From the IMG/VR virus record IMGVR_UViG_3300005731_000026, positions 1-32,171 of that record: a stretch of DNA of 32,171 bases; one strand, written 5' to 3'. The notes beneath the pieces are model-generated. The model made no database searches. It was not told where the DNA came from and was given only the letters and a program-made list of their open reading frames with translations. Positions 1 through 32,171 of this stretch are shown here, piece after piece (within the stretch, counting starts at the first letter, position 1; every line of letters starts with the position of its first letter). Both the position numbers and the translations under genes were made by a program. The DNA comes from a virus.

Positions 1-1
1 T

Positions 2-298
2 TTCCCTTGGTCAATCCCGCCGCACCACTCGCGCATTCGCCCCGGATACACGGTGTATCTTGCCCCTCACATCCTACGGCAGAGAGAAGAACTGAAAGCC
101 TATTTCGACGGGCGGAAAGAACCACGTAAGGGTCAGGTGTGGTTTCTGGTGGTAGAGACGCAAAACGGCACGTGTCAAATACCCTATGACTCCGAACCTG
201 ACGACAGCGTAAAAAACACGGAACTGACCTTAGCCTGCCTAGGCCCCATCCCATGGACAGAAGGTGAAGGCCTTCCCGATAACGGGAGTGGCGAATGA
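2..298 (+). CDS. Hypothetical protein, 5'-partial
   Basis: The reading frame is open to the left edge of the window with no stop, so this is the 3' part of a gene that begins outside. A GTG at 53 could be an internal start, but upstream in-frame sequence (ending PGYTVYLAP) reads as ordinary protein. The visible part has a basic helix-like stretch (HILRQREELKAYFDGRKEPR), then a beta-rich segment and a Pro/Gly-rich acidic tail. The stop overlaps the next start (ATGA at 295-298), placing it in the rightward early-type operon. I do not recognise the family. The last codons contain one copy of the CCCG-N4-CGGG palindrome. Confidence 0.6.
   Translation, partial: FPWSIPPHHSRIRPGYTVYLAPHILRQREELKAYFDGRKEPRKGQVWFLVVETQNGTCQIPYDSEPDDSVKNTELTLACLGPIPWTEGEGLPDNGSGE
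273..288. repeat. Dispersed palindrome B, site 1
   Basis: TTCCCGATAACGGGAG. Arms TCCCG/CGGGA are perfect around a 4-bp spacer. It lies in the last codons of the partial first gene, just before the ATGA junction. Confidence 0.7.
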
Positions 299-570
299 CC
301 CTCACACGAGACGATCTGAACCGTGCGCAGGCTATTGCTGAAAATGCTTATCGGTTGATGGGCACACGCTACGCCAAGCAACTGTTTATCGAAGCCTCCA
401 CAGAAGGCCAGATTGCCCCTAGAGGCGCAAAAAACCCTTACCCGGACAGCCACATGCTGAACGCTGCATGGGCACAGGGGCACCTTGTGTCGCGCCTGAA
501 AACCGATATTGCACGGTTACGGGCAGAACGCATTAAAGACCCTGTAGCAGTTGCGGCGGATGACGAATGA
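295..570 (+). CDS. Hypothetical protein, 91 aa
   Basis: A small, mostly helical, basic protein starting at an ATGA overlap with the preceding gene and ending in an ATGA overlap with the next. The segment near residues 46-62 (NPYPDSHMLNAAWAQGH) has the 'Pro-Tyr ... Trp-x-x-Gly' arrangement seen in small ribosome-modulation-factor/CrpP-like phage proteins, but the match is short. I infer no function from it. Spacing to both neighbours indicates translational coupling within one operon. Confidence 0.65.
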   Translation: MTLTRDDLNRAQAIAENAYRLMGTRYAKQLFIEASTEGQIAPRGAKNPYPDSHMLNAAWAQGHLVSRLKTDIARLRAERIKDPVAVAADDE

Positions 571-773
571 AAAAAGGCACCGACCAGATCACGGCAGAAC
601 GCCTTGCTGGCATGATTCAGAAAAACTGGCACGCCAGAGGTTTCACACAGGTCGCTACATGGGCAGAGGCAAAAGGTGGGGAATGGGCGGTCAAGTCCAA
701 TCTCATCAATGGTGCCCCTCCTGGGACACGTCCTGAGACACTTGGCTATCAGCTGATGGGAATGAGTGAATGA
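567..773 (+). CDS. Hypothetical protein, 68 aa
   Basis: Short basic protein with two helix-like segments (residues 7-30), a likely beta segment and no recognisable motif. It starts at ATG 567 inside the preceding stop (ATGA). Its own last codons form part of a tandem ATGAGTGA repeat leading into the next start. Small size, tight overlaps and lack of signal or membrane segments fit an accessory early phage protein of unknown function. Confidence 0.6.
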   Translation: MKKGTDQITAERLAGMIQKNWHARGFTQVATWAEAKGGEWAVKSNLINGAPPGTRPETLGYQLMGMSE

Positions 774-1015
774 GTGAATGGCAACCTATTGAGACAGCGC
801 CGAGAGACGGGACTCCATTGCTCGTAATTGCGGAAGGCGCTGGCTGGCGAGGTAAGTTTGCACGCATGTGCGCTACGTACCACTGTCACCAATGGCGGGT
901 GTATGGGCCGATACATGGGGAGCCATCGACGGCGGAAAAGGAGGGCCAGTGGATAATGGAAGTCCACCCCACCCACTGGATGCCCCTACCAGAACTACCG
1001 GAGACAGGCGAATGA
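770..1015 (+). CDS. DUF551-type protein, 81 aa
   Basis: Begins with SEWQPIETAPRDG and ends with HWMPLPELP, the two signature ends of the small DUF551 phage domain, whose role is unknown. The length (81 aa) is normal for a stand-alone domain. ATG 770 overlaps the preceding TGA (ATGA), and its stop overlaps the next ATG at 1012. A second copy of this domain forms the C-terminus of the leftward gene at 28513-29199, so the phage carries the domain in both transcription arms. Confidence 0.75.
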   Translation: MSEWQPIETAPRDGTPLLVIAEGAGWRGKFARMCATYHCHQWRVYGPIHGEPSTAEKEGQWIMEVHPTHWMPLPELPETGE

Positions 1016-1530
1016 GAACCAAAACCCCAACGGTTCACCGTCTCAAGTTTGAAGGCCGCGACTTGGCAGTCGTGGAAACCAAGACAGACCTGGACAACGA
1101 AAAGCACACGGCGTTAAAAAACGTGGACACATGCCCACTAGACCGCGCTTTCTACAAAATGAAACTGATTGATGAAGTGCAGCACCAAGCCGGGTCAATG
1201 TTCCACGCTAAGTGGCGTCACATATCTGTTGGGTCACTTGGGTGCCCCGATCTGGACAGACTGCCCGGCGAGAGCACGCACGCGACAAACGAAGCGGAAA
1301 TGCGCGCTCGCATATGGTTGAAAGACGTTCACCGCAACGTAGGTTGGCGGGATTGGGTATTGTTGCGCCTGATTTGTGGTGAGGAAAAGCCATTTGAGGA
1401 AGCCCGGCACATTCTGAATGATATTCCTGCGCTTGGCCGGAAAGTACCTCGAGACTATATCGGGCCAAGATTTGCTGAATCTCTGGATGCCTTGGCACTA
1501 CATATGGGCTTGACGCAGGTGCGGAGTTAG
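1012..1530 (+). CDS. Possible late regulator, DUF6456-like, 172 aa
   Basis: I chose ATG 1012, which overlaps the previous TGA, because a longer in-frame ORF would run across the preceding gene. The order of features resembles alphaproteobacterial DUF6456 proteins: a 'CPLDRAF' segment, a helix with an 'Ala-Gly ... Phe' pattern (DEVQHQAGSMFHAKW), then an 'R-x-R' helix, 'VGWRDWVLLRLICGE', and a final 'SLDALALHMGL' helix. This is similarity by eye only. Position matters: it is the last gene of the early run, directly before a promoter-like site, a structured non-coding stretch and a terminator. A Q-like antiterminator or late activator normally sits there. Plain hypothetical protein is the alternative. 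Confidence 0.55.
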   Translation: MRTKTPTVHRLKFEGRDLAVVETKTDLDNEKHTALKNVDTCPLDRAFYKMKLIDEVQHQAGSMFHAKWRHISVGSLGCPDLDRLPGESTHATNEAEMRARIWLKDVHRNVGWRDWVLLRLICGEEKPFEEARHILNDIPALGRKVPRDYIGPRFAESLDALALHMGLTQVRS

Positions 1531-1538
1531 TGTAAGGG
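1510..1538 (+). promoter_or_regulatory. Possible late promoter
   Basis: TTGACG at 1510-1515 is a near-consensus -35, followed 17 bp later by TAAGGG at 1533-1538, a weak -10. It would start RNA at about 1545, at the head of the structured non-coding stretch. The poor -10 keeps this tentative. Confidence 0.3.
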
Positions 1539-1539
1539 C

Positions 1540-1847
1540 ATTAGGTAGTACAGAAATTGCGCCTGCTGCTGATTTGCGGTGGGTGTTTTTGATTCCAGCG
1601 GCGGCGCCGAAAGTAGAAGCGTATGCGGACCACACCGCTACGGCCATGTGGTAAAGGCCGTTATCCGTGACTGGTAGTCATAGCCGGAGTAACGCCCAGC
1701 CCGCTGGATACAAGTTTGGTGACGCGCTTCCGTTCCTAGCGGGGTAAAAGCCTCATGGACTGCGACGTGTCTAGGATTAACGTCTAACGATTGCAGGCTC
1801 GTCACCATTTAATAGCCCCGCCCCTTTAACGAGGGAGCGGGGTTTTT
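1540..1847 (+). ncRNA. Structured non-coding stretch, candidate RNA or late leader
   Basis: No convincing ORF on either strand across about 300 bases, but many pairings. (1) GCGCC 1559-1563 pairs with GGCGC 1603-1607, continued by GCTG/CAGC. (2) ACCACA 1629-1634 pairs with TGTGGT 1647-1652. (3) GTTA 1660-1663 with TAAC 1690-1693, CCG with CGG, and TGACT 1668-1672 with AGTCA 1676-1680. (4) CCAG/CTGG at 1696-1707. (5) TGGTGACG 1717-1724 with CGTCACCA 1800-1807 closes a junction containing CGCT/AGCG, AGCCT 1749-1753 with AGGCT 1795-1799, and GACGT 1764-1768 with ACGTC 1780-1784. The adjoining helices of the last domain abut exactly, as in a folded RNA. It ends in an intrinsic terminator. I find no match to tRNA, tmRNA, RNase P or a riboswitch I know. 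Confidence 0.5.
1816..1847 (+). terminator. Intrinsic terminator
   Basis: CCCCGC 1816-1821 pairs with GCGGGG 1837-1842, extended by CCCT/AGGG with a bulge, and is followed by TTTTT 1843-1847. Classic rho-independent form. The T run merges with palindrome A site 1. Confidence 0.85.
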
Positions 1848-1860
1848 ACTTTCAAGAGTA
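1847..1860. repeat. Dispersed palindrome A, site 1
   Basis: TACTTTCAAGAGTA, followed by GGA, in the leader of the 1870 gene. It sits between a terminator T run and the ribosome binding site. Confidence 0.65.
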
Positions 1861-1869
1861 GGAAATTGC

Positions 1870-2100
1870 ATGGATATGATCGAACTGCGTGAGTTGCTTG
1901 CTGCCGCTATTGAAAGTGCCGGGCACAAAATCACAGGTTCCGGCTCTAGTATGGTGAGCCCCGAAACCGACCTTGATGTTGTGGTGGAGGGCCGCCGCTT
2001 TTGTGTCACGGTCAGAGATTTGGATGCGGCTCAGATCACGCCTGCGCCCATTCTGCACGGTGTCGGAGACGACGATACACCGCCCACCACATTCAACTAA
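1870..2100 (+). CDS. Hypothetical protein, 76 aa
   Basis: Small acidic protein: an N-terminal helix (IELRELLAAAIESAGHKI), then two beta-like stretches (DLDVVVEGRRFCVTVRDLD) and a Pro/Asp-rich tail. AGGA at 1860-1863 lies 6 bases before ATG 1870; ATG 1876 is a second possibility. It stands alone between two structured non-coding stretches, after a strong terminator, with palindrome A directly upstream. This suggests its own regulation or transcription only by antiterminated late RNA. Family unknown. Confidence 0.6.
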   Translation: MDMIELRELLAAAIESAGHKITGSGSSMVSPETDLDVVVEGRRFCVTVRDLDAAQITPAPILHGVGDDDTPPTTFN

Positions 2101-2108
2101 CACCAGAA

Positions 2109-2283
2109 TTACCCCGGCTCACTGCTACTCCCTAGAGAAGCGCAAGAGCTTAAACATGAGGCAGTCAGACGCCGGGGTAAGCCACATTCAGCGGCGTGAC
2201 GCAGCACCTCAAGAGCCGCCCCCTAAGTTGTGCTGGGCGAGTAGGGGCGACCGCGCGAGCCATAGGAACTTGGCCCGCTGAAT
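2109..2283 (+). ncRNA. Structured non-coding stretch, two-domain RNA candidate
   Basis: No convincing ORF. Domain 1: TTACCCCGGC 2109-2118 and GCCGGGGTAA 2171-2180 form a perfect 10-bp inverted repeat, with ACTGC/GCAGT pairing just inside. Domain 2: ATTCAGCGG 2186-2194 and CCGCTGAAT 2275-2283 form a perfect 9-bp inverted repeat enclosing CAGCAC/GTGCTG. The two domains are separated by 5 bases. The nested helices and lack of a T tail point to a folded RNA or leader rather than a terminator. A 12-codon ORF (2326-2364) with an AGAGAAA leader lies downstream and ends 3 bases before the holin start; it may simply couple translation. Confidence 0.5.
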
Positions 2284-2290
2284 ACCCATC

Positions 2291-2306
2291 TTCCCGTTAT
2301 CGGGAA
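2291..2306. repeat. Dispersed palindrome B, site 2
   Basis: TTCCCGTTATCGGGAA, perfect 6-bp arms, non-coding, 8 bases after the second structured stretch. It is the reverse complement of site 1 over 15 of 16 bases. Confidence 0.75.
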
Positions 2307-2367
2307 CAACACAAAGAGAAACCCTATGAAGCCAGACCACATTGAAGGCCGGGGCGGCAAATAGCTT

Positions 2368-2580
2368 ATGTCCCTCACATCCAACCCTGAGCAATTACAA
2401 CACGCGGCAGAAGTAGTGGCTAAGACTGGAACTTACACGGGGGCGGGTGTGGCTTTCATTGGTGGGATGACGGTCAACGAATTTGCGGCTTTGGCCGGTG
2501 TGGTCATCGGGATTATTGGTTTGGGCTTCCAGATATATTTCGGCTATCGGCGTGATCGCCGCGAACGGGGGCTTGGCTAG
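2368..2580 (+). CDS. Holin-like small membrane protein, 70 aa
   Basis: An N-terminal soluble stretch, a Gly-rich semi-hydrophobic segment (about residues 20-35, YTGAGVAFIGG), a strong membrane helix (about 39-58, FAALAGVVIGIIGLGFQIYF), then a short highly charged end (YRRDRRERGLG). This is the usual look of small class II-type phage holins, which form inner-membrane lesions that release or activate the endolysin. The start has no clear ribosome site and may be coupled to a tiny upstream ORF ending at 2364. Next to a second small membrane protein, as in holin/antiholin pairs. Confidence 0.7.
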   Translation: MSLTSNPEQLQHAAEVVAKTGTYTGAGVAFIGGMTVNEFAALAGVVIGIIGLGFQIYFGYRRDRRERGLG

Positions 2581-2796
2581 GTGATGCTTGCTCTTGCCCG
2601 CGTCACATGGAGGCCCATAGGCCTTCACGCTCTTACCTACTGCTTGGTTGCCTGCTGTGTGCTGGTTCCTGTTGGCGTCATCATTGGCGGTGAACTATTC
2701 GACCGCGCTCTTGATGCAGCAACCTGGATCGGTGGCGTGTGGGCTGTTCCTCATTTAACCCGTGAAGTCGGCAAGCGCATTGGGGGTGAATCGTAA
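2581..2796 (+). CDS. Small membrane protein, possible second holin or antiholin
   Basis: GTG 2581 follows the previous stop directly; ATG 2584 is an equally good start. One long hydrophobic segment (about residues 13-37, with Cys-rich LVACCVLVPVGVIIGG) and a weaker one near 47-56, ending in a basic tail. It is fused translationally to its neighbours: the stop TAA 2794-2796 shares its last base with the next ATG. Location beside the holin-like gene suggests a lysis role, but no family signature confirms it. Confidence 0.6.
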   Translation: MMLALARVTWRPIGLHALTYCLVACCVLVPVGVIIGGELFDRALDAATWIGGVWAVPHLTREVGKRIGGES

Positions 2797-3245
2797 TGCC
2801 TGGATTGATGGGTGTCGGGCGCATAGGACAGCTAGGTCAGCCCGCAGGCAAACCGGCGCTCGGCCCGAACCTGATTAGCAACGGCACATTCAACACAACA
2901 GCAGATTGGACCACTGTTTTTGGGGGCAACATTTCGGACGGCGTGTTGAAGTGCCAGAGCACGGGCGGGTTTGCGCGCGGTGTACAGGCGATAACAACTC
3001 AGTCCGGGCAGACATACCGCATTAGATACGATGTACCCTTGCTCAACAACAACGGCATCGTGCGTGTCGGCACGACTTCTACGGGGTTCGACGTGTTGAG
3101 CGAGAACGTTACCGCCACAGGGTCGGATTTCACCCATGATTTCGTGAGCACTGCGACTACTTTGTATGTCGGCCTATGGCTTGGCAGCAATACGTCCGGC
3201 CATCGTCTTGATTATGACAACGTGTCTGTACGGCGCGTTTTCTAA
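2796..3245 (+). CDS. Jelly-roll / carbohydrate-binding-like phage protein, 149 aa
   Basis: After a short Gly-rich N-terminus, the motif NLISNGTFNTTADWTT (about residues 25-41) opens a CBM4/9-like beta-sandwich. Later strands follow the same pattern (YRIRYDV, GIVRVGT, DFTHDFVSTATTLYVGLW) and it closes with YDNVSVRRVF. Phages use such modules on virion decorations or fibres to bind surface glycans. Sugar binding here is inferred from pattern only. No signal peptide. It follows the membrane proteins with a one-base overlap. Confidence 0.6.
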   Translation: MPGLMGVGRIGQLGQPAGKPALGPNLISNGTFNTTADWTTVFGGNISDGVLKCQSTGGFARGVQAITTQSGQTYRIRYDVPLLNNNGIVRVGTTSTGFDVLSENVTATGSDFTHDFVSTATTLYVGLWLGSNTSGHRLDYDNVSVRRVF

Positions 3246-3249
3246 CAAA

Positions 3250-3263
3250 TACTTTCAAGAGTA
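3250..3263. repeat. Dispersed palindrome A, site 2
   Basis: TACTTTCAAGAGTA, identical over 14 bases to site 1, again directly upstream of a ribosome binding site (AGGAGG at 3263-3268) and a gene start. Confidence 0.7.
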
Positions 3264-3276
3264 GGAGGCAAAGCGC

Positions 3277-3756
3277 GTGGATGATGTGCCGTTGTCTCCG
3301 CTTGAGTTCGCTCTAGCCTGCGCTGCGCTGATAGAACCAGAACTAGGCCAACAGGCTTTAGCCAACACTGACCGCACGATCACAACACAATCTCTTCCGT
3401 CATCGGGAATACCTGTCACAGCAGGCATAGACCGACACGGCAACCAATACGAAGCCCGTAATGACGCGGCGGGCGGCTTCAACTGGACGCGCGGCGCTGT
3501 ACTTCTGCCAGAGAACGCCAGCAAGCCTGCACAAGCCCATGAGGCCGGGCACGCTCTGCAATACCTGGCAGGCATGAAACCCGGTGCTCCTGATTCAGAC
3601 CAACGCCGCGCCATAGAGCGCCAAGCCTACAACATTGAACAACAAGCCCCTTACCAATGCCTCACATTCTGGGGCAACTGGGATGAAGACAAACTAGGGC
3701 CTCTTGCCCGCAAGCTGACAGGTGGTTTTCTTACACCGTTTAAGGAGAAACAATAG
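3277..3756 (+). CDS. Predicted zinc metallopeptidase (HEXXH), 159 aa
   Basis: GTG 3277 is supported by AGGAGG 8 bases upstream. The motif AHEAGHALQY gives HEXXH at residues 88-92, with a downstream helix containing E114 (AIERQAYNIE) that could be the third zinc ligand, as in gluzincins. The preceding VLLPENA strand and the short 'AHE-GHA-Q' helix recall YugP/Zn_peptidase_2-like and other phage-borne peptidases. Length is close to a minimal peptidase domain; no signal peptide or membrane helix. Possible roles are prohead or structural-protein processing, or activity on a host protein. Located between the lysis-type genes and the head genes, and preceded by palindrome A. Confidence 0.6.
   Translation: MDDVPLSPLEFALACAALIEPELGQQALANTDRTITTQSLPSSGIPVTAGIDRHGNQYEARNDAAGGFNWTRGAVLLPENASKPAQAHEAGHALQYLAGMKPGAPDSDQRRAIERQAYNIEQQAPYQCLTFWGNWDEDKLGPLARKLTGGFLTPFKEKQ
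3394..3409. repeat. Dispersed palindrome B, degenerate site
   Basis: CTTCCGTCATCGGGAA: one perfect arm CGGGAA, the other with two mismatches. Inside the metallopeptidase gene. Confidence 0.35.
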
Positions 3757-4080
3757 ATGTCCCGCTTATACATCTCAGAGTTCACAGAAACAGCGGTCAT
3801 CAAAGGCCGCGAAATCCCAGCCATTAACGTGAAGGATAAGGTCACAGACCAGTCCGTAGCGATTGGTGCAACTGCTGCATCCTCTAATGCCTTCGCCTCA
3901 AACACAGGGCTGGTGCGCATAAAGGCAACGGCGGACTGCCATGTTGAGTTTGGGGCCACGCCCACAGCCGTTAAGACAGCAGGGTCAGAAGTGGGTATCA
4001 CACTTACAGCAGGAGAAGCAGAATACGTCGCTGTGCCTGCGGGTAGTTCCTACAAACTTTCAGTAATAGCAACAGCTTAA
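3757..4080 (+). CDS. Small phage structural protein, 107 aa
   Basis: All-beta, Ala/Thr-rich protein of the kind often found just before terminases. A segment with 'GATAASSNAFASNTGLVRIKA' character is followed by CHVEFGA and a closing 'GEAEYVAVPAGSSYKLSVIA'. Similar small proteins in other podophages are annotated as virion-associated or decoration-like without proven function. AAGGAG at 3742-3747 lies 9 bases before ATG 3757, which directly follows the preceding stop. I cannot assign it more precisely. Confidence 0.6.
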   Translation: MSRLYISEFTETAVIKGREIPAINVKDKVTDQSVAIGATAASSNAFASNTGLVRIKATADCHVEFGATPTAVKTAGSEVGITLTAGEAEYVAVPAGSSYKLSVIATA

Positions 4081-4096
4081 CGCTTGCACCAACACC

Positions 4097-4435
4097 ATGA
4101 CCTTTAAACCCGGACAATCAGGCAATCCAGCAGGGAAGCGAAACGAAAAACGCTTTTTCACTGCGCTGGATATGGCCCTGAAGGCAGAGGGTAAAGACGA
4201 CAAGCGACTTCGCAGGGTGGCTGAACAATTGGTGAAGAAAGCAGAGGCCGGGGAGGCTTGGGCGATCCGAGAGATCGCAGACCGGCTCGATGGCAAATCA
4301 GACGCGAATGTGAATGTCACAGGAAATCACACGGTTACTCACGAGTCCGCAGATGTATCCGAAACTGCTGGCTGGATTGCAGACATGCTCGGAACAGGAG
4401 CGGGTAAGCCGCCTAAGGACACTTTGCCAAACTGA
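4097..4435 (+). CDS. Terminase small subunit-like protein (DUF5681 type)
   Basis: Starts with FKPGQSGNPAGK, the signature of DUF5681 proteins found before large terminases. A basic helical middle and 'AIREIADRLDGKSDANVNV' follow, the usual helix preceding the C-terminal part of small terminases. It would recognise viral DNA and recruit the large subunit for packaging. The 3' end overlaps the predicted large-terminase ORF by up to about 120 bases, more than usual, so the true large-subunit start may be later. No strong ribosome site is visible. Confidence 0.7.
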   Translation: MTFKPGQSGNPAGKRNEKRFFTALDMALKAEGKDDKRLRRVAEQLVKKAEAGEAWAIREIADRLDGKSDANVNVTGNHTVTHESADVSETAGWIADMLGTGAGKPPKDTLPN

Positions 4436-5852
4436 TCTGTATTTCCTGCTTAGGTATGGATTGAACAGGCCGGACGTTGAACGGCAATGGCTGTTTGACA
4501 GGTGCAGGGAGGTGCAGGCCAACCCCAACGGGTATTTGGACCTGTGGGCACGTGAACACTACAAGTCCACGATCATTACGTTTGCCCTGACCATTCAGGA
4601 TATTCTGGTTGATCCAGAAGTGACGATAGGCATATTCAGCCACACACGGCCCATCGCCAAGGGCTTCCTGCGTCAGATCAAGAGAGAGTTTGAGGCGAAC
4701 GAGTTTCTGAAAGGTTTGTTTCCCGACATTCTGTGGGACAACCCGTCGAAGGACGCGCCCAAATGGTCAGAGGATGACGGCCTGGTTGTTATCCGCAAGA
4801 CCAACCCAAAGGAAAGCACGTTAGAGGCTTGGGGCATTGTGGACGGACAGCCCACATCCAAGCACTTCAAGCTGCTTGTTTACGATGATGTTGTCACACA
4901 GGACAGTGTGACCTCGCCTGAGATGATCGGGAAGGTCACGCGAAGTTGGGAACTAAGCCGGAACCTTGGTAGTGAGGGCGGGGTAAGCAGGCACATCGGC
5001 ACGCGCTACCACTTCGCGGATACCTACCGCACTTTGATGGACAGGGGCTTTACCGTTCGCGTCTATCCGGCAACGGAGGATGGGTCTGTTGATGGTTCTC
5101 CGGTTTTGCTCACGCCGGAGCGCCTCGCCGAGAAACGCCGGGAAATGGGGCCATATACATTCGGGTGTCAGATGCTTCAGAACCCAAAGGCAGATGAAAC
5201 GCAGGGCTTTGTAAGCTCATGGATCAAGCGCCATGAGGGCGATCTGCGCTTAGGCACGTTGAACAAATACATCCTTGTGGACCCGGCAAGCGAGAAGAAG
5301 AAAAACAGCGACTACACGTCTATGTGGTGCGTTGGACTGGGGCCGGACAAGAACTATTACATCGTGGACATGCTGCGGGATCGCCTGAACCTGACAGAAC
5401 GCGCCGCCGCCTTGTTTGAGTGGCACCGCAAGTACACACCCAAAGGTGTTGGCTATGAGAAGTACGGAATGCAGGCGGACATTGAGCACATCAAATCCCG
5501 ACAACGGGAAGACAACTACCGCTTTGAAATTACAGAACTTGGCGGGTCCATGCCTAAGCCAGATCGCATCCGCAGGCTGATCCCGTTGTTTGAACAAGGC
5601 CGCGTCTATCTACCACCGTCCCGATTCTACACAAACTATGAAGGCGTGACCGAGGATATGGTGCAGATATTCATTGAACAGGAATACAAGGCGTTCCCGG
5701 TCCCTTTGCACGATGACATGCTTGACGCGCTTGCCCGCATTACAGACGAAAAGATGAACATTGTCTGGCCCAAGCCGACACCACCAAGAGACAGGCACCG
5801 CGACAGGCACCGCCGCAACAACGCATCACCAACAGGATACATGGCGGCATAA
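4314..5852 (+). CDS. terL: Terminase large subunit
   Basis: Packaging motor ATPase/nuclease. Visible in order (from ATG 4314): the conserved 'YLDLWAREHYKST' block (residues 74-86, phosphate-binding region), 'IGIFSHTRPIAKGFLRQIK', Walker B-like LLVYDD (187-192), the 'WELSRNLG' coupling region, then the nuclease with VDPAS (322-326), 'KKKNSDYTSM' and HDDMLDAL (466-473). About 500 aa is typical. ATG 4314 has no ribosome site; ATG 4353 (499 aa) is an alternative and would shorten the overlap with the small subunit. The stop shares a base with the portal ATG. Confidence 0.92.
   Translation: MSQEITRLLTSPQMYPKLLAGLQTCSEQERVSRLRTLCQTDLYFLLRYGLNRPDVERQWLFDRCREVQANPNGYLDLWAREHYKSTIITFALTIQDILVDPEVTIGIFSHTRPIAKGFLRQIKREFEANEFLKGLFPDILWDNPSKDAPKWSEDDGLVVIRKTNPKESTLEAWGIVDGQPTSKHFKLLVYDDVVTQDSVTSPEMIGKVTRSWELSRNLGSEGGVSRHIGTRYHFADTYRTLMDRGFTVRVYPATEDGSVDGSPVLLTPERLAEKRREMGPYTFGCQMLQNPKADETQGFVSSWIKRHEGDLRLGTLNKYILVDPASEKKKNSDYTSMWCVGLGPDKNYYIVDMLRDRLNLTERAAALFEWHRKYTPKGVGYEKYGMQADIEHIKSRQREDNYRFEITELGGSMPKPDRIRRLIPLFEQGRVYLPPSRFYTNYEGVTEDMVQIFIEQEYKAFPVPLHDDMLDALARITDEKMNIVWPKPTPPRDRHRDRHRRNNASPTGYMAA
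5495..5510. repeat. Dispersed palindrome B, site in terL
   Basis: ATCCCGACAACGGGAA, arms TCCCG/CGGGA, inside the large terminase gene and encoding SRQRED in a different frame from the other coding copies. Confidence 0.65.
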
Positions 5853-7768
5853 TGGAAGACCTGAAGCCCAAAGCCACAGTCCCCGAGAAGTTCCGCCGCT
5901 GGTATCAGATGGACCGCGAGCACTCGGCTGCGTGGCGCAAAGAGGCAAAGGAAGACTTTGACTTCGTGGCCAACCGCCAGTGGTCGAAAGAGGAAGAGTC
6001 GCTTCTTACCGAACAGCTACGCCCGGTGATTACGTTCAATTACATCGGGGCCTATATGGACGCTGTTCATGGGCACGAGATCGGCAACCGGACTGAGACA
6101 CGCTACATACCCCGCGAGATGGGGGACGTTAAGCCGAATGAAATCCTTACGGCTGCGGCCCAGTGGTTCAACGATGAATCAGACGGGCCGTCGGTCGAGA
6201 GTGAGTTGTTCCTCGACGCTGCGATTTGCGGGATGGGGTGGAGCGAAGATCGGATTGACCAGGAGGAAAACCCGCAGGGCAATCCGTATTCATCGCGTGT
6301 GGACCCCATGGAGATGGTCTGGGACTGCAACGCGCGAAAGAACAACCTTGAAGACCGCCGCCGCCAGTGGCGCGTGCGGCAGGTGCCGTTGGATGATGCT
6401 AAGGAGATGTTCCCCGGCTTTACAGATTCCGAGCTTGACGCCAAGTGGGCATCAATGGACGGGTTGTTTTCGGAGCCAAGCCTGAACGACGGATTCATCA
6501 ATCTTGATGGCGGCAACTCAGCCGACAATGGCGACCGGGACACGGTGACGCTCGTTCACTGCCAGTACAAGGTGCGGCAGAAGTTTTACAAGGCGGTCAA
6601 CCCATTTACAGGTGAAGAGGTCGAACTTACCGAAGCGCAAAAAACTCTGCTTGAGAAACAGGGCATCGAGACATACGCACAAGCATTCCACCGCAAAGTG
6701 GTGAAGCAGGCATTCTTGGGTGAAGTGGTTCTCATGTACGGGGACGGCCCCAGCCCGACGCAGTTTAGTTTCAACTGTCTGACCGCAAAAAAAGACCGCG
6801 TTAAGGGTACGTTCTACGGTGCCGTGCGCGCGATGAAAGACCCGCAGCGCTGGTCCAACAAGTGGCTCTCGCAGACGTTGCATATCCTCAATTCAAACGC
6901 CAAGGGCGGCATTATGGCCGAACGGGACGCGTTTGAGGACGCGCGGGAGGCAGAAGACAGTTACGCCCGCACCGACCGTATTACATGGATGGAAGATGGC
7001 GCGCTGAGTGGCCAACACGGGCCGAAGGTTATTCCGAAGCCCGCCGTTCAGTTTCCCGCCGGGTTTGACCGTCTGTCTGACAAGGCAGAGGAAGCCATCC
7101 GCAAAGTCTCGAATATCAGCCCTGAGATGATCGGCATGGCAGACCGTGACCAGTCTGGGGTGTTGGAGTACCAGCGCAGGCAATCTGGTATGACGGCGTT
7201 GCAGCCGTTGTTTGACCAGCTTCGCCAGTACCGCAAGGTTAAGGGCAAGCTGATCCTGCACTACATACAGACCTATTTGTCTGACAACCGGCTGATCCGA
7301 ATTGTCGGGAATGACAAGGAACAGTACGTCCCCCTCGTGCGGCAGGCGGCGACAGAACACGACATCATCATTGATGATGCGCCTTCTGCCCCGAACCAGA
7401 AAGAGGCTGCGTGGGCCGCAATCCAAGGCATCCTGCCGTCAATCCAGCAGATGCTTACGCCTGAAGTCATGCTCAAGCTGGCTAAATACTCACCGATCCC
7501 AACCAGCGTCATCGAAGACCTTCGCGAACTCGCCAAACAGGGCGAACAGCAGGGCGCAGAACAGCAGCAGCAGGCCCAACAGATGCAGATGGCCGCGATA
7601 CAGGCCGACCTTGCCAAGACGCAGAGCGAAGCTGCCGAGAACCAGGTTGATGCACAGCAGGGCATGGTCGAAGCAGAATTGACCAAGGCAAAGATACTTA
7701 GGGAGCAAGTAGAAACAGCCCGTATGGCTGCTGCCCCGCCGGAGCCGCAACAGTTTGTTGGCCCGTAA
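5852..7768 (+). CDS. Portal protein (P22 type)
   Basis: Dodecameric head-tail connector through which DNA is packaged and ejected. The N-terminal 'FRRWYQMDREHSAAWRKEA' then 'FVANRQW', 'RPVITFNYI' and 'GHEIGNRTETRY' are the opening of P22-like portals. Later come VDPMEMVWD, the 'RWSNKWLSQTLHILN' stem region and 'SNISPEMIGM'. The last 70 residues are a Gln/Glu-rich coiled coil (QQGAEQQQQAQQMQ), like the barrel-forming C-terminus of P22 portal. 638 aa is normal for the family. ATG 5852 overlaps the terminase stop. Confidence 0.92.
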   Translation: MEDLKPKATVPEKFRRWYQMDREHSAAWRKEAKEDFDFVANRQWSKEEESLLTEQLRPVITFNYIGAYMDAVHGHEIGNRTETRYIPREMGDVKPNEILTAAAQWFNDESDGPSVESELFLDAAICGMGWSEDRIDQEENPQGNPYSSRVDPMEMVWDCNARKNNLEDRRRQWRVRQVPLDDAKEMFPGFTDSELDAKWASMDGLFSEPSLNDGFINLDGGNSADNGDRDTVTLVHCQYKVRQKFYKAVNPFTGEEVELTEAQKTLLEKQGIETYAQAFHRKVVKQAFLGEVVLMYGDGPSPTQFSFNCLTAKKDRVKGTFYGAVRAMKDPQRWSNKWLSQTLHILNSNAKGGIMAERDAFEDAREAEDSYARTDRITWMEDGALSGQHGPKVIPKPAVQFPAGFDRLSDKAEEAIRKVSNISPEMIGMADRDQSGVLEYQRRQSGMTALQPLFDQLRQYRKVKGKLILHYIQTYLSDNRLIRIVGNDKEQYVPLVRQAATEHDIIIDDAPSAPNQKEAAWAAIQGILPSIQQMLTPEVMLKLAKYSPIPTSVIEDLRELAKQGEQQGAEQQQQAQQMQMAAIQADLAKTQSEAAENQVDAQQGMVEAELTKAKILREQVETARMAAAPPEPQQFVGP

Positions 7769-7806
7769 CAATCCGCCCGTTCACAGCGTTATGTGTTCAT
7801 TTGAAG

Positions 7807-7830
7807 CCACTCCATTCCGGGGTGGTTTTT
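7807..7830 (+). terminator. Intrinsic terminator after portal
   Basis: CCACTCC 7807-7813 pairs with GGGGTGG 7819-7825 (one G-T pair), followed by TTTTT 7826-7830. It could reduce transcription between portal and scaffold. A second hairpin, GCGGC/GCCGC, follows at 7836-7854. Confidence 0.7.
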
Positions 7831-7883
7831 CGTATGCGGCCACGTGAGTGCCGCTTTCGGAAACCTGACCGTAAGAGGGACCA

Positions 7884-8822
7884 ATGCCTGAGAATATGCT
7901 TGACGAAATCACGCCTGAAGAGCTTGCCGAAGTGGATGCCCTGGAAAACAGCGATGCCCCCATTGAGGTAACTACTCCGGGGGCTGTTCCTACAGAAACA
8001 GACACGCCGGAAGAAGGCGGAGAAGCTGAACCAGCCGAAGCCACAAACGAGGCCGTAAACCCTGCCGCTGACCCAAAGCGCCCGGACGGATATGTCCCCA
8101 ACGCCGCGTTGCAGGAAGCTCGGAAAGAAGCCAAAGAGTACAGGCAGAAGCTCGACGGCCTCATGGAAAAATTGTCCGAGGCTGCGCTGCAAAAACAGCA
8201 GCCAGCACAAGCGGAAGACCCGGACCCGGCACCGGACAAAGACGAAGACCCGTTTGGGTATCTTCAGTGGGAGAATCGCCAACTGCGCAAGGAAGTAGAC
8301 GGCGTAAAGCAAACCACTGGCCAGATGACAGAACAGCAAAAAGCACAGCAGGAGGTGGCGACATTCATCAACACCTACCGCGCTAAAGGAGAAGAGTTCG
8401 CAGCCCGGACGCCGGACTTTCAAGACGCCTACGAGTTTTTGCGTGAAGACCGGCTTGCCTTCTATGAAGGGCTTTACCCGGAAATGACACAAGACGACAT
8501 CATTCGCACGGTGAACAATGAAGAGCTTAATCTGGCTCGGCAATTTCTGGAAAACGGGATCAACCCAGCCGAACGCTTCTATAACGTCGCCAAATCGCGC
8601 GGCTACAAACCGACGAGCGCCAAAGTTGACGACGCCACTGCCAAGCTACAGCAGCAAAAACAGATGCAGGATGCAAATGTATCCCTCGGCACGCTGCCCG
8701 GCTCCGGTGGTGTGAAAGACACCATTGATGACGCGGACGTGAGCAAGATGTCGCAAGAACAGCTTTACGCGTTCATCGCAAAGAACCCGCAGGAAGCAGA
8801 GCGCATCCTACAGGGCCTATAG
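7884..8822 (+). CDS. Scaffold-like head assembly protein
   Basis: Very acidic N-terminal third (about residues 5-60, rich in E, P and A), a coiled-coil middle (GYVPNAALQEARKEAKEY, then the region after residue 125) and a compact helical C-terminus with 'FLREDRLAFYEGLYPEMTQD' and 'NPAERFYNVAKSRGYKP'. This layout, between portal and major capsid protein, is that of scaffolding proteins that template the procapsid and then leave. The family is recognised mainly by position and composition. Confidence 0.8.
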   Translation: MPENMLDEITPEELAEVDALENSDAPIEVTTPGAVPTETDTPEEGGEAEPAEATNEAVNPAADPKRPDGYVPNAALQEARKEAKEYRQKLDGLMEKLSEAALQKQQPAQAEDPDPAPDKDEDPFGYLQWENRQLRKEVDGVKQTTGQMTEQQKAQQEVATFINTYRAKGEEFAARTPDFQDAYEFLREDRLAFYEGLYPEMTQDDIIRTVNNEELNLARQFLENGINPAERFYNVAKSRGYKPTSAKVDDATAKLQQQKQMQDANVSLGTLPGSGGVKDTIDDADVSKMSQEQLYAFIAKNPQEAERILQGL

Positions 8823-9000
8823 CCCCGCACACGGCTTAAGTGTGTTTCGGCTTTCCCGTTGGCCGTTATCGGCGGGTGGATGATTGGCGATCCTAACAGC
8901 CTGACTCGGTAGTGCACCCCGTCACCGTGCACACGCGGCAGCCGCCACCGTTACCGGCGCATCTAACCCATTTTCACAACCACACAAAGGGAGCCATCAA
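8823..9000 (+). other. Leader region before the major capsid gene
   Basis: 178 bases without a gene. It contains a hairpin CACAC 8828-8832 / GTGTG 8840-8844, extendable to GCC/GGC. A GCCG-TTAT-CGGC element at 8862-8873 resembles a mutated palindrome B core. GTGCAC occurs twice around 8913-8934. AAAGGGAG precedes ATG 9001. No clear promoter. It may hold a processing site or attenuator that sets the high capsid-protein level. Confidence 0.4.
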
Positions 9001-10104
9001 ATGGCTGATACCCGCTTTGCAACAGCCGATGCGCTGACGCAGAAAAAGTGGTCTGCAATGCTGGGCTACGATGTCGTTTACCGTTCAGACATCGCCCCCA
9101 TGATTGGGACCGACGCAAACTCCATCATCCACTTGAAGACGGAGACACAAAAGGGGAAAGGCGATAACGTCACCTTCCCGCTCATGAAGAAGCTGAACGG
9201 CGACGGCTTCACTGAGAACGAAATTGCAGAGGGCAACGGCGAAAGCCTGTCTCTGTATTCGGACTCTGTTACCATCAACGAGCTTGGCCACGTTGTGACC
9301 ATCCCCAATGATGGCCGTTCCATTGACAGCCAGCGCGTTGCCATTCCGCTGCGTCAGGCCGCAAAGTCCGGCTTGACTACGTGGAAACAGGAACGCATGT
9401 CGCAGACGTTCTTCAACCATGTTTGCGGCTACACGCCGGAAACGCGCGCGAAGTTCAACGGCAACAACACCATCACGGCCCCGACGACAAATCGGATCAT
9501 TCGTGCTGGCAGCCAGGCGACCGATCAGGCCCTTACCTCAAGCGATGTCATGTCACTGGAACTTGTCGATTACGCCCGTGAAAAGGCGGAAACCGGCACG
9601 TCTCCCGTGCGCCCGATCAACGTCAAGGGTGACATCAAAAACGGCGGCGCGGACATTTCCGGGGGCAAATACGTCATGTATCTGCACCCGTATCAGGTGA
9701 CAGACCTGCGGACCTCAACGTCCACAGGCCAGTGGCTTGATATTCAGAAAGCCGCGCTTTCCGGCGGTATGGCATCCAAGAACCCGATCTATTCGGACGC
9801 CTTGGGTGAGTACAACGGCGTGATCCTGAAAAAAGCCAACCACATCACCAACGGCGTGCATTCGACCAGTGGTGCTGCGGAAACCGATGTTCGGCGTGCC
9901 GTGCTTCTCGGTGCCCAGTCTGTTGCTCTTGCCTACAGCAAGAACGGCGGACCGAGCACATACGCATGGAACGAGGAACTTCTCGACCACAAGCGCAAGC
10001 TGGAGGTTTCGACCTTCTGCATGTGGGGCATGACCAAAACCGTGTTTGATAGTGAAGACTTCAGCACGATGGTTGTTTCCACATACGCCGCATCTCACGC
10101 ATAA
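9001..10104 (+). CDS. Major capsid protein (N4-gp56 / DUF4043 family)
   Basis: HK97-fold shell protein. The N-terminus 'ALTQKKWSAMLGYDVVYRSD', then 'SIIHLKTETQKGKGDNVTFPL', 'GNGESLSLYSDSVTINELGH' and 'WKQERMSQTFFNHVCGYTPE' are the consecutive blocks of N4-gp56-type capsid proteins. Later VMYLHPYQVTDLR and 'GVILKKANHI' fit too. 367 aa is a usual size. AAAGGGAG 6 bases before the ATG gives strong initiation. It follows the scaffold and precedes small head accessory genes. Confidence 0.93.
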   Translation: MADTRFATADALTQKKWSAMLGYDVVYRSDIAPMIGTDANSIIHLKTETQKGKGDNVTFPLMKKLNGDGFTENEIAEGNGESLSLYSDSVTINELGHVVTIPNDGRSIDSQRVAIPLRQAAKSGLTTWKQERMSQTFFNHVCGYTPETRAKFNGNNTITAPTTNRIIRAGSQATDQALTSSDVMSLELVDYAREKAETGTSPVRPINVKGDIKNGGADISGGKYVMYLHPYQVTDLRTSTSTGQWLDIQKAALSGGMASKNPIYSDALGEYNGVILKKANHITNGVHSTSGAAETDVRRAVLLGAQSVALAYSKNGGPSTYAWNEELLDHKRKLEVSTFCMWGMTKTVFDSEDFSTMVVSTYAASHA

Positions 10105-10117
10105 GGAGAAACGAACC

Positions 10118-10552
10118 ATGGCTACGAATAGTGCCGGTTCAACCGGCTACACATCGCGCTTTGATGTGGCGAATGTCCGCTCTGCGTTCTTCACGTATTC
10201 GGACCTTGCTGCTACGAGCGACACAAGCTCCAAGACGGTGTGCGTGTTGCCGCCTGGTGCCCTCATTCTTTCGGGAACGACTTACATTCTCGAAGGCTTT
10301 GACGACACCAACGGCGATGACCTGCATGTGGGCACATCAGCGGACCCTGATCTCTACGATACGTCCGTTGATATGAACTCCGTCGCGGTGACTGCTTGGA
10401 ACAGCCTTGCGGCCTCCGAGCGGTACTCCACTTCGGAACGCACCGTCACTTGCAACCTTGAAACTGCGGCTTCCGGTGACGGCACCGCAGGCAAGGTTCT
10501 TGTGGTGGTGGAATATGTCGTGATTTCCGAAAACTCGGGCATCACCCAGTAG
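10118..10552 (+). CDS. Head-associated protein, possible decoration protein, 144 aa
   Basis: ATG 10118 is backed by AAGGAG 9 bases upstream; an upstream in-frame start would overlap the capsid gene. The protein is beta-rich and Ser/Thr/Ala-rich (VCVLPPGALILSGTTYILEG, ending GKVLVVVEYVVI), like small capsid-associated or stabilising proteins coded directly after N4-gp56-type capsid genes. Followed by a strong hairpin. Exact role unproven. Confidence 0.7.
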   Translation: MATNSAGSTGYTSRFDVANVRSAFFTYSDLAATSDTSSKTVCVLPPGALILSGTTYILEGFDDTNGDDLHVGTSADPDLYDTSVDMNSVAVTAWNSLAASERYSTSERTVTCNLETAASGDGTAGKVLVVVEYVVISENSGITQ

Positions 10553-10558
10553 CAACCA

Positions 10559-10584
10559 GCAGCGGGGGCTTCGGCCCTCGCTGC
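10559..10584 (+). terminator. UUCG-loop hairpin, partial terminator
   Basis: An 11-bp stem (10559-10569 with 10574-10584, one G-T pair) closed by a TTCG loop, then ATTGTTCTT. Probably a leaky terminator or an RNA-stabilising end after the capsid genes. Confidence 0.65.
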
Positions 10585-10607
10585 ATTGTTCTTGAAAGGA
10601 ACATCCT

Positions 10608-11168
10608 ATGGGAGTTGCTGGCACCAACAGCGAAAACCAAGACATGACGTTTAAGGTCAACGCATTGACCGTTGACGAAGTGCCCGTTACTGCGTCCGCC
10701 GCTGAAATCAACCGGGCGGCTGATACGTCTGGGCGGTTGGTTGCAGCGGGGGGCACGCTTTCTGTCACTGAGGCACTGCATGACGGGAAAGTGATTCTTC
10801 TCGATACCGCAGCGGGTTCCGTGTGTGACCTTCCGGCGGCAACCGGGTCAGGCGCAAAGTTCACGTTCATCGTGTCCGTTGCGCGCACGTCCAACTCACA
10901 CATCGTGCGGGTGGCTGCTTCATCTGATGATGAGTTTGTCGGAACTATGATCCAGACAGATACGGACTCGTCGGATGCGCTTGCCTCGTACCCGGCTTTG
11001 GACGCGGACGGCTTCGATACAATCACGCTCGACGCCACTGATGGTGGTGTTGACGTGGGCGACTGGATTGAGGTTGTGGACATCAAGGCTGCGACATGGG
11101 CCGTCAAGGGTCATGTCAATGGCTCTGGCACGGTTGGAACGCCGTTCTCGGCGGCAATCACGTCCTAG
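10608..11168 (+). CDS. Structural protein with 'AAEINRAAD' motif, 186 aa
   Basis: AAAGGAA before ATG 10608. The N-terminal 'VTASAAEINRAADTSGRLV' is a recurring motif in phage head or fibre-related proteins. The rest alternates short beta strands with Gly/Asp/Thr loops (FTFIVSVARTSNSHIVRV, DWIEVVDIKAATWAVKGHV). It is flanked on both sides by TTCG hairpins, so its RNA is set off as a unit. Likely a head decoration or minor structural protein; a fibre-like role is possible. Confidence 0.65.
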   Translation: MGVAGTNSENQDMTFKVNALTVDEVPVTASAAEINRAADTSGRLVAAGGTLSVTEALHDGKVILLDTAAGSVCDLPAATGSGAKFTFIVSVARTSNSHIVRVAASSDDEFVGTMIQTDTDSSDALASYPALDADGFDTITLDATDGGVDVGDWIEVVDIKAATWAVKGHVNGSGTVGTPFSAAITS

Positions 11169-11181
11169 CACATCATTGGGG

Positions 11182-11204
11182 GCGGGGCTTCGGCCCCGCT
11201 TCTC
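11182..11204 (+). terminator. UUCG-loop hairpin, weak terminator
   Basis: GCGGGGC 11182-11188 / GCCCCGC 11193-11199 around TTCG, followed by TTCTC. Same design as the hairpin at 10559, with a poor T tail. Confidence 0.6.
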
Positions 11205-11231
11205 ACCTCTCACATATTCGCAGGGTTTGCC

Positions 11232-11441
11232 ATGTCAGACGCTTACGCCGCCCTTATGCTTGAAGACGATTACGGGCATTTCACCGAACAGGAATGGAAC
11301 GAGACGCCAGCGCAGATGCGTGCGCGCTTGAAAGACGAAGCCCGCGCCAAGGCAAAGCCAGCCGCTAAGGGGCACTGCCGTCATTGCGGTAAGCACATCG
11401 GCAAGGGCGTTGCATTCCATGAGAAGGCTTGCAGCAAATGA
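11232..11441 (+). CDS. Small zinc-finger-like protein, 69 aa
   Basis: An acidic N-terminus (AALMLEDDYGHFTEQEWNE), a basic linker and a C-terminal CRHCGKHIGKGVAFHEKAC (residues 48-66) with Cys-x2-Cys ... His-x3-Cys spacing suited to binding one zinc. AGGG lies 7 bases before the ATG. The stop overlaps the next ATG (ATGA). Its place between head and adaptor genes suggests a head-completion or assembly role. I do not recognise a named family. Confidence 0.6.
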   Translation: MSDAYAALMLEDDYGHFTEQEWNETPAQMRARLKDEARAKAKPAAKGHCRHCGKHIGKGVAFHEKACSK

Positions 11442-12070
11442 CAACGCTTGCCGTGTTGAAAGCAAAGATTGCCAGCGACCTAGTGCGGTCGGACCTGACA
11501 ACACAAATCGCAGAGGAAATAGACCTTGCGATTAAGCACTATCAGTCCACGCGGTTTTATTTCAACGAAACCCGGACAAAGACCTTTGACACTGTGGCAA
11601 GCCAAACGTGGTACAGCGCCAGTGACGATCCAAACGTTGCCGCTTTTATCAATGTCGACAATCTGTTTATCACGGTGTCCGGCTCGCGCCGCGCGCTTGG
11701 TTACACACCCTCGACGGCCTTTGAGCTTCTAACGGACGACAACGCGTCGACTGGCGAACCATACCGCTATACCCGATATGCTGAACAAATCGGCCTGTAT
11801 CCCATCCCCGACCAGGTGTACACGGTGCGTATCACCGGGCTGGAAAAGGTTGCTGCCCCCGCTTCGGACAGTGAAACCGACAACCCGTGGATGACGGACG
11901 CTTACGACCTTATCCGCTGCCGCACCAAATCACAGATATACGACCACGTTATTCGAGACTGGGTGTCAGCCGACAGGTTCGCACAAAGGGAACGTGATGT
12001 GTTCGGCGAACTGAAGCGCAAGACATCCAAGCAGATTTCCTCCGGCTGTGTACGACCTACGGAGTTCTGA
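11438..12070 (+). CDS. Head-tail adaptor (gp4-like), 210 aa
   Basis: Starts at the ATGA overlap. Helical N-terminus (IAEEIDLAIKHYQSTRFYFNETR), central beta region (FINVDNLFITV, 'YRYTRYAEQIGLYPIP', YTVRITGLEKV) and helical C-terminus with 'DLIRCRTKSQIYDHVI' and 'AQRERDVFGELKRKTSK'. This pattern matches the adaptor proteins that bind the portal and extend the tail channel in P22-like phages. It directly precedes the gp10-like gene with a one-base overlap, the expected order. Confidence 0.75.
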   Translation: MTTLAVLKAKIASDLVRSDLTTQIAEEIDLAIKHYQSTRFYFNETRTKTFDTVASQTWYSASDDPNVAAFINVDNLFITVSGSRRALGYTPSTAFELLTDDNASTGEPYRYTRYAEQIGLYPIPDQVYTVRITGLEKVAAPASDSETDNPWMTDAYDLIRCRTKSQIYDHVIRDWVSADRFAQRERDVFGELKRKTSKQISSGCVRPTEF

Positions 12071-13533
12071 TGCCCTATACAACACTGCCCATGGCCCAAT
12101 GGTTGCCCGATCAAGCGGCCATCGATAGTCCCGGCTTGCAGAACATTCAGAACGTATTGCCTAGGGCCAATAGTTATGTGCCGTTTGGCGCGTTTCAGGC
12201 TTACAGCACAAGCGCTCTGACGGCCTATGCTCGCGGCCTGTTGGGTGTGACAGACAGCAGCAACGTATCGCGCGCCTATGCTGGCGACCAAACAAAGCTG
12301 TACCAGATGACCGGCTCTCTGAGTTGGGGGGATGTGACCAACACGGGCGGCGCGTATGCGTTGGGCGCAGAAGATTATTGGCATTTTGTTCTATTCGGCA
12401 ACAAGGTGGTGGCACTAGCCAAAGCGGAGTCCCCGCAGGTTTTTACGGTGGGGACAAGCGCACAGTTTGCAGACCTTGCCGGTTCGCCTCCTAATGCGCA
12501 GACCGGCGCAGTCATCCGTGACCAGCTTTGGGTCGGGAATATCTCTAGCGATCCACTGACTGTGCAGTGGTGCGACACGAACGACATTACGGACTGGTCC
12601 GGCGGGCTTGCAGATTCACAGACATTCCCTGGCGGGGGGCAGGTCCAGGCTATTCTTGGCGGCGAGTTTGGCCTGATATTCCAGAAGAACACGATCCGCC
12701 GTGCAACATTCGTTGGCGGGGATGTGATATACCAGATTGACGAAATCGCAGAGGGACGGGGGCTATACACGCCGCGCGCCATCGCCCGTCGCGGGTGGGA
12801 TGTCTGGTATCTGGACGAAGACGGCTTTTACTTTATGAGCGGTACCAGCGGTGAGTTTCGGCCTATCGGAGCGGAGCGCGTCAACCGCACATTTTTCGCG
12901 GACCTGGACCCGTTGAACATTCATAGGATTGTTGCTTCGGTTGACCCACTTAATCAGGTGGTGATGTGGGCATATCCGTCCGTATCCAGCGTGGATGGCA
13001 CACCAGACAAGCTGCTTGTTTACAATTACGCCGTGGACCGCTGGTCGCGTATTGAAATGACGGCGCAGGCTCTCGGAGAGTTTCGCACTCTGTCTGTGGA
13101 CTGGGACACGCTGGATAGCATTTACAGCAGTATTGATGAAGCATCTGCTGCCTTTGACAGCGCCTTGTTCAGCGGCGGCGCACGCCGCTTGGTGGCGTTC
13201 AACAGCAGCAACCAGATAGGCGATTTTTCTGGCAGTAACCTGGAGGCCATTGTGGCCACGGGGGAAGTAGAGCCGAACCCCGGCGGGCGTGTTCATATCA
13301 GCAACGCAATCCCGGTCAGTGACACGACAGCGGCCACGGTGGCAATAGGCACGCGCGAACGCTACGGCGACAGCATTTCCTATACGGCTGAGGCTTCAAT
13401 GGAACGCAACGGCACATGCCCAACGCTTGCGAATGGCCGGTCCGCCACAGCGCGGGTCACAATCCCGGCGGGCACCGACTGGAACCATATTTCAGCCGTG
13501 CGGGTTGAAGGCCAGCCAAGCGGGTATGCCTGA
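12070..13533 (+). CDS. Tail hub / DNA stabilisation protein (P22 gp10-like)
   Basis: 487 aa. Opens with 'QWLPDQAAIDSPGLQNIQNV', typical of this family. Repeating blades follow ('GNKVVALAKAESPQVFTV', 'IRDQLWVGNI', 'DITDWSGG', 'QVQAILGGEFGLIFQKNTIR', 'YFMSGTSGEFRPIG', 'LLVYNYAVDRWSRIE'), indicating a beta-propeller. In P22, gp10 forms the hub below gp4 and closes the channel after packaging. Length and position agree. A beta-sandwich C-terminus (about 400-487) may add surface contacts. Confidence 0.8.
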   Translation: MPYTTLPMAQWLPDQAAIDSPGLQNIQNVLPRANSYVPFGAFQAYSTSALTAYARGLLGVTDSSNVSRAYAGDQTKLYQMTGSLSWGDVTNTGGAYALGAEDYWHFVLFGNKVVALAKAESPQVFTVGTSAQFADLAGSPPNAQTGAVIRDQLWVGNISSDPLTVQWCDTNDITDWSGGLADSQTFPGGGQVQAILGGEFGLIFQKNTIRRATFVGGDVIYQIDEIAEGRGLYTPRAIARRGWDVWYLDEDGFYFMSGTSGEFRPIGAERVNRTFFADLDPLNIHRIVASVDPLNQVVMWAYPSVSSVDGTPDKLLVYNYAVDRWSRIEMTAQALGEFRTLSVDWDTLDSIYSSIDEASAAFDSALFSGGARRLVAFNSSNQIGDFSGSNLEAIVATGEVEPNPGGRVHISNAIPVSDTTAATVAIGTRERYGDSISYTAEASMERNGTCPTLANGRSATARVTIPAGTDWNHISAVRVEGQPSGYA

Positions 13534-13856
13534 TGGCATTCCGCAAACGCTCACCCCGCCGCATACCGCCAGCGGGCACGGACGATAAACGTCTTCTATC
13601 GGAGGCGATAAACGGTGCAGCTGATGGCCGCACAGGCGAAGTGACGCTTACAGAAAACGCCGCAAGCACAGTGGTAACAGACGAACGTGTAGGCGAGACA
13701 CCCAGTTGCGTAACACTTACACCTTTGACGGCCAACGCCGCTGCAGAAATCGGCAACGGCACTTTGTACATTGCACACGCTGCCGGGGCTTTCACGATCA
13801 CCCACGCAAACAATGCACAGACAGACCGGACGTTCCGGTACGCGGTGAATAACTGA
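13533..13856 (+). CDS. Small tail-associated protein, 107 aa
   Basis: A basic Pro-rich N-terminus (AFRKRSPRRIPPAG) and a beta-rich body: 'GEVTLTENAASTVVTDERV', 'CVTLTPLTANAAAEI', 'FTITHANNAQTDRTFRYAV'. The same body occurs in many podophages directly after the gp10-like gene and is generally annotated as a structural protein. One-base overlaps with both neighbours. No enzyme motif. Confidence 0.65.
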   Translation: MAFRKRSPRRIPPAGTDDKRLLSEAINGAADGRTGEVTLTENAASTVVTDERVGETPSCVTLTPLTANAAAEIGNGTLYIAHAAGAFTITHANNAQTDRTFRYAVNN

Positions 13857-14284
13857 TGCCTACGTTGTTGAAAGTGACACCACCCCAACTCGATGTTGTG
13901 TGGGGGCGGGTGCTGCCAACACTGGTCGAGGTATGCGAGCGGCACCCGGACCAATACACGCCCGACAGCTTGCGGGCACGATTTGAAACAGGCGACTATC
14001 AGCTTTGGCTGATTACAGAAGACAGCGATTTACTCGCTTTGTTTGTTACGCAGATTTACGTCAGTGACGCAGGTGTATTGATAGCAACCATTCGTATTTG
14101 CGCGGCGGTGAACGACACACCAGCAGCAGAATGGATCGGCTTACTTTCGGAAGTAGAAGACTGGGCGAAAGCGCAAGGATGCGTCCGCCTATGGATGGAG
14201 GCGCGGCGCGGTTGGCTGCGTTCTTTGCGACCTGCTGGTTACACGGCGGGCCATGTTGTTCTTGATAAGGATTTAACGGTATGA
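13856..14284 (+). CDS. GNAT-like protein, 142 aa
   Basis: Alternating helices and strands with a central beta sheet (YQLWLITEDSDLLALFVTQI, 'VLIATIRICAA') and a C-terminal 'GCVRLWMEARRGWLRSLRPAGY' followed by a last strand. This resembles degenerate GNAT folds encoded in phage tail modules. The acetyl-CoA loop (Q/R-x-x-G-x-G/A) is not evident, so catalysis is doubtful. Its role may be structural or in virion assembly. ATGA overlap with the next gene. Confidence 0.55.
   Translation: MPTLLKVTPPQLDVVWGRVLPTLVEVCERHPDQYTPDSLRARFETGDYQLWLITEDSDLLALFVTQIYVSDAGVLIATIRICAAVNDTPAAEWIGLLSEVEDWAKAQGCVRLWMEARRGWLRSLRPAGYTAGHVVLDKDLTV
14142..14155. repeat. Dispersed palindrome A, site in GNAT-like gene
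   Basis: TACTTTCGGAAGTA, arms TACTT/AAGTA, within coding sequence. Confidence 0.5.
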
Positions 14285-15207
14285 GCGGTGGTGGTGGTGG
14301 CGGTGGGTCACAACAGGTAATTCAAAACTCTGACCCGTGGTCTGGCGCGCAGCCGCATTTGCGTGGTGTCATGTCACTTGGCCAGGGTTTTATGACCACT
14401 GGTCAGGGTCAACGATACTATCCTGAATCAACGGTTACGCCGTTTAGCAATGCGACAGAAAACGGTCTTGCACAAATGGAGGGACGGGCACTTCGAGGCT
14501 CGCCTCTCACATCGTCCGCGCAAAACTTCGGCATGGGGCTGCTGAATGATCGCTTTCAAGATACCAACTACGGGCAGACCTACTCGCGCCTGATGGACCC
14601 GGCGAACCAGAACAACCAGACGCAAGGTTTGTTGGATCGTATCTCAGGGGACGTGACCAATAATGTTAACTCGCAGTTCTCGGCATCTGGTCGATACGGC
14701 AGCGGCAAACATAGTGAAGCGTTGTCGCGCGGGATAACTGAAGGTATTGCGCCGGTCCTGTTTAATCAGGCCAACACAGACCGCGCCATGCAACTGGGCG
14801 CGGCACAGGCCGCGAACAATGCACAAAGCGACCTTTACGGACGTCAGATACAGGGCGCAGCGATTGCGCCACAACTCGCCGCGATGGATTACACAGACCC
14901 GGCCCAGCTTATGGCTGTTGGTGCGGCGCGCGAGGGCAAGAGCGCAGAACATGTGCAGGACGCGCTGACCCGCTATCAGTACAACCAACTTGCACCGTGG
15001 GACCGCCTTAAAGATTACGCCTCGATTATTCAGGGCACAGCGGGTCTAGGCGGCACATCTACACAATCAACAATGACACCCAGCCAAGGCGGCGGTCTGA
15101 GTGGTGCGCTTGGCGGCGCTGCTGGCGGTGCAATGGCCGGGTCCGCCTTTGGCCCGTGGGGCACGGCTATCGGCGGCGGCGTTGGTCTTCTCAGTGGCAT
15201 TTTCTAG
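14281..15207 (+). CDS. Ejection / internal virion protein candidate, 308 aa
   Basis: Starts SGGGGGGGSQQ; the middle is Gln/Asn/Ala-rich with 'LLDRISGDVTNNVNSQFSASGRYGSG'. The C-terminus is a run of Gly-rich hydrophobic segments (GALGGAAGGAMAGSAFGPWG, TAIGGGVGLLSGIF) able to insert in membranes. P22 gp7/gp20- and T7 gp14-type ejection proteins share this composition. It would be injected with DNA to form a channel across the envelope. First of three large ejection-type genes in a row. Confidence 0.7.
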   Translation: MSGGGGGGGSQQVIQNSDPWSGAQPHLRGVMSLGQGFMTTGQGQRYYPESTVTPFSNATENGLAQMEGRALRGSPLTSSAQNFGMGLLNDRFQDTNYGQTYSRLMDPANQNNQTQGLLDRISGDVTNNVNSQFSASGRYGSGKHSEALSRGITEGIAPVLFNQANTDRAMQLGAAQAANNAQSDLYGRQIQGAAIAPQLAAMDYTDPAQLMAVGAAREGKSAEHVQDALTRYQYNQLAPWDRLKDYASIIQGTAGLGGTSTQSTMTPSQGGGLSGALGGAAGGAMAGSAFGPWGTAIGGGVGLLSGIF

Positions 15208-15216
15208 GAGCATATC

Positions 15217-16383
15217 ATGACGGCTATGCCGACAAACAACGGCCTGTTGGGCGGTATCTTCGGCCCTTCGCCAGACGGTGGCGCTGGGCTGCTTAATCGC
15301 CTGAACGACCCACGTGTTGCTTTAGGGCTTGGGATGATGGGCACGCGCGGTGGTTTTGGGGAGCGGCTGCAAGGTGGCTTGGGGGCCATGCAGAATGCCC
15401 AGCGTGGGCAGATGCAGCAACAGCTTATGAACCTCCAACTGCAGGGCTTGAAAGGCAAACAGGAAGAACGTGAAGCCGAACGCGCCCGCCGCGACCAGCA
15501 GATTGGTATCTTGTTTGGTGGTCAGCCCGCCATGACCGGCGGGCAGGCAATTCAGCAAAACATGCAGAATGGCGGCGTGGCCGGGCCAACACCAGAAGCG
15601 GCAGCAAATATCGGCAGACCTGCCGGGAACCAAACGGCGGGCATTCTTGCGCAGATGGGCTATTCCCCGGAAGACACACAGTTGCTTATGGCAATGGGGC
15701 CGGAGGCAGCCATGCAGGTGATCTCGGAGCGCCGCTTTGCCGAGCCGGACCAGACCGGGGCGATGAAAGAGGCTGCGTTCCTGTATCCGGGCGATCCGGC
15801 AGCACAGCAGGAGCATGTGCGCCGCGTCGCGACCATGAGCAAGGCCCCTGTTACTAACATATCCAATGTGTCAATCCCGGCTGGTTATCAGCAGGCACCC
15901 GGCGGTGGGCTTATGCCTATCCCCGGCGGGCCTGCTGACCCAAAGAACCCGAAGAACATTACCGAGGGCCAGAAAGGTGCCGCGCTGTATGCTTCGCGGC
16001 TTGGTCAGGCGGAAGATGTGTTTTCCGACCTTGGCGCTTACGTGCCAAACGAAGGGGAGGCGACACTTTCGCAAACCCCCCTTATTGGCAATCGCTTAGT
16101 TTCTTCTAACTACCAAAAGTTTGACCAAGCCTCGCGGAACTTCATCAACGCAGTGCTACGCCGTGAATCTGGTGCGGTGATTAGCGAGGAAGAGTTTGAC
16201 AATGCCCGCAAGCAGTATCTCCCACAGCCTGGAGATAGCCCCGCTGTTCTTGCGCAAAAGGCACAAAACCGAACGACCGCCCGCCAGCAGTTTGAAAACG
16301 CGGCAGGTGGCGCGCTTGGCGATGTAACACCATCCGGTCTACCGGATGCCAACGCCTTGCGGCAGAAGTACGGACTCGAATAA
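15217..16383 (+). CDS. Ejection / internal virion protein candidate, 388 aa
   Basis: ATG 15217 has AGGAG 7 bases upstream. Gly-rich N-terminus (NNGLLGGIFGPSPDGGAGLL), a Gln-rich helix (residues 58-92), a Pro/Gly linker, then a helical C-terminus with 'NAVLRRESGAVISEEEF' and 'YLPQPGDSPAVLAQK'. That C-terminal block recurs in podophage internal virion proteins. No lysozyme or peptidase motif seen. Next to genes 14281 and 16384, forming an ejection set. Confidence 0.7.
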   Translation: MTAMPTNNGLLGGIFGPSPDGGAGLLNRLNDPRVALGLGMMGTRGGFGERLQGGLGAMQNAQRGQMQQQLMNLQLQGLKGKQEEREAERARRDQQIGILFGGQPAMTGGQAIQQNMQNGGVAGPTPEAAANIGRPAGNQTAGILAQMGYSPEDTQLLMAMGPEAAMQVISERRFAEPDQTGAMKEAAFLYPGDPAAQQEHVRRVATMSKAPVTNISNVSIPAGYQQAPGGGLMPIPGGPADPKNPKNITEGQKGAALYASRLGQAEDVFSDLGAYVPNEGEATLSQTPLIGNRLVSSNYQKFDQASRNFINAVLRRESGAVISEEEFDNARKQYLPQPGDSPAVLAQKAQNRTTARQQFENAAGGALGDVTPSGLPDANALRQKYGLE

Positions 16384-18237
16384 ATGCCCGAAACAGACCG
16401 CGTAAAGCGCAACATCGGCAAGATGATAGACGGCGGCGCTAGTGAAGGTGAAATTGACACCTACATTGCATCCGAAGGTGTAACGCTGGAAGACATCAAT
16501 CCGCCCTCGCCTACTCTTGAGCCAAATACATACCGGGGCACAATCCTGCCTTTCGAGCGCAATCTCGATACGGGCGAAACGAGCCTTGCCGTGCCTGGTA
16601 TATTCCCCGCCATCGGCAGCGCTGTTGCGGACGCCGCCACGCTCCCCGGCGATGTGTATTCGGGCAAGCAACCAATCCGTGATGAAGACGGGGACATCAA
16701 CCGGGAAACTATTGAGCGGTCCACCAACCTTGGCCTGTTCTCGTCTCCGATGTCCCCCGCATCACGCGTGGGGCTTCCCAAATCTGCTGAAGTGTTGGTT
16801 CCCAAAAAAGCCGCCCCGCTCACCGAGGGGCAACAAGTCGCGACTTCAGCGCAGCGATTAGGCGTTGACCTTCCTCGCGCGGTTTCCAGCGACAGCATGG
16901 CCGTGCAGCAGGGTGGAAAACTGTTGGCGAATGTGCCTGTTGCGGGCAATCCGTTGCGCAAGGCATCTCAGGCGGCGATTGGTCAGCTTGACGACGCGGC
17001 GCGTTCCACACAAACCCGCCTCGGGTCTGGCAGCGTTCCTGCTGCTGGTGCTGATTTGCGCGCGGGCATTGAGGCTACGACAGGCAAGGGCGGCACCATG
17101 GCCGCACGCGCGACTGCGAAATACGAGCGCGTTGACCGGCTTGTGGACCCCACCATCACATCCCCCCTGAAGGTTACACAGGCCACTGTGCAGAACATCG
17201 CGGCCAAGCGCAGTAATGCTCGGATTGCGGGTGAAAGCCAAGCCATTGCCACTGTGAAAGAAGCACTGGCACGCAGGGAAGGACTTAACTACGAAGGCTT
17301 GAAAGACCTGCGCACGTCCGTTGGCGAAATGCTCAAGGATACGCGCGGCCTCCCGGCTGGAACGTCTCAGAAGGAGCTAAAGCAGATATACGGCGCACTG
17401 ACCACTGACCTGCGCGCTGCGGTGGCGAAGGCTGGCGGCAAGCCCGCGCTACAAGCCTTCAACCAGGCCAACAAGTTCTATGACGTTATGGCCGCAGAGC
17501 GAAAGGCGCTGACAAACATTCTCCGGGTGCAAAGTGATGAGGCCATTGTCGATAAAATGCTTGCCACAGCAGGCCAGACAAGCCGCGCGAATATGCAAAT
17601 GCTGCGGCGTGTGAAAGGGGCGGTCAGCAAGGACACATGGAATGAATTGGGGGCCGCTGCAATTTCCAGAATGGGCCGGGCACCATCCGGCGAGTTTTCG
17701 CCACAGCGGTTCCTGACCTCATACGGAAAGATGTCCCCCGGCGGTAAGGTAGCCTTGTTTGACAAGACAACCATGGGTGCACTTGACGACATCGCACGTG
17801 TTTCTACGCGCTTCAAGCAACTGAACCAGTTCGCCAACCCTTCAGGGACCACACAAACCATACTCGGTCCGGCGGCGGTTGGCTCGGCATATTTGGAACC
17901 CGTAACGACACTCACAACCCTTGCGGGCGCCTATGGGGCATCAAAACTTCTGGCCCGCCCAACGTCGGCAAAGCTGGTCGCGGACTGGGCCAAGGCGTCC
18001 GAGCGCATGGTGCTGGACCCGTCAACGGGCGCAAAAAACCTTCTAGCCGCCCGCAGTCAGCCTTTGGCCTTGTTGATAGCCAAGGAGTCCGGTGGCGCGC
18101 TTAGCGCAGCGAATGTCGCGGCGCGTCTTCAAAGCATCAGCCGTGGCGCAGCAGAGGACGACCGCGGGGACAGCCCAAATCCCAGCCAACAACCAAATAA
18201 TAACCCACGTCCCTACGACCCAAGGCTTGATCTGTAA
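16384..18237 (+). CDS. Large ejection / internal virion protein candidate, 617 aa
   Basis: ATG directly follows the previous stop. Long, mostly helical and Ala-rich, with an N-terminal 'KMIDGGASEGEIDTYIASEG' helix pair, a loop-rich segment to about residue 130 (FPAIGSAVADAATLPGDVY) and long helices from about 190 to 560. The C-terminus is hydrophilic. Composition and position match the largest ejected protein of P22/T7-like phages. I see no transglycosylase catalytic motif, so peptidoglycan cleavage is not claimed. Confidence 0.65.
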   Translation: MPETDRVKRNIGKMIDGGASEGEIDTYIASEGVTLEDINPPSPTLEPNTYRGTILPFERNLDTGETSLAVPGIFPAIGSAVADAATLPGDVYSGKQPIRDEDGDINRETIERSTNLGLFSSPMSPASRVGLPKSAEVLVPKKAAPLTEGQQVATSAQRLGVDLPRAVSSDSMAVQQGGKLLANVPVAGNPLRKASQAAIGQLDDAARSTQTRLGSGSVPAAGADLRAGIEATTGKGGTMAARATAKYERVDRLVDPTITSPLKVTQATVQNIAAKRSNARIAGESQAIATVKEALARREGLNYEGLKDLRTSVGEMLKDTRGLPAGTSQKELKQIYGALTTDLRAAVAKAGGKPALQAFNQANKFYDVMAAERKALTNILRVQSDEAIVDKMLATAGQTSRANMQMLRRVKGAVSKDTWNELGAAAISRMGRAPSGEFSPQRFLTSYGKMSPGGKVALFDKTTMGALDDIARVSTRFKQLNQFANPSGTTQTILGPAAVGSAYLEPVTTLTTLAGAYGASKLLARPTSAKLVADWAKASERMVLDPSTGAKNLLAARSQPLALLIAKESGGALSAANVAARLQSISRGAAEDDRGDSPNPSQQPNNNPRPYDPRLDL

Positions 18238-18238
18238 T

Positions 18239-18343
18239 CTAAACAAAAAGCACCACCGCCAAAACCAAACCGACACCCAAAGCAAGCCCACGCAAATCGC
18301 GGTCTAGACGGTCGAATCGCTTGCGTATTTCGTCGTCGTCCAT
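18239..18343 (-). CDS. Antisense small membrane protein, 34 aa
   Basis: A leftward ORF lying between two rightward late genes. ATG 18343 has AGGAC 6 bases upstream. The protein starts with a highly charged helix (MDDDEIRKRFDRLDRDLR) and ends in one hydrophobic helix (LALGVGLVLAVVLFV). Charged N-terminus, single C-terminal membrane anchor and good codon structure suggest a real small membrane protein, possibly a lysis or superinfection factor. The stop lies 2 bases beyond the neighbouring gene's stop, so the two are convergent. No promoter identified. Confidence 0.5.
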   Translation of the reverse strand: MDDDEIRKRFDRLDRDLRGLALGVGLVLAVVLFV

Positions 18344-18375
18344 GGTGTGTCCTGTTTTGCTGTTGCCTGAAACTA

Positions 18376-18411
18376 CCCCGAACCCTGTCCATTCTCAATG
18401 GCGGGGTTTTT
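18376..18411 (+). terminator. Intrinsic terminator before tail fibre
   Basis: CCCCG 18376-18380 / CGGGG 18402-18406 encloses CCATT-CTC-AATGG and is followed by TTTTT 18407-18411. It lies upstream of the fibre start and suggests attenuation between ejection and fibre genes. Confidence 0.65.
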
Positions 18412-18430
18412 CATTGTGGAGACTCTAAAC

Positions 18431-19555
18431 GTGACCAAAGACAATGTGTTCGACTGGGACACGACCGCTTCAAACAATACCGATGTGGCTGGGACAGGTA
18501 TTGCCGGGTCCAATGCCGTCTCCAACTTTGATGATGGCCTGCGCGAAGTTATGGCGCAACTTGCTGAATATCTAGCCCTCGTGGGCGGCACAAAGACCAG
18601 TAGCGGTTCTAGCAATGCCTACACCCTCACGACAGGGTTGTCTTTGGGCGCGTTGGCAGACGGCCAGGAAGTGGCCTTCATCTCCAACCATGCCAACACG
18701 GGCGCGGCCACGCTTGCGGTGGATGGCCTTGCAGCAAAAGCAATCCGCTACCCCGACACGACAGCGTTGGGTACTGGCTCAATCCAGAGCGGGGCTTATT
18801 GCCGGTGTGTTTACGATGCTGGTAACGAATACTGGCTGTTTATATCCACAACAACGCGTCCCACCATTTCTGGCGGGGCAATCGACGGCGCTGTTATTGG
18901 GGCAAACACGGCGGCGGCGATTACCGGTACGACTGTTACAGCGTCCACGCGTTTGCAGCAACCAGACGGCACGGTATCAGCACCGGGACTGCGCGTAGGC
19001 TCATCATCGTCTACAGGATTGTTTTCCAGCGGTGACAACAGCCTGCGGATGACTTCCAACGGTACTGAAATCGCAAGCGCCCGAACAGATCGCTTTGATT
19101 TAGCTATTGGCCGCGTCAAGTTTCCGGCCTCGCAGAACGCATCAAGCGATGCAAACACGCTGGATGATTACGAGGAAGGCACGTTTACACCGGGCTTCTC
19201 CTTTGGCGGTGGCAATACTGGCATCGGGTTCACAACGCAGACCGGCAGCTATACGAAAATTGGCAACCGGGTGATGTTTGAGATTCAGCTTGTGTTTTCC
19301 GCCAAGGGCAGCGCGACAGGAGCGGCGGTTGTGACTGGATTGCCCTTTACGCCGAATGTCACGGCTTACCTATCGTGTGGTGTTGACAATCTTGCGGCAG
19401 GCATTGGCATCAACCCGCAGGCAACCATTTCAAGTGGGTCAACAACCATGGCCATTGAAATTGCTCCGACTGCGACCGGCTCACGGGCGGCACTAACCGA
19501 CGCTAACTTTACCAACAGCACCAATCTTTTTATCTCAGGTCAGTACCGCGTTTAA
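18431..19555 (+). CDS. Tail fibre / receptor-binding protein
   Basis: GTG 18431 is chosen: GGAG lies 9-10 bases upstream, and the following 'DNVFDWDTTASNNTDVAGTG' plus 'SNFDDGLREVMAQLAEYLA' is the standard virion-attachment start of podophage fibres. An upstream ATG at 18398 would put the start inside the terminator. The body has beta repeats (ALADGQEVAFISNHANTGAA, TLAVDGLAAKAIRYPDT), a 'TGTTVTASTRLQQPDGT' stem and a C-terminal receptor domain from about residue 240. It probably decides host range. The stop overlaps the next ATG. Confidence 0.82.
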   Translation: MTKDNVFDWDTTASNNTDVAGTGIAGSNAVSNFDDGLREVMAQLAEYLALVGGTKTSSGSSNAYTLTTGLSLGALADGQEVAFISNHANTGAATLAVDGLAAKAIRYPDTTALGTGSIQSGAYCRCVYDAGNEYWLFISTTTRPTISGGAIDGAVIGANTAAAITGTTVTASTRLQQPDGTVSAPGLRVGSSSSTGLFSSGDNSLRMTSNGTEIASARTDRFDLAIGRVKFPASQNASSDANTLDDYEEGTFTPGFSFGGGNTGIGFTTQTGSYTKIGNRVMFEIQLVFSAKGSATGAAVVTGLPFTPNVTAYLSCGVDNLAAGIGINPQATISSGSTTMAIEIAPTATGSRAALTDANFTNSTNLFISGQYRV

Positions 19556-20007
19556 TGATGCACCTAACCTTGGCGCGGCACCAATACGGCGCTCTGTCCA
19601 CCCTTGGACGCCTCTATATAAACGGCGCGTTTGAATGCTTCACGCTGGAAAACCCATGGCAAGACAACAAGCGCCGTGTGTCCTGCGTTCCAGAGGGGAC
19701 GTATGAGGTGAAGTTTCGCCTTGTCGGCGGATTTCAGACCAGAGCCAGAGAGATATTTCCGGACCTGCATAATTCGATCCGGGGGATGCTTGAGCTTCAG
19801 GCTGTACCAGACCGGGATTACATCCTCATCCATTGGGGTAATGACCCAGGCGACACGTTGGGCTGCATCCTGCTTGGGGAAACACAGTCGGCTGATTTTG
19901 TCGGTCGGTCACGCGCTGCATATCGCAAAGCATATCCACAAATAGCCGAACCATTGTCCTGCGGTCAGCGCGTTACTCTTGAGATTAAAGGAGCGCCCAT
20001 TGCTTAA
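19555..20007 (+). CDS. DUF5675 lysis-associated protein, 150 aa
   Basis: 'STLGRLYINGAFECFTLEN' (about residues 15-33), 'VPEGTYEV' and 'LIHWGNDPGDTLGCILLG' (91-108) are the hallmarks of DUF5675. H93 and C104 sit in an arrangement recalling L,D-transpeptidase active sites, so a peptidoglycan-modifying role is plausible but unproven. No other endolysin is visible in the window, and the gene is followed at once by spanins, which makes it the best endolysin candidate here. The start ATG overlaps the fibre stop. Confidence 0.75.
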   Translation: MMHLTLARHQYGALSTLGRLYINGAFECFTLENPWQDNKRRVSCVPEGTYEVKFRLVGGFQTRAREIFPDLHNSIRGMLELQAVPDRDYILIHWGNDPGDTLGCILLGETQSADFVGRSRAAYRKAYPQIAEPLSCGQRVTLEIKGAPIA

Positions 20008-20323
20008 CATCAAAGCTATGGCCATAGGCGGCGCTGTGATCGCTTCTCTGGCGTTTACGTCCGGTTGGGTGGTGAACGGCTGGCGACACTCAGCAAGCGA
20101 GCTGGGCAAGCTCACAGACGCCATAGAAGCCGCTGAAACCCGTGTGAACAACATCGGCACTGCCGCAGAGGCTTCGGCCCTCCGCCTTGCTGAAATCAAC
20201 TCTCAAGCCCTCCAAAACAGCCAGAGGATTGCTTCCTATGCTGCTGAGACCAATGCTTGCCGGATTACTGCTGACGATATCCGCGTGTTCACCCGCAATC
20301 CAGACGGTGCCAATACGGATTGA
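20000..20323 (+). CDS. Inner-membrane spanin (Rz-like)
   Basis: TTG 20000 has AAAGGAG 6 bases upstream; ATG 20018 is an alternative. One N-terminal membrane helix (about residues 7-24, MAIGGAVIASLAFTSGWVV) followed by a periplasmic coiled coil (ELGKLTDAIEAAETRVNNIG, continuing to about residue 90). This is the i-spanin plan. It pairs with the outer-membrane lipoprotein encoded in the +1 frame inside its 3' half, to fuse inner and outer membranes at the end of lysis. 107 aa is a usual size. Confidence 0.8.
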   Translation: MLNIKAMAIGGAVIASLAFTSGWVVNGWRHSASELGKLTDAIEAAETRVNNIGTAAEASALRLAEINSQALQNSQRIASYAAETNACRITADDIRVFTRNPDGANTD

Positions 20324-20474
20324 CGCCTCTTTGCTGCAAGAATGCCCGGACCTGTTGCCCCCCGATATCGGGACACCATGGATAGCCTATGCTGATTATC
20401 AGCGGACGGAATATCTACGGTGCCAGGAACGCCACAAGGGCCTCTCTGAAGCTGCGAAAGCGGCAACGGAATGA
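20238..20474 (+). CDS. Outer-membrane spanin lipoprotein (Rz1-like)
   Basis: Overlaps the 3' end of the i-spanin gene in another frame. From ATG 20238 (GAGG about 9 bases upstream) the signal sequence LLRPMLAGLLLTISAC ends in a lipobox with Cys17 as the lipidated residue; ATG 20253 would still keep the lipobox. The mature part is short with a Pro-containing stretch (LLPPDIGTPW) and charged C-terminus. The arrangement matches overlapping Rz/Rz1 pairs. Starts farther upstream in the frame are unlikely because they give no proper signal peptide. Confidence 0.78.
   Translation: MLLRPMLAGLLLTISACSPAIQTVPIRIDASLLQECPDLLPPDIGTPWIAYADYQRTEYLRCQERHKGLSEAAKAATE
20359..20374. repeat. Dispersed palindrome B, site in spanin gene
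   Basis: CCCCCGATATCGGGAC; the 12-bp core CCCGATATCGGG is a perfect palindrome. Inside the o-spanin coding sequence. Confidence 0.65.
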
Positions 20475-21658
20475 GCAAACTCCTGCCCAACCGCGTTGAT
20501 CCCGCTATCAAGGAATGGGCGACAGAGCGTCAATGTGAAATCATCGACGCATATAATGAAGCCGGGTCGGCCAGCAAAGCAGCACAGCTATTAGGCTGTG
20601 TGCCAAGCCTTGTTACACAGGCTATACGGGGGGCAAAGAAACGCGCAGCCAAGATGGGATACGCTCCTGACTCGGCCATGACACATCCGGTGCCGGAACC
20701 CTTTAGCGTCAAGGGCGTGTCCACACTTTACAAGGAAGACGGCAGCGTTGCGGCGCAATGGGTCAAGACTGACCGGGACAAAAACCGGGCAGAGGAAGCC
20801 GTCAAAGAGTTTGTGGAATGGCTTTGCGAGGACGTTAAGGGCCGTTCTCGACCCGTCAAGGCACCGGCACACACGGCAGATAATCTTCTTGCAGTTTATC
20901 CAATGGGAGACCCGCATTTTGGGCTTTACGCATGGGCGGAGGAAACGGGCGAGGACTTTGATCTGGACGAAGCGGAACGCCGCACCATTCTTGCGGTGGA
21001 CAGGCTGGTATCCTCAACGCCAAAGACGCAGACAGGGCTTCTCCTGAACCTTGGCGATTTCTTCCATGCAGACGATAGCAAGAACCAGACACCCGCATCC
21101 GGCCACGCGCTGGATGTAGACACCCGTCACGCCAAAGTCTTGCAAGTGGGCTTGCGAGCCATGAAACACTGCATCGACCGCATGAAGCGACACCATGAGA
21201 TTGTGGAAGTCTGGAACATGCCCGGCAACCACGATCCGCACAGTTCCTTTATGCTGGCACTGTGCCTTGACAACTTCTATGCAAACGACGACCGGGTGCG
21301 GGTGGACTTGTCTCCGTCACTGTTCAAATACAAGCGGTTTGGACAATGCCTTGTTGCCAGCCACCACGGCCACGGTGCAAAGGCGTCTGACCTTCCTTTG
21401 CTTATGGCTGCGGACAGGCCGGACGATTGGGGCGCTACCAGATACCGCTATTGGCTGTGTGGGCACATCCACCACAAGACGCTGAAAGAACATCCAGGCG
21501 TGTACGTTGAGACGTTCAACAGCCTGACCGGCACGGATGCGTGGCACGCAGGCAAAGGCTACAGAGCCGCCAAGTCCATGCAGGCGATTGTCTACCACAA
21601 AGATTTTGGCGAATTGGAGCGGCACACTTGTGCGCTTGCAATGTTGGAGGCGGTATGA
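20471..21658 (+). CDS. HTH-metallophosphoesterase fusion, 395 aa
   Basis: The N-terminal 60 residues form a helix-turn-helix (EIIDAYNEAGSASKAAQLLG, then SLVTQAIRGAKKR). From about residue 137 follows a calcineurin-like phosphoesterase with all metal motifs: GDPHFG (D147, H149), GDFFHADD (D196), GNHD (N253, H254), H298/H299 and GHIHH (H332, H334). Catalytic residues appear intact. Such fusions occur in phages and probably act on nucleic acid or phosphodiester ends, perhaps in DNA repair or packaging. Substrate is unknown. ATGA overlap with the spanin gene and with the next gene. Confidence 0.82.
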   Translation: MSKLLPNRVDPAIKEWATERQCEIIDAYNEAGSASKAAQLLGCVPSLVTQAIRGAKKRAAKMGYAPDSAMTHPVPEPFSVKGVSTLYKEDGSVAAQWVKTDRDKNRAEEAVKEFVEWLCEDVKGRSRPVKAPAHTADNLLAVYPMGDPHFGLYAWAEETGEDFDLDEAERRTILAVDRLVSSTPKTQTGLLLNLGDFFHADDSKNQTPASGHALDVDTRHAKVLQVGLRAMKHCIDRMKRHHEIVEVWNMPGNHDPHSSFMLALCLDNFYANDDRVRVDLSPSLFKYKRFGQCLVASHHGHGAKASDLPLLMAADRPDDWGATRYRYWLCGHIHHKTLKEHPGVYVETFNSLTGTDAWHAGKGYRAAKSMQAIVYHKDFGELERHTCALAMLEAV

Positions 21659-21900
21659 GCGACCCAATTCCCGATGTCGGAGCATTGCCAGAGCATCTGC
21701 TTTGGCTGGATTACGACGCAGACGACAGAGTGCTTGCCCGCCGCATGTCGGTGCTGGCTCTACTTTCGGCAGTACCGTTTGAAACGGTTGAAGATTTTAT
21801 TTCAGCCTTTGTGACGGCAGATGATTACGTGGCCAACGGTCTTGAGAATATCCAAAGCCCACCGGCCACGGTTACGACCATTAAGGGCGGCAAGAAATGA
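21655..21900 (+). CDS. Hypothetical protein, 81 aa
   Basis: Starts at the ATGA overlap; a longer in-frame version would lie across the phosphoesterase gene. Acidic, helical protein (HLLWLDYDADDRVLARRMSV, 'FETVEDFISAFVTADDYV') with no membrane segment and no known motif. Both dispersed palindromes occur within it: B right after the start and A in the middle. Function unknown. Confidence 0.6.
   Translation: MSDPIPDVGALPEHLLWLDYDADDRVLARRMSVLALLSAVPFETVEDFISAFVTADDYVANGLENIQSPPATVTTIKGGKK
21668..21683. repeat. Dispersed palindrome B, site near gene start
   Basis: TTCCCGATGTCGGAGC: one perfect arm TTCCCG, the other CGGAGC. It begins 13 bases inside the 81-aa gene. Confidence 0.5.
21761..21774. 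repeat. Dispersed palindrome A, degenerate site
   Basis: TACTTTCGGCAGTA, one mismatch in the right arm, coding. Confidence 0.4.
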
Positions 21901-22877
21901 CTAAACATCGACGCAGCTTGGCGGGGATGCTCGCGGCTGAACAACAACCACAAGCACCATTAAGCGAAATGGGCAAGCTGGCTGGCATTCTATCTCAGCG
22001 AAATGACAACCGCAGAAACCGGGCGGACTATCACGCCAACCGAAACGCAGGCCCCGGCTATCCTGAAATGTGGGACGCGATGCATCCCATGGACAAGGCC
22101 GCGCTTGCGACAGCTCCAATCCCTGGTGTGGGCGATGTTGTTGGCCTCGCTGCTGACGCGCGTGCTTTGTATGAGGATCCAAGCTGGACAAACGCAGGCA
22201 TGATGGCGTTGGGTGCTGTTCCCCTTGTGCCTGCTGCTGGTGTTCTCAAGCGGGGGGCGGATGCAGCGGACAACGCAAGCGCCGCGCACGATGTTGCCCG
22301 GTTGTTGCGCGAAGGCAAAGCCGCAGACGTGACAGATGATCTAATAGCCCGCGCTGACGCCGCCGAATTGCATGATCTGTATGTGTCGGGGGCAACTGGT
22401 GCAGACATGCCGATGGACGAAGCAAGCCGGATGGCACGGGCAAATGAGGCCGGGTTTGATACCCCATCATATCATGCAACTGGCGGCGACTTCGCAGAAG
22501 TTGACAACGACAGATTGATTGGCGGGCAGTTTTGGTCAACTGACGATATAGGGGCAATCGAACGCCGCGAAGTGGGGGCAGCGCAAGACGGGGTAGTCAT
22601 GCCTTTAATGTTGGAACAAAAAAACCCTGGTGGGTGGCGCGAATATGACCAGCTTGGGGTCGATGAACTTATAGGCCGTGGATATGACGGTGTACGCCTT
22701 CCCGAAAGCGACGGTACGCATACTTACGTTACATACGATCCCGAACAAGTTCGCTCCCGATTTGCTCGCTTTGATCCGCGTCTAAAACACTTGCGCAATC
22801 TCAATGCAGGCATTGCCGGTGCCGTTGCTTTGCCCCTATCAGCACGCCTCATGATGGACCGCGAGCAAGACGAATGA
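21897..22877 (+). CDS. Predicted ADP-ribosyltransferase-like protein, 326 aa
   Basis: The C-terminal half reads like the ART domain of phage polyvalent/MuF-type proteins: SYHATGGDF (191-199, H193), GGQFWSTDD (209-217), 'VMPLMLEQKNPGG' (234-246), GYDGVRLPE (262-270), 'YVTYDPEQVRSRFARFDP' (277-294). The N-terminal half has a Gly/Ala-rich 'PIPGVGDVVGLAADARALYE' segment common in such proteins. It could modify a host target after injection or expression. The catalytic glutamate is not certain from sequence alone. ATGA overlaps on both sides. Confidence 0.62.
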   Translation: MTKHRRSLAGMLAAEQQPQAPLSEMGKLAGILSQRNDNRRNRADYHANRNAGPGYPEMWDAMHPMDKAALATAPIPGVGDVVGLAADARALYEDPSWTNAGMMALGAVPLVPAAGVLKRGADAADNASAAHDVARLLREGKAADVTDDLIARADAAELHDLYVSGATGADMPMDEASRMARANEAGFDTPSYHATGGDFAEVDNDRLIGGQFWSTDDIGAIERREVGAAQDGVVMPLMLEQKNPGGWREYDQLGVDELIGRGYDGVRLPESDGTHTYVTYDPEQVRSRFARFDPRLKHLRNLNAGIAGAVALPLSARLMMDREQDE

Positions 22878-23119
22878 CCTACGCGCGCGCTCGCCAATGC
22901 TTCATAGCAATTTTGCTATCAGGCAATGTGGCGCTCGCGTGGCTGCTTGGTGGCTACTTTCAGGAAGTAAAGCGGCTTGAAGGTGTCAACGCCATCAACG
23001 TGCAGACGATTGCCAAGCTGAAGGCAGACCCACAAACCCGAATGAACGAAGCCTTTCGTCATTACGGCGAAAACAAGGTCAGAAAACATCTCAAGCGCAA
23101 AGGGCAGGCTGACATATGA
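22874..23119 (+). CDS. Single-pass membrane protein, 81 aa
   Basis: Short basic N-terminus, one hydrophobic helix (about residues 10-27, FIAILLSGNVALAWLLGG), then a long basic helical tail ending KHLKRKGQADI. N-in topology is likely. It could be a small lysis, exclusion or injection-related protein; no family recognised. ATGA overlaps with both neighbours place it in the late operon. It carries one palindrome A copy right after the membrane helix. Confidence 0.6.
   Translation: MTYARARQCFIAILLSGNVALAWLLGGYFQEVKRLEGVNAINVQTIAKLKADPQTRMNEAFRHYGENKVRKHLKRKGQADI
22955..22969. repeat. Dispersed palindrome A, 15-bp form
   Basis: TACTTTCAGGAAGTA, arms TACTT/AAGTA with a 5-base centre, in coding sequence. 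Confidence 0.45.
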
Positions 23120-23334
23120 CCCGCATCAAAACGCAATGGATTCACTCGTACCCAACAGAGCGCGGAATCTGCATAGAGATACGCAATACGGATGGTGTGC
23201 TTGCGGACGTTGTACTGGCACCACAAGAGGGCTTGAACATTGCCCACCAGGTATCAACCCAATGCACAGAAGCGGCGCTCAGGTCGCTTGTGAAGCGTGA
23301 ATACGACACTGACCAGCCGTCAGAGTGGCGCTAA
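23116..23334 (+). CDS. Hypothetical protein, 72 aa
   Basis: Last gene of the rightward late block. Compact alpha/beta protein (GICIEIRNTDGVLADVVLAP, 'CTEAALRSLVKREYD'). No motif or membrane helix. ATGA overlap with the preceding gene. It ends about 75 bases before the stop of the first convergent leftward gene, with a hairpin between them. Confidence 0.6.
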   Translation: MTRIKTQWIHSYPTERGICIEIRNTDGVLADVVLAPQEGLNIAHQVSTQCTEAALRSLVKREYDTDQPSEWR

Positions 23335-23351
23335 AGCACGCCGAGCGCTTT

Positions 23352-23398
23352 CCCCACCAGAAGAACAACAAGCCCCGTTCTGCTGTAGGTAGGTGGGG
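23352..23398. terminator. Convergent-junction hairpin
   Basis: CCCCACC 23352-23358 / GGTGGGG 23392-23398, with inner CAGAAGAAC / GTTCTGCTG (one mismatch). Without a T run on either strand it is not a classic terminator, but it lies exactly between the late rightward and early leftward operons and could stop or stabilise both RNAs. Confidence 0.5.
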
Positions 23399-23409
23399 AG
23401 GGTCATGGG

Positions 23410-23826
23410 TTAGTCCTGAAACTTGGCTTTCAAGGCTTCGTACAGTTGGTGGTCGGCTTCCTCACGCCTCGCATGAACAGCCTTGTATGCGGCCAATCGT
23501 TCGGCGGTCTCATCGGGCGTTTCGGGGCGCGTGTATTCGATGAATGCGTCCGGGTAGTGATCCCCGTAGCTGTTTCGTGTTGTAAAATGAAACTCAGCAT
23601 TGGCGCGTGATGCTTCCGGTATTTTCGCCAATCCCTCGTCGATAAGGGCAACCAGGTCGTCCCGTGATATTCCGTCCATTTGATATGGGTCTAGCTGCTC
23701 AACGCACTCAACGGCGATAGGGTCAGGCGAGTTTCCGCCAGCCGCTAGTTGCTGTTCGCGCAGTCCTTCATAATAGGTTTCTTGTTCTTTCTGGAACGCG
23801 AAAATTCGTCTCGTTTGTTCGTCCAT
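23410..23826 (-). CDS. Hypothetical protein, 138 aa
   Basis: Promoter-distal gene of the leftward operon. ATG 23826 chosen; GTG 23835 is close to the AGGA and gives only three more residues. Charged and helical at both ends (DEQTRRIFAFQKEQETYYEG, 'ETAERLAAYKAVHARREEAD') with a beta-like centre (AEFHFTTRNSYGDHYPDAFI). Unknown family; no catalytic motif noted. Confidence 0.6.
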   Translation of the reverse strand: MDEQTRRIFAFQKEQETYYEGLREQQLAAGGNSPDPIAVECVEQLDPYQMDGISRDDLVALIDEGLAKIPEASRANAEFHFTTRNSYGDHYPDAFIEYTRPETPDETAERLAAYKAVHARREEADHQLYEALKAKFQD

Positions 23827-23831
23827 TTTCT

Positions 23832-24077
23832 TCACTTCCTACAGCTAGGGTTACTTTCTGAAAGTAGGGGAATGTCGGCGGGGTCTACCGGCACATATCG
23901 GCCTGCGCAATTGCGGGGTTTACCCCATGCCAAAACAAAGACTTTGCCGTTCTGGTATTGGCCGATTGTGCGCCCGCAAACGGTGCATCGTTCAAGCCGC
24001 CGGAAGTAAGCCATTTCTTCGTCTGAAAACGGTTCAGCAACCAGCCCTGTGTCCCACGGTCTTTTCATTCGTCCCAT
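23832..24077 (-). CDS. Small Cys-containing protein, 81 aa
   Basis: Contains CTVCGRTIGQYQNGKVFVLA (residues 31-50) with one Cys-x2-Cys and later single Cys residues, suggesting a small zinc ribbon or degenerate finger. ATG 24077 (AAGG upstream) lies inside the 3' end of the preceding gene; ATG 24068 is an alternative. The C-terminus (PLLSESNPSCRK) is encoded across palindrome A. Function unknown. Confidence 0.55.
   Translation of the reverse strand: MGRMKRPWDTGLVAEPFSDEEMAYFRRLERCTVCGRTIGQYQNGKVFVLAWGKPRNCAGRYVPVDPADIPLLSESNPSCRK
23852..23866. repeat. Dispersed palindrome A, perfect 15-bp form
   Basis: TACTTTC-T-GAAAGTA, perfect 7-bp arms, at the 3' end of the 81-aa gene and close to the next start. 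Confidence 0.65.
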
Positions 24078-24351
24078 TTTTTGTGCTTACCTTTCTCGCA
24101 GCGTTCCTCGCCGCAATGGCTTTGTGCATGAGGTGTCTAATGGCCTCGTTTAGTGGCATTTCCATCTCCACATGAAAGCCTTCATCAAATTGCTTTTGCG
24201 CCAACAGATCAGCGTCACACCCATTCAAATCCGGGCCGCATGACATATCGCGCGAAAAGCTGCATGTCCCCACCGACCACCACCAGTCAGGCAGTGCGGT
24301 TTCAAACGCCTCAATCGCAGCGGCCAACTTGCGAGTGTCTGTTTTTTCCAT
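24034..24351 (-). CDS. Hypothetical phage protein, 105 aa
   Basis: ATG 24351 is supported by GGAGG upstream; an in-frame start farther up would run through the preceding gene. The core 'LPDWWWSVGTCSFSRDMSCG' followed by 'PDLNGCDADLL' and 'FDEGFHVEM' is a conserved pattern in small phage proteins of unknown function. Three Cys residues in the core may bind metal or form a structural site. It starts just downstream of a palindrome B copy. Confidence 0.65.
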   Translation of the reverse strand: MEKTDTRKLAAAIEAFETALPDWWWSVGTCSFSRDMSCGPDLNGCDADLLAQKQFDEGFHVEMEMPLNEAIRHLMHKAIAARNAARKVSTKNGTNEKTVGHRAGC

Positions 24352-24352
24352 C

Positions 24353-24553
24353 TCATTCCTCCTTCCCGGTATCGGGAGTGGGTGGGTCAACCGGCACCCC
24401 CAAATGCGAGCGTAGTGTTCTCCATGCTTCGGCGTAGTCAGCCCTATCAAAAGCAAATTCTATGCGTGGCATTGTCTCAATCCGGAAGCCCGTAATGCGG
24501 TCTTCGTCGGTGTGACAACGCACGAGAATTGATATCGCGGTGTCCAACTTCAT
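24353..24553 (-). CDS. Hypothetical protein, 66 aa
   Basis: ATG 24553 preceded by GGAGG. Alpha/beta protein (MKLDTAISILVRCHTDEDRI, 'IEFAFDRADYAEAWRTLRSH') with a Pro-rich acidic tail, whose last codons (PDTGKEE) overlie palindrome B. The stop is 1 base from the next start at 24351, showing coupling. Unknown function. Confidence 0.6.
   Translation of the reverse strand: MKLDTAISILVRCHTDEDRITGFRIETMPRIEFAFDRADYAEAWRTLRSHLGVPVDPPTPDTGKEE
24363..24378. repeat. Dispersed palindrome B, gene-end site
   Basis: TTCCCGGTATCGGGAG followed by TGG; same outer bases as site 1 (CC before, TGG after), again in the last codons of a gene just upstream of the next start. Confidence 0.7.
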
Positions 24554-24556
24554 CTC

Positions 24557-24916
24557 TTACTCCTCCTCTAGTGCTTTAAGACCGGCTGGGGTGAGAGCAC
24601 CAGACAATCGATCAAGCCAGTGCATCGCTGCCTTCATTTTTCCCTCAGCAATCGTTGCGCAGTCGAAGTGATCTTCGTCGTAGTATTCATCAAAACAGTA
24701 TTCCCATCGCCAGTCGCGCACGTTGGCCTCGTCGTCCCAAGCGTTCTGATCACGGATCATGTAGGAGCCGAAAGGCGTATCGGCGGTGTATGTGTCCCCA
24801 TCCTCGGAGCGTTTCCACTTGAGGGGCTTGATGGTGTAGGTGGCTGCTGCTGCCTGGAGGAATGCCTTGTGTTCCTCGCTCACGTTTTCCGGCACGCGCG
24901 CCTCACTCAGTTTCAT
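24557..24916 (-). CDS. Hypothetical protein, 119 aa
   Basis: ATG 24916 has AAGGA 8 bases upstream. Central beta region 'IKPLKWKRSEDGDTYTADTP' plus 'GSYMIRD', an acidic Trp/Tyr-rich stretch (WRWEYCFDEYYDEDHFDC) and a C-terminal helix. Strong acidity could mean DNA mimicry, as in some anti-restriction proteins, but the length and pattern are not diagnostic. It overlaps its upstream neighbour by 4 bases. Confidence 0.6.
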   Translation of the reverse strand: MKLSEARVPENVSEEHKAFLQAAAATYTIKPLKWKRSEDGDTYTADTPFGSYMIRDQNAWDDEANVRDWRWEYCFDEYYDEDHFDCATIAEGKMKAAMHWLDRLSGALTPAGLKALEEE

Positions 24917-25128
24917 TTGGTTTGTCCTTTGGTGGGGCAGATATCGTAAGCGGGATGCAGCACAACATGCCGTTCGTCTCCATCCCACAGGGCACCACAA
25001 TCGGCGGCGTCCATTGCCGCGTCGAATGATGTCGGGCGATCAGGCCCCCACTGCTTGCCATCGCGAAACAAAGCGACCGGCACAGGCGAGGGTTCCTCTG
25101 ATATGCCAAGTATGAGCCTGAAAACCAT
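24913..25128 (-). CDS. Hypothetical protein, 71 aa
   Basis: ATG 25128 lies next to the next gene's stop and after an AGGAGGGGAG run. Short beta-rich protein (VFRLILGISEEPSPVPVALF) with an Asp/Ala-rich helix. No motif. Tight spacing on both sides supports it as a real operon member. Confidence 0.55.
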   Translation of the reverse strand: MVFRLILGISEEPSPVPVALFRDGKQWGPDRPTSFDAAMDAADCGALWDGDERHVVLHPAYDICPTKGQTK

Positions 25129-25443
25129 CTACTCCCCTCCTTCTGTTGCTGAGAGCATGGCGCGGTATATGCTTGCGGCGTCTGCCCCAAGGCACGGATA
25201 GTATGCACCCCGTCCTGTTCCATGTGCGTGCGGATCGTAGTCAAACAGTTTTGGTGCTGCTTTCTTCATCGCTTCCGTAGGCTCCCTCGGCACCACCACA
25301 TATCCGCTTTCCTGTAGTGCGGAGAGGGCGGCTTGGGCTTTGGGAACTTCAAACGGCGCATACTTTGTCAGTTCTTCTTCCGACGCCTCCGGCATCTCCG
25401 ACAGTACAATAGCCCGTGCCAGTGCTTCTATAAGTGAGGTCAT
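25129..25443 (-). CDS. Hypothetical protein, 104 aa
   Basis: Starts at ATG 25443, overlapping the neighbour's stop; longer in-frame starts cross the neighbour. N-terminal helix (SLIEALARAIVLSEMPEASE), a short 'ALQESGYVVVPREPTEAM' strand-loop widely seen in phage early proteins, and a Gly/Tyr/His-rich loop (GRGAYYPCLGADAASIYRAM). Function unknown. Confidence 0.6.
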   Translation of the reverse strand: MTSLIEALARAIVLSEMPEASEEELTKYAPFEVPKAQAALSALQESGYVVVPREPTEAMKKAAPKLFDYDPHAHGTGRGAYYPCLGADAASIYRAMLSATEGGE

Positions 25444-25763
25444 GAGAACAGCCCGTATCCGTAAGCATGGTGCGGGCGGCGGTCGTATCGCTTCCATGCC
25501 TTGTTGCTGTACAGGCCGCGCACCAGTTCACCGTGGTCATAGGGTCGGTTTGCATCAGCCAGGAATTGCTGCTGACCGCGATGGGGTAAGCGGGTTTGAG
25601 CGTGCATCTTGTAAGGCCAACCATCGTGTCCGCTTGTCCATTCATCGCCACAGCCGGAACAATAAAACTTCGGGCGTCCGTCATGTGTGTAACGGTCCCA
25701 TGTGAACCCCTTTGACCCGCACGCTTCACAGCACTCACCGTGTATCTTGCTGCGCTCCATCAT
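25440..25763 (-). CDS. Zinc-ribbon protein, 107 aa
   Basis: Two Cys pairs, CEACGSKGF (about residues 12-20) and YCSGCGDEW (34-42), spaced as in a zinc ribbon, followed by a basic His/Arg-rich C-terminus that may touch nucleic acid. Starts ATG 25763 or 25760 after AAAGGAAC. Could be a transcription-modifying or nuclease-associated protein. No named family assigned. Confidence 0.6.
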   Translation of the reverse strand: MMERSKIHGECCEACGSKGFTWDRYTHDGRPKFYCSGCGDEWTSGHDGWPYKMHAQTRLPHRGQQQFLADANRPYDHGELVRGLYSNKAWKRYDRRPHHAYGYGLFS

Positions 25764-25788
25764 CCTGTTCCTTTATCTGTGTGGGTGG

Positions 25789-25980
25789 TCATGAGAGTGC
25801 CAGGTACAGTATCCAGACGAAAAGCAACGGGACCAGAAGGGCAAGTGCGCCGAAAAACGACATAGCGGCTCCCGTGCCAAAGTGATCGGTCCCGCGTTCC
25901 GCTGGCGAGAACACCAACCAACAAACAAAAACGACTGTCAGCAAAGTGGGTACGGCCCACCATCCAATTGTGATTTCCAT
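25789..25980 (-). CDS. Two-helix membrane protein, 63 aa
   Basis: Two hydrophobic helices (about residues 8-25, VPTLLTVVFVCWLVFS, and 41-60, FFGALALLVPLLFVWILYLA) joined by a short loop with charges (PAERGTDHF). Typical of small early phage membrane proteins. ATG 25980 overlaps the next stop; GTG 25983 is an alternative start. Possible superinfection exclusion or host-membrane role; unproven. Confidence 0.65.
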   Translation of the reverse strand: MEITIGWWAVPTLLTVVFVCWLVFSPAERGTDHFGTGAAMSFFGALALLVPLLFVWILYLALS

Positions 25981-26336
25981 CACCCTTCCCCTCCCTGAGT
26001 GTTACTTTCAGGAGTAGATTTGAGGGCGCGGAAGGCTTTGGCGGCATCTCTGTGAACACCCGCAGACCAATAACCTGTTGCGCGAGAACCAGTGCGGACT
26101 GTCTCCGCTTGTTGCTCCGCTCGAACGGACGCCTCTCTCGCGTCATGCCATTGCGCCGCTTCTTCCAAAGCATCATCCCCCGCCTTAGCTTCCCGTTGTA
26201 GGGAGGCTTCTAGTTCTTTGGTGAGGCGGGCCAGCTTCTCCCTGTCTGCTTCTAGGGTGGCGAGAAGGTCTCGTATCCGGCCTTCCTGATGCTGGATGGT
26301 CACTTCATAATCGCCTACGGTTCTGCCTCGGCTCAT
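25980..26336 (-). CDS. Coiled-coil protein, 118 aa
   Basis: Residues 15-85 form a long charged coiled coil (RIRDLLATLEADREKLARLT, continuing with KELEASLQREAK). The C-terminal 35 residues are loop-rich, and 'STPESNTQ' is encoded across palindrome A. ATGA overlaps the HNH gene's stop. May be a structural or partner protein; no enzymatic motif. Confidence 0.6.
   Translation of the reverse strand: MSRGRTVGDYEVTIQHQEGRIRDLLATLEADREKLARLTKELEASLQREAKAGDDALEEAAQWHDAREASVRAEQQAETVRTGSRATGYWSAGVHRDAAKAFRALKSTPESNTQGGEG
26003..26016. repeat. Dispersed palindrome A, gene-end site
   Basis: TACTTTCAGGAGTA, in the last codons of the coiled-coil gene, near the next start. Confidence 0.6.
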
Positions 26337-26824
26337 TCCATATCTCCTGATGTGGGTAGGGGAAATCGTTTGCGCGCTTCCTCAACTGAAATGCGCTCTC
26401 GCGTCGCTACATACTGCAATTCACGTTCTGCGTTCATGCGTTCAGACCATGCCTTCTTGTTTTGGTAAGCGGCTTGGCGCTGTTCTTTGGTCGGCTGTGG
26501 TATTGGCTTCTTGAAACCGGCCCGCTTTGGCTCTCCATTGCGTTCACGTTCAAGCCTGTTGGTCTTTGCAATGGCGTGACTATCGCTGCCATAGGTAGTG
26601 GCTTTCGGCCCTTTGCCGTTTGTCTTGATGTCTGCGCATTCCTTGTGGACGTAGCGCATGTTTTCCAACTCATCGGAGCCACCCAAAGCCAGCGCGTGCA
26701 TGTGCTCGCGTATGACCTTGTGCTTGCTCAGGATGCGCTTGCCGCACAGAGGGCAGGGAATGACGCCCTGGTCAAAACAGATCGCCCTAGCCATTGCTGC
26801 GGTCTCTGTGCGGCGGTTGGTCAA
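26333..26824 (-). CDS. HNH endonuclease-type protein
   Basis: TTG 26824 is favoured because AGGGG lies 8 bases upstream and it overlaps the previous TGA (TTGA); ATG 26794 is the alternative. From TTG: zinc Cys-x2-Cys CPLC (24-27), the 'REHMHALALGGSDELENMRY' core (H41, H43, N55), then VHKEC (H60, C63), a complete HNH site. A basic Lys/Arg-rich C-terminal half follows. It may nick or cut DNA in recombination or packaging, or be a free-standing homing nuclease. Located next to single-strand DNA-type genes. Confidence 0.78.
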   Translation of the reverse strand: MTNRRTETAAMARAICFDQGVIPCPLCGKRILSKHKVIREHMHALALGGSDELENMRYVHKECADIKTNGKGPKATTYGSDSHAIAKTNRLERERNGEPKRAGFKKPIPQPTKEQRQAAYQNKKAWSERMNAERELQYVATRERISVEEARKRFPLPTSGDME

Positions 26825-26976
26825 AACGGCACCCCTGAATCATCGTCAAAGTCACCATTCCCGACATCGGAGCTTGTGTTAGGCAAACGGGTCTTTTGGT
26901 TCCGTTCGCCAAGCTGCACACCCTTCGAGTGCAGCCATTGTCTTCTTGTCTTGCCACCGGGCGGATTCCTTGACAT
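26821..26976 (-). CDS. 51-aa protein with SSB-like acidic tip
   Basis: ATG 26976 has AAGGA about 9 bases upstream, and its TGA overlaps the HNH start. The N-terminus is basic (SRNPPGGKTRRQWLHSKG) and the C-terminus ends GDFDDDSGVPF, close to the acidic -DDDIPF tip with which bacterial SSB recruits partner proteins. It overlaps the upstream 73-aa gene by 98 bases in another frame. It could be a free SSB-tip mimic, a decoy for host SSB partners, or a +1 frameshift extension of that gene. Confidence 0.5.
   Translation of the reverse strand: MSRNPPGGKTRRQWLHSKGVQLGERNQKTRLPNTSSDVGNGDFDDDSGVPF
26858..26873. repeat. Dispersed palindrome B, site near tip gene end
   Basis: TTCCCGACATCGGAGC: left arm perfect, right arm CGGAGC like the 21668 site. 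Confidence 0.5.
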
Positions 26977-27100
26977 GCAACCATTCCTTCACAGTGCGTT
27001 TCACATCGTCATGAGTTTGGCAGCGGGTGAGCGCTATGGCGTAAGCCAACACGTCCACCCGCTTACCTTGCTTGGCTTCCTCAGAAAGGAATGTGGTCAT
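26879..27100 (-). CDS. Hypothetical protein, 73 aa
   Basis: ATG 27100 lies inside the 3' end of the SSB-like gene. Helical protein (DVLAYAIALTRCQTHDDVKR, 'TVKEWLHVKESARWQDK') ending PKDPFA. It sits between two genes with SSB-like tips, and its own end is similar though one residue longer. Likely part of the same DNA-handling set; function unknown. Confidence 0.55.
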   Translation of the reverse strand: MTTFLSEEAKQGKRVDVLAYAIALTRCQTHDDVKRTVKEWLHVKESARWQDKKTMAALEGCAAWRTEPKDPFA

Positions 27101-27494
27101 TCAGATCGTCCGTGCCCGGAGTCGTGGGGGCAGCCGCCGGGATAGACTGTGGCGGGACCGGTGCCGGTGCCGGTGCGGCAGCAGTCTGTTGGATGATCTG
27201 CGGTCGCACTCGGACACACGCGACCTGTTTGCCTGCATAGTCTGTGTAGGCATGGCCAAGTGTAATCTGCTTGCCAGACCATAGGTCGGTGTCAGGGCCG
27301 TGAATGTCGCTGATAGTGCTGGCATTCGTCTTGTTGAGCACCAGACGCTTTTCAGAGTTGTGGAAATAGACAACTGGCTTCATGTCATCGCCGATCTTTT
27401 CGACGGCAACACTTGCAATAGTCGCAGTGGCGTCGCCGTTGGCGAGGTCAGAGGCGCGAAGCGTGTTGCTTGGGAACATTTGGTCAATATGCAT
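27081..27494 (-). CDS. Phage ssDNA-binding-like protein with acidic tip, 137 aa
   Basis: ATG 27494 has AGGA 8 bases upstream; longer in-frame starts have no ribosome site. The beta-rich core includes 'KPVVYFHNSEKRLVLNKTNA', 'DTDLWSGKQITLGHAYTDYA' and 'QVACVRVRP', a pattern shared by many phage proteins coded near recombination genes. A flexible Ala/Pro-rich linker leads to the C-terminal GTDDLNDHIPF, an SSB-type tip. This fits an OB-like single-strand binding or annealing helper. The core family has no proven function that I know. Confidence 0.68.
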   Translation of the reverse strand: MHIDQMFPSNTLRASDLANGDATATIASVAVEKIGDDMKPVVYFHNSEKRLVLNKTNASTISDIHGPDTDLWSGKQITLGHAYTDYAGKQVACVRVRPQIIQQTAAAPAPAPVPPQSIPAAAPTTPGTDDLNDHIPF

Positions 27495-27504
27495 GTGGTA
27501 AGTC

Positions 27505-27999
27505 CTATCGAGTTCTGAGAGTGAGGGATGGCGCGGCATTCGTAAGAGTTGCGCCAGGAACCGCCTCGCCTTTCTCAAGGGCGGAACGGATAGCGGTTTT
27601 GTCTGCTTTTGGTTCCATAATCAGGAATGTCTCGGGCAATTCATCGGCGGCATAAACAGTTAGGGACGGTTTGCGCTCAGACAGGGTGGCCGTGCATTCC
27701 GGCCCCTCATATCTCTTGAGTTCAGCCTCCTGCATCGCTTGTTCACACATCTCGCGTTTGCGTTGAATGCGCGCATCTATGCGTTGCTTGCGGCCCTGCA
27801 AGTCCTTTGAACGCTCTGCGATCGCCGCGCTCATAGTCTGGTCGTCCATGATTGAGCGCAGGACATACCCAAGAATCTCATGCAGGCGTGTTTCGCCTTC
27901 AATCAAGTCACGCACGGCGTCATCGTCGCCCGCAACTTCCGGGTAAGCAGCCTTCAACGCTTTGGCGGCTCGTGTTTCACGGACAAGAGGAGCCGTCAT
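27505..27999 (-). CDS. Siphovirus Gp157-family protein, 164 aa
   Basis: Central coiled coil (RSKDLQGRKQRIDARIQRKR plus following helix) then the family signature: 'CTATLSERKPSLTVY', 'ADELPETFLIMEPKADKTAI', 'ALEKGEAVPGATL' and a final SLTLRTR. Gp157 proteins were first noted in phages of lactic bacteria and are found beside single-strand binding and annealing proteins. They have been linked to phage resistance or nuclease inhibition, but the mechanism is unclear. ATG overlaps the 40-aa gene's stop. Confidence 0.85.
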   Translation of the reverse strand: MTAPLVRETRAAKALKAAYPEVAGDDDAVRDLIEGETRLHEILGYVLRSIMDDQTMSAAIAERSKDLQGRKQRIDARIQRKREMCEQAMQEAELKRYEGPECTATLSERKPSLTVYAADELPETFLIMEPKADKTAIRSALEKGEAVPGATLTNAAPSLTLRTR

Positions 28000-28118
28000 T
28001 TGCCAAGCCTCCTAAGTTGAGTTGCATCATTCACATGAAGGGTAAGGAGTTTCTGAGACACGGTAGGACGTGCTCTTACTCTCCAAAGTAGGTTTTTGAA
28101 GCGTTCTAGAAGACCCAT
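27996..28118 (-). CDS. 40-aa basic protein
   Basis: ATG 28118 after a GGGGG run (5-base spacing); TGA overlaps the Gp157 start (ATGA). Sequence is basic and amphipathic (GLLERFKNLLWRVRARPTVS, then KLLTLHVNDATQLRRLGK). It overlaps the 33-aa membrane gene by 13 bases. A small host-interaction or DNA-binding peptide is possible. The overlaps with genes on both sides are the main evidence. Confidence 0.5.
   Translation of the reverse strand: MGLLERFKNLLWRVRARPTVSQKLLTLHVNDATQLRRLGK
28077..28090. repeat. Dispersed palindrome A, reverse-type site
   Basis: TACTCTCCAAAGTA followed by GGTTTTT, inside the 40-aa gene. One base off palindromic pairing. Confidence 0.45.
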
Positions 28119-28207
28119 GACAGCCCCCATATAATCAGTGCCCAGAGCAACAGAGAGCCAAATATGGCTATCAAGAACCCCTCCAAGCGTGGTGGTAGCT
28201 TTGGCAT
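28106..28207 (-). CDS. 33-aa single-pass membrane peptide
   Basis: ATG 28207 follows the preceding stop immediately, with GGAGG 8 bases upstream, so translation is likely. After a short basic N-terminus (MPKLPPRLEG) the remainder is one hydrophobic helix (FLIAIFGSLLLWALIIWGLS). Probably an early membrane protein. No homologous family is evident to me at this length. Confidence 0.58.
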   Translation of the reverse strand: MPKLPPRLEGFLIAIFGSLLLWALIIWGLSWVF

Positions 28208-28516
28208 CTACTTACCCTCCTTACTGTCTAGGAGGGTGCCAAAAGCCTTGGCTGCCTCGGCGATATCTTTTGCGATAGCAGGCGTGCAGTCGTCATCGGC
28301 TCCAATAAGTTCCGCTGCCACTTCGAGATTGACGATATGTCGCTCCAATTCCTCTACCCGCTGTACAGGGGAGGGGGCTTTATCCGCTTCATGCAGCGCA
28401 TTGGCAGCGTATGCGCGGCAAGTTCGTCTTTCAGTGCTGGGGGTGTCTTCCCAGCAATGAGCACCACGGGCGAGTGCAACTTGCTTTGCTATGGCCTGAA
28501 TCAACGCTTCGCTCAT
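28208..28516 (-). CDS. Hypothetical protein, 102 aa
   Basis: ATG 28516 overlaps the next stop (ATGA) after GGAAGGG. Helical, with two Cys in the first third (AHCWEDTPSTERRTCRAYAA) and a heptad-like helix (VQRVEELERHIVNLEVAAEL). Layout resembles small phage early proteins with no known function. Confidence 0.6.
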   Translation of the reverse strand: MSEALIQAIAKQVALARGAHCWEDTPSTERRTCRAYAANALHEADKAPSPVQRVEELERHIVNLEVAAELIGADDDCTPAIAKDIAEAAKAFGTLLDSKEGK

Positions 28517-29199
28517 GACCCTTCCCCCTCTGACTTAGTGGGGGTGGGGGCAGGCGGAAGTGGCATCCAGTGAGTGATGCGCTCATTGAGTGGTTTGGAT
28601 CCGGTGCCGAAAATCGCCCAATGGCCGGGCGCTCCATCGGTCTCCCACCAATGGACTGCATACGTGCAACGATTGTCAGGACACCAAACCAGCCGGGCCA
28701 CTGGATTGCGTGGTGCCGTCTCTATAGGCTGCCAGCCCCCAACAGTGGGGAGTGTGGAGAGGGCGTCCGCAGCGGCCATCCGAGCATCAACAGCAAATCC
28801 GTTCATGTGTCGCGCGAAGGCTTCCCACGAGTGGGCGACAGGGTCTGGTGCAGGTTTGGCGGGTCCGCGCCTAATCTTCTCCAAAGCCTCCCGCATCACA
28901 GCTTGTGCCGCCTCGTATTCCTTTGCCGCGACTTGCAGATCGCCAACGATCACATCGCTGCCGAGCATGGACATAGCGGCCCCACACCGGGCAAGCCACA
29001 TGTCACGCTGCTCCCGCATCACACCTACTTGTGAGAGTATGGAACGCAGCAACGCCCAATCATCGCGTACCAAATCCTCGAAGACATTTAAATCGGCCCG
29101 TGCGGTTTTGATATGCGTGCTGCCAAACTCGCGCCGGGTCTTGTCGAGGGCGCTCAAGAGCTCTGACAACCGTTCCACGTCTTTATTGAGTTCAGTCAT
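28513..29199 (-). CDS. Coiled-coil protein with C-terminal DUF551, 228 aa
   Basis: Residues 1-120 are helical with an N-terminal coiled coil (LNKDVERLSELLSALDKTRR). The C-terminal 75 residues form a full DUF551 domain from GWQPIETAPRNP to ITHWMPLPPAP. A stand-alone DUF551 gene lies at 770-1015 on the other strand. AGGA lies 9 bases before ATG 29199. The domain seems to be a movable module; function unknown. Confidence 0.7.
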   Translation of the reverse strand: MTELNKDVERLSELLSALDKTRREFGSTHIKTARADLNVFEDLVRDDWALLRSILSQVGVMREQRDMWLARCGAAMSMLGSDVIVGDLQVAAKEYEAAQAVMREALEKIRRGPAKPAPDPVAHSWEAFARHMNGFAVDARMAAADALSTLPTVGGWQPIETAPRNPVARLVWCPDNRCTYAVHWWETDGAPGHWAIFGTGSKPLNERITHWMPLPPAPTPTKSEGEGS

Positions 29200-29407
29200 T
29201 GGGGTGTTCCTCTAGCTCGAAGCCTTCGCAGTAAGCCGCCACATCGCCGAAGTAGTAATCAGGCCCGTCCATTGGCGGCGTGCCGTCGCAGTAGAAGTAG
29301 CCTGCAGCATAGCTGGCCGTGATGGGCTGCTTATGCAGCGGGTTGGAATCGTTTGGGTACAGAATGAGCCGCTGACCGTCCGCCAAATTCTCGTAATCGG
29401 TGCGCAT
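29192..29407 (-). CDS. Hypothetical protein, 71 aa
   Basis: ATG 29407 after a GGGGGACAGG run. Beta-rich and aromatic (QRLILYPNDSNPLHKQPITA, 'YFYCDGTPPMDGPDYYFGDV') with an acidic end. 8-base overlap with the next gene. No recognised family. Confidence 0.55.
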   Translation of the reverse strand: MRTDYENLADGQRLILYPNDSNPLHKQPITASYAAGYFYCDGTPPMDGPDYYFGDVAAYCEGFELEEHPND

Positions 29408-29689
29408 CTACCTGTCCCCCTTGTCTGAGAGGGCGGCGTTCAGCTTGCGCATAGCAAACTTGTCGTCTGCGTTGTCAACGATGAGCGCGCCGGTTAACTG
29501 GTAGCGTCGGTTCGCCTCGCTTGCAGCCTCCACAAGCTCTTTCACGCCTGCTGCTTGGAGGGCTGCTTTGGCAATCTCGCGGGCTTCACTTGGCAGCATT
29601 GCTTGCGCACCGTGTTCGTATGCGCGGCTGCAAATCTCTTTCGCCGCAGCCTCCACCATTTCTTCCCATGCTTTATCTGTATTGGTCAT
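29408..29689 (-). CDS. Hypothetical protein, 93 aa
   Basis: Almost entirely helical (WEEMVEAAAKEICSRAYEHG, 'SEAREIAKAALQAAGVKELV', 'KFAMRKLNAALSDKG'), of the kind common in phage early operons. Its ribosome site and start (TAAGGAACAGTCATG on the coding strand) are identical over 15 bases to those of the 29725-29943 gene, a repeated translation start. Confidence 0.6.
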   Translation of the reverse strand: MTNTDKAWEEMVEAAAKEICSRAYEHGAQAMLPSEAREIAKAALQAAGVKELVEAASEANRRYQLTGALIVDNADDKFAMRKLNAALSDKGDR

Positions 29690-29701
29690 GACTGTTCCTT
29701 A
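29687..29701 (-). repeat. Repeated translation-start element, copy 1
   Basis: TAAGGAACAGTCATG on the minus strand, identical to 29941-29955. Contains AAGGA and the ATG. Confidence 0.6.
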
Positions 29702-29724
29702 GCGAGTTCAGCGATATTCTCGGT

Positions 29725-29943
29725 CTAAACAGGGAGCACCATGACCGCGCCAATGCCTGCATCGCGGGCTTTACATGCAACATCAAGATAGGAGTCGCCT
29801 GTGACGTAGAGCGCGGGCCGAATGAAAACCCTGTCCGAGGCGCAATACCCTGGGGCCACGCTCAGGCGCTCCCCAACCGGCAGTCCGACAAACGGAGTTG
29901 TTACGTGCAGGTGTTCTGCTGGGGTTGTTTCAAGTTCACTCAT
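29725..29943 (-). CDS. Hypothetical protein, 72 aa
   Basis: ATG 29943 overlaps the preceding stop (ATGA). Beta-rich with 'VGLPVGERLSVAPGYCASDR' and a C-terminal 'CKARDAGIGAVMVLPV'. No motif. The gap of 35 bases to the next gene holds only the repeated start element. Confidence 0.55.
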   Translation of the reverse strand: MSELETTPAEHLHVTTPFVGLPVGERLSVAPGYCASDRVFIRPALYVTGDSYLDVACKARDAGIGAVMVLPV

Positions 29944-30320
29944 GACTGTTCCTTATGTGTACGGGTGTTCCAGAGGGTGATTGCTTGCATTCCAAGCTTG
30001 GCAATGACTTCTTCAATGATGCTGACCGGCACAAAACCGTAAACGGTCTCCGTTGGGTCTGTGTCCTCATCGCCTTCGATGTAGGGCATCAAGAGTTCTT
30101 CCCGTTCACTTGGGAACCCAACTTCAACCTGCGTGTAGCGATCTGCGTAATTGGTGCGAGGCGAGCAGTAAGCGCCTCTATGCCCCTGAACGCTCATCGT
30201 GAAGCCGTCCGCGCATTCCATGCGGGGGAACACCTGGATGCCCACTGACGCTCGTTCGTCGGGGTAGTGCCCTTTGAAAAAGGCGTTCACAATATCCGGC
30301 GTATGTTTTCCTTCTGGCAT
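29940..30320 (-). CDS. Hypothetical protein, 126 aa
   Basis: Alpha/beta protein opening with PEGKHTPDIVNAFFKGHYPD, a His/Tyr-rich core (GHRGAYCSPRTNYADRYTQV) and a C-terminal helix (VSIIEEVIAKLGMQAITLWN). The order resembles small phage proteins whose function is unknown. One-base overlap with its upstream neighbour and ATGA overlap with the next gene. Confidence 0.6.
   Translation of the reverse strand: MPEGKHTPDIVNAFFKGHYPDERASVGIQVFPRMECADGFTMSVQGHRGAYCSPRTNYADRYTQVEVGFPSEREELLMPYIEGDEDTDPTETVYGFVPVSIIEEVIAKLGMQAITLWNTRTHKEQS
29941..29955 (-). repeat. Repeated translation-start element, copy 2
   Basis: Second 15-of-15 copy of TAAGGAACAGTCATG (minus strand), at the start of the 29725-29943 gene and the end of the 29940-30320 gene. 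Confidence 0.6.
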
Positions 30321-30526
30321 TAGAGGTCTCCCTTGGATCGGAATGTGGAAGGGTTCGCCCCCATATGCGTGTCGAACCGCTCAACCGCTGCCTTCAATTC
30401 GTCCCACATCTCTGCTTCGTGCTTTGTCCCACGGTAGAAGTGCAATTTGATTGCGCACCCGGCCAGGTCACACACCACATCATGTGGTTGCGGGATTCTG
30501 TCGCGCGTTAGGGTTTTCCAAAACAT
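30320..30526 (-). CDS. Hypothetical protein, 68 aa
   Basis: ATG 30526 preferred (AAGGAGG about 8 bases upstream, overlapping the previous TGA); GTG 30529 is possible. Contains 'DVVCDLAGCAIKLHFYRGTK' and a C-terminal helix 'EMWDELKAAVERFDTHMG'. No family recognised. Confidence 0.55.
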   Translation of the reverse strand: MFWKTLTRDRIPQPHDVVCDLAGCAIKLHFYRGTKHEAEMWDELKAAVERFDTHMGANPSTFRSKGDL

Positions 30527-30996
30527 CACAGCGCCTCCTTTCCACCAGTAAGACCCGCTGCAATAATTGAGGCAGAGGCAAAGTCAGGCTTACTTTTGAG
30601 AGTAGGGGTGTCGGCCTCCGCCTTAATAGCAGCCCACTTTTTGTCCCAACGCGCCTTGGCTTCAGCTTCGCCATAAAACAGGTGTTGCTGGCGTGACCGC
30701 GCAAGCACTTCCAGCCCATCGACGTTGTGTTTTGTGCCCAACCGCATCGCTGCGTCGTGGAACAGTGAGTCCAGCGTGTCGCGCGTTTGCAGGATCAGGT
30801 TGTCTTGATCTTCAACCGATACCGGGGAAACAGACGCCAGTGCATCAAGCGCCGTATTGAGAGCCACACGAAACGCAAGAGATGCGTCGGCGTAGCTGTC
30901 AAAAAGCTGGTTGATGCTGCGCTGCACGTAACGGTCGCCGGGCATTCCTGCGTCACACCACTTGTCAAAGTCGCCTAGCTGTTCTGTGCGGTCCAT
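30526..30996 (-). CDS. First gene of leftward operon, hypothetical, 156 aa
   Basis: ATG 30996 chosen: GGAGG lies 8 bases upstream and it begins just inside the divergent control region. A much longer in-frame ORF would cross the HTH gene on the other strand and is rejected. Helical protein (RSINQLFDSYADASLAFRVA, 'DTLDSLFHDAAMRLGTKH', 'EAEAKARWDKKWAAIKAE'). As promoter-proximal gene it would be the most highly expressed early product. 'PTLKSKP' near the C-terminus is encoded across palindrome A. Confidence 0.62.
   Translation of the reverse strand: MDRTEQLGDFDKWCDAGMPGDRYVQRSINQLFDSYADASLAFRVALNTALDALASVSPVSVEDQDNLILQTRDTLDSLFHDAAMRLGTKHNVDGLEVLARSRQQHLFYGEAEAKARWDKKWAAIKAEADTPTLKSKPDFASASIIAAGLTGGKEAL
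30591..30604. repeat. Dispersed palindrome A, gene-end site
   Basis: TACTTTTGAGAGTA followed by GGGG, near the 3' end of the first leftward gene. Confidence 0.55.
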
Positions 30997-31046
30997 CCTA
31001 AGTCCTCCATCTGCGGGACTAGGTGTGTCCCGGTTGATGAATGTAA

Positions 31047-31062
31047 TGTACGATTGTTTCGC
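31047..31062. promoter_or_regulatory. Operator candidate, left half of inverted repeat
   Basis: TGTACGATTGTTTCGC. Its reverse complement recurs with one change at 31133-31148. Lies in the leader of the leftward operon. Confidence 0.6.
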
Positions 31063-31098
31063 ACTAATAGCAACCGAAAAAACCGCACATAGAAAAAA

Positions 31099-31128
31099 AT
31101 TATGTCTGTGCGAAAAAACCGTTTGCAA
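31099..31128 (-). promoter_or_regulatory. Leftward early promoter candidate
   Basis: On the minus strand: TTGCAA (31128-31123) as -35, 18-base spacer, CATAAT (31104-31099) as -10, within an A/T-rich stretch. Transcription would start near 31092 and run into the leftward operon. CGAAAAAACCG occurs twice around it (31075-31085 and 31111-31121). Confidence 0.55.
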
Positions 31129-31132
31129 ATGC

Positions 31133-31148
31133 GCGAAACTATCGTACA
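31133..31148. promoter_or_regulatory. Operator candidate, right half of inverted repeat
   Basis: GCGAAACTATCGTACA, 15 of 16 bases inverted relative to 31047-31062, just upstream of the HTH start. Likely bound by the HTH protein and placed to control both divergent operons. Confidence 0.6.
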
Positions 31149-31156
31149 AAGGGTAC

Positions 31157-31381
31157 ATGAACATCGCAGAAAACATCATCGCCAAGTTCGGCGGCATCAG
31201 GCCGATGGCCTCTAAAACAGGCATCGCACCCTCAACAATACAGTCGTGGAAGGTTGCCACACGCATTCCTGCGAAGCGACAGGAGGCAGTGCTCAACCAT
31301 GCCTTGCGGCTTGGTGTGCCGTTGGCGCCCGCAGACTTTTTTGCAGAAGCACCAGACCAATCGGAGACGTGCAATGGGTAG
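31157..31381 (+). CDS. Cro/CI-like HTH regulator, 74 aa
   Basis: ATG 31157, with AAAGGG just upstream. The frame stays open farther upstream, but that extension would cover the control region. The pattern 'IIAKFGGIRPMASKTGIAPS' then 'TIQSWKVATRIPAKRQEAVL' and 'GVPLAPADFF' matches a small HTH family common in alphaproteobacterial prophages (carph-isopro type). The recognition helix would be within STIQSWK. It probably represses its own promoter and the leftward promoter through the inverted sites. No separate CI-type repressor with a cleavable domain is seen in the window. The next gene overlaps its end by 8 bases. Confidence 0.75.
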   Translation: MNIAENIIAKFGGIRPMASKTGIAPSTIQSWKVATRIPAKRQEAVLNHALRLGVPLAPADFFAEAPDQSETCNG

Positions 31382-32171
31382 CGTTGTGCAAGAGCCGTCC
31401 CGGTCCATTGAACTGACCCCCATCGGCATCAAGATCGCGCCAGGAGCCACGCAGGACGAAATCCGCGAGCAAGCCTTGCAGATGCTCTATGTGGCCAACA
31501 TGGCCCCCCTGTATGCAGCAGACCTGATTATTCTGATGCGGGACCGCTTTGGAGATGACGCGGCGGCGGAGCTTATCCCCGCTGTCGGGAAGACCAAGCA
31601 CACGGTGCAAAACTGGCTTTCGATTGCGCGCCAGTTCCCCATTACCCGCCGCAAGAATGGCCTGGAGATGGGGCATTACGATGCTGTCTCTGTCATCAAG
31701 GACAAAGAGGGCAAACCTCTAACCGACAAGCAAGACGCCCTGATTGAGCTGATGGCCAGCGACGGCCCGGACGCTGTGTGGACGGTTGCCAAGGCACGGC
31801 AGGAAGCAAACGAAATCCGCGACCGCGCGCAAGGCAGGCTGATTGATATTCCCGATGACGGGAAAGAAGAAGATGCTGACAAGCCAGTGTTTGATGGTGG
31901 CGACTTTGGCGAAGGCATGAGTGCTGAACGCGAAGCCCGCGACACGTTTGAGACAGACGGCTTTGATGACATAGAGCGAATGCGCAAGGTTTGGGCCAAG
32001 CAGACCCCGGACCTGCATTTGCGCTTTTTGCGCTCTGTCATGACCGCCGATCTGTTCATGCAGCTTGCCCCTGATTTCCAACAATCCAAATCGCATGTTG
32101 AGCCTCAGTCCTCCCTGTCTCCGGCTCCATGTGACGCTCCCGGCGGTGTCATCCCCGCTGCCGGGAGCACC
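31374..32171 (+). CDS. Possible DNA-binding early protein, 3'-partial
   Basis: ATG 31374 has GGAG 6 bases upstream. The frame is open for 266 codons to the window edge, so the end is missing. After residue 30 it is helical (VANMAPLYAADLIILMRDRF), with a possible HTH at 'LIPAVGKTKHTVQNWLSIAR'. An acidic central region follows (DIPDDGKEEDADKPVFDGGD), then a basic helix and a Pro/Ser tail. Located right after the regulator, where replication or partition proteins often lie; function is not identified. Three palindrome B copies fall inside it. Confidence 0.65.
   Translation, partial: MGSVVQEPSRSIELTPIGIKIAPGATQDEIREQALQMLYVANMAPLYAADLIILMRDRFGDDAAAELIPAVGKTKHTVQNWLSIARQFPITRRKNGLEMGHYDAVSVIKDKEGKPLTDKQDALIELMASDGPDAVWTVAKARQEANEIRDRAQGRLIDIPDDGKEEDADKPVFDGGDFGEGMSAEREARDTFETDGFDDIERMRKVWAKQTPDLHLRFLRSVMTADLFMQLAPDFQQSKSHVEPQSSLSPAPCDAPGGVIPAAGST
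31576..31591. repeat. Dispersed palindrome B, site in last gene
   Basis: TCCCCGCTGTCGGGAA: core CCCG-N4-CGGG intact, right arm perfect. Confidence 0.6.
31849..31864. repeat. Dispersed palindrome B, perfect site
   Basis: TTCCCGATGACGGGAA, both 6-bp arms perfect; coding. Confidence 0.7.
32136..32168. repeat. Palindrome B site within a larger inverted repeat
   Basis: GCTCCCGGC 32136-32144 is inverted at GCCGGGAGC 32160-32168, and TCCCCGCTGCCGGGAG (32152-32167) is a palindrome B copy inside it. The window ends 3 bases later. Confidence 0.55.

Follow-up and report, generated by a model that had tools for sequence, protein, structure and literature searches.

A dispersed family of symmetric palindromes in a phage genome, possible operators of a phage-encoded protein other than Cro

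The locus

The window analyzed here is the whole 32,171-nucleotide stretch of an IMG/VR virus record, which is open at both ends, so that the phage genome is incomplete; no contig overlapping and extending its right end was found. Near that end lies a gene for a P22-Cro-like helix-turn-helix (HTH) protein, whose divergent promoter carries a 17-bp operator, GTRCGA-N5-TCGYAC, in two good copies (31048 and 31131) and two weaker ones (31074 and 31110); no CI gene is visible in the record. Scattered across the 32 kb is a different palindrome, TTCCCG-N4-CGGGAA (family B), present as nine exact and four degenerate sites (Table 1).

Table 1. Family B sites and features of the immunity region. Site coordinates give the start of the 16-mer; the CCCG-N4-CGGG core begins 2 bases later.
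Feature	Positions	Strand	PWM	Context
B site TTCCCGATAACGGGAG	273..288	.	23.0	C-terminal codons of gene 53-298; ATG 295 lies 14 nt downstream
B site TTCCCGTTATCGGGAA, perfect	2291..2306	.	24.3	intergenic; upstream of mini-ORF at 2326
Degenerate B site CTTCCGTCATCGGGAA	3394..3409	.	16.3	within gene 3277-3756
B site ATCCCGACAACGGGAA	5495..5510	.		within terL; missing from L003 terL
Exact core GACCCGTCAACGGGCG, poor flanks	18016..18031	.	11.9	absent from original prediction; probably chance
B site CCCCCGATATCGGGAC	20359..20374	.		within gene 20187-20474
Degenerate B site TTCCCGATGTCGGAGC	21668..21683	.	13.3	starts 13 nt after ATG 21655
B site TTCCCGGTATCGGGAG	24363..24378	.		C-terminus of gene 24353-24553(-); adjoins ribosome-binding site of next minus-strand gene
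Degenerate B site TTCCCGTTGTAGGGAG	26190..26205	.	16.3	within gene 25980-26336(-); absent from original prediction
Degenerate B site TTCCCGACATCGGAGC	26858..26873	.		intergenic; upstream of HNH gene (-)
Operator cluster of divergent promoter, GTACGATTGTTTCGCAC and copies	31047..31148	.		sequence differs from family B
P22-Cro-like HTH protein, 74 aa	31157..31381	+		probably not the binder of family B
Gene after cro, runs off record	31374..32171	+		three B sites inside; candidate binder
B site TCCCCGCTGTCGGGAA	31576..31591	.		within gene 31374
B site TTCCCGATGACGGGAA, perfect	31849..31864	.		within gene 31374
B site TCCCCGCTGCCGGGAG	32152..32167	.		within gene 31374, at end of record

Excess over chance

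The original prediction listed eight exact copies of the core, with about one expected; all eight are in place, and a ninth, at 18018, had been overlooked. The expectation stands as well, at 0.98 in dinucleotide shuffles (maximum of 4 in 100) and at a mean of 1.02 in synonymous-codon shuffles with the proteins fixed, none of 2000 reaching nine. The 18016 site, with its poor flanks, is probably the single copy expected by chance. The five forms with longer arms, TCCCG-N4-CGGGA, are likewise all present (274, 2292, 5496, 24364, and 31850), versus 0.10 expected under the synonymous-codon shuffle, as are the three altered sites previously pointed out (3394, 21668, and 26858), to which a fourth (26190) can be added. 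In an unbiased 5-mer palindrome screen, applied to 149 loci of at least 10 kb each (the window and its relatives), family B ranks first, with a corrected p of 7.7e-6. When mismatches were allowed, the palindrome screen mainly reflected composition. Coupling of family B with family A was not significant.

It is barely credible that the family reflects a coincidence of protein coding, in the form of recurrent P-(D/A)-x-G turns encoded as CCC GAY NNC GGG. Such turns are read in the same frame at 7 of the 13 sites, but the remaining sites lie in other frames or in non-coding DNA, and coding bias as the main cause is refuted by the synonymous-codon shuffles, confirming what had been proposed from the scatter of sites.

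Form of the sites

The sites share a dyad consensus of 16 bp, TTCCCGWYRWCGGGAA, and the profile of their 26 half-sites, R-W-C-G-G-G-A-A, is symmetric. A pyrimidine-purine (YR) center is found in 9/9 exact cores, and in 13/13 sites once the degenerate ones are included, versus 34/90 plus 22/45 in relatives. Four YR cores apiece occur in L036 and L247, but the former is a GC-rich contig with GC-only centers and the latter lacks the flanks. The geometry of the dyad, an N4 spacer with a YR step, is the same at all the sites of the window.

That the sites act as RNA, as UUCCCG-N4-CGGGAA stem-loops in transcripts, either hairpins or intrinsic terminators, is very unlikely. The perfect copies would be able to fold into a tetraloop hairpin whose stem is 6 bp long, but the deviations in the outer pairs are one-sided (C-A, A-C), with compensatory pairs absent, and the local context does not fold into a hairpin at three of the eight sites tested. 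The T-run that follows the stem-loop of an intrinsic terminator is missing after most of the sites, only 5495(-) and 26190(+) passing a loose terminator scan. This reading was rejected on the T-run scan and on local folding. The half-sites vary independently, and therefore they fit a DNA-bound homodimer rather than an RNA hairpin or terminator.

Placement relative to genes and promoters

Eleven of the 13 sites lie in predicted genes and two are intergenic, close to what random placement would give where 94% of the DNA is coding. Association with start codons is weak (4/13 sites at most 60 bp upstream of a start, p 0.046), and neither a sigma-70-like promoter match near any site nor a concentration of sites at promoters was detected. 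The suggestion that these are boundary sequences at which phage modules recombine is unlikely, because some sites interrupt coding sequence, that of terL (5495) for example, and enrichment at gene junctions is weak.

Relatives and hosts

Structural-gene relatives, with a TerL identity of about 70%, do not conserve family B. Conservation of its sequence is lacking in L003, L004, RHph_Y1_10, KLEP18-1, and MW202512, and a dispersed palindrome family of any sequence is absent from most of the other relatives. Lack of conservation in related phages had been named as evidence against the family, and it does apply to the exact sites; it is qualified by the distance of the nearest relatives, which share only about 66% DNA identity with this phage, and by the presence of an analogous family, of a different sequence, in one of the relatives.

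That relative (G042) is a temperate phage integrated in an alphaproteobacterium. In common with the phage studied here it has the gene adjacent to Cro as well as TerL, portal, and capsid. Its dispersed family, GCTCGC-N2-GCGAGC (corrected p 1e-29), is without the YR center of family B, and the sites are mostly intragenic. All 13 copies in the 3.74-Mb genome fall inside a 54-kb span of prophage, and the phage possesses a separate CI/Cro operator, TTACCC-N5-GGGTAA. This prophage-confined family provides the strongest new evidence for phage-specific dispersed operators.

A host regulator motif, or a host-driven composition effect, has a slim chance of being the explanation. The phage depends on host transcription and a host factor, as was originally suggested, could be exploited, but TTCCCGNYRNCGGGAA occurs at chance level in 754 genomes (385 alpha- and 369 gammaproteobacterial), at no more than three per genome, in a sample that may not include the true host, and none of these genomes shows an excess of family B; therefore a host regulon motif is unlikely. 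The same sequence is absent or single in 12 genomes with related prophages.

Candidate binding proteins

The 31157 HTH protein was put forward in the original prediction as a possible binder, and one could imagine that family B belongs to the Cro/immunity system of the phage as its operators or stoperators, with a single repressor, either this protein or a missing CI partner, acting at the switch as well as at the scattered sites, as the L5 repressor does. This phage does combine a Cro-like gene with numerous dispersed sites, and P22-type operators are likewise symmetric dyads with central bases read indirectly. However, no B site is found in the switch region (31047-31148), which holds the GTRCGA-N5-TCGYAC operator instead, and the same separation of operator and dispersed family is seen in the G042 relative. 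Cro was thus rejected as the binder, and a common immunity repressor we consider unlikely.

A second alternative, doubtful yet deserving some weight, is that the sites serve a protein of replication, partition, or DNA organization, similar to lambda O, ParB/KorB, or Noc. This might be the product of gene 31374, which would bind inside its own gene as well as elsewhere. In favor of this alternative, three of the nine exact sites are packed into 600 bp of gene 31374, the G042 prophage likewise has a homolog of this gene a short way after cro, and one relative, MW202512, has a gene for a ParB that contains a ParB HTH domain. Against it, the clustering is weak (p 0.08), the 31374 product has neither a Pfam match nor, by BLAST, real similarity to the MW202512 ParB, which speaks against its being a ParB, and its single-sequence structure model is poor (pLDDT 46). 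The gene of the G042 homolog is also without a GCTCGC-N2-GCGAGC site, though with one GGTTATTAATAACC inside. Region 15-102 is weakly similar to LmbU (plasmid tblastn, E 0.02-0.05). Since the G806 genome has a homolog of the 31374 protein and lacks a strong dispersed family, the protein is an unproven partner of the dispersed sites.

Interpretation

With a probability that we put at about 0.55, family B represents phage-specific dispersed operators, some 12 sites, of a phage-encoded homodimeric protein other than the local Cro. Dispersed operators had been among the parallels initially drawn, and this one is supported by the codon shuffle, the palindrome screen, and the symmetric half-site profile. 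Such a dimer would bind about 12 dispersed dyads, each monomer reading one CGGGAA and the four central bases probably being read indirectly, via a bendable TA or CA/TG step; the binder may be the product of 31374 or of a gene beyond the record. Occupancy across the genome, mostly within genes, would most likely mean a silencer or elongation roadblock in lysogeny, or an organizer of phage DNA, in preference to a classical promoter switch.

More tentatively, a podovirus-like temperate phage lineage of alphaproteobacteria, with this capsid and terminase type, might carry a second genome-wide DNA-binding system beside CI/Cro, in which a phage-encoded dimer on a dozen mostly intragenic palindromes would silence or organize the prophage, site specificity being renewed genome-wide between relatives (TTCCCG-N4-CGGGAA here, GCTCGC-N2-GCGAGC in the relative). 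Dispersed repressor sites are already known in a few phages. Symmetric, mostly intragenic, prophage-confined sites apart from the CI/Cro operator would, if the proposal is true, point to an extra layer of prophage silencing or DNA organization, raising the question of how a set of sites is rewritten in step with the binding protein. All 13 sites of the host genome are confined to the G042 prophage, which makes the idea directly testable.

Comparison with known systems

The sites of Noc (Bacillus) and KorB (RK2) are dispersed palindromes as well, and the Noc half-sites, TTCCC/GGGAA, are like those of family B, though without the 4-bp gap; no ParB or Noc family match was found among the window proteins scanned, the record being incomplete. 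Operators of the P22 c2/Cro and 434 type share with family B dyad half-sites flanking central bases, which the P22 and 434 repressors do not contact directly but read via DNA structure (PMC3317979); however, they are clustered at switch promoters, whereas family B is scattered. The start-associated sequences of cluster K mycobacteriophages are also short dispersed repeats in one phage group, some beside starts, but they are asymmetric and located 3-7 bp before start codons (PMC3203893), whereas the association of family B with starts is weak.

Precedents for dispersed phage repressor sites are found in cluster A mycobacteriophages (PMC9283540) and in SPbeta (PMC10516654). Like the L5-type stoperators, to which it had been compared from the outset, family B consists of many copies of one short sequence genome-wide, also outside promoters, in phage-specific variants. 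Stoperators are, however, 13-bp and asymmetric, they occupy operators and the short gaps between genes, their orientation follows transcription (PMC9283540), and they are bound by a monomer of the gp71-type immunity repressor that also serves the switch (PMC9283540, PMC6550527), while family B is a symmetric 16-bp dyad, mostly within genes, and the operator of the switch is of another sequence. Family B would resemble stoperators somewhat in action, yet does not belong with them in symmetry, placement, or relation to the switch. The SPBRE of the temperate Bacillus phage SPbeta is similarly a dispersed repeat, about 15 bp long, differing in that its sites are located in promoter regions (PMC10516654), versus predicted genes for most of family B. 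Its repressor, MrpR, which has a tyrosine-recombinase fold, was discovered long after the repeat itself had been recognized in silico.

Dispersed Palindromes and Their Excess Over Chance

Family B (TTCCCG-N4-CGGGAA) is a real, phage-specific, dispersed 16-bp dyad, distinct from the operator of the Cro-like gene 31157, and coding, terminators and the sampled hosts do not account for it. The window is the entire 32,171-base IMG/VR virus record, in which open reading frames are cut off at either end, so the phage genome is incomplete. All eight exact CCCG-N4-CGGG cores of the original prediction are there, with an additional one at 18018, and its estimate of roughly one core by chance agrees with dinucleotide shuffles (0.98) and with synonymous-codon shuffles that keep the proteins fixed (1.02; nine reached in 0 of 2000). 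Its five 10-base-arm forms are likewise borne out (five TCCCG-N4-CGGGA versus 0.10 expected from synonymous-codon shuffles), and this motif of the window ranked first (corrected p 7.7e-6) in a sequence-neutral palindrome screen of 149 loci of at least 10 kb. The excess thus survives the codon-shuffle control that had been proposed, which removes protein coding as its main cause, as originally argued, and this even though seven of the 13 sites, read in one frame, specify P-(D/A)-x-G turns. Judging by its flanks, the additional exact-core site (16-mer starting at 18016) is probably the single chance occurrence. Four degenerate sites, chosen by eye out of mismatch lists and scored afterwards, exceed background. 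With gene boundaries hand-called from open reading frames, 11 of the 13 sites lie within predicted genes, the random-placement expectation at a coding density of 94%; the sites are only weakly associated with start codons (p about 0.05), and the clustering of three of them in gene 31374, downstream of 31157, is weak too (p 0.08).

A second dispersed family, TACT-N6-AGTA (consensus TACTYTYRARAGTA), is statistically the stronger (eight copies versus 0.07 expected from synonymous-codon shuffles), five of its copies preceding predicted starts by at most 100 bp (p 0.0045). No gene is convincing in one stretch of about 300 bp, which has no Rfam match and ends with a hairpin and T-run (GCCCCGCCCCTTTAACGAGGGAGCGGGGTTTTT); it is possibly an untranslated RNA.

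Features and their coordinates (positions without prefix refer to the window)
Feature	Position	Remark
Exact-core B site	18016	wrong flanks
Degenerate B sites	3394, 21668, 26190, 26858	
TACT-N6-AGTA	1847, 3250, 14142, 21761, 26003, 28077, 29026, 30591	
Possible untranslated RNA	1531-1846	
Operator set of Cro-like gene 31157	31047-31148	divergent promoter; differs in sequence from family B
Perfect 17-bp dyad GTACGATTGTTTCGCAC	31048	Cro operator cluster
GCGCGAAACTATCGTAC, one-mismatch copy of GTACGATTGTTTCGCAC	31131	Cro operator cluster
Two weaker operator copies	between 31048 and 31131	
GCTCGC-N2-GCGAGC prophage	G042:C1:1841687-1895521	also loci L223/L224/L225
GcrA-family and TetR-family proteins	G042:C1:1878718-1879306 and 1891885-1892257	prophage-encoded
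GGTTATTAATAACC	G042:C1:1872042, 1881680, 1892284	
TTACC-N5-GGTAA palindromes	L130:57-260	Paraburkholderia contig
GTATCC...GATAC-type palindromes	L025:2093, 4788, 8111	related viral contig

Form of the Site

Outward from the dyad, the 26 half-sites of the 13 sites read R-W-C-G-G-G-A-A. The centre is a pyrimidine-purine step, a flexible step, in 13 of 13 (TA, CA or TG, never CG), compared with only 34/90 and 22/45 of such cores in relatives. The P22 and 434 repressors are known for indirect readout of uncontacted central bases (PMC3317979). Where the outer pairs deviate, they do so on one side (C-A or A-C) and no compensatory pair occurs, which fits two monomers that each read their own half. 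By comparison, an RNA stem fits less well, because local context abolishes the hairpin in three of eight tested sites and a T-run directly after the site is mostly missing.

Relatives and Hosts

By TerL, portal and capsid, the phage groups with podovirus-like phages, several of them temperate. No excess of family B was found in the related loci L003 (TerL 70%) and L004 (69%), nor in RHph_Y1_10, KLEP18-1 and MW202512 (isolates or assembled genomes), and the B site in the window's terL is missing from that of L003. The expected conservation in related phages was thus not seen, among relatives that include no close one. As the 16-mer is also at chance level in 385 alpha- and 369 gammaproteobacterial genomes, family B is, within reach of these searches, specific to this phage, and the suggested host factor is disfavored as its binder. 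Other contigs have palindromes of different sequence: six in about 200 bp of a Paraburkholderia contig, which look like an array of local operators or iterons, and three in a related viral contig, possibly its own operators.

Candidate Binders

The product of 31157, a 74-aa P22-Cro-like HTH protein, had been put forward as the binder; this appears unlikely from the sequence, because its divergent promoter holds a different, GTACGATTGTTTCGCAC-type operator set and no B site. The gene 31374 product is weakly LmbU-like (E 0.02-0.05), with no Pfam match and a poor structure model. Genes in the part of the genome that the record lacks may supply further candidates.

With the 31374 protein as query, one homolog emerged at 27% identity; its gene follows cro at a short distance in a prophage of the alphaproteobacterial genome G042, with related TerL (55%), portal and capsid, and also encoding an integrase, RecT, GcrA and a TetR-type protein (a GcrA-like protein is annotated in RHph_Y1_10 too). 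This prophage has its own dispersed palindrome, GCTCGC-N2-GCGAGC, mostly within predicted genes in several frames; all 13 copies of the 3.74-Mb genome fall inside it (corrected p 1e-29). The CI/Cro intergenic region carries a different operator, TTACCC-N5-GGGTAA, so two related phages each combine a local 17-bp 6-N5-6 switch operator with an unrelated dispersed family, the analogous case being this single prophage. As G806, a second genome with a 31374 homolog, and most other relatives have no such family, the trait is patchy, and 31374 is a candidate partner only, not a proven one. The perfect palindrome GGTTATTAATAACC also has three copies in the G042 prophage, one within the 31374 homolog and one beside a GCTCGC site.

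Possible Role and Known Systems

We propose that a phage-encoded homodimer would bind the B sites and act genome-wide. Since the sites are mostly inside genes, promoter control is a less likely role than elongation roadblock/silencing or DNA organization. The originally drawn parallel with L5-type stoperators stands in part: the likeness would be one of function, while family B differs from stoperators in symmetry, placement and switch identity (PMC9283540, PMC6550527).
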